64,000 nucleotides of DNA from Antedon mediterranea (taxonomy: Eukaryota; Echinodermata; Crinoidea; Comatulida; Antedonidae): assembly GCF_964355755.1 (NCBI RefSeq), contig NC_092674.1, positions 3,415,001 to 3,479,000 on the forward strand. The letters are read 5' to 3'. Within the stretch, counting starts at the first letter, position 1. Each line of letters opens with the position of its first letter. The notes under the pieces are model-generated. The model searched no databases, had not been told where the DNA came from, and saw nothing but the letters and a program-made list of their open reading frames with translations. This document shows, piece after piece, positions 1 to 64,000 of the stretch. The position numbers were made by a program, and so were the translations under genes.

Positions 1-302
1 TGTTGCACCTCTTATTGAGTTAGGCCTATGTTTAATTATCCTTTCACTCATTGTAGTTTTGATATTTAGTCTTTTCGGTACCCTGAAACTAAAAGTCTTC
101 ATTAGGCCTACTGTTTTTGTCCTCTTTCCGGTTCCCGTGTTGTCCTGTTTTTATTTCAGTTTCTATGGGCTGCCTTATACAAGCTTCGCTTTTTAGGAAT
201 GTTGCCCCTCTTATTTTAATCATATTTACTGTTAATTTTTATTTTCTATGAAAGACAAGAAGAGAAATAAATGTTACTTTGATTGATTGATTGATTGATT
301 GA
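1..302 (+). repeat. LINE-like 3' tail with (GATT)n end
   Basis: No open frame. The stretch ends in a polyadenylation-like AATAAATGTTACTTT followed by a GATTGATT microsatellite, the typical look of a 3'-end-anchored LINE copy. A related ending (AATAAATGTTAATTTGGATTGATT) occurs near 7960-7982, which supports a family rather than chance. No reverse transcriptase is left here, so the clade cannot be named. Confidence 0.5.
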
Positions 303-905
303 TTCTTTCTTGGGCCGAAACGGCCCACTCTGTCACGGCAGTTAGTTTCAAAAGATGTTTAAATTAAATAATGTAGTAATAATTATTAGGATGGTATTTA
401 TTTGAATAAACGCCTCTCCAATAAAGCATCACTTTGAATAATAATCCCCATCCCCAACTCAACTATCTAATAAACGTCCATCCACATTTATAATAACACA
501 ATTATACTATTTGTTGTAGTAGAATTCATCGCACTGTCTACAATTTACCAAGCATTTGTTATTCGTTTTTACCACTTTTCATATCTATTAGAGGATTTCA
601 TTTGATTACAAATGTTACCGTACCATATTATTAAAACTAAAAAATGTAACGTATATCCCTCGAATAAGTACCTCCCTCAAATGAACTCCGCCTCCCCACC
701 TCCGCCCTATAAAGTCTCTACTAAACAATAAACACTATACTTTAAAATGTTATTAATCATCTAAGACACTGTGAAACAGAGTAGTTTAGTTTTACGAATG
801 TGTTTTCAATAATGGTAACCGACAGAAAACGTACAAGGAGAACATTATCATTTCGAGAACCATCGTCTACACTTCCTAGAGGGGGAGCGAGCGAAGCGAG
901 CTCAC
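303..905 (+). repeat. Dispersed ~590-bp repeat, copy 1, ending in a hairpin
   Basis: Nearly collinear with 22316-22896: both start at TCTTTCTTGGG, share the block around CTCTGTCACGGCAGTTAG, and end at the same hairpin (CTAGAGGGGGAGCGAG, short loop, then AGCTCACCCTCTAG). The two copies differ mainly by small indels. There is no coding capacity, so this looks like a non-autonomous element. The fixed hairpin terminus ending in CTAG hints at a Helitron-like end, but the spacing is not classical. Confidence 0.7.
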
Positions 906-1129
906 CCTCTAGTACGGTACTTTCTAGTTAATAAAGCATGTTTTCCACTACATCAAAATTTATTTGCGCGAATGCTGTCTAAAAGCTAATCCAGCGTATA
1001 AGCTTTCGACACATTCACCCAGTAAATGGAACAGTGAATTGTCAATGTGAACAAACAATTTCGTCAGCAACTTTAAATTAACATAATAATGCATTGATTG
1101 TTGATTAAACGATTTGGATAATTTTGTAG

Positions 1130-1245
1130 GTAATAGAGTTTATTGTGATTAGCGAAATACCAATTTCTAGTCACCCGATGCATCTCCATGGACAGTCATT
1201 TCGAGTTTTAGCACAAGACAGACAAGACACGGATATAGGGTTCAA
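1130..1245 (+). pseudogene. Relic multicopper oxidase exon (exon-6-like)
   Basis: A TTTGTAG acceptor precedes a frame with the diagnostic copper motif HPMHLHGQSFRVLAQ, closely matching exon 6 of the intact oxidase at 6146-6281. After about 30 codons the match to the paralogs is lost (they continue with an acidic LIEFDKT segment) and no good donor follows. No other oxidase exon is visible upstream or before 2326. It is read as the last remnant of a third tandem copy on the same strand. An exon of a gene extending left of the window is possible but unlikely given the repeats at 1-905. Confidence 0.75.
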
Positions 1246-2160
1246 AGTTACAACCAGCTAAGTTTATGAAACCACATAAAAATGTGATATTTTTTGGGAA
1301 AAAATGAAGATTGAGGGCGCTGTTCACACAAGTAAAAATACACTTTTTTGCCTGTATCTAATTAAGTTTTAGCTATAATAATTTTAAAATAGTCTTATTT
1401 GATAGATAATTAAATTTTCTTTATATAAAAAAAAAAATAAACTTAATATTAAATACACATAATTCTGATAAATTCATGTGAAGTGCTTAAAATCAGCAAA
1501 TATAACACATTTTAATATTATAACAAATGCTAGTGATGTTAATAAATTACAAAGTTAGTGATCATAAATAGAATTATTTTACATTTCTATAAAATGTTGT
1601 TATTATACAACATATAAATGTAAATTTTTCGAACCATTTCACAAAAACAACCATTTTACGGCCAATAGTTTTTGAAATTATAGAAATTTGTACTACCGGT
1701 ACAGGTCAAAGGTCAATAAAAATATTTCGGGTCATTTGCTTGAAAAAGTTCTTATTAGACTGAATAGAAACATAATACCTTCAGATTAATTTGAGCCCTA
1801 TTTAAAGTTTGTCCAACTATTAGTTACGGAGTTATATGATATGTAGGTCAAAGGTCAAATATGCCAAAAATCATACTTCCAGCCATTTTTGGACAAACTT
1901 TTCCATTAGAACGAATATTAATATGCATCTCCCAAATAATTTGACACTAAAATTATTTCATTTAATCTAAGCGTTGCAAAGATAGGATCATTTTGTTTTT
2001 AATGGGTCAAAACATTCAAATTGAGGTCAGATGAATTTTAGAAATTTGACAACATGGGTTTTTATAACCAGCATGATTCAAATATTCATAAAACACAATG
2101 TTTACACTTTCCCCCTGATCTGCACACGAAGGCACTTTTTTTGACATAGGGATGACTATT
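1246..2160. other. AT-rich intergenic stretch
   Basis: No gene or strong repeat structure was seen. The sequence is AT-rich and has the phrase GGTCAAAGGTCAA twice (about 1704 and 1847). These resemble direct repeats of a nuclear-receptor half site, but no function is claimed. Confidence 0.5.
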
Positions 2161-2325
2161 AATGACCCCGCAGAAAATGTCATGAATATTCAATACAGTA
2201 TATTATTTCGGGACTACCCGCACTATTTAGTCCAGTCTATTTTAGTCTTAGTTTAGATATCTGAATCAGTGGTGAAAACATTTGTTTTCTGGATTATTGT
2301 ACGCTGATTAGAGGTGCATATCAAA
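2161..2325 (+). promoter_or_regulatory. 5' flank / leader of multicopper oxidase 1
   Basis: This block is almost identical to 12001-12157 upstream of the second oxidase (same GACCCCGCAGAAA...TTTAGTCCAGTCTATTTTAG order, small indels), whereas flanks further upstream do not align. It probably holds the core promoter and 5' UTR. The transcription start itself cannot be fixed from sequence. Confidence 0.6.
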
Positions 2326-5300
2326 ATGAATATCGCACAACTTTCTTCATGTATTTTTATATTCTGTTATCATGGTGAGTTATTTTAATGGATATTTTCA
2401 ATTAAAACAATATTTGAAGTCGTCTAGACTGATATAGATCGGTAATTAATGTCGTTTTTTCAATATAGTATTTTTGTAATAATTTGATTATCAAATTCTA
2501 TTTGTTTCAGCTATACTTTGCACTTCTTTACAATGTACTCATAAACAAGATATCCTGATGGTCAATAATTCAAGTGACTGTTTTCGTGAGTGTGAGTTTC
2601 CCGCTAAACCGAGATTGTGCGAATTTGAGTTTACGGTAGCTTGGTGGTATACGTTAGCAGCGGCTTGCATCGACTGTCCTGGTTTCAGACAAGACTGTGA
2701 TTTGCCTCAATGTTTTACCGTAGATGGTTCACGTAGATCTATCTTGACAGTGAATGGAATGTCACCTGGACCAAGCATACAGGTTCGTATAGGCATGGAC
2801 TAAAGAACGATTTGGTATAAAGCTCTACACTATCAAACTAGTTTGACAAAAAAAGTGTGATGTGCTCAAATATGGCAGTGATATGACATAATCATGTCCA
2901 AATATGAGTACATCATATTTGTTTGTCACATAAGGTTTGATAGTGTAGATAGGGCTTTAGTAAAGAGACAACTCCATCAAATTTAATAATAAATCCAGAG
3001 GATTGGAACTGTAAAATGCTTTCTAATTTAGTGATGATTACATTAGAAGTTTCCCTCTGAATTAGTTAATAATAATAATAATACACTTATATTGACTTAT
3101 TAATATTAATTTTGTTTCATTCACGGAGTTATTGTTATTGGTTGCAAATATAATCTAAATATGTTTCAACTATTTGTTTAAAATTTGTTTTTAACAGGTC
3201 TGTCATGGTGATACTGTTCGCGTAAAAGTCAAAAACCAACTTCAAGATGGAGGTTCGTTGACAATTCATTGGCATGGTATACATCAATTTAACACCGTGT
3301 GGGCAGATGGCGTTCCGATGATTACTCAATGCCCCATACCAAGTTCAACCTTTTTCGTATACGAGTTTGTTGCAGACCCGCCAGGTACCCATTGGTGGCA
3401 CTCTCACGTTGGTGTTCAGAGAGGTGACGGGTTGTACGGAGCATTGATTGTCAGGGAACCAAGACAAAAAGAGTTCAACAGTAAAGAATATGACTTTGAC
3501 CTTCCACAACATTACATGTTATTTAACGACTGGTTAGGTATTTCAAGTCTTGATCTGTATTTATTAGCGATTGCCAATGCTGTTCCGTCGTCTGGATATA
3601 CAGATACCATGTTGATCAATGGCAGAAGTCACAATAGGGACATTGATATGGATGTTCCTATCACAGTGTTTGAAGTAGAACAAGGTTTCCGATATCGGAT
3701 GCGAATAGTAGATGCTTCATTTAGTGAGTGTATTGTAAGAATTACTGTCGAATCCCATCCGATAACGATCATTGCCACTGATGGCTTTGAAATGGAACCG
3801 GTTCGTGAAGTGGATGCTTTATACTTTACTGCTGGTGAGAGGTAATTCCAATCTAAATTGTTCATTTTAATTCAAGGGATGGAGCTGACATCATTTGTTT
3901 ATTTGTGGGCACGGTTTCATGAACTTACATACTTATTTCGTTTAGGATATTTTACTGCAGAAACTATATTTTATACCGCAATAACTTGTTGTTTCAATTT
4001 TGGAGAAGTTTACGCATGCGCAGTGACGCATTGTTGGTTTGGCTTTTCAAATAGAAACTTAGAAATGCTGTAATAGTGCATTAATCCAATCAATGCAATA
4101 CACGCAATTGTTTTTTACGACATGTCGATGGCTGGTAGGTATTTTTTTTTTTTAGAAATGTGTATAGCATTCTTTCTTATTTTTAATTATTTCAGAGTGG
4201 ATTTTGTACTCAAGGCGTCTGCAAAACCCTCAACGTATTGTATATACGTAGTTGGTATACCCAACCCAGTATGCCCTGCGATTGGTGCAGCAAAATTAAA
4301 ATACAAGAATTCACCAACCATGGATGTAAATTGTACACAGTACAACACAGAACAACGTGATTTTTTTTCAACAGCCGTACTTAAAGATAACGATACAGAT
4401 GTATACACATTTAAAGATACGCACGCATTACGTAAGATTTTTTTTTAAAATAAATTTTCCAAAGCAATTTGACTTCCCGTTACGAGAGCTGAAAAACATT
4501 GGCCTAGCAGACGGCCTAGGCAATTTTGCAATTTTATACACGGCCATAGAGGTATCCAATAGAAGGGTTCTAATATAAACATTCAGTTTGTGTCTTTAGG
4601 GGGCATTGCGTCATCAAAACTCTCAATTTCTAGTAGCCTATATTGTATACTATTGTAATATTGTCTTACAATGTCTTTTAATTATCTTTTCGCATTTACT
4701 ATCTCTGTTGCACGTGCGTACAAAAGTGTTGTTAAAACGTACGCCAATAGAATTCGAACCATACCATGAAAGCCACTCAGTGCCCTAATAATACTTAATA
4801 GAAGGACGTCTGCATATCAAGCAGAAGGTTCCTGGTTCGGATATCGGCTGTTTTTTTAAGAAACCGATTTTCTTAATTTGTTTATTCACAAATATAATAT
4901 TTAATGTACTAATTCATTGTAGAACCTGTAGATCCGGCTTTATACCACGTGGATACTGTATATTATGTCGTCATGGGCGTCTCATCCTACAGTTATACTT
5001 CGAATAGACCAGAAGCTGGAACAACTTACTCTCCATTTTTCACCATGAATCAAGTACAATTTGATTTTCCGGATAAACCGTTTGTTTCATTCGAGCCAAA
5101 TGGTAACGTAGATTTGTGCAGGACGTACCCAGGGTATAACAATACAGAGTTGGCCGAATGCAATAATACACACTGTAGTTGCCCTCTGGTTGCTAAAGTT
5201 AAACTTGGTCAGGTAACTTTATACATTTTACCATGTTTAGTAGTGTGAACATAAACCTTCTTCTATTCAAATCTACTTCTATTCAATTCAATTTAATTAT

Positions 5301-7082
5301 TTCGACCGAAATCAAACGTATTTTTACATACACTAAACAAGTCAAACAGCAACAGAAGTATCATTAATTTTGGACGAGGGAAGACATAGAGACTCAAGTC
5401 ACTAAAGCGTGGTTCCCACTAGCGACGCAACACAAGGACGTAACGCAACGCAAGTGAATTGACCAATCACAAGCGATGGCTTATTTGCTTGTGATTGCTA
5501 ACTGTCTATAACTTCACTTGTCATTGGTTAAAACGCTTGCGTTGCGTTTACGTCATTGCGTTACGTTCTAGTAGGAACCAAGCTTTAAAACGCTTGCGTT
5601 GCGTTTACGTCATTGCGTTACGTTCTAGTGGGGACCAAGCTTAACTCTCTGTAGTTTAACTCTTATTATCTTAAGTTGCCAGTGATTTTTTCCCTTTCGA
5701 AGTTGAATTATTGTGGAAAACATTATTTGTTGATGCCCGCCATTTCTCGCAGTCTCCGTATATTTACGTTCTAATTTTGTTCAAGATGTATTGTCCCCCA
5801 AAAACATGAAAAATGAAGATTAATTAAATAAGATTTTGAATAGGCTATTTTGTAGTTTTTAATAAAGTTAATCACTTCCGTAGAAAAAAAAAATAATGTT
5901 TTCCCTTATAAAATGACAAAATAAATGGTTAAATTCAACCAAAAATCTATTGGCTTGCAGCCAATTTTACTATTTTTTGCTTTAATTTACAGTTTTTTCA
6001 GTTAAATACTTTTTTTTATCATCTAATTTTTGGTCAAAGTGGATAACTATTATATGACATTAAAATGGCTTATTCAACAAAAAAATTAAAATAATTATTT
6101 TTTCAGGGGGACAATACATCTTTAACCGTTGACTTTTCTTTTAAGGTAGTGGAGTTCGTTGTGATTGATGATGTTCATATTATCAATCATCCGATGCATC
6201 TTCATGGACAATCATTTCGACTATTAGCACAAGGACTTAAAAATATAAGTGCTGACGAATTAATCGAATTTGATAAGACACGTAGGTCCTATACATTTTC
6301 TTTTTTCTTTCTGCTTTTTTAGCAGTCTTGTTCCTCTACCCATGGACCAAATTACCCGGGTGGTCAATATGGCTTGAATTTCTATCAGGCCTTGTACTCG
6401 AGAACTCTTTAACCAGCTTATACACTTAGATAGAATAATCTTGAACTAACCGGCGGCACTTACAACGCCGATTGGTTTAGACATTTGCGCAGATTGTTAC
6501 GCTCAATTTGGAGTTTCATACAGATTGACCCGGGTAAGTTAGTATCATGTGTATAGTCTCGCTAACTTTGTTGTGTAGAAACCGTATACTCGGGTATGTA
6601 AATATAACATATAGGCTAGAGGCCCAAGTCGTTGATCCAGCGAAAATATTGCAATGCAAAGCGGTTTAATTATACGTAGACATTATACGTAATACAAATA
6701 TGAAAAAAATAATAATGTTTCCGTTTCGTTTCTGTAGATGGTTTACCAAGAATCCCGCTTGAATCAGCGGTTGTAAAGGATACGGTGAATATAATTTCGG
6801 GTGGTTACGTCATCATTAGATGGAAGGCTGAAAACCCCGGTTATTGGTTCTTTCATTGTCACGTGGAGTACCACTCACTGGTGAGTTATTTAAATCTAAT
6901 AAAAAACAATTCTACGAAGTTTAAAATCATCAGTCTATTAATGCATCGTTTTTTTTTCCATTTCTTCCAAGGCGGGAATGGCAATGATTATTCAAGTCGG
7001 TGAAGAAGACGAAATTCCAAATCCACCAAAAGGATTTCCAACGTGTGGATCATTCACGCCCGGTGAAGAAGAAAAATCATAA
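2326..7082 (+). CDS. Laccase-type multicopper oxidase 1 (8 exons, 626 aa)
   Basis: Coding exons: 2326-2374, 2511-2782, 3198-3841, 4196-4431, 4923-5212, 6146-6281, 6738-6880, 6972-7082. All junctions are GT-AG and the frame closes at 626 residues. The first ~20 residues form a hydrophobic signal peptide, so the product should be secreted. A Cys-rich N-terminal segment like that of arthropod laccases follows. Copper ligands are all visible: HWHG (residues 131-134), HWWHSH (172-177), HPMHLHG (512-518) and HCHVEYH (582-588). The type-1 Cys is 583 and the axial residue at Cys+10 is Met593. The family oxidises phenols, catechols or metals with reduction of O2 to water; the substrate here is unknown. 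No C-terminal anchor is seen. It is a tandem paralog of the gene at 12158. Intron 5 carries two MITEs, one ending only 21 bp before exon 6. Confidence 0.93.
2820..2960. mobile_element. MITE, CTACACTATCAAACT terminal-repeat family
   Basis: Lies in intron 2 of oxidase 1. The ends are inverted repeats of the form AAGCTCTACACTATCAAACT ... GTTTGATAGTGTAGATAGGGCTT, with an interior rich in ATATG/CATCA words. Related copies sit at 27884, 47851, 48366, 49077, 53548 and 53932. Too short to encode anything. Confidence 0.75.
5404..5642. mobile_element. MITE-like element, GTTCCCACTAG ends
   Basis: Lies in intron 5 of oxidase 1. The left end reads CGTGGTTCCCACTAGCGACG and the right end is its approximate reverse complement (CTAGTGGGGACCAAGCTT). 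The right terminus is duplicated: two ~55-bp copies at about 5531-5586 and 5587-5642. The interior has further GCAACGCAAG inverted words. Partial relatives lie at 25361-25466 and 26079-26161. Confidence 0.7.
5783..6124. mobile_element. MITE, AAGATGTATTGTCCC family
   Basis: Terminal inverted repeats AAGATGTATTGTCCCCC / GGGGGACAATACATCTT are perfect. The centre contains an imperfect palindrome around TTGGCTTGCAGCCAA. Other copies in the window end in TTAA, which suggests a TTAA target. The right end is 21 bp from the exon 6 acceptor of oxidase 1, so the element may contribute branch-point or polypyrimidine context. Confidence 0.85.
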
Positions 7083-7696
7083 CGTTAACTTTACGACGAC
7101 TTGAAACTGTTATTATAGTCGTCGTCCAGCTCTGCTAAAATCGAGTTCTATTCGCGACTACACCTTATGACGTCATGTCGACACAAACAAGCTAATATAT
7201 CCCTAATATCAACTTTATTACTGTTAACCACGAAAGATAAAAAAAAACCTGTAATATTATATATCATATATTACGGTAATATCAAGCTAGCACACTGAAA
7301 AAAAAGAAGGTGTTGAGGAGAAATATTTCACATTACGTCAATATAGATATAAGTATTTTCTCTCTATAAAACTAAAATGAGAATACATCCTCCTTTTGGA
7401 CATCCTATTAAGAGGACAATTTGTTTGGGGGGGGGGGGGATCCCGAAGGTGTCCTCTTAATAGGAGGTTTGTTTTTTATAGTGTTATATAGACAGTGTTA
7501 ATAATTTTTTTTTGGTATTAAATTACAGAAATCGCATAAAAGTAGTCCACGAAAGGCCTATATTATAAATGTTTTTCGAGAAATTCTTTGTTAAATATAG
7601 ACCATGCATTATACTTTATCCGGAGCTGTTTGCCGGGTGTTCTATCGTAACAGGAGATGTATTATTGTCATTTTCATTCAGTGATATATATATAAT
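7083..7696. other. 3' flank of oxidase 1 with an inverted repeat
   Basis: Contains no gene. Around 7388-7472 there is an inverted repeat (CCTATTAAGAGGA ... TCCTCTTAATAGG) separated by a G-homopolymer, resembling the end of the GGACA/CCTATT element family seen near 24171. An AATAAA that could serve oxidase 1 polyadenylation is at about 7693, on the edge of the next repeat. Confidence 0.5.
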
Positions 7697-7869
7697 AAAT
7701 CCAAGGGCAAAATACTGAAAAATGGCAATGCTGTGGGTATCAGTGGCTGGATCTCATTTGAGATACAAAAAAAGCAAAAAAGCTAAATCAAAACGATAAA
7801 GTAAAACAGCCAGAAAAGTTATCAGAGCTTTCGTGCAACACTAGTCCTTCATCAGTGCAAGTATGTGTG
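7697..7869 (-). mobile_element. Half copy of the AAATCCAAAGGCAAA inverted-repeat element
   Basis: Matches the right arm plus interior of the element at 31701-31924, flanked on the left by a (TA)n run as there. It extends into GAGCTTTCGTGCAACACTAG TCCTTCATCAG; the reverse complement has the order CTGATGA ... GAAA of a hammerhead ribozyme core. Such cores are typical of Penelope-like retroelements; the assignment here is inference. Confidence 0.55.
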
Positions 7870-7985
7870 CATCTATATATTGCTTGCTTTTTGTCTGTTT
7901 TGTTTTTGCGTCCCTGACACAAGCATTTGCTTTATTAGTGACGCTACCGTTTTGGAAATAAATGTTAATTTGGATTGATTTAACA
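7870..7985 (+). repeat. LINE-like 3' tail
   Basis: Ends in GAAATAAATGTTAATTTGG ATTGATT, the same style of ending as the repeat at 1-302. No coding sequence remains. Confidence 0.4.
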
Positions 7986-8163
7986 TTTTAATTTTTTAAA
8001 TATTTATTAAAAATCATGCCGTCGTACAGTACTGCTGCATTGCTGTTGGTTTTTGTAACGTGACAGTGGGGCGGATCCACCCATTTTTTTCAATTCTGAT
8101 ATAGGCCTAATATTATTATTATGATATATGTTATTAAATAAGTTCATTTGGATCTGATAATGT

Positions 8164-8304
8164 AATGTGAAAAAAAGTTACTTCTATATGATCCACTATA
8201 GTAGTAGTAGGCGAAACGTCAAGTTCTCTGGAAATGTAAGTACCGATATCATCTTACAAACTTGACACTATATTGGATGATATAGAAGTAACTTTTTTTC
8301 ACAT
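8164..8304. repeat. Short foldback element
   Basis: Inverted arms of ~25 bp: ATGTGAAAAAAAGTTACTTC at the left and GAAGTAACTTTTTTTCACAT at the right, around a ~90-bp centre with a smaller inverted pair (GTCAAGTT ... AACTTGAC). It is likely a tiny non-autonomous DNA element. Confidence 0.65.
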
Positions 8305-10022
8305 GATATATGTCATTATTTACATTATTTTCATTTTTGTTACGTATACTGGTATTTCGTATTGCACACACAGGCATATTTTACAGGTCTACACTTAACC
8401 TCCATATCGTATCGTATTGTTGGAATAATTCATTTGTATGGCCTTCAATGCAATTGTTATTATTAATATTGAATAATTACCGCTAAATTAAGTGCTCTTA
8501 CTCTACAGGTTGGTCGGTCGGTCAGTAAACGCGACTGCAGCCATGTATATGGCCTTGTTATACTGTTAATGTTATTGTAAATGTCACCTAATAAAATTAA
8601 AATTAACTGGAAACAAACAAAGATCAGTGTTTCTCTCTACCTTTACAAAGTAATACAATCGATATTGTAAAGAAAAAAAAGGAAATCAAAGATATGCAAC
8701 AATAACTTATTAACTGAAATTAAATAATCCCCAACAATTGCATCATTCAACGCTACACATATAGATCTCATTTCTTTCACAAAACTAAACGTTTTTTTTC
8801 CTTTGTTTTGTATTCAAGCCAGGACCACAATAAAAACAGGTTTTCTTTTACCTGATTGTGTGATCCTGTATAAAGATGTTGTTATATAAAAAGAAAGTAA
8901 TTACGCGATGATGTTTTTAACGTTTATACCGTTAACAAGCGCCTCTGTTTTTTACTTTTGTTTGGGTATCGTAATTATCGTAATACAAACACTAACCATA
9001 TGTTATTATTAAGAGTCCATAGTAGAATAATTAATCAAACTACTACTGTAATTGTTTGTGGTAACTTTTAACGTTAATTCTTGTAAGAAAGGGAAACCGT
9101 TATCCGCGTCGAACTAAAAAATTATCTACGGCATTTTAACTTTCCAACAATATTCAAATTTGTCGGAAAAGAGACAGCTTATATTTTACCAAGGAGGTAT
9201 TAGTCGATCGCGCGTCTGTTTGTTGTCTGTTTGTTTTTTAGCAGGATTACTCAAACATTTCTTTACCAAAATGAAAATACAGATAAATATGTGGTGAAGG
9301 ACCACTTCATTAAATTTTGGAGGCAATCTGGACCAGGGTCCCAATTCTGGACCACTTTTAATAGGCCTACTATTTTCAGACCTGCTAGCGTTAAAAGATA
9401 GGAGACAATTTTCAAAAGCCGGTAAGCAGTCTTAAAGTAAACTGAAATTGCGATTTTTCGACAAATACCGGTACTTCTCCAAAAAACTTCATTTTTGTAC
9501 AAGAAGCAAAAAATTAAAATGTGTGATTTATAATTTTATTTAATGTTTGTTTTTGGCGTTGCTGTTCTAATATTAGTCAACTGAAACTATTATTAGTTGA
9601 AAGGCTGGTTACATAACCAACATTACACCAAATTCGTATCATCACACATGGGTTGTAGTGAATTAGCCTAATCACACACAGCATTAAGATACAAAAATAA
9701 AAATAAACTATTTTCTGGTGAAATCTTATGTAGGAGAATTTTACAGTATGTACTCTCGGAGTGCCGTTCTATAGTTTACTATACTATTATTGAAAATGCA
9801 GGTTTTTGAAGAGTGAAGTGTTAATCCGAGATGAACATAAAAAGAAAACATGTATGGATAAAAAAAAAAAAAACAATGTTAATAGGATAAATATATGTTA
9901 ATAAAAAAAATGAATACAAGAACAAGAAAATATGTATGAAAAAAACAGTGTATTATTAAAACATGTTAATTAACTACTAAAAAACAAAAAGTAAAATATG
10001 TATGTAAATATTTAAAAAGACA
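8305..10022. other. Intergenic, no feature recognised
   Basis: AT-rich sequence with A-runs around 9860-9960. No exon with conserved protein similarity, RNA gene or strong inverted repeat was seen. Confidence 0.5.
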
Positions 10023-11700
10023 ATGTCAATGGAAATGTCTCCTACGCCCCTACGACCATCTAGGTCATGGGACAACCAACCAACGAACTTGTTTGCAAAT
10101 GCCTTCAACTATATAACTATAGAGGTATTACATTATCATCATGTGTTGCTACAATTTTCAATCGTATTATTTGTGATCGTATCTCAGAATTTCTTGAGAG
10201 TAATAGTATTCTTACAGAAATCCAGCAGGCTTTAGGAAAAATCATAGGTGTGAAGACCACATATTTACACTTATAAAAGCATATTAGCTACGCGTAATGC
10301 GGAAAATAAGTTAACATACTTAGCCTTCCTGGATTTCCGTAAGGCTTTTGGCGTAATTGCCTTTTGTCAATAGCATGGAATACTGGTATCCGTGGTAAAG
10401 TCTGGAAAATTATTGATACTTTTTTACTATTATTATTATTTACTATTACTTTTTACTATTTATTGAAATAAAGAAGCCCATCGTTGGCCTAAGCTGCTGT
10501 TGCATACATCATTTACCTTGCATTATAATAATGTTAATATAAAATGACGATGGTTAAACTCAGTTAAAAGTATTCTGAATAATACTGGATTTAATAATCT
10601 ATTCTCAAACAACATACCTATAGATTCAGCATGGTTTAAATCTTTTAAGTGTGTTAATCATCAAATGTATGAATTGGATTGGTTTAATAAAAACTGCAGT
10701 ACCAAACCATCATTATCACTTTATGTTAAATCTAAGAAAATACCTGAGTGTTAAAACTGATTTTTATGGTGCTCATTTGAAATTTAAGGTAAGATCAAAT
10801 ACTCTTTAACTTGAAAGTAGATGTAGTAAATGGGATTTGAATAATACTGGTAATTGTATGTTATGTAAGGATGAACCTGAAGATTTATATCATGTTATGT
10901 TAAATTGTAAAGTACTGCAAGAAGTGTGAATTTCAGAATTTGAATGCTTGGAACAAAACCTTAATTATTCTGGTCTATCAGATCTATGGAATTCACTCCA
11001 GTTAAATAATTCAGAGGTTATTTTAATGATCATACTTGGTGGTGATTGTTCTGTTCTCATTCCAACAATGTCGATGAATATGGTAAAGAAAGCTCATGAC
11101 ATTCTTGATAAATTCTGCAAATCATACCAAAGAAAGCATGGGCCTTTAGACAACGATTGAATGATTTTTACATTTTCTATTGTATGTAATTTGATTTAGT
11201 TATCTTACTGTTTTCTTTATCTCTTTTGGGATCAATTCTGTTTACAGTCATTGAATAATTCACTACAGCTGAAATAACCTAATCTATGCTTTCCTGTTTA
11301 TTGATGTCCCTAATTTGGGTTCCAATTGTTCCTCTTTTTTGCTGGTAGAGACTTTGTATCAAGTATGTGTATTTTAACATAGATTCTAAGTACAGTATAT
11401 CACTTTGTTCTACGCTAATTGATATGCTAATTTAGTGTCTAAGGTTATGAATGTGGGTTGCATTTAATTGGTATTATATTTTAAATTTGGTTTAGAGGAG
11501 GGTGGTTTTATCGAATTTCCGTTTTATCTGTTTTAATCTAGTCTAACTTTATTTCTATACTTATATATTTTTATATTGCATGTTTAATTGTTTTAAGGAT
11601 GCACCATTATTATGTGTGCCGCTGTTCAAAAAGCGTTTTCCGAATAAATAATAATTATTATTATTATTGTTATTATTGTTAGTGTTATTATTAGTATTAT
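10023..11700 (+). pseudogene. Decayed LINE (reverse transcriptase remnants)
   Basis: Short disconnected frames read as a non-LTR reverse transcriptase. At 10109-10276 a segment with YNYRGITLSSC, NRIICDRISEFLE and an EIQQAL stretch matches the start of the RT palm. Near 10320 AFLDFRKAFG follows. At 10740-10930 comes the LINE C-terminal Cys-His region (CMLCKDEPEDLYHVMLNC). A last frame runs 10948-11160. Frameshifts and stops break it throughout. A 3' UTR then ends in AATAAATAATAATTATT and a TTA/TTG microsatellite near 11700. It lies between the two oxidase genes and is inactive. Confidence 0.8.
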
Positions 11701-11890
11701 TATTATTAAACACTACAGATTCGTTCAAACATACATCTTCCACGTAGGTTAATTGGATTCCTAGTTAATTTTAATTTGACAGCATAAGTTTGTTTTATGT
11801 ATGAAAAATGCACATTTGTCTATTTATCGTCGATCGTTATCGTCCTAGTGTAAATGGGCCTTAATGCATTATAATAATAAATATATTATG

Positions 11891-12003
11891 TTACCCGCAC
11901 TTCTTATGTAGGTATATAATAATTATGATTTCTGAATCAGTGATGACAATATGGAAATGAATTTTTTGATTACTGTACGCTGATGAGAGGTGCATACCAA
12001 AAT
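11891..12003 (+). pseudogene. Truncated extra copy of the oxidase 5' leader
   Basis: The stretch from TTACCCGCACTT through CTGAATCAGTGATGAC to GAGGTGCATACCAAAATGA repeats the segment just upstream of both oxidase start codons (compare about 2216-2328 and 12048-12160). It is joined directly to the next full leader at GACCCCGC, so two leaders stand in tandem. No signal-peptide exon follows it. Confidence 0.7.
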
Positions 12004-12157
12004 GACCCCGCAGAAATGTCATGAATATTCAATACAGTATATTATTTCTACCCGCACTATTTAGTCCAGTCTATTTTAGTCTTAGTTTAGATCTGAATCA
12101 GTGGTGAAAACATTTGTGTTCTGGATTACTGTACGCTGATGAGAGGTGCATATCAAA
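12004..12157 (+). promoter_or_regulatory. 5' flank / leader of multicopper oxidase 2
   Basis: Near-identical to 2164-2325. It probably contains the core promoter and 5' UTR, inherited with the tandem duplication or homogenised later. Confidence 0.6.
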
Positions 12158-15100
12158 ATGACTATCGCACAACTTTCTTCATGTATTTTTATATTCTGTT
12201 ATCATGGTGAGTTATTTTAATTAAACAATATTTGAAGACGTATAGACTTATATAGATCGGCAATTAATGTCGTTGTTTTCAATATAGTATTTTTATAATA
12301 ATTTGATTATCAAATTCTATTTGTTTCAGCTATACTTTGCACTTCTTTACAATGTACTCCTAAACAAGATATCGTGATGGTCAATAATTCAAGTGATTGT
12401 TTTCGTGAGTGTGAGTTTCCCGCTAAACCGAGATTGTGCGAATTTGAGTTTACGGTAGCTTGGGGGTATACGTTAGCAGCGGCTTGTACGGACTGTCCAG
12501 ATGTCCGAGAAGACTGTAGTGCATATCGCTGTTATTCGGTAGACGGTACACGTAGACCAATTATAACGGTTAATGATATGTCACCAGGGCCAAGCATTCA
12601 GGTAATAGGTTGAAAATGTTAAACACAGGTACCAATCTCTCAGTTACGAAAGCTTTTAAGTGCCATCCACCTGACATGAATTAATTTCATTTCAATAGTT
12701 TCACCAAACATTAAACCCCGCTCTTCCATTATGGAGCAATCTTCAATTATTAAGGAATAAACATATCACTATTCGGCATTGCTTTACTAAAGAAACATCA
12801 AAATAACTTTGATGACATTTCATTCACAAAACGCTAATAATTCAAATCAAAATAATAGTTAACTTTACTCTTTATTTAAACGAGAATAACGTTTGTGGGT
12901 TTGTTTTTAAAGGTCTGTCATGGTGATACTATTCGAGTGAAAGTAAACAACGAACTTCAAGATGGATCTTCGTTGACAATTCATTGGCATGGTATACATC
13001 AAGTTAACACAGTGTGGGCAGATGGAGTTCCGATGATTACTCAATGCCCCATACCAAGTCCAACCTCTTTCGTATACGAGTTTGTTGCAGACCCACCAGG
13101 TACCCATTGGTGGCACTCTCACGTTGGTGTTCAGAGAGGTGACGGGATGTACGGAGCATTGATTGTCAGGGAACCAAGACAAAAAGAGTTCAACAGTAAA
13201 GAATATGACTTTGACCTTAAACATCATTACATTTTATTTAACGACTGGTTGAATATTATGTCTCTGAATATCTTAATTGCGTCTATTACATATGGCGCTC
13301 TATCTCCTGAGAATACTCTTACATTAATGGTCAATGGCAGAGGTCAAAATGAAAACACTGATGTTGATGTCCCGCCTTATGTGTTGGAAGTGGAGCATGG
13401 TTTCCGATTTCGCATACGATTTGTGAATTCTGCCATAGGTGAATGTAATATACGAATGATAATTGAATCACATCCAATAACGATCATCGCAACTGATGGT
13501 TATGAGGTGGAACCGATTCGAGCTGTGGATGCTTTGCTCGTTACTCCCGGAGAAAGGTAAGTAAACTTTCAGATTGAAGAATTCCATCCCTTTTCAAACT
13601 CATGTAAGTTTAATTTCTCCTAATCTACATTTACTAATGAGTTAGTTTACTGTATTCTTTTCTATATTGTTTCTTAAGGTTAGACATTGTGCTCGAAGCA
13701 TCTTCGAAACCAGCGTCTTATTGTATATACTTAGATAGTTCACCAGTCAATTTATGTGAGGCAAATGGCACTGCTATATTGAGATATAAGGGCTCCCCGG
13801 CAACGCAACTGATATGTAATCAAAATGATCGACCAGAAGCAACAAGTTTGTTTACAACAAAACGGTTTATCAACAAAGATGTTTTAACGTATACAGACAC
13901 ACACGCATTACGTAAGATACACATCTATTTATTCAATGTTTGATATAGACCTTCTAACAATTATTGTTCGTTCATTAGTCTGATGGCTGACAAAACAAGT
14001 AAGTCACACAAATCTGACGAAGTATTTTGTATGTGCGTAAACTGAATTAATTGGCATACTGGAATTGAGGCGTATTTAATGTCAGGAAATTAAGTCTAAT
14101 AACATGTGTGAATATAATGATACAAAGACAAAACATATGTTATGAATTCCGTTGTTCAGTTCCCACCACTTGGAAACTGTGAGTTGACAAATCGCAGGCT
14201 CGTGATTGGTCAAAATACATGCTGCGGTTGTATAGCTTTAAGTTAAAATTGCACACTTATTTTTTTCTTTTTTTAGAAGCCGTAGACCCAGACTTATACT
14301 CCGTGGATGTTATATACTATGTAGTAATGGACACTCTAGCAACGTACTATCATTCATCGTCAGGTTCAGATGCTAATTCAACGTCTGATCATGGTTCTTT
14401 TACTTTTGTCATGAATCAAGTATCATTTAAATTGCCTGATAGGCCGTTTGTTTCGTCAGATCCAGATAATGATGTACAAACGTGTAATATGGCCCCATGG
14501 TATGAGAACACTAGTTATATGTCTGGCTGCAAAAATACAACATGTTCATGTCCCATCGTTGCTAAAGTAAAACTAGGCCAGGTAATATTCTATTTATCTT
14601 AAATATCATTCCTTATGATCAAAGGAAGTAGGGAGGACATGTTTATGAATCATAGACAGTAATTTGTTAAAGATGTATTGTCCCTTTGACAAATTCCAAA
14701 ACATTTTTTTTCGAAATTTCGAAAAAAGTGGGTCATTTTGAAGTATCATAATAGTTATTAACTTTCACCAAAAATTAGTCCAAAAAAAAAAAACCATTCA
14801 ACTGAAATACAGATGTTTTTTGGTTCAAAAAATAACTTTGACTTCCAGTCAAAGTTTTTGATCAAAACATATCTCAACGCGCTTGTTTGGCTACTCTGTG
14901 TATGCATAATCATAAAACTTCTTCGCGATCTGTGTGAAAACACCTTCTCAACTCTGACGAGTTGTAAACAATCCTAATTAAAATATCATGCATAATGCAT
15001 ACTCGTGGTTTAAAATCTTTGTTTACTTTCTCTCACGACAATTTTCCAGATGAACTGTAATCAAACTAATTTACCTGTTAATTACGGAAACTTTGTTGTT

Positions 15101-16555
15101 TTTTGGCTCACATTTTCAACTTAAAGTGAATAACTTTAATATTACTTTGATATGGCCAATTTAAATTAAAAATATTTTGACCATCATTTTTTTTGTCAAG
15201 GGACAATACATCTTTAACACGATATAACAATTTTATAACAATCAAACGCCAGTTGGCACAAACCGACATGACGCCCCCACCCAACCCCAACTATCCCGTA
15301 AAACTGCGTGCATAATATAATATAATAATTTATATAGCGCACATATCCACTAAAAGTGCTCAAGGCGGTAATCAAAACACTGTTTGTTTATACTTCATTA
15401 ATACCATATGGAAAAAGGTATGATTTTAATGATTTTTTAAAAGAATTAATTGTATGGCAATGCCTAATCCATTCAGGAATGTCATTCCACAGACGCGGAG
15501 CATTAATAGAAAAAGCACGATCTCCAAACGAGTGGTGACATTTCGGTTGAAATAAAAGCAACTTATTATTGGATCGTAAATTACATTTAGGAGGAGAGTA
15601 TAAGCCCAGCATATCAGTCACATATTCTGGAGCAATTCCATAATCCATCAATAATATACATCTGAAGTACAAGCTGGACTGGTCACATTATATATTTTTG
15701 TTTCGTTGTATTTTTAGGTGGTAGAAATGGTCGTGATTAGTGAAGCTGACGTTTCTGATCATCCAATGCACCTCCATGGGCAATCATTCCGAGTTTTAGG
15801 ACAGAGTGAGATTAACATGACTGCAGAAGATCTGATAGAATTTGATAAAACAGGTATAAACAATATATGTATACTACAGCTGGGCATCTTTTGATAGACG
15901 CTTGGCAGTACAAACGTTTGAGGGTCTCAGGTGATGAACCGGATTCATGTATGTTATGTGTTAAACTAATTTGCTGCTCATTAGCATAAAAATATAATAA
16001 TTGCAACACTAAAAAATACAGTATAAGCCTGTAATGAAGAAGGTTTTGGAAAAACACTTGTAGCTTGAGAATAATAAATCACGGGAACGCATTGCCATAT
16101 GACTGTAAACGTATACCCACATACAATAGTAATTTCAAGTTTCTAGTCGCATAGGCAACCGTTTCTGTAGCTGCTAATTTAGTGGAACACTTGCTTTTCA
16201 TTTGAATTTTACAGTTGGCATACCACGAATTCCACTAGAATCAACGGTTGTCAAGGATACAGTAAATATGCCTGCTATTGGTTACGTCATCATAAGATGG
16301 AAGGCTGAAAACCCCGGTTATTGGTTCTTTCATTGTCACATTGAATACCATACATTGGTGAGATACATATTTTGTTAATGTAGGCCTAACTAGTGCGTTG
16401 TCATGTTGTGTCGTCAAACATCTGATTACTTTGTTTTCTTTGTCCTCTTCATCCAGAATGGAATGGCAATGGTTGTTCAAGTCGGTGAAAAAGATGAAAT
16501 TCCAGATCCGCCAAAAGGGTTCCCATCTTGTGGACCATGGTCACCTAATAATTAG
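12158..16555 (+). CDS. Laccase-type multicopper oxidase 2 (8 exons, 626 aa)
   Basis: Coding exons: 12158-12206, 12330-12601, 12913-13556, 13679-13911, 14277-14581, 15718-15853, 16215-16357, 16457-16555. They use the same intron phases as oxidase 1 and the frame closes at exactly the same length, 626 aa. It has a signal peptide, a Cys-rich N-terminus, and all copper motifs: HWHG, HWWHSH, HPMHLHG, HCHIEYH with axial Met at Cys+10. Intron 2 and exons 4-8 are clearly diverged from paralog 1, while the leader, exon 1, the first half of exon 2 and the first half of exon 3 are nearly identical. Exon 5 carries a Ser-rich insertion (residues around YHSSSGSDANST) absent from oxidase 1. Predicted to be secreted; substrate unknown. 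Intron 5 hosts a MITE and a LINE fragment. Confidence 0.93.
14667..15216. mobile_element. MITE, AAGATGTATTGTCCC family (long subtype)
   Basis: Lies in intron 5 of oxidase 2. The ends are TTAAAGATGTATTGTCCC / GGGACAATACATCTTTAA. The interior differs from the 5783 copy but also has a central palindrome (ACTTTGACT tc CAGTCAAAGT). It sits ~85 bp after exon 5, a different intron position from the MITE in oxidase 1, so the insertions look independent. Confidence 0.8.
15310..15690 (-). pseudogene. 5'-truncated LINE (C-terminus of reverse transcriptase ORF)
   Basis: The minus-strand frame 15672-15388 carries the LINE C-terminal signature: HHSFGDRAFSINAPRLWNDI, then IPEWIR, then SFKKSLKSYLF. Downstream on the same strand comes a 3' tail, GAGCACTTTTAGTGGATATG, then TGCGCTATATAAATTATTAT, ending at about 15315. 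It is inserted in intron 5 of oxidase 2, antisense to it. The same 3' tail recurs at 19760-19803. Confidence 0.8.
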
Positions 16556-17660
16556 ATGGAATTTTAAACACTGTATAATCATCAAACATAACATCCAATC
16601 GGCCGAATTCTATCATTTTCAAAATCAACAATTATATACTAGAAACATAGCAAGACAAAACAAAGGTTACAAGCATTACACAAGAAAAGGAAGTTTTTTT
16701 TTTAATTGTTAAAGCTTTGAGTTTAATGACCAAAGTGCATAGAGATATTCATTTATTCAATATGTAAAATAGATAATAATAGGCTTAACATACATTAACA
16801 TTTGAGTAGTATAGTACCAGCAAAATAATGATTAGCAGCTTTGTGTCGGGTTTCCGCTGTTGGATATATTTGTATTTATTTATTTAATCACACTCTTGAC
16901 CTACCGGACCTGCCAAGACCAGCCAATTCTACCTTCCGAGTGAACAACAAATATATAATTAGCAATTAAAAAAAAACACGGTTAAAAATTTAAAATCGGT
17001 CTTAATTTCTTTGTAATATTTCAACGTTTAATTTGATAATTATAATTGCCTTTTAGTATCCTGCAGCCTTAATTTATATTCTCTTCTACATGCTGTGCCA
17101 TCCAAACATATCCAAAATCTATTTATTAAAAAAAGTAAATTCTTAACTTGCATCTCCCACAATTTTTCGTTTTAACCTTTTTAATTTAAAACTCATAGAA
17201 TTTTAGCAGACTGAGAGATTGGGATGTTCTATTCATCGCAAATCAATACATTTGTATAATCGTATATTAAATCTATCAAAATAGTATTTTTTTACGAAAA
17301 TCGGCCTGTCTTCAACATTATGATGCAGTACTCTAGCTGTTCAACCAGTTTTCAGCTATTAAAAACAATTATCGTAGGAGGAGATAGGAAAATGCGAAGC
17401 CTCCTCGCATTTTTGTGGAGGGTATTTTTCAAGATGGACATCCATTAGACAGTGTATACCACGATCGGAAAACACCCCTATTTGGGGCAAATCGTTGAAC
17501 CTAAATTCGTTTTAATCGTCAATAACTAATTATCTAACTTAATTTAATTAGTAAACAGGGTTACATCAGGTGGTTAAAATCAGTACCGAAAGTACGAACC
17601 AACTTTATATACCATCGAGTAAAAATTCTAGAAGTAAGGCGCGATTTACCGAATTTTGCC
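16556..17660. other. Intergenic between oxidase 2 and the zinc-finger gene
   Basis: No gene seen. A compact hairpin lies at 17389-17414 (AAAATGCGA, 7-nt loop, TCGCATTTT). The rest is AT-rich without recognised repeats. Confidence 0.5.
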
Positions 17661-17691
17661 CTTACGTAAATTTATATATAGATGGCTCTGA
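17661..17691 (+). promoter_or_regulatory. TATA-like element with TGGCTCTG motif
   Basis: TACGTAAATTTATATATAG then ATGGCTCTGA. The same core (TTTATATATA, 0-2 nt, TGGCTCTG) occurs upstream of FRG1 and, in opposite orientation, upstream of PDZD8. It lies just before the inferred first exon of the zinc-finger gene. A core promoter role is inference. Confidence 0.45.
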
Positions 17692-17852
17692 CATTATTAA
17701 TGGCAGAGAGCCCTCTGGAGAGGGGAGAAGGTTTTTGTCGATGTGAAGAAGTGCGCCACCAACAAATATGTTATCAAAGATTGTGATGGTGGTGTAACAT
17801 CATACATGGGGCCAAATAAAGTCCTTTAACGTTCATTTATGTTGTAAAGTTG
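17692..17852 (+). other. Candidate 5' UTR exon of the zinc-finger/TRIM gene
   Basis: A strong donor (AAGTTG|GTAAGT) ends at 17852. The matching acceptor (TTACTTTTCAG) precedes 18400, 38 bp before the start codon at 18438. The exon contains short ATG-started frames that would be uORFs. The transcription start is not determined. Confidence 0.45.
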
Positions 17853-17889
17853 GTAAGTACCAAGTTAATACCTTAATAAATTATTAAAC

Positions 17890-18235
17890 AATTAAATTTA
17901 GGCCTAGCCATTAAAAAAACAAGCCGTGGGTGAGTGTAAAAAATGCCTAGTAGGGCCTAGCCTAGCTAGGCGGCCCCTCTAGCTAGGCCTCCCTATAGTT
18001 AGGCTAGTACTTTACTAGGAGGGCCTAGGCCTAGTAGTAGTAGACTAGAAGGGCCTAGGCTTAGTAGTAGACAATACACTACTGTAGCTAGATAGAGGAG
18101 TAGAGTAGTAGCCTAATTAAAGGCCTACTAGAATTACCACCTAGCTACAGTAAGAAAGCTAGCCAATTATGTCTAGCCTAGCTAGACTCTAGCCCTAGTA
18201 GTAGGCTTCTCGTATTATTAATAATTAATATTTAT
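17890..18235. repeat. Cluster of TAGGCCTA / CTAGCTAG words
   Basis: Dense GGCCTAG, AGCTAGG and TAGTAGTAG words fill the presumed first intron. Similar clusters lie at 45350-45430, 52620-52750, 55650-56680 and 63380-63620, each near the 5' end of a gene. There are no clear borders or repeat unit. Confidence 0.6.
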
Positions 18236-18437
18236 TAATATTAGTAGACTTGTTTAGTTCAGTTTAGTAATTTGCATGAAATTATTTGAGTTACATTTCT
18301 TGATGTTTTGTTTTATTGTTTTTATGAATAAAAATACCTTTACATATAAATTTTAAAAAATTAAATTACTTATTGAACTTTTAGCTTTTTACTTTTCAGA
18401 AAATGACTTACCATTGATCAGCCTTGTCATTTAAGAG

Positions 18438-19679
18438 ATGATGGATGAATCTGAACCTCAGTTCAATGCGTCTTGGATTACTGCTGATTCTTGCGAAGAC
18501 ACCAATGATGATGAATCACCAATGTTTGTATGTAAGGCATATGTATCTGTTAATGACAGCAAAGAAAAGGTAGCAGACAACCTGAATCAAGAAGTGAACA
18601 CTCAACAAAGCAGCAATCAAGGATTAAGCTTATTACGTGTAGATATCAAAAAAGAACCAGTGTCCATTGTTTGTAATGAAGTATCAATAAATGATACAAG
18701 TGGTCAAATTGATTTTGTACACCAGAACGTTGTGCCAGTCAACGTCCATTCTAGTGAGGATGCTCAACAAAAGTTACCAGACTTTGAATCTCGGATACCT
18801 TATCATTCGTCGTTAACTGCTACAAATTATTGCACAGAATGTGGAAAAAGTTTCTCCTGTAATCGCAGCTTTCGCAGGCATATGTTGGTACACACAGGTG
18901 TGCGACCATTCAGCTGCAAAGATTGCGGGAAAGCATTTTCACGGAAAGATAGCCTTCTTCAGCACGAGAGACGTCATCGTAGAAAAACGACCCACTTTCG
19001 ATTTCAGTGCCGATATTGTAATCTTAATTTTCTGCACAGTCTTCAACTACACAATCATGAACAGACTCACTTCTCATCAGCTTCTAATCAGGGTGAGATG
19101 CAGATACTGAATGACCCTAATGAAAGCTCTCTTGTATGTTTAACCCCTAACTCAAACCTTGAAGCAACCAGCGATACGACACAAAATGACTTAACAAAAC
19201 CGTCAACCGATGAGGAAATGTACAAATGTGAACTTTGCCAGATGATGTTTTCTACACAGTCGTCATTAAGTTACCACATGAAAACGCACACTGCAATGTC
19301 TATGTGTAAATTCTGCGGAATGCTTTTCAGATTTAAGCACAATAAAAAAATCCATATTTTAAAATGCCATAGTAAATTACAGACCAGTTTTCATTACGAG
19401 GCGCTAAGTCGTGATAGATACAGCAACACGACAGATCCGTTTGCAGCGTCTCCTAGTGGTAAAATAAAATCCAACGAGCTGATTTCAAACATTCAATTCT
19501 CGTGTGAATGCGGGATTTCCTTTCCGAATGATTTTAGTTTGCAGAAGCATAAAGAAATGTATCGCTGCCATCCATCTGTTACATTTAGTTCGAGTGGATG
19601 TTTCTACAACTCACCAGGTGCCAGTGGAAATTCCACCAAATCTGTCTATGAAAATTTACCTGATCAACAGATGGTTACG
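18438..19679 (+). CDS. C2H2 zinc-finger protein (coding part; may continue at 19935)
   Basis: Uninterrupted frame from ATG 18438; read through, it would stop after 421 residues at 19703. The N-terminal ~130 residues are acidic and unstructured, then six C2H2 fingers follow. The first two (YCTECGKSFSCNRSFRRHML, FSCKDCGKAFSRKDSLLQHE) are adjacent and classical. The third starts FQCRYC, the fourth YKCELC, the fifth MCKFCG; the sixth (FSCECGISFPNDF) is degenerate. This suggests a nuclear DNA- or RNA-binding protein. At 19679 the frame meets a donor (ACG|GTAAAA) in phase 0. The next acceptor at 19934 opens a phase-0 RING/B-box frame, so the two may be one protein of 795 aa. If not spliced, the protein ends seven residues later in VKKILLI. 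Confidence 0.8.
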
Positions 19680-19759
19680 GTAAAAAAAATTCTTTTAATT
19701 TAATTAATTGTGATTGGATATATAACAATATATAAAATATAGAATTTAAAAAGATTAAT

Positions 19760-19803
19760 GATAATAATTTATATAGCGCACATATCCACTAAAATGCTCA
19801 AGG
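19760..19803 (-). repeat. LINE 3' tail fragment
   Basis: On the minus strand it reads GAGCATTTTAGTGGATATG then TGCGCTATATAAATTATTAT, the same tail as the LINE at 15310-15690. It lies in the 255-bp interval between the zinc-finger and RING/B-box frames. Confidence 0.7.
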
Positions 19804-19934
19804 CACTAGAAATTAAGAATAAAACATTCAAGATAAAAAGTTACAAAACATCGACAAATTTAAACAAATATATAAAAATTACAATTATATAACTAAAAAG
19901 TGAAAATACAATTTAACTTGTTTTTTTTAAATAG

Positions 19935-21080
19935 ATGCCAAAGCAAGACGATGCCAGAGAAAATGGTACCACGAATACAATATTGAAGTGTAACGTCTGC
20001 CAATCAAGATTAAAGGCACCTCGAACCCTGCCATGCACTCATTCATTTTGCCACGATTGCCTTGACGGCCATCTTGACAGATCCACGTCTTCTATCAGCT
20101 GCCCAACCTGCCAGTTGGTTATAGTTCTTCCAGATGCTGATATAACCAGCATTCAGCCGAACCAGATGATCAGTACTTTGTTATCGGAGGCAAACAATTC
20201 GGAACAAGAGACTAATCCACTTTGTATTGTGTGTGAAGTCAGTGCTAGTCATCATTGCCAAGAATGTGATGCCTTTATTTGTATAAAATGCTCTAATGCG
20301 CACCTGAAGCTACCTGCCACTAAAGAGCACACTCAGATGTCTTTGGATGAGTACAAGGCTAAAGATCCTAAAGAAAGGATGGCCGGATTGGTTGTCAACT
20401 GCCGAGAGCACAATAGTCCATCACAGTTTTTCTGCACCAGTTGTAAGAAACTGATCTGTGTTGGATGCACATTATTGAAGCATCCAAAAGGTAATGGACA
20501 TGACATTGCCGACCTTAGCTCTGCTTTTCAGTCTTTTTGTACTGTAACTAATCCATTGGTTACAGAGTGTGAAACCCTGGAAAAACGTCTCTGCCTTGCA
20601 ATGGACGAAATCAAATCAAGTGTTGAATGTGGTAAATGGAACAAATACAAATGTCAAGAGTCAATAAAACAGTACTTCTTAAAAGTGAGAGAAGTTGTAG
20701 ATCAAATGCAGGAGAAGCTACTAAATGAAGTAGAAGACTTGACTACAGCTAAACAGGTGGCCACTGACAACGCACTAGAATCACTTACAAGAGAACTTAC
20801 AGATGTCAGAGGAACGACTCTCCTGGCAAAACATTTGATCTCTAGTTCAAATAATGCACTGGCACTAACAATGACCTCTGACCTATCTAATCATCTTGAT
20901 ACGATTCTACAAAAATCACAAGAAACGCCATATATGGAGGAGGCAACAAAGAGGTTAAAGTTCAAACCATGTGAAGACTTCTTGGTGAAAATTCAAGAAA
21001 ATGGGATCGGAAGTTTGGAAGAAACTGAGCAGTTAGATTCTGAAATTAGCAGTGATGTTGTGGTAATAAAAATAGAATGA
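19935..21080 (+). CDS. RING/B-box (TRIM-like) protein or second exon of a fusion
   Basis: 381 residues. A RING finger (C3HC4) occupies ~19-61: LKCNVC, LPCTHSFCHDC, ISCPTC. B-box 1 starts CIVCEVSASHHC and B-box 2 starts CREHNSPSQFFC. A long helical, coiled-coil-like region covers ~200-340. There is no B30.2/SPRY, NHL or other C-terminal domain. RING-B-box-coiled-coil proteins act as E3 ubiquitin ligases; the target is unknown. The ATG lies exactly at a strong acceptor (TTTTTTTTAAATAG|ATG). That is unusual for an independent start and fits an internal exon joined to the zinc-finger frame upstream. A poly(A)-like AAATAAA is at about 21202. Confidence 0.88.
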   Translation: MPKQDDARENGTTNTILKCNVCQSRLKAPRTLPCTHSFCHDCLDGHLDRSTSSISCPTCQLVIVLPDADITSIQPNQMISTLLSEANNSEQETNPLCIVCEVSASHHCQECDAFICIKCSNAHLKLPATKEHTQMSLDEYKAKDPKERMAGLVVNCREHNSPSQFFCTSCKKLICVGCTLLKHPKGNGHDIADLSSAFQSFCTVTNPLVTECETLEKRLCLAMDEIKSSVECGKWNKYKCQESIKQYFLKVREVVDQMQEKLLNEVEDLTTAKQVATDNALESLTRELTDVRGTTLLAKHLISSSNNALALTMTSDLSNHLDTILQKSQETPYMEEATKRLKFKPCEDFLVKIQENGIGSLEETEQLDSEISSDVVVIKIE

Positions 21081-21210
21081 ATCTCAGGGTGAAACTGGGT
21101 AAGACACTACTGTGAACATACGGTAACAGATTCGAATCTAAGATGCAGATTTTGGGTATGGGAGCATTTAATACCTTGTTTATAATTTATACAATTTTAA
21201 AAATAAATTA

Positions 21211-21335
21211 TTTAAAGATGTATTGTCAAAAATTAAGATAATATATAATAAAAACCAGACTTTGAATAAAGCCATTTTTCAGTTTTAATACAGTTAATCA
21301 CTTTTGAGAAAAAAAACCCATTTTTTTTCTGCTCA
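21211..21335. mobile_element. Partial MITE, AAGATGTATTGTC family
   Basis: The left end TTTAAAGATGTATTGTC and following AGACTTTGAATAAAG / TTAATCACTTTTG words match the copy at 24953. The right half is missing. Confidence 0.65.
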
Positions 21336-22315
21336 CCATTACCGCTCATCTGTGTAAATTGGGCTTATACAGTAATTGGTTTACACACACTGGGACGCAC
21401 ACAATACTAAATTTTGATGTTGGACGCCCAGTGTGTTCATGGACTTTCACAATGTCACAGAGGTGTATAATAAGTATATTAATGATTAAGCAATCGTAAA
21501 AATGCATAAACTTTGATTTAAAATACAGAGGTGTATTTAACAATCTATTATCTATATATAAATTATGGTTAATTCTGACATAGGCGAGCACAATGCAAAA
21601 ACTTCCGTACAAGTCTCCGCCTTGGATACCTACCTTATCTATCTCAGATGTACCGCGAAACGTAGATTTGATAACATTAGTGTTCACATCGACACTATTG
21701 TTCCATATTTCTATCTTAGGAAGATATTATAAAGAGTTTTTTAACAAAATTTATGATTTCAACATTAGATTTTCATCTCAATTTCAATTCTTCCCGGTCA
21801 AAGTAATTTCCGGGTTTAAGATAAGTTCACCTTGCAACAACCTGGTTTCAAATATTTTCTCTCTTTTATACACAAGGGAGCAGTTAAAATAATAGATTTG
21901 ACCCTAAAGGTGACTGGAAACAGGCACTTTCCATCAATCAATACAGTGTCCCTTTGGAAGAAGAAAAAAAAAATCAGATAGTAGGACTGGAGCTTAAGTT
22001 GGCCATTAGTCATAGCCATTTAAGTTTTTTGTTTATTTTAAAACATACCGCGCGTGTGTGAAGGTACAGTAGTTAAATAATAGAAATTATAATGCAAATT
22101 AATAAAGATCAAATTAAATATTAAAAGAATCAGAATATATTGTGGGTAATAGTATTATAAAATTACATAGGGAGATTTGATGATAAGACATTTTTCGAGT
22201 GAAATCCTGATAGCTGAGTTTTATTGAGTAAGCTTGCAGGAATAACTGTAGGCTATCTTCCTGTGTCCCGTTAGGACCGAGATGTCTGCCCATGTTGCAA
22301 GCCGTAATGTCTTCT
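21336..22315. other. Intergenic, nothing recognised
   Basis: Only short unsupported frames. GCTCATC/CACACACTGGGACG words near 21345-21440 resemble a decayed inverted repeat, but no element borders were found. Confidence 0.4.
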
Positions 22316-22896
22316 TTCTTGGGTCACTCTGTCACGGCAGTTAGTTTCAAAAGATGATTAAATTAAATAATTATTAGGATGGTATTCATTTGAATAAACG
22401 CCTCTCCAATAAAACATCACTTTGAATAATACCCCCCCCCCCCCACCCTCCCCAACTATCTAATAAACGTCCATCCACATATTTATAATAACACAATTAT
22501 ACTATTTGTAGTAGAATTCACCGCACTGTTATCTACAATTTACCAAGCATTTGTTATTCTTTTTTACCAGTTTTCATATCAGAGGATTTCATTTGATTAT
22601 AAATGTTACCAAATTATTAAAACTAAAAAATTTAACATATAGGCCTATCCCTCGAATAAGCATCTCCCTCAAATGACCTCCGTCTCCCCAAAGGGCCCTA
22701 CCAAACAATAAAAACTATACTTTAAAATATTATTAATCATCTAAAACACTGTGAAACAAAGTAGTTTAGTTTTACGAATGTCAAGCATTTTCAATAATGG
22801 TAACCGACAGAAAACGTATAAGGAGAACATTATCATTCCGAGAACCATCGTCTACACTTCCTAGAGGGGGAGCGAGCGAAGCGAGCTCACCCTCTA
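22316..22896 (+). repeat. Dispersed ~590-bp repeat, copy 2
   Basis: Same orientation and borders as 303-905, beginning TCTTTCTTGGG and ending in the CTAGAGGG ... CCCTCTAG hairpin. A C-run replaces part of the interior at 22431-22442. Non-coding. Confidence 0.7.
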
Positions 22897-22933
22897 GTAG
22901 TATCTAATTTGTAAATTATTTAAATGTAAGAAC

Positions 22934-23231
22934 ATAATAATAATATTTCATTCTTATCTAGCGCATATATTCCAGCTTTCAATGCGCTGCACATTATTAC
23001 CCTGTTAATGTTTTGGATCATACACGTATGGAATCATACTCCCATAATAATGCAGCTAGTAATCAGCGCAAAGTTGTGTCTTGATCTGGTACCGGTACCC
23101 ATTTATACACCTGGGTGGAGCGAGGCAAATGTAAGTAAAGTGTCTTGACACAAGCAATGCGGTGAGAGTTTGATTCGAACCACGATCTCGCGATTGGTAA
23201 TCCAACGTCTAACACACTGCGCCACACGCCC
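22934..23231 (-). mobile_element. tRNA-derived SINE (full-length-looking)
   Basis: Read on the minus strand from 23231 it starts GGGCGTGTGGCGCAGTGTG (A-box-like) and has GTGGTTCGAATC (B-box-like) about 50 nt later. A ~200-bp body follows and ends in GCGCTAGATAAGAATGAAAT ATTATTATT. A truncated plus-strand copy is at 40803-40951. It is not a functional tRNA: the acceptor and anticodon arms do not pair properly. Confidence 0.8.
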
Positions 23232-24170
23232 TTATAGTACCTAATAACATTAGGTAAGTAGCATAATTTAAGCACCAATCGAATGTACATTAAAAAGACC
23301 AGTAAACATTATTTAAAATAGTTTTTCAACACACACAATTACACATAAACCTGGACACAAAAACCTATTACTTATTTAGGATAAGATGTTTGGTAAGCTG
23401 GGCTTTAATGAAAGACTGATATTGCAGAACTAAGAATTTAATTTACCTGTTTTACCTTCCTAGGTTTTTTAATTGGTGTGTGTTGACAAACTATATGTAT
23501 TTCTGTGATGTGAAAATGAAATAAAAGTTTGAAAACAGAATAAAATTGAATTCTTTTATTATCATAAGGTGTTTGTATTGCTGGTAACATACAAATATTA
23601 CATTAACTATTTTCTACAAATGAATTTCATATTCTAGATTGTGACGGTGGTTAGGCCGCACTACTACAACAGCCTAAACCAAAAGGCCATGAGTTTGAAA
23701 TAACCACCACTCTTTGAGGAGTATTTATTATCTATTATTTCATATATTGCCATTTTTGTAAATGTTATATTGTTTTTTTTTTCTGATGAAAAAAGTTTAT
23801 TATTTTAAATAAATTATATAGTACGTGTGAACCTGAACTTGTTATAGTGATTAGGTTCACTTTTAGTTGCCTGCCTACGTCCTAAGTTTCTATTGTATGC
23901 CTTTAATTTTTAAATAAATCATATAATACAGTGAACCACTATAATATCTCTATGAGTGAATTCTCCCAATACTGAACGCCCTTGGGCCGGCCAAATATAA
24001 GTCCGTGGTATTCAGAAAGTGTTTTTATTAGTACAAATTAATTTAGGATTGAGTTTTCAGAGAGTCCAGTATTGGCAGAGTTGACTGTAAATGGAGCGTA
24101 TATTTATACCGTCAAAATAAATGTAGTACTATTAATGAACAGGATATACTGTAACTTGTTTGTTCTCACA
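23232..24170. other. Intergenic, nothing recognised
   Basis: AT-rich sequence without credible exons or strong repeats. Confidence 0.4.
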
Positions 24171-24632
24171 GTAAAACCCTCCTTTGGGACATTCCTATTC
24201 AGGGCACACTATCCCATGAAGTGAACAATGAGGGGAAATATATGTTACTATAACCACCCAGGTAAACCGAAGTGGACACTTTAGAGGGGCGGTACGGTAT
24301 CCCTTAACACTATAACCACCCAGGTAAACCGAAGGGGGCACTTTAGAGGGGCAGTACGATATCCCTTACCACTATAACCACCCAGGTAAACCGAAGGGGA
24401 CACTTTAGAGGGGCGGTACGGTATCCCTTAACACTATAACCACCCAGGTAAACCGAATGGGACACTTTAGAGGGGCGGTACGGTATCCCTTAACACTATA
24501 ACCACCCAGGTAAACCGAATGGGACACTTTAGAGGGGCGGTACGGTATCTCTTAACACTATAACCACCCAGGTAAACCGAATGGGACACTTTAGAGGGGC
24601 GGTACGGTATTCCTTTAATAGGTTTCTACTGT
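24171..24632. mobile_element. MITE-like element filled by a 61-bp tandem repeat
   Basis: The ends read ACAGTAAAACCCTCC (left) and the reverse complement of ACAGTAGAAACCTATT (right). Inside, 24244-24615 holds about six near-perfect copies of a ~61-bp unit (ACTATAACCACCCAGGTAAA ... CGGTACGGTATCCCTTAA) differing by single bases. End-like fragments of the same family seem to lie at 7388-7472 and 61265-61305. Confidence 0.75.
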
Positions 24633-24952
24633 ATTGTGTTACACCTTTCATGGATCAGCACTGTACCCCATCTATTTTGTTTCATAATTCAATATTATTT
24701 TTGCATAAATAATAACTTGCAAGGATTTGTTTGTACAGGTAGATGACTAATAGCTACTGTATCCTTATTTAAAATGGACAGGTTTATAATTAATAATCTA
24801 ACCATGTCACCATAGAAACTGTAAACATAAATATCAATGTCATTTTTATAAACAACTTCTTTTCAACGCCTTTTTGATAAATACTACATTTATGCTTCAA
24901 CAGGTTTACCATCATCTAGATGAGGTACTTTATACTTTTTCATTAAAGATGT

Positions 24953-25271
24953 ATTGTCCCCCAGAAACATGACAAATGAAGATTAATTAAATCAGACTTT
25001 GAATAGGTTATTTTGTAGTTTTAATATTAAAAGTTAATTCCTTCTGTAGAAAAAAACTGAAAAAAATAATGTTTTTACTTAAAAATTTAACCAAAATCCA
25101 TTGGCTGGCAGCCAATTTGACGATTTTTTGCTTTAAATTACAGTTTTTTCAGGTATATAATTTTTTTTTATCCAATTTTTGCTCAAAGTGGATAACTATT
25201 AAGTGACATTAAAATGGCATTATCAAAACAAAAAATGTAGGAATTTTTTTAGGCCGACAATACATCTTTAA
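24953..25271. mobile_element. MITE, AAGATGTATTGTCCC family (complete)
   Basis: TTAAAGATGTATTGTCCCCC at the left and GACAATACATCTTTAA at the right, with a perfect central palindrome TTGGCTG-G-CAGCCAA near 25101. TTAA at both ends is compatible with a TTAA target duplication. Confidence 0.85.
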
Positions 25272-25360
25272 CAGATTCTCTACTAACTTACCAGACAATA
25301 TTCTAAATATGTTTATTTATATCTAAAATTCATTTTCACTAATAATAAACTAAAGGACAT

Positions 25361-25466
25361 AACGCAACGCAAGTAATTTGATCAAACGCAAGCGATGGAT
25401 CATCCGGACTGTTGCTTGTGATTGGTCAACTGACTTGCGTTACGTCTCTAGTGGGAACCAAGCTTT
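25361..25466. mobile_element. Partial MITE, GTTCCCACTAG family
   Basis: Shares ACGCAACGCAAG, CTTGTGATTGGTCAA and the right end CTAGTGGGAACCAAGCTTTA with the element at 5404-5642. The left tip is missing. A second short relative ending CAGTGGGAACCAAGCTTA is at 26079-26161. Confidence 0.65.
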
Positions 25467-26400
25467 ACATATCATCACATAAATATACAACTTCTTCATT
25501 CTTTATATACAATTTTCAAAATAAATTTACTGTACTAACATCTCTACAATTAATCTTTATCACATGCAATTATAATAATAATAATATTCATATATTTTAG
25601 CTGATTGCACTTCTTAATTATAATATTGCAAACTTTCAAGAGGAATAATATTTCATTTTTATGAAACATTTTGTATATCAACTATACTACATAATGCATA
25701 GGATTGGAATAAGTAATACATTATTACCAGTAATAATAAATTAATTAGTTTTACTATAGTTATACCATATACCCCCCCCCCCCCCCACCACAACATGAAA
25801 TTGGGCAGACTATACCCTATACCCCAAGGAAACCCTGATTTCAGGTGGAAAAATGATTGGTATACATACATAAAACCAAACTGCCTATAGAGAGAGGCCT
25901 AATATCTGGATCTAAGGTCAATACTGGGACTATACCTGGGGATATGCGGTATTATTAGTAAAATATTAGTAATGGACTAATATATAATAATAATAATAAT
26001 AACCCAATGAGTTATACTATAGTAATAGTCCTCTTACACAGCCCACTTTTATGTAGGAATAACACAATAATAAGATGACCAATCACATGCGAACGCTTAA
26101 GTGTTCCATCGCATTGTGATTGGTCATGACTTGTGTTGCGTCCAGTGGGAACCAAGCTTAAGGTAGGGCCGCCCTTTCAACATATTATTATACTACTACT
26201 GTAGTTAGTTCTATTCTATTTCTATAACTAGATAAAATAAACCATGTCAAAATTAGTCTACTGCAGTTACTGCAGTAACTCAATTTGCATCTTTAAGCTG
26301 TTTATATTTAGCCCCTCCTTTTTGAGTAATCAGAATCAAAATTATCATTATTTCAGCTACTGCCTCATAAAATTCGACATTGAAACTATATAACCATAAC

Positions 26401-26503
26401 AGTGAGTTGCCGAGCGGTTAAGACAGTGGAACCGTAATTACGTAGCCATAACATCGGCAAGGGTTCGAGGCTCACTCGCTCCGTGGTTCTGGTGGTAGAA
26501 CGA

Positions 26504-26537
<34 letters not shown>

Positions 26538-26765
26538 AGTGTACACATAGCTCATGCACACTTTAAAGAACCTAGTACATCTTTCGAGACGAGTAGGGGG
26601 TTACCCCGGTGTACTAGTCCACACAAACACAGCCACTGTCACACACAGCCACTGTGCAAATTGGGACTGGACCGTTTTAGAGGTGTTTACCACCTGTTGG
26701 TCCAGATCCTTCACTAACTGAGTTAGTGAGAAGTCGAATAAATAAAAAAATGTAAAAAAATACAT
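26401..26765 (+). mobile_element. tRNA-Ser/Leu-like derived SINE
   Basis: The head carries TTGCCGAGCGGTTAAGAC (A box, type-II-tRNA-like) and GGGTTCGAGGCTCAC (B box). A ~280-bp body includes CGAGTAGGGGGTTACCCCGG, and the tail is A-rich (AATAAATAAAAAAATG). The body motif recurs inverted at 34707-34755. The head is followed directly by the SINE body rather than a tRNA end, so it is not a tRNA gene. Confidence 0.8.
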
Positions 26766-27252
26766 TAGGGCAGTAAAAAAATGTAGTTACTGCAGTAACT
26801 GCAGTAGAGCAATTTAAAAAAAGTATCTAATATTAATGCTACATTTTTTACAAGTACAATACAATGTCTACAAAAATCAATATACAATACAATATCAAAA
26901 TTAATATTTACAAGCATTCCACTATTAATACCTTCTTTGAGTTTAGCATATGTTAGCATTTCAGTTTAAATTATTATAAATATATATTAATTACGATTAG
27001 CCAGTGAAAAAAAAATTACCATTCAACGGGTTAGTTTAAAATGTTGAATGAATATAAATCACACTTTAATAATTTAAGACAAATTAAAAATATATACAAT
27101 ATAACATTTAAAAAATATGTAAAATATTTAATAGAGAACTATAATGTTTGTTTTTTTTTTTATATTTTTTGTACAATTGTAAAAAGTTCAGACAAGATAT
27201 TATTTCATCATAAGTTACAATTAGAATTATATTTTTAATTATCTAAGAAATA

Positions 27253-27475
27253 AGGTGGGCCCAGTTGGAGGGTGACAACATTAGCACTGTACGATGGGCC
27301 CAGTCAGAGACAGCACCATAAGGTGACAACATTAGCACTGTACGATCGGCCCAGTCAGAGCCAGCACCATAAGGTGACAACATTAGCACTGTACGATGGG
27401 CCCAGTCAGAGACAGCACCATAAGGTGACAACATTAGCACTGTACGATCGGCCCAGTCAGAGCCAGCACCATACA
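27253..27475. repeat. 51-bp tandem repeat (102-bp higher-order dimer)
   Basis: About four and a half units of GGTGACAACATTAGCACTGT plus ACGATSGGCCCAGTCAGAG. Units alternate GATGGG/AGACAGC and GATCGG/AGCCAGC, giving a dimeric period. Because 51 is a multiple of three the array makes open frames on both strands, but these are not genes. Confidence 0.85.
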
Positions 27476-27883
27476 ATAACTCTGTACAGACCATTTTAGA
27501 GGTATAAATTAACAACAACATTGGCTAGACGGGGTGCACCTCTGTTATAGGTGGAAATTTGAGAACTGAAATACACATTTAAGACGTAATTTTCTAGTCC
27601 CCTGAAATATACATCTCTGAATAGGTGTAAAACCACCAAAGGTTTTCTTTAAAAGATGTTAAAAACTAAAGTGGATTTAAAAAGAACTATGATGGATTTA
27701 AAGAGAACTAACCATAGTGTTTTAGGTTTAGATTAAGTTTTGTTTTGTCGTAGGTTCTTGTATCTCGTCATCTGCAACTCAGGACTACAGACTTTAATCA
27801 ACTCTACTTGAAACCCTCAATCGTTGCTTTCTGTTGCATTCCAGATTAATCTGAACAAATCTCCTGTTTCTCTATGTTTAAAG

Positions 27884-27993
27884 CCTTGTCTACGATGATG
27901 TCATATCACTACCATATTTGGGCATACCACTACTATATGTTGTCACATCACATTTTGTATATCAAACTAGTTTGATAGTGTAGAAAGAGGTTT
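27884..27993. mobile_element. MITE, CTACACTATCAAACT family (internally rearranged)
   Basis: Right end CAAACTAGTTTGATAGTGTAG with interior CATATCACTACCATATTTGG as in the other copies. The left end is degraded. Confidence 0.6.
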
Positions 27994-28058
27994 TGTATCT
28001 TATTAGTAGCTGACCCTGTTTGTCTATTTTTAAAATCTCTGACACACCTCTCTCCCCT

Positions 28059-31000
28059 TCAATCTTTAGATTGTGCTTCGTTACAATGCTGCATCCCAGC
28101 ACAGTAGTGAATCATAAGAAGTCGTAAATCTTCCATTCGTTGTTCACTCTTCTGAATTTTAGAGGCGGTTGACAACTCCCGATTTGAACCCTTTACGGCG
28201 TTGTGCTGTTCCTGTGCAAGGTGCGCACGTTTCAGGGCTTCATGGTCTATCTCTTGTTGCAGTTTATTGATCTGTCAATAACAATCATGATATTGCATTT
28301 TATAGAGTATCACGGTGCTGACATCACGACAGTGGGTGGCGCTGCATGGTTGCTATCGCAACCAAAAATGCGTTCAACCTGCCTGAGTGAGTCCAAGGTC
28401 ACCAATGGTTTTGGAATAGGCTTATTGAAATAGTCATTTTTAAAACATAATAATTTTCAATAAAAACAAACTAAAATTTCAAAAGATCACTAAATATTTA
28501 TTCTTCAACTACAGTTTAAGTTAAAAAAAATCAAGCTAAGATACATAATTTGATAGAAATACAGATCTTTAGAGTTTATCAACATAGTAGCGTTGAACGC
28601 ATTTTTTGGTTGGCTAGCAACCATGCAGAGCTCTCTATCGTCACACCGTGATACTCTATAGGTGGATTGTTGTAGTTTGTGGATCCAGGATTTTTTTATT
28701 TTTAGGGGGAAAGGGGTGGGAGGAGTAATCCTTAAATCATTTACATTGTATTTTTACATTTATATTAACTCTAAGAAAGGTGAGGAGGGTGGGCTTGGCT
28801 GTGAGAGAGTGCTAGATCCACCTATGGATTTTATTTATATATTAACTATTGTAGCGATGAAATAATTAACTAAATGTTTTTTATGAAATATTTTATGTTT
28901 ACCATAATGTCCAACTTGTCTTTCCGTTCATCTATTGGAAGGTCGATGTACAAGTCTCTTCCCAACTGAAATAAAAAAGAGTTTATTAGTTCTCTTGACA
29001 AAAAATGTTTGTTTATTTATTATTAAACAATTTGAAGCACATAGTGATTTGGATAATGATGTGAAAAAAAGTAAAAGTGGAAAGTGATTCTTTACTATTG
29101 TGCTATGATGTCATAGGTATTGTGCTATGATGTCACAGGAACTGTGCTATGATGTCATTGGTATTGTGCTGCTATGATGTCACAGGAACTGTGCTATGAT
29201 ACCATTGGTATTATTGTGCTATGATGTCATAGGTAGTGTATTATGATGTCATAGGTATTGCGCTATGATGTCATAGGTAGTGTACTATGATGTCATTGGT
29301 ATTATTGTACTATGATGTCATTGGTAGTGTGCTATGATGTCATAGATAGTGTGGTATGATATACTCTAGGTAATGTGCTATGATGTCATACTGTAGGTTG
29401 TGTGCTATGATGCCATAAGTGTGATATGTATTGTGCTATGATTTAATACAAAACCGAGTATTATGTATTCATTATAGCTATCATATTGACAGGAACCTCT
29501 AGTTAATTATAGTGGCTATTTAACCCAGTATTGGCATCTTCATAGCTTGGAGCTAAGAGTAAAATTTTAGAAAAATCGGTCGTTGGATGGCCTTGCATAA
29601 TAGCATGTTCCTGTCCACATAAAGTAGCAATTCCATGTGTACAGTATCTCAACTGTCTTTCGTAATATTGACTCTCCCCCTACCTCTCTTGCAGCTGTCA
29701 TAAACATGGCATCGTTATCCATACTTGTTCCATCAGGATCCACTATTTTTCGCAGCTCTTCCTTTAAGTTATGAATGCTTCGTACCAACTCATCCACATC
29801 CTCCTCTTCGTCAGACGATGGGGGCGACCCTGGAGGAGTGGATGCGGGTGATGCGAGAGGTGTGTTCTTAGCCGAGTTTCCAGGTGATATCATTGGGGTA
29901 ACCGACTTTGGAACTTTGAGTTGAATGTCACGTGCCGGGGATTGTAGATCGGATTTGGAACGGCCTAGGAGTCTAAAATTGAATGATTATTTTAAGACCA
30001 TTTAGACGGTAATAAAAAGACTAAAACTTTCACATACAAAAAAAAACCCTTAGGAAATTAAAACAGTGGATGTGAAATTGAAAAGATAAGATCAAAATAG
30101 TCATGCTTTTTGCGTGAAATATCTGAACCATGACTGCTAAACCTTAAAAATGGTTATGAAAGAACTATGATATCATTTTAAAAATGAAAAATAATACGAT
30201 AATAAATTGTAATATTCAAACACAAAGAGGAACAAACTTCAATGCACCTTTTTGTGAAATCATATTAGCGGATTAAAAAAATATGAACCAAAATGCTTTA
30301 AAAGTATGCATGTCATAGAAACAAATAGTTGAAATAATGTAGAGGGCTCACTTACATATCACACGGCATCTTGGCCTGCGTTTTTTCTGAACATTTTTTG
30401 TGACAAATCAGCTTACATACTTTGCATTGGAACGCATACTTTGTCCAAACCTAAATACAGTAATGATGACAATATTACAGTTTAAATTAGTTTTAGTTGC
30501 ACTTACTGTCTTTGGTGTCCACGCCACAAATTAGTGAAATAATTGGTGAGGTTAAATTGACATGAATCGCCCGTTTATCTGGCATAATTAATATTATCTG
30601 GCATATTAATTATATGATAAACTTGAATCATTATATCTCTATGCTTAAATCTAATGTTTGTTGTGGAGCAACATACAACATCATACAAAATGTGAGACCC
30701 GGTGTGTGATACTAAATAAAATATTTTTTATCTTTGCGTTATTGTTACTTGTAGAACATTACCTTTTTATTGCAAAAGCCACATCTAGTTTGAACAGCAA
30801 ACTGCGTACCTACAAACACATGGCGTTTTGTTGACACCAAGCTGAAGAAACAATAAGCAAAGCACAATAAACACACAAGGTCAAATTTCCTTGTAGAAAG
30901 CTTGTTATAGAAGTGAAAACTTTAAGGTAGGCCTACATATTCAACACATGTTGATTACAAGTAGCAGTGTTAGTGTCAGAGTTCAAATTTCCTTGTTAAA

Positions 31001-34000
31001 AGCTTGTCATAGAAAACTGTAAAACATACAGGTACTTTATGTACATATTAAACACACGTTGATTACAAGTAGCAGTGTTAGGGTCAGAGGTCAAATGTTA
31101 AAAGCTCATCATAGAAGAGAAAACTATACAACATACTTCATGGTACATTGAGAACCTTTCCATGGTCTTCAAAAGGGGTCAAATGTCATGATAGGTATTA
31201 GTATGCTTACTTTAAGTCATCTGGTCGTGCGCGTGTCTTTATATTTGGTTGATGGCCTAAGTGATCATTTTGTGTCTCTTGCCCATACTTCTTTAACTCC
31301 TCCTCTTTAGTGTGAATCTCATCTAGACTTAATTCTTGTCTCTCAAACGGTGAATGATGGAACCCTAATGTAACGTCACCATAACAGAGGTTGCCTTCAA
31401 ACCCAGAATGACGGTATAGATTTCCATACACTGGATGTCGACTAAAATAATTAGTAATTTTTATTTAATGTTAAATTACTCATACTATTGTGCAATGTTT
31501 TCATAACTAATTGTGCCCTAAAAGGGTTCAAACCAAGTGTGACGAATTCAAAAGGCATACCTTTTAATTTATATATACGGTATATATAGATATATATATA
31601 TAAATCAAAGAGCTGCCTAGGCAGGATATAGAAAAAAATCAAGATCAAATAAGTTAAAACTGCCTCAATATAGATTTATTATATATATATATATATATAT
31701 AAATCCAAAGGCAAATTACTGAAAAAAATGACAATGCTGTGGGTATCAGTGGCTGGATCTCATATATATATATATATAACTATTTAAGCTCTGCTAATTT
31801 TTCTGGCGGGCTGTTTTACTTTATCGTTTTGATTTAGCTTTTCGCTTTTTTTTTTGTATCTCTATTGAGATCCAGCCACTGATACCCACAGCATTGTCTT
31901 TTTCAGTAATTTGCCTTTGGATTTATATATATATGATGATATGCCAGTATTCAAAACAAACTTCTGTTAATTCTTTTTAATTGACAAAATAAAAATACTA
32001 TGACTATTAATCTGTGTTCACACAGAGGCCTGATTCAACTATTTTGTGTTTTTTCAATCACACATATGTTTTGTAGGATTCTAGAATGTGATGTGATTTT
32101 TTTCTTTGATTTTTGTTATCTTGTCATATTCTCAGTGTAAATGATACTTGACTTGACTTGAACAGGTCCTTATTCAGGTTTTAATTATCTGTTACCATTT
32201 TCAGATCAGATTTATATCCCAATATGAATGGAGGATCTTAAATTTTATTTATAGATTTATTTATTTATTTCGTTTTCTTTCAGTAGGGTAGCCCTCTCAG
32301 TAATAGAATAAAAAACTGCTCTTCCGGGGGGCCCTACGACACAATTTGAAAGGAACTTAAACTAAATGTTGAGTTAAAATTTATAAAAGTAACCTTGCTC
32401 CTGCTTTTTTCTGCGGTGGAAACAACTTAAACATTTCTTGATGTTCTCCCGACAGTGTTGTTAAGCATTGCAAAGCGACGTCCATCAATGGAACGCTGCA
32501 ATAACCAATTGGAATGTCTCGTTCTCCTAACTGACCTTTGACACGGTTCCAGACACATATATTAAGAAATTTATCTGTGTCTTCTAATTCAAACTCAAAA
32601 AACTCATCCCAGCATATATCCTACAAAATATATTTTATGAAAATCAAAACGGTAAAGCCAGAAACTTTCGCGAATTGGTTACATCGGCCATTTTTTCGCA
32701 ACATAAAACTTTCGCAAATTTGAAAAATAAAGTAAATACTGTAACAATATCATAAGCTTTGTGTTATAAAGATGTTAAATACATACGTTATTGTATACAG
32801 TAGTAGGCCTACAGTACGTTCTGAAAATTATTCGCGCCATGGAACTTTCATGAATTTCAATCACTCACAAAATTAGCGAAAGTTTAACGCGTGCGAAAGT
32901 TTCTGGTTTTACAGTATAAATATGTAATTAAAGTTGGTGAATGAAAAATATTTAATTTTATGGAGGAAAATATTTAAGGTTGCAAAGTATTTTGATATGG
33001 ACCTTTTTTCAGTTTTTGTATTAGCATTATACTGCAGGTTGGTTATTGCTTACAAATCCCATGTCCACTGCCTTACAGCCCAAAACCTAGATAGCATATT
33101 AGCTAAGCGGCATAACATGTTATCTAGAAATAATTAGCCTAAAGAAGTTGATAACCGAAATGAATATAGACTGTGAAGAAAAAGTGACTATAATAACCCT
33201 CACCCTAGATGCTGGCAAGCAGGAAGAATGAAAATCCTCTTTTTTTTGTCGTGTCGTCTCACCCATATTCAGAATTTGTGCATCGATAGTTTCCTCTAAA
33301 AAGTCTGGCGGACAACTCGCTAGACTTATCGTGTCCAAGTCGGGATCGTTCGGCGACATTCCATTAAATTGCAAACTCTTACTGTGTTCACGTGATTGTG
33401 CTTTTGTGATCTTAACTCTCTCCGACTCTTTCAAAAACATTCCTAAGCTATGAGTGCTCTCGCTTTTTAGATCCAGTAAAGGTTCTAAACTCGAGTCCAT
33501 CGCTCCCCACGATGCACGCCGTTTGTGCTGTGGGCGTGAATCTGGATTGTTTTGCCGTCGGCGTAGTATAGGGGAGATGCTCTCTGAGAGGGTTGTAGTG
33601 GCTGCCGCCATTTGTTTTGGTATTCCATGTATTTGTTCATGTGGACTATACCCAAGAGTTGTTATTGTATCACTGATAAAATCATCGTAATCGTTTTCTT
33701 GACTTTGATCCACAAACTCTACTTTACCGTCAGGTGCGTCTACCGGTTGTGTAGGACGTTGAACTCTTAATTTGCACCTAAAACAACAAAATTATTCTTA
33801 GTAGGAATTCATACAGAAATGCGGGGTCTATATTTGGATGTGTATTGTATGTTGACTTACTTTCCTTTGGTCTCCTTGATTAACTTAACAGCATTTTTAG
33901 ATGATATAACATCTTTACCATTCACTGACAGTAGTATGTCACCCTAGAAAAAATACATTTTTTAATTAACACATTAGTAAAGGTTCTTTCACATTCACTC

Positions 34001-37000
34001 AGAACATGCCAATTATAAGTCTGAACATGTATTCTGTCAGTCTGAACATGTATTCTGTCAGTCTGAACATGTATTCTGTTAGTTTGAACATGTATCCTAT
34101 CTGTCTGAACACATTATCAGTCTGAACATGTATCCTATCAGTTTGAACACACACATTATCAGTCTGAACACTTATCCTATCAGTCTGAACACGTATCCTA
34201 TCAGTTGGAACACACACATTATCAGTCTAAACACGTATCCTATCAGTCTAAACACGTATCCCATCATTTTGAACACACACATTATAAGTCTGAACACGTA
34301 TCCTATCAGTCTGAACATGTATCCTATCAGTTTGAACACACATTATCAGTCTAAACACATCCTATCAGTTTGACCACACACATTATCAGTCTGAACACAT
34401 ATCCTATCAGTTTGAACATGTATCCTATCAGTTTGAACACACACATTATCAGCTTGAACACACACATTATCAGTCTGAACACGTACCCTTTTTAATTCTG
34501 TTACACTAGCAGGAGTGTTAGGTTGTATTGTTTCTATAAACACTTCTGATTCGTCTGCTGTGCTTGTATTAAATATAACTCCAATTGATTTCTGATTATT
34601 CTTTATAATTTCTACTTCATAGACTTCACCAGGATACCTTCGGAAAATGTCCTCCTGGTTCAGAGGTGCAAAATCTGTAGTTTGACAAAAAATAAAAATT
34701 CACTATAATGAACTAGTAGACCGGGGTAACCCCCTACTCGTCCAAAAAGATGTCCAGTCAACTCTCCCAACACCAGACACCTTTTGGCTGGCCTAATACC
34801 ATAAAAATTTAGTGTGGGCGCCTCAAAACCTTGCCGGACTACTACTGTACACTACTTCCATTGTCTCAACGCTCAGCCACTGACTGTCACTTCCGTGAGG
34901 TAAAATCACTTTCATAAACAATAATGTGTGATTTTCAGATAACAGGAAAACACTTGGAATTTATATACACACATTGAGTGCGAAAAACAAACACTTACCA
35001 GCAGCTATTGTACAATAAACTTCCGAATCTTCGTTTGTGATTGCCAGTCTACTGCCCTCTATCAAGACAACTGTCATCTTACCGACAGTCAGCCTTGACT
35101 CATGCAGGTACATATCGGCGTTAGCGTGAGGTGGAACCGCTTTTACAAAGAACGGTTTATACCGCATCTTATAATTTGGTAGTGTGTGCTTTTTCTTCAA
35201 GGTTTTTTTAAGCTGAAATAAAATATAATTCGTTAAAGATAATAATATTGTCCCCCTAAGAAAATAATTTGAATTAATTAATATAACATTTTAGTGCTAT
35301 TTATAGATTATTCTCTTTGACCAGATGACTATGTTATCTGCAAGTACTAAATGGATTTTTGGTTTAACAAATTATTTTGTCTTTTTTATATGCAAAAATA
35401 ATTTTTTTTTCTTCTTCAAATTTTATTTATTTCCTGTATTTCATTTCATAAAACAATCATTATTTATTGTTATGTATTGATTTATTTTTGGTTGTGCAAT
35501 AGGGACGGGTCTGGCCCTGACACACAATGACAAGCTGTAATATCTGAATCACAAACTGCTTAAGTAGTCTTTCACCTTTACACCTGTACATAAATCATTG
35601 CTTTAGAAAAAAAATCAGATAAAAATGCTTCATTAGTCATGCATGAATGATTTCATAATTCATCATGTTGGTTATACTGGTGGTGTTCTGTAGCATAGAG
35701 TAGTCTTGCATTTAAATGGTAGTTTATCATTTTGGTGTACTTTGCCTGCTGTGAAATATGTAATGATCTGACATCATTCATCATGACTATCTTCAATACA
35801 GAATTACATTAGATGACCTATATTATTCTAATATTTATACTGTACAGTTGGAAAGCTTTTAAAGTTAAATTAACTAAAAACTGATTCTCTAGAGGAATAA
35901 CGAGTTAATGGGTACTGTATTTTGAGTATTCCTATTATTGTAGTGGTACAATTTTCTGTGAATACATAAAGTCTATGGAATCTATGTTACAACAAGGTTG
36001 TTTGTCATACATTTGTCATACAGATTTTTTTCTTGAATGCGCATGCATCCACACACATGGGGTAACGAAATGACCAGGAAAATGTTTAAACTGCTGGACA
36101 TTTGATAACTGGCCAGAGTGGAGTTGGCCGGGGACAGCTTTGTAATGTACAGTATAATCATATAGATTATAAAGTCACTTTAATATCTCTATGGTATATT
36201 GTCAACTCTCCAAATACACCAATTGCTTTTCCAAAAACCTTTTTCTGGTTGTAACAGAGTTGACGGTTGTTTTATTATTATTATTTTTAGGTATTAAATA
36301 ATAACATAATAATAATAATGAAACATACTTGATTTACAATTAACGAGCCTAATTGCGGGAAAGTTCGTCCTTCAAAATGAGATTTCACTTCAAAGTCTAT
36401 TTCAGGTTCCTAAAAAGAAAAACAAACAAGTTTTAATAACAAAAATATTTAATAAAAAACTTAATTTAATTCTTCTACTGTGTAATAATGCAATGGTTAA
36501 GTTACTGTTCTTGAGGCAGTTTTCTTCTTAAGACACATGGCTGTCATCGACGGATACTTAGTATCAATTAACTTGATCACTGCTGGTGTACTAGAGATCT
36601 ACATTTATACCATGCCATACAATTTAATTTTAATTTCTGATTTATATAACATTGAGAATAAGAGCTACATTATTTATTTTTTTATTATTTTTTTATTATG
36701 GTAAAGAACAGTAAATATTACTACATTAGAACAATTTTTTGTTGTTGTAAACTTACATCAAAAAAAGAAAATGACCAGTGTGAATACGGTATCCTCGTGA
36801 ACTGTAACAGCGCCTTTCCCTTCAATTTTTTCAACGTTATAGAAATGTAAGCTGACGTTCCAAACGCTAGATCAACATCAACGGTAACTCGAAATCCTCC
36901 TCCATATTCAATTTCCACGGCAACGTCAATCTCCTACGATGAAAGGATTTCAGGATTTAAATTATGTTTAAATTTATAACGATTTAAAGGCTTTGATTTA

Positions 37001-40000
37001 AAGCTGATATCTAGTGTAAATATAGAAGTAGTTTTTGATTGATTTTTAATCAATTTCATAGATTATGTTGTAAGATGCAAAACATGTAAACACATGTAAA
37101 AAAAAAAATTCAGATACAGTAGTAGAATACTAGTGATTTAAATATAATAGTTATGGAGAGAGGAGTACAATGAATTTTCTACTTTTCGAGTATCACGCTC
37201 TTTGAGGAGAATAGGGCATTTACCGGTTATCCAGGTAAGCTAGGCACGAAATATACTACAAATTTATATTCAATAAGGCAAACATCCGCAAACTTAAATA
37301 AGAAAATATGAAACATATAACAATAATAAATAAGTGACAGTAGACATGAAACAAATAGTGCCCAGAATTTTTTTTTTTTAACTTTCCTATATTAAATGTA
37401 TTCTGAAACTTAGGGCATTTTGGGTCAGCTCAACGGTGTCTGGTTTTCAGTTGAGAGTTGATATTACAAAACAGAAGGGACAATTACCTCAGGTACAGTG
37501 CACGGTTCCCTAGGAGTCGCTTTACATAATTTGACTTTTTTTATCGTTGGAAATGTCGGACCGAGGCAGTAATCTCTAACCTGTGAAAAGAAACAACAAA
37601 ATTAAAGTTTGTTTATGTATGTAAAAAGTATCTCTTTGGAGATCCCGCCTTGTTAATTAATATCAAGATAATGAGGGAATCATTAATTAACCTCTGTTGT
37701 GTGTCCATACACTCAAGAACTAATGTTATTCCAATATCAGGTCGAGAGTGAGATCGCTTTCCAATCAAATTTGTACAATACCATGCCATTGTGGGATGCA
37801 GGGCCGTAGTCTCGTCTGAAATTTTACATTTTCACTACCCACCCTAATTCCCAAGCACAGATCGTCATATTTTATTTTAATAATAATATTTAAAGCGTCT
37901 TTGCCTCGTCTGTTTTTCACTTCTCGCTGTGATGTCTGCACATTCAGTTGTAATCTTGATTCGTGGGACTTTTTCTGATTCTTACAGATTTCCTCATTTC
38001 TTAGTGTATACAGTACAGTATAATCAATTATTTTCCAGTATATCACTGTGCGGTTCAGACTTCCTCTGTGCCTGTACTATTACTTCATCAGTAACCTTTT
38101 ATTTTAGCCTATATATTTTGACTAGGCAACTGATACTGACAACAACGCTATCATTAAATTAACTTCCCACATAAAGAAATGATGGTAGAACAAATTGTTA
38201 TGAGCCATTGCTTATTAAAATTTTATTTCAACTCATAAACAAATACAACATGCAATGAAATAACTGTCATGTCATTATGTAATTAAATAAATTAAATTCT
38301 GTATGAAGTGAGGGAAATAAAATATCCATTTTATTTTTTATTTTATTTCATTCACATCAAACAACGGGAAGCCTCATTATTTTACATTTTTAAATTCTTT
38401 TAATAATAATAATACGAATTTGTAATGCGCCAATTCCAGCAGTGAGTGATGAAAGGCGCGGTGTATGGGAAGAGCTCAATTTGAAAGAAAAAGATGAGTT
38501 TTCAAGGCTGATTTAAAGGCGATAGTAAAAAAACATGATCTTTCATGTTTTTTTGTTTGCAAAATCAATGATGAAAATAGTCTAATTGTGGGATGATTGT
38601 GGGAGACGTGAGGTTTACCTTAATCTGTTCTAGTAAACGTCCGGCTGTTTTACTTTGCAGTAGTTCATCAAATTCTACGTTCATCTTCTTAATGACCCAT
38701 GTTCGCACTGCTTTTGTATCTTTCATTTCACGGAATAGGAACGCAATAAGCATGTTGAGGGCGTTGCATGACTCTATTTTATTAAGCAAAGATGGATCGG
38801 ATAATGTCTGAAGATATAAAATCAAAATATAAGATAATTAGTTAGCAGTATTTATGATAATTGAGTAAACCTGTGATATTTAACTTACAAGATTTAATAA
38901 ACTGTTATATAATCCAGCATTATAGATTGGGGGAGGGGGGGGGGGAGAGAAGGCTAAATATTTCATTAACATTTTTTCGTGTTTTACTTTTAAATATCTC
39001 TCTCACTCTCAGGACTATACATTTCTCCTCAACATTATGACCGTTTTCATGATTTTTTCAAACTAGATTAATCAGTAATATTAATAAGTAACCAATACAA
39101 CATTCTGGAAAAGCATTGAATGTTAATGATTATGATGTGACTATGTGACTAAATTAATTGAGGGCAAATATCACATCATTAAATTATAGATTTTCATTGA
39201 TTTTCTAAGATGGCAAGATTTCAACTAACGAAGCATGTCATTGCATCTAAAGAGATTCACGCATAGTTTTAAGGAGTGGGGGCAATATATCAAAACTATG
39301 TTTTACTTTTTAACCCAGTCTTCAGAAGATATCCCCTCAACATTATGACAGTTTTTTTAAAGCAAAAAAATAGTCAAATTGGCTGCCAGCCAATGGGTTT
39401 TTGTTTGAATTTAACCATTTATTTTTTCCGTTTTTTACGGAAGTGATTAACTTTATTAAAACTCCAAAATAGTATATTCAAAGTCTGATTTTATTCATCT
39501 TTATTTTTCATGTTTTTTGGGGACAATACATCTTTAAGTAACCAATACATTAAAAGCATTGAACACTAATGCAAGCAGAATGTGAAATGTGAGTAAATTA
39601 ATTGAGGGCAAATAACACGTCATTAAATTATAGATTTCCATTGATTTTCTAAGACTGCAAGATTTAAATTAACAAAGCATGTTATTGCATCTAAAGAGAT
39701 TCACGCATAATTCACTAAAGTCTCAACACAGAAGAATATAATACAAAATGATACTTATTTTTAATAAAACACTGAGACCGATTGTTAAACAAATTTCTGT
39801 ATATGACTGAGTATAATTCTAATACGCCTATTTAAAAAAAATTTTTTGATACTCTATATTTATTCATAATTTAAATTAAATCCAAGATTTAAATTCACTG
39901 CTAATGCAATCCAAGTATCATCTAACCCCTTTATTTTCGCCCACATTTTAACCAGGAACGGTATTTTGACATTATTATTTCTAAACTGAATATTCATATT

Positions 40001-43000
40001 AAAAGTGGATGGCACGGGTGGAGTCCAGGAAGGAAGGACAAAAAAACAGTGGAGCGTTAACAATAACATTATATTATATTATTTAGTCTGTTGATATAAA
40101 GTTTGCGGTACACCACGTATATTAAAAGAACTGTTAAGTTTCTCGACGTTTCGATCAATATTTTGATCGTTCTCAGGAGTGAGGAAACGTCGAGAAACTA
40201 AACAGTTCTTTTCAGAACTAATACATGTGGTATCAACACTTGATTTTGCCATGCAAACCTTCAAACAATACATTATTTAGTCTGTCAAATATTACTGTAC
40301 AGTATATCAAATATTTCACAATTTAATGTTTCAGATATCCTGTAGATGTTGCCCGTCTTGACTTTATGACTAATTAAAAAACATTTTTAGAATATCTCAT
40401 TAAAAAGCATTTTTATTAAAACATTTTTCTTGGATTATCCCCCCCAAAATTTTTTTTTAGTAGAATTTGTAGTTACTACTATGTTATTGTTAGCAATTAA
40501 ATACATACTGTCTTATTTTACATATTGGCATGGTAGCCCAGTGTGTATGCTCACATAAAATACTACAGAGTGAGCCATTAAAATGTTCCTCTATATTAAA
40601 TCCTATTCATAAATTTTCAATACTGTTTCTTATTAATGATAAAAATGTGACATAATTACGTCACATTCCTTTTATCTTCGAAATCCTTCAAGGACATCCT
40701 GCGGCCAATCAATAATCAATTTGCGACATAAGATATTAAAATTAAAGGTAGTCTGCCACGATTCATGCTTTTACACAAAGTCTCCCCAATGTAATAATAC
40801 CGTAAGATCAAGACACAACTTTGCGCTGATTACTAGCTGCATTATGGAAGTATGTGTACGTGTTTGATAAAAAAAAAATGACTGGGGTAATAATGTTCAG
40901 TACTTAGAGGTTTCATTACATTAGGCGCTATATAAAACCAGGATATTATTAATTTCTAATCTATGACAAAATGTCAGTATATCTACCACTGTAAGTAACA
41001 AATAGTAGTCACTCTAATTTTGAATCAGCAAGGAGGCACTTTCCTGTGACGAGTGACATATATTTTAACATTAAAGGCTGGTAGTCAATAATGGTCTAAT
41101 GGCTAAAAAAGTTATGACGAGACTTGTTTGTCACAGTGGTGTCAGTATATAATTTATTCACCATTATATAATGAGCACCTGGCTGGCTGCTACCATTAAA
41201 TGCTGATAATAATAAACTACACTTGCATTCGTATACGTGACTATATATATCTTTTTTTTTATGACAGTTACCAAATGCTGTCAAGGATGTTTAATAATAT
41301 GAATTTGTATTTTAATCGTAATCATATTAAATCCGTAAAATAAGATTATTACATACTGCATACAGACAAGATACACTTGTATGCCATATCACAGTATACA
41401 TTATACAGTATATGTATTACCATCAGGAATAAAGAGTATAACGTTTTATATACTGTATTTAAACATAATCAGTGCATTTATTTGTATCTATGAAATATGT
41501 ATTATAAAGTATGTGTGTGTTTGAGAGAATCACTAATTTGTTTTATCAATTATTAATTACATACAGCAATATTAGCACTAATAATTTCAGTCTGAAAAGT
41601 GGATGCATGCTGCCTCCTGATTGGTTGCCCCTGCCTTACACTTAATTAACACTGTACAAATTAATACTATATTATTAAGAAACTCTGTTATTAACATTAC
41701 GCAATACTCTTTGGAGAGAATAATCATACTGTACACGCCTAGTGCGTACACCTAATGCGTAGAGTACAAATAGTACGTACACCTAGTGCATACACCTAAT
41801 GCGTACAGTACAAATAGTGTGTACACCTAGTGCATACACCTAATGCGTACAGCACAAATAGTGTGTACACCTAGTGCATATACACCTAATGCGTACAGCA
41901 CAAATAGTGCGTACACCTAGTGCATATACCTAATGCGTACAGTAAAAATAGTGCGTACACCTAGTGCATACACCTAATGCGTACAGTAAAAATAGTGCAT
42001 ACTGTACACCTAATGCGTACAGCACAAATAGTGCGTACACCTAGTGCATATACACCTAATGCGTACAGCACAAATAGTGCGTACACCTAGTGCATACACC
42101 TAATGCGTACAGTAAAAATAGTGCGTACACCTAGTGCATACACCTAATGCGTACAATAAAAATAGTGCGTACACCTAGTGCATACACCTAATGCGTACAG
42201 TAAAAATAGTGCGTACACCTAGTGCATACACCTAATGCGTACAGTAAAAATAGTGCATACTGTACACCTAATGCGTACAGCACAAATAGTGCATACACCT
42301 AGTGCATACACCTAATGCGTACAGTAAAAATAGTGCGTACACCTAGTGCATATACACCTAATGCGTACAGCACAAATAGTGCGTACACCTAGTGCATATA
42401 CACCTAATGCGTACAGCACAAATAGTGCGTACACCTAGTGCATACACCTAATGCGTACAATAAAAATAGTGCGTACACCTAGTGCATACACCTAATGCGT
42501 ACAGTAAAAATAGTGCGTACACCTAGTGCATACACCTAATGCGTACAGTAAAAATAGTGCGTACACCTAGTGCATACACCTAATGCGTACAGTAAAAATA
42601 GTGCATACTGTACACCTAATGCGTACAGCACAAATAGTGCGTACACCTAGTGCATATACACCTAATGCGTACAGCACAAATAGTGCGTACACCTAGTGCA
42701 TATACACCTAATGCGTACAGTAAAAATGGTGCGTACACCTAGTGCATACACCTAATGCATACAGTAAAAATAGTGCATACTGTACACCTAATGCGTACAG
42801 CACAAATAGTGCGTACACCTAGTGCATATACACCTAATGCGTACAGTAAAACTAGTGCGTACACCTAGTGCATACACCTAATGCGTACAGCACAAATAGT
42901 GCATACACCTAGTGCATACACCTAATGCGTACAGTAAAAATAGTGCGTACACCTAGTGCGTACAGTAAAAATAGTGCTTACACCTAGTGCATACTGTACA

Positions 43001-43650
43001 CCTAATGCGTACAGTACAAATAGTGCGTACACCTAGTGCATACACCTAATGCGTACAGTAAAAATAGTGCGTACACCTAGTGCATACACCTAATGCGTAC
43101 AGTAAAAATAGTGCATACTGTACACCTAATGCGTACAGCACAATTAGTGCGTACACCACAATTAGTGCGTACACCTAGTGTATATACACCTAATACGTAC
43201 AGTACACTTAGTGCGTACAGTACACCTAGTGGAGTGCATACAGTACACCTAGTGCGTACAGTATAACACATGTTTCATGAATGAATGTATGAACAATCAG
43301 TATCCTAATTTTAAATATGATGGTAGATTAAATGCTATAAAGATATTTGTGTGATAAGAGAGTACAGTATTATTATTAACATAAATTACGAATACATAAT
43401 GTTAATGTTTTTAGCTGGTTTTTTTTTTCTCACTATTTCAAAATAGAATAACTAATTGTTATCAATTCTAGCAAATACGAATTTATAATTAATTCATAAT
43501 TACCTCATCCATTTGAGCACGCTCAAAGAGTCCATTTCGTGGAGTCGGAACCTCTGGTTGATTATAGTGATAGATGTAGAAGATACAAGCTTGAAGCACC
43601 AACGTAATGATAGCTCCCAGGAAGACGGACAGTACAATTATTAACAACAT
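28059..43650 (-). CDS. PDZD8: PDZ domain-containing protein 8 (16 coding exons, 980 aa)
   Basis: Minus-strand coding exons: 43650-43504, 38807-38619, 37580-37488, 36933-36757, 36409-36329, 35212-34999, 34674-34487, 33943-33861, 33777-33204, 32620-32394, 31441-31211, 30841-30763, 30450-30356, 29972-29684, 28965-28903, 28271-28059. Every junction is GT-AG and the frame closes at 980 aa (human protein ~1150). Domain order is that of PDZD8: N-terminal membrane anchor ([20 protein letters not shown]), SMP/TULIP lipid-transfer domain ~55-300 ([34 protein letters not shown]), PDZ ~315-391, C2-like ~583-660, C1 zinc finger ~740-792 with complete Cys/His set, C-terminal coiled coil ~880-980. The family tethers ER to mitochondria or late endosomes and moves lipid. 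The loop between anchor and SMP is shorter than in vertebrates. Introns carry large minisatellites and MITEs. It is divergent with FRG1. Confidence 0.95.
28311..28660. mobile_element. Foldback element with ~70-bp inverted arms
   Basis: Left arm 28311-28380 and right arm 28591-28660 are imperfect reverse complements (TATAGAGTATCACGGTG ... CACCGTGATACTCTATA, with GCATGGTTGC and AATGCGTTCAAC inside). It lies in the last intron of PDZD8, 40 bp from the final exon. Probably a non-autonomous DNA element. Confidence 0.8.
29092..29440. repeat. ~20-bp minisatellite in a PDZD8 intron
   Basis: About sixteen degenerate copies of GTGCTATGATGTCATAGGTA, with variants (CACAGGAACT, CATTGGTATT). It lies in the intron between the exons at 29684 and 28965. 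Confidence 0.85.
31701..31924. mobile_element. Inverted-repeat element with ~60-bp arms, inserted in (TA)n
   Basis: Arms 31701-31762 and 31866-31924 are near-perfect reverse complements (AAATCCAAAGGCAAATTACT ... with CTGTGGGTATCAGTGG). Both sides are flanked by TA repeats. It lies in the PDZD8 intron between exons 32394 and 31441. A half copy is at 7697-7869, where the sequence runs on into a hammerhead-like motif, hinting at a Penelope-like origin. Confidence 0.75.
34010..34480. repeat. ~21-bp minisatellite filling the intron that splits the PDZ domain
   Basis: Around 22 degenerate copies of AGTCTGAACACGTATCCTAT C, with a CACACATTATC variant. It occupies nearly all of the 543-bp intron between PDZD8 exons 34674-34487 and 33943-33861, reaching to within about 10 bp of the 5' splice site at 34486. 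Confidence 0.85.
34707..34905 (-). mobile_element. SINE fragment
   Basis: On the minus strand it contains GGACGAGTAGGGGGTTACCC CGGTCTACTAG, the body motif of the SINE at 26401-26765. The tRNA-like head is missing, and the outer borders are approximate. Confidence 0.5.
38399..38520 (-). repeat. LINE/SINE 3' tail-like fragment
   Basis: The minus strand ends in GGCGCATTACAAATTCGTAT TATTATTATT, the same GCGC plus ATT-tail architecture as the LINE tail at 15310 and the SINE tail at 22934. Located in PDZD8 intron 2. Confidence 0.45.
39356..39537. mobile_element. Partial MITE, AAGATGTATTGTCCC family (reverse)
   Basis: Ends GGGGACAATACATCTTTAA and carries the palindrome TTGGCTGCCAGCCAA at its inner border near 39378. 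Only one half of the element is present. Located in PDZD8 intron 1. Confidence 0.7.
40125..40218. repeat. Inverted repeat with ~29-bp arms and a palindromic loop
   Basis: The left arm (AAAAGAACTGTTAAGTTTCT, CGACGTTTC) and right arm (GAAACGTCGAGAAAC, TAAACAGTTCTTTT) match with one mismatch. The ~30-nt loop contains GATCAATATTTTGATC. On the minus strand the order CTGAGAA, stem GATCAA/TTGATC, GAAA resembles a hammerhead core with one changed base. Located in PDZD8 intron 1. Confidence 0.7.
40803..40951 (+). mobile_element. 5'-truncated copy of the tRNA-derived SINE
   Basis: Collinear with the 3' half of the SINE at 22934-23231 (AGATCAAGACACAACTTTGC, GCTGATTACTAGCTGCATTA), ending in GGCGCTATATAAAACCAG and ATTATT. 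Located in PDZD8 intron 1. Confidence 0.7.
41735..43262. repeat. 1.5-kb, 44-bp minisatellite in PDZD8 intron 1
   Basis: About 35 copies of a ~44-bp unit, GTGCGTACACCTAGTGCATA CACCTAATGCGTACAGTAAA AATA. Recurrent variants are GCACAAATA for GTAAAAATA, GCATATACACC for GCATACACC, and a shortened unit beginning GTGCATACTG. The variants recur in order, giving a higher-order pattern. Each unit is itself two diverged CACCTAxTGC half-units. Frames through the array are not genes. Confidence 0.92.
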
Positions 43651-44335
43651 CTTGATCGCCACATCAGACTTTACAAAAAATCAATTTTCAAGTCAATTTA
43701 ATTTCTTTTTTTTACATTCATTTATTATTATAGATATAAACGTTTTTAATTTTTTAACTATGTTTTTTTTTCTAGCCAAAAAAAGAATTGTATTTAAGGC
43801 TGTGAAAATTGTAACAAATATTTGTAATTAATAGGCATCAAAAAGTACCTGTAGAACAATATAGATTAATTCAACACTCTATTTAACCATTTTTAGACCC
43901 TGTCTCATCTTAACCTACCCACCCCCGCCTCCCACCTCCTATAATTTGAAATTTGTTTCACTCAATCAAAAGTAGGCTGATACTTTTTGAAATTTTTCCA
44001 ATTTTTAGTTAAAAATAATTAATATCCATCACTTTTCATATAGAATATTATGTTTTTGCGCCAACTTGGCCTTTGATCAGAGCAAGAGGGATTACAAACA
44101 CAATATTGAAAAATGTATTTGCTCATTAGAATGCAAATGTATTGTGGGAGTCCAGGAGATAGTTATATAACTGTGTCAGTCACAAAAAGCTACTAATATT
44201 GTTAATTTTGTCCACCAACATGACATGATGTTAATTGACTGCTGTCTAGTGATGGGTTTCAGTGTCATTAGCTAAATCCTGTCATACTAGATAAATAGTT
44301 GGTTTAAATTCCTTAACAAATGTTTTCACTTGTAA

Positions 44336-44541
44336 AATGACAAAATAAATGGTTAAATTCAACCAAAAATTCATTCGGCTGGCAGCCAATTTCTTTTTTT
44401 TTTACAGGAAAATTATTTTTCTTATCCAATTTTGTTTATAAAAGTGAATACTACAGTATTCTGTGACATTAAAATTGCATGTTCAACAAAAACAATTTAA
44501 ACAATTTTTTTTTCGGGGGGGGGGGGGGCAATATATCTTTA
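44336..44541. mobile_element. Partial MITE, AAGATGTATTGTCCC family
   Basis: Right half only: GGTTAAATTCAACC, CGGCTGGCAGCCAA, a G-run and CAATATATCTTTAAAA. It lies upstream of the first coding exon of PDZD8, in the presumed 5' UTR intron. Confidence 0.65.
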
Positions 44542-45349
44542 AAACCCATTTATGACTGGATATTTTACTTTACTATACATTTTTATCTAGACTTTTTTTA
44601 ATTTACAATTATTTGATTTGCATGGTTTATTTACTAAATATTGTGCCAATTTATTATATTATAAAATATATAGAAAGATTTTATAAATTGTATTTAACAA
44701 AATAACAAATATATAAGTTAATAATGTCAAATTTGTAATTTTAATTTAATATTTATTTTTAAACATTTTCATTCAGTCTCAGTTTTCAATATTTAATTAT
44801 TTATTATTTTAGTTTTATTGTTAATAAATTGTTAATACTGACTTGCAAAGGATTTTTTCAGTTTACTTAGCTCTAATTGGCTGATTGTATTTTGCACATT
44901 TGCATAGTTAGCATGTGTAAGTTGAAATTCTTTTGTGATTTGGCTTGGTCTCTGAGAAAGCAACACCACAAGCACAATGTGTACTGTACAGCACAGTAAT
45001 CTCAAACTTGGTATGTTTATAAGATGACTAACTATGATAAATATTTGTAATTTAATAATAAATGTTAATGATTAACCAACTTTTCCATCTCTGTAAAAAA
45101 AAATGATAAAAAAAACTAAAAACACAGATAGTATATAATTTAATTGGGATCCATTTAATTAATAAATACAAACAACAACAAAACAAATATTGTTGAAGTT
45201 TTTTCTTAGTTAGCTCCTCAAATAATTTTCACCTGGTCATTCTGTATATTTCATTTGAGCTGTGTCCACACAAAACAGAACAACGAATATCGCGTATATC
45301 GACTAAACACACAGGTACATCGCGGATTAGCCAGAAGAGGCGAGGCTTG

Positions 45350-45430
45350 ATCACCCAAGGCTAGGCCTAGCTAGGGAAAGGTCTATAAAACTAGCCTAGG
45401 CCTAGGCCTAACTATTAAACTAGCCTAGCC
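45350..45430. repeat. TAGGCCTA word cluster near the PDZD8 5' end
   Basis: CCAAGGCTAGGCCTAGCTAGG and CTAGCCTAGGCCTAGGCC words, like those at 17890-18235. Confidence 0.55.
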
Positions 45431-45514
45431 TGCACATGACGTACAGGTAGTTGCATCAATATTGGTTTCCATTTACGTCATCACTAATACAACTAGAAGT
45501 ACAACATAACTTAC

Positions 45515-45692
45515 CCAACGTTTGCAATATCATTATCATGAATTTACAACAGACATGTTTACATTTCTTGATTGAAAAACAAGACAAAAACACTTAAAAA
45601 CTGTCATTCCACAAATCGATTCCTTCCGATTCTATAATATTAATATCGATCAATCTTGCGATATTTAGAGAGGGCGCCCTCTTAATATTTGC
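45515..45692 (-). other. Candidate 5' UTR exon of PDZD8
   Basis: On the minus strand a good donor (GTTGG|GTAAGTTATG) lies at 45514, downstream of the TATA-like motif at 45727-45693. A plausible acceptor (TTTTTTGTAAAG) lies at about 43670, just before the start-codon exon. No RNA evidence is available, so this is a model. Confidence 0.35.
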
Positions 45693-45727
45693 TGCAGAGC
45701 CATTATATATAAAGGGTTACGACATTG
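45693..45727 (-). promoter_or_regulatory. TATA-like element with TGGCTCTG motif (PDZD8 side)
   Basis: The minus strand reads CAATGTCGTAACCC then TTTATATATAATGGCTCTGC. Same core as at 46488-46526 (toward FRG1) and 17661-17691. The two copies in this interval form an inverted pair, each pointing at its own gene. Confidence 0.5.
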
Positions 45728-46487
45728 GATTATAGTCACGTGATATGCAGATCAATTTGTGTCAAACTTGTCTCCGTTATTGCATGTAAAGTGTAGGAGC
45801 AAGAAAATACTTTAAACTTTTTCTTATATTTAAAAAAAATGTAACTGCACATTTTACGGTGAAATATCGATGTGTACAGCGTACAGAAGTACTTGCTGCA
45901 AAGAATATTGCGCGCGCGTGCGCTAGTACATTATAAAGTTCGATTGATTGATTTTGGAACGAAACATCCCATAACTACGTCTTATTAATAACAATTATGT
46001 AATATTTTCAATTCATAATTTGCATGCTTTGATGACTAGGCCTAAATAAAATAATAAAGTGTCGTGGATATATTTGTTAATATATTGAATAGGGTATGAA
46101 CAATATTAAAATAATAAAGGCAAATTATTACAAATGAAATGATGAACGAGTCTCTGAAAGTTTGTGTCAAAAACACACAGAGAGCCATATACTGTATAAA
46201 AAGAGGGGTGAATTTGTGTGTTTTTTGTATTGGCTCATGCTTTGATGTATCCTGACTTGCATGTAGGCCCTAGCATTTATTCTTTTGTTATTATAGACAC
46301 AATATATATACGTTACCAAATTAATACCATTAATAAAATTAATTACTAAAATAAAAACGGAATATAAGCGTTATTTCATAGACAAAAAAATCTAAAAATA
46401 ATGCATGAACTATAGGAAAACGCTATACAAAAGAGACCGCGCCCAAAGCGTGCGAATTCTTTGACACAAAAATGGCTTCTAATTTTC

Positions 46488-46526
46488 AATGTCGTAACTC
46501 TTTATATATATGGCTCTGATTTGCTG
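46488..46526 (+). promoter_or_regulatory. TATA-like element with TGGCTCTG motif (FRG1 side)
   Basis: CAATGTCGTAACTC then TTTATATATATGGCTCTGAT, 128 bp before the FRG1 start codon. It matches the PDZD8-side copy over ~35 bp in opposite orientation. Confidence 0.5.
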
Positions 46527-46653
46527 CTCACCTCTCTCCCTCTCTCTCTTAACAAAATGAACCAACGCGGTATTCATTTATCGGGGATATGATTTTGTTT
46601 TGCGTACTAAAATTATATATTTTAACAATCCTGTATTGAAAATTAGTTACGTA

Positions 46654-48694
46654 ATGTCAGAATATAGCTTTGTTAAAGGTGGTAAATTAAAATTAAAAGG
46701 AACCACCGACGGGAAAAGGTAATTGTTATATTTTAAAGGTAGGCCAAGTATTGCAACGAATAATGCACAATTTGCAGCTTTCTGTACAGGGTGAAAGCCC
46801 ATCGTTAGAGGGTAGGACTTTCGTGGTGTACATAGCCTAGGATTAATATTAACTACTTATTGTTTCAGTTCATCGAAAAAGAAAAAACACAAAAAAAGAA
46901 AACATGAAAAAGAGGTGAAAGATTCTAGAGAGATAGAAGCTGAGCAAAGAGGTATGTACGTGGTGGGTTTAATACAGTAATAGTCAGTAATTAAGAAAAG
47001 ATATTTTTTGTCGCATAAAATAAAATTAAAGAACTGTACTTTACTCTCAAAAACCCATCTCGCACAGAAAAACCAATAAACTATGATTTTTTTTTTATTG
47101 TTCAGGTGGGTGGTGGCAAGTGTCACAAACCAATGAAATCACTGGGAATGTTGCCATAGAGATAGGAAAAAATGCTTACGTTTATGCAATGGACACTGGA
47201 ATGTTTACTCTGGGAGCTCCAAATTCAGATTGTAAGTAGAAAAGAGAGATACATTAACATATATTCTTCATAACAATTATTTATGTATCAAAATATTAAC
47301 AATGTTTTGCTTTTAATAATACTGTATGTTTTTAAAAATCTTTTGCATTAGAAATTGGTCTTAGAATTTTCACCGTCCTGTAAACTAAATAATATTTCTC
47401 TTTTACGTAGCCTCCATTGGTCCAGCGCCACCAGAGCAGTTTTCAGCGATCGCTATATCAGACAGAAAGATTGCACTGAAGTCTGGATATGGTAAATATA
47501 TATCGGTAAACGCAGAAAACCAGGTCGTAGGTCGCTCAGATGCTGTTGGTAGTAGAGAGCAATGGGAACCTGTATTTGAAGATGTAAGTATAGATTTGTA
47601 GACTGCTGCAGTAGGTCTATTGTACAGTTGGGATTTCAGTTCCTGCAAAAAAATTTACACATTCCTATGGTTTAAAATGTTATTTGATATTTATTATTCT
47701 ATGTATTGTTTTGTTTTTAGGGTAAAACTGCATTGCAAGGCTACAATGGCTGCTTTATTTCATGCAATAGTGCTGGTGATATTGTTGCAGTCAACTCTAA
47801 AGCTGGCCCAGAAGAAATGCTCAAGGTATGTTGGTGTTTTCTATATTTTTCAGATCTTTGATGTCATCATGTCTATATATGGACACATCACATAAAGTTT
47901 GATAGTGTAGACAAGGCTTTAGTTGACTTTTTATTTAAATGATATTTTCTGTGTTGTAGATTTATTCAAATAAATCGTTAGTAAAGAAACCCAAAAAATC
48001 AGAAGAGGAGGAAAGTGGAGATTTAAAAGATTGCGAGGTTGATTATGTGTAAGTTAGAAATATGGTTATTAATATGAAATATGATATTTAATAAAGGGTA
48101 AATCAGATATGATAAATACCCACTAAAAATGTATAAGAAATAATTTACTGTTTCATGTAATTTCCAAATTTTAACAGTCTTGTCACTAACAACTATCAAC
48201 ATTTTTAATTTTTAGAAAGAAATTTCAGAGTTTTGAAGATCGAAGGTTACGAATAAATCAAGAAGATAGTGGAAATTTAGAGCGAGCACGTACTACGGGA
48301 AAACTACATGAGGAATTACTAGACAGGTATGCATTCCAATTTATAACCAACTCACCATGCTGCATAAAGCTCTGTCTAGACTATAAAACTTTGTGACAAA
48401 AAAACGTGATGTGGCCGTATATGGACATGTCATATCACTACAATGTTTGGGCATATCACTACCATATTTGGGCACATCACACTTTTTTGTCACATACTGT
48501 TTGATAGTGTAGACAGAGCTTTAGAAATTATGTTTTTTACAACCATATTTAAGCTAAATGAACAGTCATATTGTAATTAACAAGAGTCACCCCTATGTAT
48601 CATTTGCAGTGTAGATTTCCATTATTTTATCATTCTCTCCTTGACTTGTTCTTTCAGACGAGAAAAGATGAAAGCCGATCGTTATTGTAAATGA
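46654..48694 (+). CDS. FRG1: FRG1 homolog (8 exons, 262 aa)
   Basis: Exons 46654-46718, 46869-46951, 47106-47231, 47411-47583, 47721-47825, 47960-48048, 48216-48326, 48658-48694; all GT-AG, frame closes at 262 aa (human FRG1 is 258). It starts [16 protein letters not shown], then has a lysine-rich nuclear-localisation-like tract ([15 protein letters not shown]). The fascin-like beta-trefoil core follows ([52 protein letters not shown]), and it ends KKFQSF ... KADRYCK. The family is nuclear/nucleolar, binds actin and RNA and associates with spliceosomal complexes. All core motifs are intact. Introns 5 and 7 carry CTACACTATCAAACT MITEs. AATAAA signals lie at about 49244 and 49308. Head-to-head with PDZD8. 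Confidence 0.96.
47851..47922. mobile_element. Half MITE, CTACACTATCAAACT family
   Basis: In FRG1 intron 5. Retains ATATATGGACACATCACATA and the right end AAGTTTGATAGTGTAGACAA GGCTTTAG. Confidence 0.65.
48366..48523. mobile_element. MITE, CTACACTATCAAACT family
   Basis: In FRG1 intron 7. Ends AAAGCTCTGTCTAGACTATA and TTTGATAGTGTAGACAGAGC TTT are inverted repeats. The interior has a tandem CATATCACTACxATxTTTGG pair. Confidence 0.75.
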
Positions 48695-49076
48695 ACATGA
48701 ATCCAACCGCGAGTAACTCACCAATTATAGGATGGATAAACTATTGTATAATTTATCGTGTTTATAAACTAAGTCTCATTGAGACTTAGGGAGTGGAGTT
48801 GAAAGAGTCGTGAGTTCCAACCTTGGCACTAGGTCATGATTGAACCCCAGACCTTGGGATTGGAAGGCAAGCATGTTAACCACCAGCTCCACTGCATCTC
48901 TACAAAATAGTTGCAATTTCAGAAGAGCAAATTAATGACTTAAAGATTTCTTTTGATAAGAAGTGGCCAGCCAGTAAACATTTAGTTCTGGGAAATTTAT
49001 TGTGTATTCTAGTTAAATGTACAAGAAATACATATACAGTATAAATATGCTGCAGGAACCAACCATAATGTAAAGA

Positions 49077-49213
49077 AGCTCTGTCCATACTATCAAACTA
49101 GACAAAAAAAGTGTGACGTGCCCTAATATAGTAGTGATATGACATCATTGTGTCCATGTTATGACACATCATTTTTTTTTTCGCATAAAGTTTGATAGTG
49201 TAGACAGAGCTTT
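49077..49213. mobile_element. MITE, CTACACTATCAAACT family
   Basis: In the 3' flank of FRG1. AAGCTCTGTCCATACTATC / GATAGTGTAGACAGAGCTTT ends. Confidence 0.75.
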
Positions 49214-49948
49214 ATATGCTTAACTTAATACTTGTTCACACGAATAAAGGTATGAATAGACAGGTATAAAAATTAACATTAAGTATTTATCATTGTCGTG
49301 GTTTTGTAAATAAACTTTTTTAATACAGTAGTACAAATTATAATTCTGTCTGTGCCTTGTTATTTTTTATTATTCTCACTATAAATAAGATAATGCCTTT
49401 GCAGTGACTAGATTTAATAATCATTTGAATGTATTTATTGATCATGAAGATGATGCATTACAATGTTTCTTATCAAACTATTAAAAATGAAGAAATTCCC
49501 CATAATAAATATTCTTAATGTTTTTGTACGTAAAGTTTTACAACAAACAAGCTAATACTATATTAATTTTTATGGTAAGAATGGCATAATTTAATTTAAT
49601 AAAAAATTGCAAGATACAGCAAACTATCAGATATTATTAAATGTATGATATTTCAGATAGAAACAAGTTATATTATTATTACAGTACATAATTATAAATA
49701 CATTGAAAAAAAAAAAATTAAATGTAGGAATGAAGAAATTTGTATGTCTAGGATTCCTATGTCATCATGGCGATCTTCTTTTAATAAAGATTAAAAGCTT
49801 GTTTCCAGAAACAGTTTTTAAAATCTTGTGTAGCATCTAATTAAGGTAACATCCGCCTGAAAAAAAACAAAATAAGAATGCATTTAATCTGAAGTTATTT
49901 GTTTTTGTAACAAAAATGTTTAGTTTTATTTAAATCCCACAACTCACC

Positions 49949-52316
49949 TTAAGCAGTGCCTACATAAGTAGTTGCTTTTCCCGTTTTCTTTAGGACTTCA
50001 AGTACTTCATCTGATGTCATACTTGTCTCAACAAACACCTTTTTCTTTTCAAGATCCACTTCGAAGTTATCAATGCCTAATGAAAAAAAAAACAATCTTC
50101 TATTTACACATAATGGCGTTTCATACGTGTATTACCTTAGTTTGTATTTTCAGACAAAAATCAAAACGACGACGTGTGGAATGACATAAAAAAGACAATA
50201 AATACAGACTTGGCGCAAGTCTATCTTTACACATACAATTGTCCATAGTCATACCATAGTTGCCATTTCTGGCATTATTATGCTTTTTGGCATTATTTGG
50301 AGGCCCACGGCATCTGGCATAATGCCGCGGCATTATTTAGCCGTTTTTAGCATAATCTGGCATAATTTTGTGTTTTTTGAACAACCAAAAAAATAATATA
50401 CTGTAGCACAGAACAAAAATAAAATATTTTGTTAATACCTTACACAATATCATATCGTACAAAACAGATCTGTTCGGGTTTTCCGTACAATAGTTCTTCC
50501 ATCCTTTCGTTTCGGACTTAATCGACTCTTCGGATAGGAAGGCTGCTCGAAAACTACCGTGTGTGCGATATAGGCAGCACAACAAATCCGAAGAGGCTAC
50601 CTATTGGCCAATTATGTTGCTCTATTTCAGAGACCATGCAGGTTATTGGATCCCCAGATATAGAGACAATTGAACGAAAACACATTATGAAAGGGGTTTT
50701 GTTTTTTCAGTTCATAATTATAAGCGGCCACACCCCTCCCCAACCCTTAAAATGGCAATTTCCGGTAACTAGAAGCTCTAATTTTAAAAAGAATTTCTTC
50801 TAGAGAATCTGTTTTCCATATTTCAAATTATGTTCCATTTGCATCGTCGTAGCAACCCTATATTTCCAAATGTTCTTCACCTCTCAGTGACCATGATGGG
50901 GCGAGGTCCAAGGGACTCTTATACATTTTTATTTAAAATTAAGTGCAATTTCCGGCCATCTAGCAGCTCTATTTTTCCAATTTGTTTTACCTCAGCCCCA
51001 ACCATGGTGGGGCTGAGGTCCTGGAAACACTTAATATATATTTTTATTTCCTATTTTAAATTATAATTGGCACTTTCAAAACTATCATGGGCTAAGATCC
51101 TGGAGGTACTAATAAATTTATTTTATATTTGAAATTAAGTGCCATTTCCGGCCATTGAGCAGCTCTATTTTTTCAAATTTTCTTACCTCAGCCCCAACCA
51201 TGAGGTCCTGGAGACACAATTAATATATATTTTGATTTCCTATTTTAAATTATAATTGCCATTTTCGAACTATGGTGGGCTAAGATCATGGAGGCACTAA
51301 TAAATATATTTTTATTTCATATTTTAAATTAAGTGCCATTTCCGGCCATCGAGTAGCTGTATTTTTCCAAATTTTCTTATCAACCATGGTGGGGCTGAGG
51401 TCCTGGAGACACTCAAAATAATTTTTTTTATTTCCTATTTTAAATTATAATTTCCATTTTCTAATTATGGTGGCTATAAGATCCTTTCATTTTTTAAATT
51501 AAGTGCAAAGATCCCGGCCTTCGAGCAGCTCTCATATTTCAGCTCAAAAATTATAAATTTCCATGGCTGTAACAGGTTTTTTTTTTTTTAGGGTGGGGGA
51601 GGGGGGGGGGGGTGTTGGTGTTGGTGTCATTTGCAATTACCATTTTCGCACCCCAGATATTTAGAATTATTAGTTATTACTCACAAAACTAAAAATATAA
51701 ATTTTGTACGACATGGGGATACAATTTTAGGCCCTATTTTGTGTCAGTTGGGGTTTTACAAACGTTTATTAGACATATAACCGTTGGTGGCGCTGTTTAG
51801 GGTCACATTTTGGGGATCTGGCATTATTTTTCCCAATCTGGCATTATTTGAGACAGGATACGGCATAATTTAAATTTTATCGCTGGCAACGCTGAGTCAT
51901 ACCTTCTTTTTTCTTCAGAACCCTTTCAACCGCACCAGAACAACCTCCACATGTCATTTCGACTGTAAACTCGTATTTCTATTTAAAAAATAACAAAATA
52001 ACAAAACATTGTCAGGTAGAAAATTAATAATGATCAAGCCACCATATAATATGCATATAAATGTTAAATAAAATTCAATTAGAAGCAGTAGTAGCCCGAG
52101 TAGTAGTAAGTAGTAGTTGTAGTGTAGTAGAGTTATAAAATAGGTGACCACTATTAGTACTAAAAAAAACAAAAAAAGACTCCATCATCATGTCGGCATG
52201 ATGTTACAGGGCTGTAATAATCAGGCGAGCATGGCAAGTTTTTAAAACATCATCATCATCATAACTCAATAAATTACAATTTCATATTTTTTTTAAATAA
52301 AAATACTTACAGGCAT
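49949..52316 (-). CDS. ATOX1: ATOX1 copper chaperone (3 exons, 69 aa)
   Basis: Minus-strand exons 52316-52311 (Met-Pro only), 51978-51903, 50076-49949; frame closes at 69 aa (human ATOX1 is 68). The fold is a single HMA ferredoxin-like domain. It begins MPKYEFTVEMTCGGC, with the Cu(I)-binding MxCxxC motif at residues 10-15 (Cys12, Cys15), and has the conserved KKTGK near the C-terminus. It is a cytosolic carrier handing Cu(I) to P-type copper ATPases of the secretory pathway, which supply enzymes such as multicopper oxidases. The 1.8-kb second intron is mostly a hAT-like insertion whose target duplication is the 5' splice site of exon 2. The gene is head-to-head with the SH3/zinc-finger gene at 53149. 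Confidence 0.96.
50255..51894. mobile_element. Non-autonomous hAT-like element in ATOX1 intron 2
   Basis: The ends read CATAGTTGCCA (left) and TGGCAACGCTG (right; reverse complement CAGCGTTGCCA), i.e. CA...TG termini with short inverted repeats. They are flanked by an 8-bp direct repeat AGTCATAC at 50247-50254 and 51895-51902. CA/TG ends plus an 8-bp duplication are hallmarks of hAT transposons. Subterminal TGGCATTATT words are repeated near both ends. The interior holds ~195-bp tandem repeats and no transposase frame. Confidence 0.75.
50936..51520. repeat. ~195-bp tandem repeat inside the hAT-like element
   Basis: About three imperfect copies recognised by AAGTGCCATTTCCGGCCAT at ~50941, 51136 and 51331, with a degenerate fourth at ~51499. 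Each copy contains GGGCTGAGGTCCTGGAGAC A and TTTCCTATTTTAAATTATAA. Confidence 0.75.
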
Positions 52317-52619
52317 GATTTATTTGTAAATGATTGTAAGCTTTGTGTACCGTACTGAAAAATAATAAAATAAACAATGGCGATCAGACGATCAGCTGAT
52401 CTGTCAGCTGACACGTATACAATACCACCTGATTGAAATGTCAGGTGGTACACCAGGAATCTAGAGAGGGCGTTTTATGTTTTGAACTGTTAAATCCACA
52501 CGTGCTCTACTGTCTTTATTTTTTTTTATCGATTTCTTTTTTATCGCTGTTGTCCAAAAGGCAAATTTATGTATTAATAATTATATTGGTATATTATTTT
52601 AGTAGTATATGCTTGTAAG

Positions 52620-52750
52620 GTTCTTCTAAGGCTTATTTAGGCTAATTACTATTAGACTAGGCCCTAGTTTAGTTAGGCAGGGTGATGTCCCTGGTTAGAG
52701 TTAGAGGCCAGAGGCTAGTAGTAGTAGTAGTAGTAGGCTACTCTCTCCCC
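52620..52750. repeat. GGCC/CTAG word cluster between ATOX1 and the SH3 gene
   Basis: TAGGCTAATTACTATTAG, ACTAGGCCCTAG, and a TAGTAGTAG run, comparable with the cluster at 17890. It lies in the divergent promoter interval 52317-53148, where CTCTCACTCTCAGAG and TCTCTCCCCC words also occur. No TATA-TGGCTCTG motif was found here. Confidence 0.5.
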
Positions 52751-53148
52751 CTCTGACTCGGACACTCTCACTCTCAGAGATTTGCTTGTGTGCCACGAAG
52801 AGAGAGTACTAGTGTATTTAGATACAGAGACAGAGGGCAGGCCCTCGATCCACACCACATTATACCCTAGACTCCCCTAACGAAATCAAATACGGTGTAC
52901 AAACAAATAATGATTGATATTTTATTGTTAGCAATTTGATTTTGTTGTATACTGTGTCACGTATGTGTTAATTATGCACATGTTATGTAAAATACAAATT
53001 TGTAAAAAGGAAAGATCTGTAAAAAAGGATCGTCTCCAGTCGTGTGTCTTTGTAGGAGAAACTAAGACCATGGTGTTCCTGACCTATAAATCAAAAGTAC
53101 CTAATAAAATAAAATAATTTTTTTATACATATATATTTGATACAGAAA

Positions 53149-54718
53149 ATGATGGGAGTAAAAGAAACATCGAAACAAGGAGGTCGAGGATGGAGAGGTC
53201 GTGGGTGGAGAGGTCGTGGATTTCGTTCAGAACAGACATCTAGACGACCAGGGGAGGAAGCTGCAACCTCACCAAGTGTACAGAGTAGCCAGAATAATGC
53301 AAGAAAGCCAACAACAACTGAATCTGATAAAGGTGCACTGTCGTGTTTATTTTTTATTTGATTACCTGGTCGTAATGGGAAATTATAACTTGAATTTTTA
53401 TGCAACTTCTTGGAGCTTATTTTATATACATCAAAACACCCATCCATCTTTCCCCACTATATCCATCTTCACGTTTCCAGTTTTCTGATATTTTATGTAT
53501 CTGGCCCTTAAATAATGTCACTGTAACAGTATAATTATGTATGCCTAAAGCTCTGTCTGCATCAAACTTTATGTGCCAAAAAATCGTGATCCAATTATTG
53601 TCAAATAACTAATAAATGTGTATGAATGAATGTCAGATCACTACCATACTTGAGCACATTTTTTTTGTCAAACTAGTTTGAGTGTAGACAGAGCATAACA
53701 TAAGTTTCTTTTCTCAAGATCTAGTGCAATACCTTGTCAAGTATAGTTACCAAGCAAATGCTAAGAGCCCCTTAGGACTTGCAGAATTAACAATAAAACA
53801 AGGTCAAAAGGTTACATTTATTAAGAAACACTCTGAAAATGACCAGTGGTCCTGTGTCCAAGGAGATGATGGTCAAGAAGGATATGTTCCGTCCTCATAT
53901 GTCATGGTTAGTAATACTTAAACCACTGCTTAAGCTCTGTCTACACTATCAAACTTTATGTGAAAAAAATGTGATGTGTCCATATATGGACATGATGATG
54001 TCATATCACTACCATATTTGGGCATATCACTACCATATTTGGGCACATCACATTGTTTTTTGTCAAAATAGTTTGATATTACAGACAGAACTTTAACTAA
54101 ATACACTGAAATTGATGATGCAATGAATTGTTATCAGATTACATTTTTATGGGTAAAAAGTGTCTTTTATTAGTTTCCAAATTACTGTACTGTCTTTATT
54201 TGTAGTTCAAGACTGCTGCAAGTGACAGTTTATAAATTTAAATAAAATTTAAATTGACTGTTAAGAATTTATTTGTAGGAATTAGAAAGTAAACCATCGA
54301 CGTTGCCATGGTTACAAAACTCAAAGGATATGGAAGAGAAGACTGAAGACAAGTGGGGTGACTGTGGCTCGAGCAAACGTAAGCAACTGTGAAACAATTT
54401 ATTTAAAAAAAACAGTTGTGATTAAATTTTTTAAATGTAAATCAAAATAAATATCACTCAAAAAATATCAAATAAACATTGTAAACATTTTTTGTTGAAA
54501 ATTCTGTACAGTTTCTTTCCCTCTTTTTCATAGCAATTTTTAAACCATACAAACCAACATACAGAGAGAATGAGTATGATGTGCCAAAAGAACTAAACCC
54601 GTATTATTGCAAAATATGCGACAAAAAACTCAACGGAATTTCACCTTACAATGCTCACATGGCGAGCAAAGCACATAAAGAAGAAGTGAAATATTTAGAA
54701 GAAGTTGGTAATCAATAA
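53149..54718 (+). CDS. SH3 plus U1-type C2H2 zinc-finger protein (4 exons, 218 aa)
   Basis: Exons 53149-53332, 53719-53906, 54279-54378, 54534-54718; the frame closes at 218 aa. An acceptor-like ATACAG precedes the ATG, so a 5' UTR exon is likely upstream. The N-terminus is an RGG/RGW-type basic tract (three GRGWRGRG-like repeats), suited to RNA binding. Residues ~66-124 form an SH3 domain (YLVKYSYQANAKSPLGLAEL ... WSCVQ ... EGYVPSSYV). The C-terminus has a single U1/matrin-type C2H2 finger (YYCKICDKKLNGIS ... HMASKAH, C-x2-C ... H-x5-H), a fold that often binds double-stranded RNA. I do not recognise a named ortholog. The combination suggests an RNA-associated adaptor, which is inference. 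Intron 1 and intron 2 each carry a MITE. Confidence 0.88.
53548..53694. mobile_element. MITE, CTACACTATCAAACT family (diverged)
   Basis: In intron 1 of the SH3 gene. AAAGCTCTGTCTGCATCAAA / GTTTGAGTGTAGACAGAGC ends, degraded interior. Confidence 0.65.
53932..54093. mobile_element. MITE, CTACACTATCAAACT family
   Basis: In intron 2 of the SH3 gene. AAGCTCTGTCTACACTATCA at the left, TTGATATTACAGACAGAACTT at the right, internal doublet CATATCACTACCATATTTGG. Confidence 0.75.
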
Positions 54719-55444
54719 AGTGGGACTGCTTATATATGGAAAGTAAAAGAACACAAAAACATTGAAAACTAAAGAGGCATGGCATCTTAAAGTGCTTGGC
54801 AATATGGATAAACAACTCAATTCCGGGTGGACAGTATTATTATGGAAACCAAAGAATTTAGGAGCTGTATTATGAAGGAAAGCATGAACTTATAGTGGGG
54901 GAGGGATACAAGCACATGGCGTACTCTTCTTCATAAGAGTGTCCCATGCATACCGTAACAATAATATTATAAAAAGCTCAATTGGAAAATATATACTAGC
55001 AATTGAATGCTTGCAAACATAACGCACCTTTTGAGTTACATTATTGATATTGTTAATATAAATAATGTAAATTGAGAACAAAAAGTGAACCATTAATGAA
55101 GGAAAGTGGGGGTTTTGGTTTTGTTTTTAGGCTTTTTGAAGTAGTGTTGTACTTGAAATAAAATGTTATGTTACTGTTTTTGTGTGTTGATAATAAAAAA
55201 AACAGTTTGTAAAAATGTGCTTTTTATAATGTAATGCAATATTTATTGCTCAATTCTATCCATATAAACAAAATCAAACAATGTAATACAACAATAGAGA
55301 GGGAATCATGTGTCATTCTCAAAATTATTTGCCTATTAAATGTTTTCAATGCACAAATGCTTCAACATTTTTATTTAGTAGAAATGTGAATGGAATGCGA
55401 ATGCGTCGATAGCGCTCCATACGTATGGATCAAAGTTTGTTTTT
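54719..55444. other. 3' flank of the SH3 gene
   Basis: No second gene seen. A polyadenylation-like GAAATAAAATG is at about 55157. Confidence 0.5.
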
Positions 55445-56246
55445 GGTGACTACTTCTTCGCATGCAGCTAAAGTAAAATGACGTCACGTTAAAGCGTGTC
55501 GTCACAGAGTCTCATGCATATGCAAAAGAAATGTTTTCTCTCTGCTTCTTGATTGCGCGCTCATGATTTTACAAAATGTTTTTAATAATTCTGATATTGT
55601 TCCTGATAGCAAAGAAGCAGATTAAATATAGTTTTTTATTTGACCCATTTGGCTTAGATGCCTAGCTAGGCCTAGGCTAGAAAGACTTTCTATGATACTA
55701 GACTCCTCACTAGCGGCTTAACTAAAGTAAAATACAGTTTAGAGTAGTACCCACTACTAATACTATCACTTATCAGGCCTCCATATCCTCATTCATCGTT
55801 ACCGCGAGGCATCGTGCAGATGTACACTAACCCAGCATACTAGCTACACTTCCCACACACCCTAGCTCTAGCTAGGTATGCACGTGCGCTGCCACCTAGG
55901 CCTAGCCTATTTCGGGTCTTATGTCTTGCAGCATTTGAAAATACATAATACTGTACGTTATTATTATTTTGTATTCGCACTGGAAGTATCTAGGCGTTAA
56001 AATTAAATATATTATTTATTATCCTCAGCAGTGAAAACAATGCCATACTAATTTTAATTGTCAAAAACATGATCGTCAGTCGATGATGGGCTCAGGAGTT
56101 TCGATAAATCTCGCGTCGCGTGTGTGGTGTGGTGGAAAACACTCTCAGCAAGTTTGCTTCATTAATATGCATGAGACTCTGTGACGACACACTTTAACGT
56201 GAAGTCATTTTACTTTAGCTGCATGCGAAGAAGTATAGTAGTCACC
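55445..56246. mobile_element. ~800-bp element with ~78-bp inverted arms
   Basis: Left arm 55445-55521 and right arm 56166-56246 are reverse complements with few differences (GGTGACTACT ... TTCTTCGCATGCAGCTAAAG, GTCGTCACAGAGTCTCATGC). There is no transposase frame. The interior contains TAGGCCTAG words and ordinary unique-looking sequence, so this could be a MITE or an inverted duplication. It sits between the SH3 gene and the BTBD17-like gene. Confidence 0.75.
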
Positions 56247-56828
56247 TTTGTTTTTTGGTGGTGGTTTGGATGAGCTCGTTTTTTGGAACACGGAACACGT
56301 ACGTCGCAAACACGTTGGCCAGGCCTAGCTTGCCTATGTGGCTATATAAATGTAATTATTTTATAATCTGTCATCCCTAAACTAAATGTACGAAACATCA
56401 TTTTGAGACATTTATTACTACTTGGCTAGGCCTAGGCCCCTACCTAATCACCAGGCCCTCGCGGCTTAAAAAACTACATTCCTTTCGCCTACTAACTTTT
56501 ACTATATATAGGCCTAGCTGTAATTACACGTCTTGGCTATTTTATTACTATCTGGTACTACCTATCTGGGTGTAAACTATATAGAAAAGTAAGTTATTGT
56601 AGATTAGAATGTTAGACTGTGTTAGTAAAGTAAAGCTCTCTAGGCTAGGCCCTACTACCTAGGCCCTACCTAGGCCTATAATAAAAATAATATGACATTC
56701 ATTAATTAATAAAACTGTTTATTTTAGTAGCTAGAGATAGAGTAATTAAATTGTGCAATAAAAAATTCATAAAATAACTGTTTTTTGTCATTGCAGCAAT
56801 TTCATATACAGTATAACTAATTTTACAG
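56247..56828. other. 5' flank of the BTBD17-like gene
   Basis: Several GGCC/CTAG clusters (about 56320, 56425, 56510, 56640-56680). A splice acceptor (AATTTTACAG) at 56828 indicates that a noncoding first exon lies upstream in this interval; its borders are not resolved. Confidence 0.4.
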
Positions 56829-56847
56829 GTGAAATACTTTATAGAGG

Positions 56848-59519
56848 ATGGATCTTGAAAGCTGTGAGGTTGCGTTAGGACATACTACTGAAGGCAGTGG
56901 AGATGCACTTCAAAATCAGTCTATGTAAGTCACAGCAATCTAACAACAGGATGCTGAGCTCTGGAGATCAAAGGGTTTACCTGTGGCTACGACACTATCA
57001 GTTCCGCGACACTATCAGTTCCACGACAGACACTGCACGCCATGGAGAATATGTACATACAGTGGTACTGTTGGTTGTTGCATCCAGACATAAGATCGAA
57101 GGACTGTTATGAGTTCCTATCTTGGCAAAGCGAGCTCAGTGTCCTGTTGTTGTAAGTTGCAGCAATGTGACAGACAATAATTAAGGATTTTTTAACACAG
57201 TAGTACAGAGATTTTCTGTGCTGTACATAATTTTAGTTTAAAAAAAATACTATTTAAATGAAGTATCTAGTAAGTAAGAATACAGCCACTGGAAACGTGT
57301 TTATAGTAATAACTACCGTAATATGCTATTATTATTATTATATATATATATATATATTGTATCCAGACGTAGTTGAGGGTGTCTAGAAAACTCAGATCTC
57401 AGATATCTGACTTGTCTAGATCTAGAAAACTCAGATATCAATATCTGGATTTTCTAGTTCCAAAGGTCATTTGGATCATTCCATTATTAATCAGAAGGTA
57501 CTGTAGGTCATTTGAAATACTAGAGTATTATATTATTGAAACTGGTTACTGTGTACGTTGTTTTCTTACTAATATTGTAACAGCGGCCTACGGCTTAAAT
57601 CATAAAGAAAATACAGTGCACGTTACCGTTAAAATGTAGGCTTAAAAATTAGGTATGTACGAGTTGGTGTGGGTAAGAGTTGGTTGAGGTCTGAGTTAGC
57701 CAAATTGGTAATAGGTACGAGTTATTTTGGGTACAAGTTGACTACTTCTAGCCTAGTACCCGGGCCAGGCCTACTCTTTGCGATACATCGCGATAGCGCC
57801 AACACGTTCAGCCGCAAAATTGAGTTTGCTTAGCTAGGCTCAGCCTAAATGCTAAGCCTACATTTTAAAAGGTGTATACTGTATTTCTTTATGATTTAAC
57901 ATAGGCCGCTACTACAAGTTACAATAATTATTATTATTAGTATAATACTGTAGTATTTCAAACAAGCTACCTATTAAGGTGATCTGGGTTTTCTAGTTCC
58001 ATTTTGGAACTAGAAAACTCAGATATTGATAGTCAGATATCTGAGTTTTCTAGATCTAGAAAAGTCAGATATCTGAGTTTTCTAGATCTAGAAAACTCGG
58101 ATATATCTGAGATCTGAGTTTTCTAGACACCCCGTAGTTGAACTTTAATGCAGAAATGAATGCAGAAGTTACAGTAGATCTTTAAAAATGTTTACCAAAA
58201 ATTATTATACTTTATTGATTTACAGAATCGACAAGAGCACTGATAATTTAGTACCAGGAACTGAAACGCTAGGCACCTACGATGCTTTTGTGAACGGACT
58301 GAACAAGTACTTCTTGAACCCTGACCTGAGTGATGTCACTCTCCATGTTGGCAATGATTCGTACTGCGCTCACAAGTTCTTTCTCGCAGCCTCAAGCGAT
58401 GTCTTTAGAACGATGCTCACAGAACCAAAATGGAAGGATTCTTTGACGTGTGACATACATTTAGAAGAACAAGAAGAATGCATTTTTTACTTCGATAAAT
58501 TCTTGAGTTATTTCTATTGTGGTCAAGTAACGGTCTGCGTTAATAGCATCATGCCAATTTTTACTCTCGCTGATAAATACAACGTTGACAGACTACGAAA
58601 ACTGTGCGAGGAATATATGACGAAGCAAATCGGGCAAGGGAACGTGACAGGGGCGCTGGATTGGTTAACATTTGCAGAGATGTATGACCTGAATAACTTG
58701 GTGGATAGATGTTATGCTGTAATACGTTCAAACCTTCCTCTTGTAATCCACACCGAAGGATGGTTCTCTTTAACTATCGACCAAGTATGTCAGATTTCTA
58801 CAAGCTCAGAGGTAATTATACGCGACGAATATTCATTTTTCAAAGCGCTTGAAAATTGGCTGAAATTTCGGAATGATAGCAACACAGGTGAGCAGTTGCG
58901 TTGTCTGCTGAAGCATGTCCGATTCACGCAGATGGCTTCCGAGCAGATTCTTCTGATCGAAAACTCCGCATTCGGATTCGAGCATCAAGATATACTTAAG
59001 GACTACATTCTTGAAGGTTATAAGTTCCATGCGTTGTCCACCATGTCTAATCTGTTCCACCAGGATAAATTTCTACCACGATTGTTTTTAAGTGGACCTC
59101 ATTGTCATGTGATTAATGCTAACGTTCTTTCTCAGCAATATTTTACTGTGAATGCTATGCAACATGGACAGAAACCGCGCTGCGCAACGCCTTGGTACAT
59201 GGTAGCCAGTCTGGTGAAGGCCAAGCCTAAAGAAGGAGTTCGCTACATTGAAGACTGCCTAATGACTTATAAACTACAGGCTCCAAATTCAGAAATTGGA
59301 AAAGCGTACAGAGTCGCTATCGTCATCTACAACAAAGACGATAAATTTATAGGTGGAGTTACAGATTCGGGAACTATTTCGCATCCAGAAGGACCATCGG
59401 CCAGTATCCACTGGAATTTACAAACTAACATTATAAATATTCAGATGCCGGTTCCGCTTGAGCGATCTAAGGATAATAAGGTCAAACACGGAGTCGTTAT
59501 TCAAGTATATTCAAGTTAA
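56848..59519 (+). CDS. BTB/BACK domain protein, BTBD17-like (2 coding exons, 456 aa)
   Basis: Exons 56848-56924 and 58226-59519; GT-AG junction, frame closes at 456 aa. The long exon alone opens slightly upstream of its acceptor, but the spliced start (MDLESCEVALGHTTEG) is preferred because phase and donor (TAT|GTAAGT) fit. Residues ~60-165 are a BTB/POZ domain (LSDVTLHVGNDSYCAHKFFL, FDKFLSYFYCGQVTV). A BACK domain follows (~170-285), then a C-terminal beta-rich region of the BTBD17/galectin-3-binding-protein-like type. Vertebrate BTBD17 has a signal peptide; none is visible here. BTB-BACK proteins usually dimerise and many act as Cullin-3 adaptors, but the BTBD17 branch is poorly characterised. 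The single intron contains a palindrome-rich element. Confidence 0.9.
57371..58140. mobile_element. Palindrome-rich inverted-repeat element
   Basis: Both ends carry GGGTGTCTAGAAAACTCAGA TCTCAGATAT in inverted orientation (left from ~57376, right to ~58133). The arms are built from repeated self-complementary words: CAGATATCTG, TCTAGATCTAGA and GAAAACTC/GAGTTTTC. The right arm has more copies than the left. It lies in the intron of the BTBD17-like gene, ending 85 bp before the acceptor. No coding capacity. Confidence 0.8.
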
Positions 59520-60244
59520 AAGTGTTAAAAACACTGCCTATTATTAACAGTAAGAAGATGAATAAATATACTATAATTCAGTGCTTTGATTTTAAAAAAC
59601 ATTAGTGTATTAGATTTTATATTGTACACAGAAACTTGTTATGGCAAAGAGGCATATACAAGGCATGGTATTTTTGTTGAAAAGATTTGTTATGTTTAAT
59701 TTATATCCAGAGTTCAGACCTCATTTTACCTGTATTGTTTCCATACCACGATTTCATTAAAAACTTTAAAATAAATGTACAGTGTGGTATCATTTGTATA
59801 AAGCGTTTTTTACAGATTTAAATGCAAGTTATAATTAAATTGAAATAGCTTTTTATGACTGAATTTTTTTGTGTAAAAACTTTGTGACATTTGTTATTTA
59901 GCCACCAGACAGATCACTGCTGCTTACATCAGAATATTGTGGCTTTACGCTTGACTGCCTCTAATTAATAATAAACAGTTTTAATAAATGTCACATGCAT
60001 TTTGAGTCGGACAGTTAAATTACTTTGTGACAATTTTTAACCAAAGTAAATTAAATATACCATACCATACTTTTTTTTTACTTTTTAAGAATAAAATCGA
60101 TACGCATGCAGTGAATCGATACCTCTTGCTTGTCGTCTTCCTAATTTGATTGCATATTCATTAAATGTTCAGCCACGCGTAGAGAAATCACGTGGATGGT
60201 TGTTCACGTGACTTAAATAACAACAACACCCACAACCACACATA
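59520..60244. other. Intergenic: 3' UTR of BTBD17-like and 5' flank of the sialidase
   Basis: Poly(A)-like AATAAA at about 59561 and 59771. Near 60170-60215 there are two CACGTG E-boxes (AATCACGTGGATG, GTTCACGTGACTT) within 75 bp of the sialidase start. CACGTG close to the start is suggestive for a lysosomal gene (CLEAR-type GTCACGTGA), on established knowledge of TFEB sites. Confidence 0.5.
60191..60212 (+). promoter_or_regulatory. Two CACGTG E-boxes, one CLEAR-like
   Basis: ATCACGTGG at ~60188-60196 and TTCACGTGACTT at ~60204-60215, 30-60 bp before the sialidase ATG. The second matches the TCACGTGA core recognised by TFEB-family factors in lysosomal gene promoters. Function is inferred only. 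Confidence 0.45.
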
Positions 60245-62121
60245 ATGGCTGGCCTAAAAATTGTTGTTAAATCTCTCTTTTGTGTATATTTATATTATGT
60301 CGCACTAACAGATTGTATGACAGTAACACCAGAGATTGTTTTAGAGCAATCGTTATGGATTTCAACTAAAGATGCGGAGATTAGTGAGTACAGAACACCG
60401 ATTATGGTACGAGCCCCGAACGGAGATCTTCTCGCATTTTCCGGTGCTCGAAAAACCAGCCACGGGGATGCCTCAGCGAAGGTGATCATGATGCGGAGGT
60501 CAGAGGATGGTGGTAATAAATGGGGGCCTAGCATATTTGTAGTTGATGATTATCAAAACACAGATGGCTTGAATATGGGTAATGTAATTGTGGACGAACA
60601 GACAGGTGCAATTATAATTATATATTGTTTCTGTATTCACAATCAATGTGATTTTAAAAAATTCACCCCAACAAATTACAAAACTGTTAGCTATGATAAT
60701 GGTTACACATGGACTCCATCAGTTAATCTGGCAGACAAGTCACCATTCTTTGAGGGATGGAATTGGGCTCCTGGACCAGGCTATGGAATTCAGAAAAAAT
60801 TTGAACCAAACGTGGGCCGACTTTTTTCATGTGGACATTGGGGCAACACGACGTATGGATTGATGACTTGTGTTTATAGTGATGGTAAATACATTTCTAA
60901 CAATTTATATTCAATTCAACGTAAACATTTATTTTCTTTCTTTCATCTTTCAAAAACAATAACAAAATATAAATAAATAAGGTACTACTTAAACAAGGTA
61001 GGTAGTATTGAATTTGAAATATATATAAAAAAAACAAAACAAATATCAATCAAACATATTTATTTATCTTATCTTTTATATTAAATTTCATGAAATTATT
61101 ACTATTTTCTCTTTTTTTCTTCCTTTTTCTTTTTTTTTATATGTACAGTATTTATTAACAACAAATAAACCTTGTGATAATAATAATACAACAAAATTAA
61201 AAAAGAAAGTATCCACTTAAATAGAGATTGGTTTGCCGTTTGTTTCACAAGAGTACTTACTTTATAGGGTGTCTCTGAATAGAGAGGTGTCCCAATGGGC
61301 CACGGTTCTGGTTTAATTTATTATAGACCAATCCAATAAGTTAATAAATAGTAACTACATAATATAATTTAGCAGAATTAATCAGTACAGTTGCTAGTTA
61401 ACTTAATTTAGACCTAGTTATTGTTATAAAAGCAAGATATCTGTATTTACTATGTCATGTATGTGTGTTTTTTGTTAGACCATGGTGAGACTTGGACCCA
61501 GAGTGAATTCCTGGTATATTTACCAAATAATATGCCAAAAAAAGCAGGAGATTTTACACCAGGTGAACCACAGGTAAAAAGTTAATGTTCTTAATGTAAC
61601 TTTATACAGTAGTAAAAAACTGCTGAAAATCTAGTCAATATTAAATTTATTGTTTCACTGGTATGTTTTCATGAAAGAAACTAACATATAATCTCTTCCT
61701 TCCTTTCTCTTCTCTTTAGATTGTAGAGTTGTCAGATGGAAGGCTTCTCATCAACGCCCGAAACCAGCACTTTTTCCATTCGCAAAATCGACTAATCTTT
61801 TACAGCGATGACGGCGGAAAGACATTCCCGCTGTCGAAAATGCGCGTCGATACGACACTAATTGAGCCTGGTTGCTTTGGGAGTACTCTCCTTTATCGAG
61901 ATGTCATGTTCTTTTCAAACCCTTTTGATGCAAAGGGAAGAGTGAACATGACCCTACATTGGAGTCTGAATGAGGGCTTAGATTGGGCTGGCGGCCTCAA
62001 TATTTACACTAAAGGAAGTGCTTACTCCTGCCTATCGCCTATTGACGATAATCACATCGGACTTCTCTTTGAAAAAGATGGTTATAAAGAAATGTATTTT
62101 GTTAAAATAAAGTTTTTGTAG
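60245..62121 (+). CDS. NEU1: Exo-alpha-sialidase, NEU1-like (3 exons, 378 aa)
   Basis: Exons 60245-60884, 61479-61573, 61720-62121; all GT-AG, frame closes at 378 aa (human NEU1 415). A hydrophobic signal peptide occupies ~1-24 (KIVVKSLFCVYLYYVA). The F/YRIP motif that supplies the first catalytic Arg reads YRTP (Arg50). Asp-boxes are visible at 86-93 (SEDGGNKW), 149-156 (SYDNGYTW), 212-219 (SDDHGETW), 274-281 (SDDGGKTF) and a degenerate fifth (SLNEGLDW). The second Arg is in LLINARNQ (259). A Tyr in GSAYSCLS near the C-terminus fits the catalytic tyrosine. GLNMGNVIVD and WAPGPGYGIQKK match NEU1 rather than the cytosolic/plasma-membrane sialidases. It should hydrolyse terminal sialic acids in the lysosome. 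It is shorter at both ends than the human enzyme. Confidence 0.92.
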
Positions 62122-63056
62122 TTTCTAGATATACTGTATTATCATTTACTGATTTCCTATATACACAAACTCGCATTTTGTATATAGAACTTGTATTTCT
62201 TTAGTCATCAATGAATATTGGGATTACACGTACTGTTATATTTACATTTTAAAAATATATTTTAGTCTACTCCGTAGCATTGTTATTATTATACTGACAC
62301 AGGGGTCATGATTTAATGATGAACTTAATGTGACCTCCTTCCACCCATGTATTATACACTGTATACGTATGTTTGTTTAAATTCATTTAAATGAGTGGAA
62401 AATATATGAAACGAATGGTGGTGGTGATTTAATTGATAGTTTGTATAATAAAGTCACTGTTTTCAATGGGTTACAAATTCCAATTAATTAATGCAAGGCA
62501 TTAATTATGATAAGCACTACTTAATAATATGATTGGCTTTCACTAATTTATTTAATTTATAAGTCTGCTTTAATTTAATCATGTTATTATTAAGCTATTA
62601 ACTTTGAGCAATAGCTTAAAATTAATTTTGTTTTTTTTTAATGTACAGTATACTGTACATATAATACCTTGAAATATTTAGATAAAATGTGTACTTTATT
62701 CTTATATTTGATATAAAAAATAAAATTATTGTAAATTTTGATTATATAATTATATTTTTAAATAAATAAATACTGTGATTAGCAAAGCCAAAAAATGCTT
62801 AGTTATTTTGTTTTCAACACAAATTTGAAACAAACAATGTATAATCGAATATCAATCAATCAATTAATAATACATTTTATTTCTCAAATAAAAACAAAAG
62901 TACAGATACAATTTTCGAAAATAATACATAAAATAATAAATTAAGAACGCCTGTACAAAACTTTGAAATTTATTATAGAGTAAAATAACAAACCTACTTG
63001 GAATACCGTAAATGTAAATATCTTTAAAAAAATTGAATATTTATAAACTTGTCTGA
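62122..63056. other. Intergenic: sialidase 3' flank
   Basis: Polyadenylation-like AATAAAG at about 62447. An ATCAATCAATCAATTAATAA run near 62851 resembles a LINE tail in reverse orientation. No gene seen. Confidence 0.5.
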
Positions 63057-63105
63057 TGGTAAACCAATCACCATTCAATGTATCACGTCGAGGGGCGGGC
63101 CCGGA
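63057..63105 (+). promoter_or_regulatory. CCAAT box and GC box upstream of the last gene
   Basis: AAACCAATCACCATTCAATG followed by GAGGGGCGGGCCCGG, the only such GC-rich combination nearby, about 180-220 bp before the start codon at 63281. A TATA-less promoter is inferred. Confidence 0.4.
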
Positions 63106-63280
63106 TCTAATCAAGCGGAAACGCTACGATCGATTGTTTACGTCGTCCGGCGGCTTCACACGTCAACATCCAAGGCTGGTGGTGATGATAATGAATCACG
63201 AAAAATTCCACTATTTTATATCCGTGTTGATGGAATAAATTCATTTCAATCAGAATTGCCACTGTATTCAACGTCTAAAG

Positions 63281-63823
63281 ATGGAAGTGAATTATCTGTC
63301 AATAGATCCATATCATTGTACTCTTTTTGACGAGCAGAAAAAATGTGTAAGTACTTATTTATATACTGAACTGTGAAAATGAAATAGCCTAGGCCTAGGC
63401 CTACTGCTAGCTAGACCTAGGCCTAGGACCCGACAGAAAAGCCAAACAGACGAGCAAAATAAAACACGCCCACTGCCGCACCTGTGTGTCACTGAGAATT
63501 TAGTCTACCGACCTAACTACAGTAGGCATAGGCCCTAGTAGTATCCCAAGGGTAGTAGGCCTAAAATAAAAAGAATTATAGTGTGCATTTACTAGCCTAG
63601 AGGCCTAGCCTAAACCTGCTAGCTTAGTATTAGTAGGCCTATCGTTTTTATTTTTTAGTTCACATATATATTGAACTGAATAAATTAATATTATTAATAT
63701 TAAATTATTATAAAACAAAAATGTATCTTGTGGGAGGAAATTAAATTGGTTTCTTATTATTATGTTGCAGGATATCATTGTTGCAGTCAAACGATTTGTG
63801 GCGTCCTTTTCTATCATTGGATG
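63281..63823 (+). CDS. 5' end of an unidentified gene (two exons seen, continues past the window)
   Basis: Exon 63281-63346 (MEVNYLSIDPYHCTLFDEQK, then KC) ends at a good donor (TGT|GTAAGT). Exon 63771-63823 starts after TTATGTTGCAG and continues in phase 0 as DIIVAVKRFVASFSIIG, ending at a donor (GGATG|GTAAGT). No stop intervenes. The second exon looks like the start of a hydrophobic helix, so a membrane protein with an extracellular Cys-containing N-terminus is plausible (a seven-helix receptor is one possibility). The family is not recognised. A short upstream ATG frame (63190-63238) would be a uORF. A GGCC/CTAG word cluster fills the intervening intron. Confidence 0.45.
63380..63620. repeat. 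TAGGCCTA word cluster in the first intron of the last gene
   Basis: AGCCTAGGCCTAGGCCTAC, GACCTAGGCCTAGGACC and GAGGCCTAGCC words, as at 17890 and 45350. Confidence 0.6.
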
Positions 63824-64000
63824 GTAAGTTGATTAAATATCGTGGTGAATGGGTGTATAGAGGCCTGCTTTTAACCAATCATAAAAACCATTCAACTACA
63901 CTTTACCACAAACAACAACTCCCTCTCTTTGAAATATTTAATATTTTGATTAAATGTTTTTGTGTAAATAAAAGTGAAGGTAATGATGTAATTATATTGT

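Follow-up and report, generated by a model that had tools for sequence, protein, structure and literature searches.

A promoter-like motif beside three genes of Antedon mediterranea traced to the ends of two DNA transposons

This study provided evidence that a TATA-like string followed by TGGCTCTG, which recurs beside three unrelated genes in the window (the whole 64,000-nucleotide stretch of A. mediterranea DNA analysed here), is a pattern made by two unrelated DNA transposons and not by a shared promoter, a reading to which we assign a probability of about 0.96. A sequence-only reading of this DNA had placed the motif at the 5' ends of a zinc-finger/TRIM gene, PDZD8 and FRG1, and had offered two explanations, an unrecognised core-promoter architecture or promoter sequence donated by a mobile element. 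The motif was indeed found at all three places, with TTTATATATA ahead of TGGCTCTG at 17671-17690, at 45717-45695 on the minus strand and at 46501-46518 on the plus strand, and the GTAA reported upstream of it was present in three of three. What did not hold was the separateness of these sites: two of them are the ends of one 824-bp element of hAT type (family A), and the third is the junction of a Helitron repeat (family B) with its flank. The features are as follows.

17206-17682, minus strand: non-autonomous Helitron of family B, of which the 5'-terminal ~477 bp remain, 97% identical to genome copies over 17219-17683
17682-17681, minus strand: 5'-TC end of the window copy of this Helitron; full copies show TC, hairpin, CTAG and insertion between A and T
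17683-17690, plus strand: TGGCTCTG in the flank outside the Helitron; copies diverge right after GA and the target T
43492-43650, minus strand: likely first coding exon of PDZD8, with signal-anchor, in an open frame
45687-45694: left target-site duplication ATTTGCTG, identical to 46519-46526
45695-46518: non-autonomous hAT-type transposon, family A, 824 bp, defined by its copies, ends and duplications
45695-45727, minus strand: left terminal inverted repeat, holding the motif ascribed to PDZD8, 94% identical to the right end over 33 bp
46177-46200, minus strand: GTATATGGCTCTC, family A interior, within columns 46160-46215, nearly invariant in a 30-copy alignment
46487-46518, plus strand: right terminal inverted repeat, holding the motif ascribed to FRG1, 94% identical over 33 bp and conserved in the 30-copy alignment
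46519-46526: right target-site duplication ATTTGCTG, identical to the left one
46654-46720, plus strand: FRG1, coding exon 1; once joined, the FRG1 exons align from residue 1 with Protein FRG1 of PDB 6zym (E 1e-45)

The interval 45695-46518 is one insertion of a non-coding hAT-type element. Its inverted ends, CAGAGCCATTATATATAAAGGGTTACGACATTG and CAGAGCCATATATATAAAGAGTTACGACATTG, extend over ~33 bp with 94% identity over 33 bp and read TTTATATATATGGCTCTG outwards, and the GTAA of these two sites belongs to the inverted repeat (GTTACGAC on the opposite strand). The empty-site form of the locus would read AATATTTGCTG/CTCACCTC. The motif sites at 45717-45695 (minus strand) and 46501-46518 (plus strand) are the opposite ends of a single 824-bp copy; therefore, neither is independent of the other and both have to face outwards, and each faces a gene because the insertion sits between PDZD8 and FRG1, which lie head to head. 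A weaker third copy had also been reported at ~46200-46177, and GTATATGGCTCTC does lie there, but in the interior of the same element, where it is conserved among the copies.

At least 40 near-full-length copies of family A were found on many contigs with 91-95% identity to the window copy, a lower bound for which 40 candidates were scored, copies other than the fetched ones being judged from match lists. The fetched copies share a mean mutual identity of 96.8%, and a perfect 8-bp duplication flanks 23 of the 26 that have both ends intact (the window copy and 22 others). These duplications vary between copies and are identical on both sides within a copy, where 8-bp flanks would match by chance at ~3e-5 per site. 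No open frame of the window copy exceeds 75 aa, which leaves no coding capacity. As 8-bp duplications and short inverted repeats, commonly starting with CAG, define hAT elements (PMC3517528), and family A has both (CAGAGCCA... at its ends), its ends and duplications point to the hAT superfamily, to which it probably belongs. A Tc1/mariner-type insertion into TA, prompted by TATATA, was rejected, since the duplications are 8 bp long and lie outside CAGAGCCA. Like the hAT MITEs Mar and Vege of Drosophila willistoni (PMC3517528), family A is non-coding and AT-rich, falls within the 600-900 bp range and makes 8-bp duplications, and, as in Mar, its short inverted ends start with CAG; unlike in Mar and Vege, its inverted repeats are longer (~33 bp) and of another sequence. 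The Buster-type target consensus nnnTAnnn was not seen in the family A duplications, which lean weakly to T at position 2 and A at position 7 and in this differ from Buster.

Concerning its origin, the element would have been pasted in by an unlinked hAT transposase supplied from another source, binding the inverted repeats and duplicating 8 bp of target on insertion. Domains of the hAT dimerisation type are found in the genome, none of them tied to family A ends, and no transposase-bearing copy with family A ends was found, two longer pairs of terminal inverted repeats (5.1 and 5.4 kb) having been sampled. The interiors of these two pairs (C1:3966100-3968270 and C2:20709500-20711300) share open-frame pieces, LINHYLLSFGRYLQHSES..., which may come from a longer element or from a nested insert common to both, and one 4.1-kb pair encloses LINE-like (zf-RVT) and Helitron B pieces, which are nested insertions. 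At C1:3964634-3975625 and C1:4027037-4029297, two or three family A copies stand with a single 8-bp duplication between them (ACACAAGG, in one case in the inverted form CCTTGTGT), as though newer copies had inserted in the target duplication of an older one.

The genome-wide distribution of the motif agrees with a repeat origin. In a scan of 354 Mb in 18 contigs, TATATGGCTCTG gave 768 matches vs 13 for the reversed control, and therefore its over-representation is not due to chance. The longer terminus CGTAACTC-N0-16-ATATGGCTCTG occurred at 256 genome sites, with none for its reversed control, and the spacing of the listed outward-facing end pairs was mostly ~750-850 bp. A genome scan for the motif had been proposed by the sequence-only reading, which named many copies in gene-free DNA inside a longer repeat consensus as one counter to a promoter; as regards the repeat consensus, the motif does lie inside longer repeats dispersed through the genome. 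Some TATATGGCTCTG sites (loci L009, L012, L016 and L030) come from other families or from none, and at L009, L012 and L038 a second repeated sequence, CCACAGAGCCATATAAAACAGCGCCCTCAAGTATTAA, was observed, which has only the short motif in common with family A. In the window itself, TGGCTCTG occurs five times (0.64 expected); the two copies beyond the three motif sites, at 27356 and 27458, are both inside a 51-bp tandem repeat. RNA genes were rejected as the identity of the motif sites, as no Rfam or tRNA match was obtained in the whole window.

At 17.67 kb the repeat is of a different kind. The interval 17206-17682 holds the 5' portion of a canonical Helitron on the minus strand, and TTTATATATAGA is the family B 5' terminus as read on the plus strand. 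A first look with window positions 17400-17684 gave 1,832 genome candidates, and the 40 that were scored are nearly identical; the copies end together just past TATATAGAT. The left limit of the window piece, 17206, is also common to copies, and the 3' end is missing from the window copy. Complete family B copies measure ~1.56 kb, include about two tandem units of ~262 bp and, on the minus strand, start with TCTATATATAAATTTACGTAAGG and finish with a stable hairpin (folding z = -5.6) and then CTAG. Canonical Helitrons are marked by a 5'-TC, a 3' hairpin followed by CTAG, and insertion between A and T (PMC4778049). In family B, an A precedes the 5'-TC in all of the 20 copies, the window copy among them, and the hairpin is followed by CTAG/T, in keeping with the CTRR before T of Helitrons, in all 17 full copies. 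A LINE or SINE nature of the 17.2-17.7 kb repeat was rejected on the TC...CTAG form of its reverse strand and its A/T junctions.

Family B resembles Helibat and Helraiser (PMC4778049) in its 5'-TC, its hairpin and CTAG, and its insertion between A and T with no target duplication, and differs from them in being non-autonomous, ~1.56 kb long and built of about two ~262-bp tandem units, as well as in the lack of the 3' end in the window copy; its hairpin also lies nearer the 3' end than that of Helraiser, which is 11 nt away. For the RepHel enzyme, 87 matches to the Helitron_like_N Rep domain were obtained, which are not linked to family B by ends, and many of them lie in open frames of >3,000 aa. 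Dozens of the Rep domains stand in uninterrupted frames of ~3,000 aa at many places in the genome, and these long intact frames suggest that autonomous Helitrons were active recently. At two loci (L077 and L083), a Helitron B copy is inserted in tandem, flush with or a few bases from the 5' end of another B copy. Rolling-circle transposition would have brought the window copy into an AT dinucleotide, and its 3' end would then have been lost.

The TGGCTCTG of the third site thus lies outside the Helitron. Among 1,712 exact family B 5' ends genome-wide, only the window copy adjoins TGGCTCTG, and no second instance of the junction string exists in the genome; 0.03-0.10 such junctions are expected. 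The abutment is either a mild coincidence or the relic of a hAT end entered by a Helitron. In the latter case, the Helitron at 17683 would have entered the AT of a family A end (CAGAGCCA^TATATA), with TGGCTCTG as the 8-bp relic of a copy otherwise lost. Although CAGAGCCA/T is the exact hAT terminus plus the AT dinucleotide, and we estimate the prior to be similar to that of pure coincidence, the other side of the Helitron carries no hAT sequence, the flank ACATTATT has no second copy nearby and an extra deletion is required, and we therefore consider the relic unlikely.

The position of the sites relative to the genes was also less uniform than reported. The motif had been said to lie just before each first exon; this holds for FRG1, whose ATG (46654) is 136 bp past the end of the hAT element, but not for PDZD8, whose likely ATG (~43650) is 2,045 bp from the motif, or for the C2H2 zinc-finger open frame, which starts at ~18438, about 750 bp away. 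A RING/B-box frame at 19935-21077 is separate from the zinc-finger frame, and neither directly adjoins the motif at 17671-17690. Untranslated first exons could lie nearer to the motif sites. The minus-strand gene is one that we take to be PDZD8 by resemblance (the stretch at 38568-38837 and the N-terminal signal-anchor exon); PDB and Pfam searches for this PDZD8-like gene gave no match. Long tandem arrays were observed at 41731-43263, 24247-24615 and 27271-27473 (units 44-bp-based, 62-bp and 51-bp), and that at 41731-43263 follows closely on the exon which probably opens the PDZD8 coding sequence, apparently within the first intron.

The closeness to FRG1 raises the question of whether the right end of the hAT element was co-opted as the TATA box of this gene. 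A properly oriented TATA-like sequence at 136 bp from the ATG would suit such an exaptation, but the right end agrees with the consensus of its family and carries no gene-specific change, and the older promoter may be the CT-rich sequence immediately downstream. At least one hAT element, TcBuster, favours sites close to transcription starts when it inserts (PMC3499496), and a preference of this kind, while counted in favour of co-option, would explain why the insertion lies near FRG1 even if it plays no part as a promoter, since proximity is to be expected in either case. Recruitment at FRG1 appears improbable. The wider proposal, that the insertion works as a promoter, possibly bidirectional, for PDZD8 and FRG1 and that family A ends have been taken over as TATA boxes in several places, this one included, seems to us highly improbable. 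A genuine, unrecognised core-promoter element common to unrelated genes, for which the TATA-like string and the FRG1 start codon 136 bp downstream would speak, has next to no likelihood, as the motif belongs to longer genome-wide repeats that have definite ends and leave target marks, two of its sites are one insertion and the junction at the third is unique in the genome.

The two DNA transposons thus remain the preferred explanation, and of the two original proposals it is the mobile element that was borne out, by hAT-type inverted termini with duplications at 45.7 and 46.5 kb and a Helitron terminus at 17.67 kb. The TATA-like string owes its conservation to its place in transposon ends and not to any role in driving these genes. 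Families A, a hAT-type MITE, and B, a Helitron, add two ordinary members to transposon kinds that are already known. These data remove a false promoter lead and illustrate that inverted repeats facing outwards from between two divergent genes can mimic shared regulatory elements.
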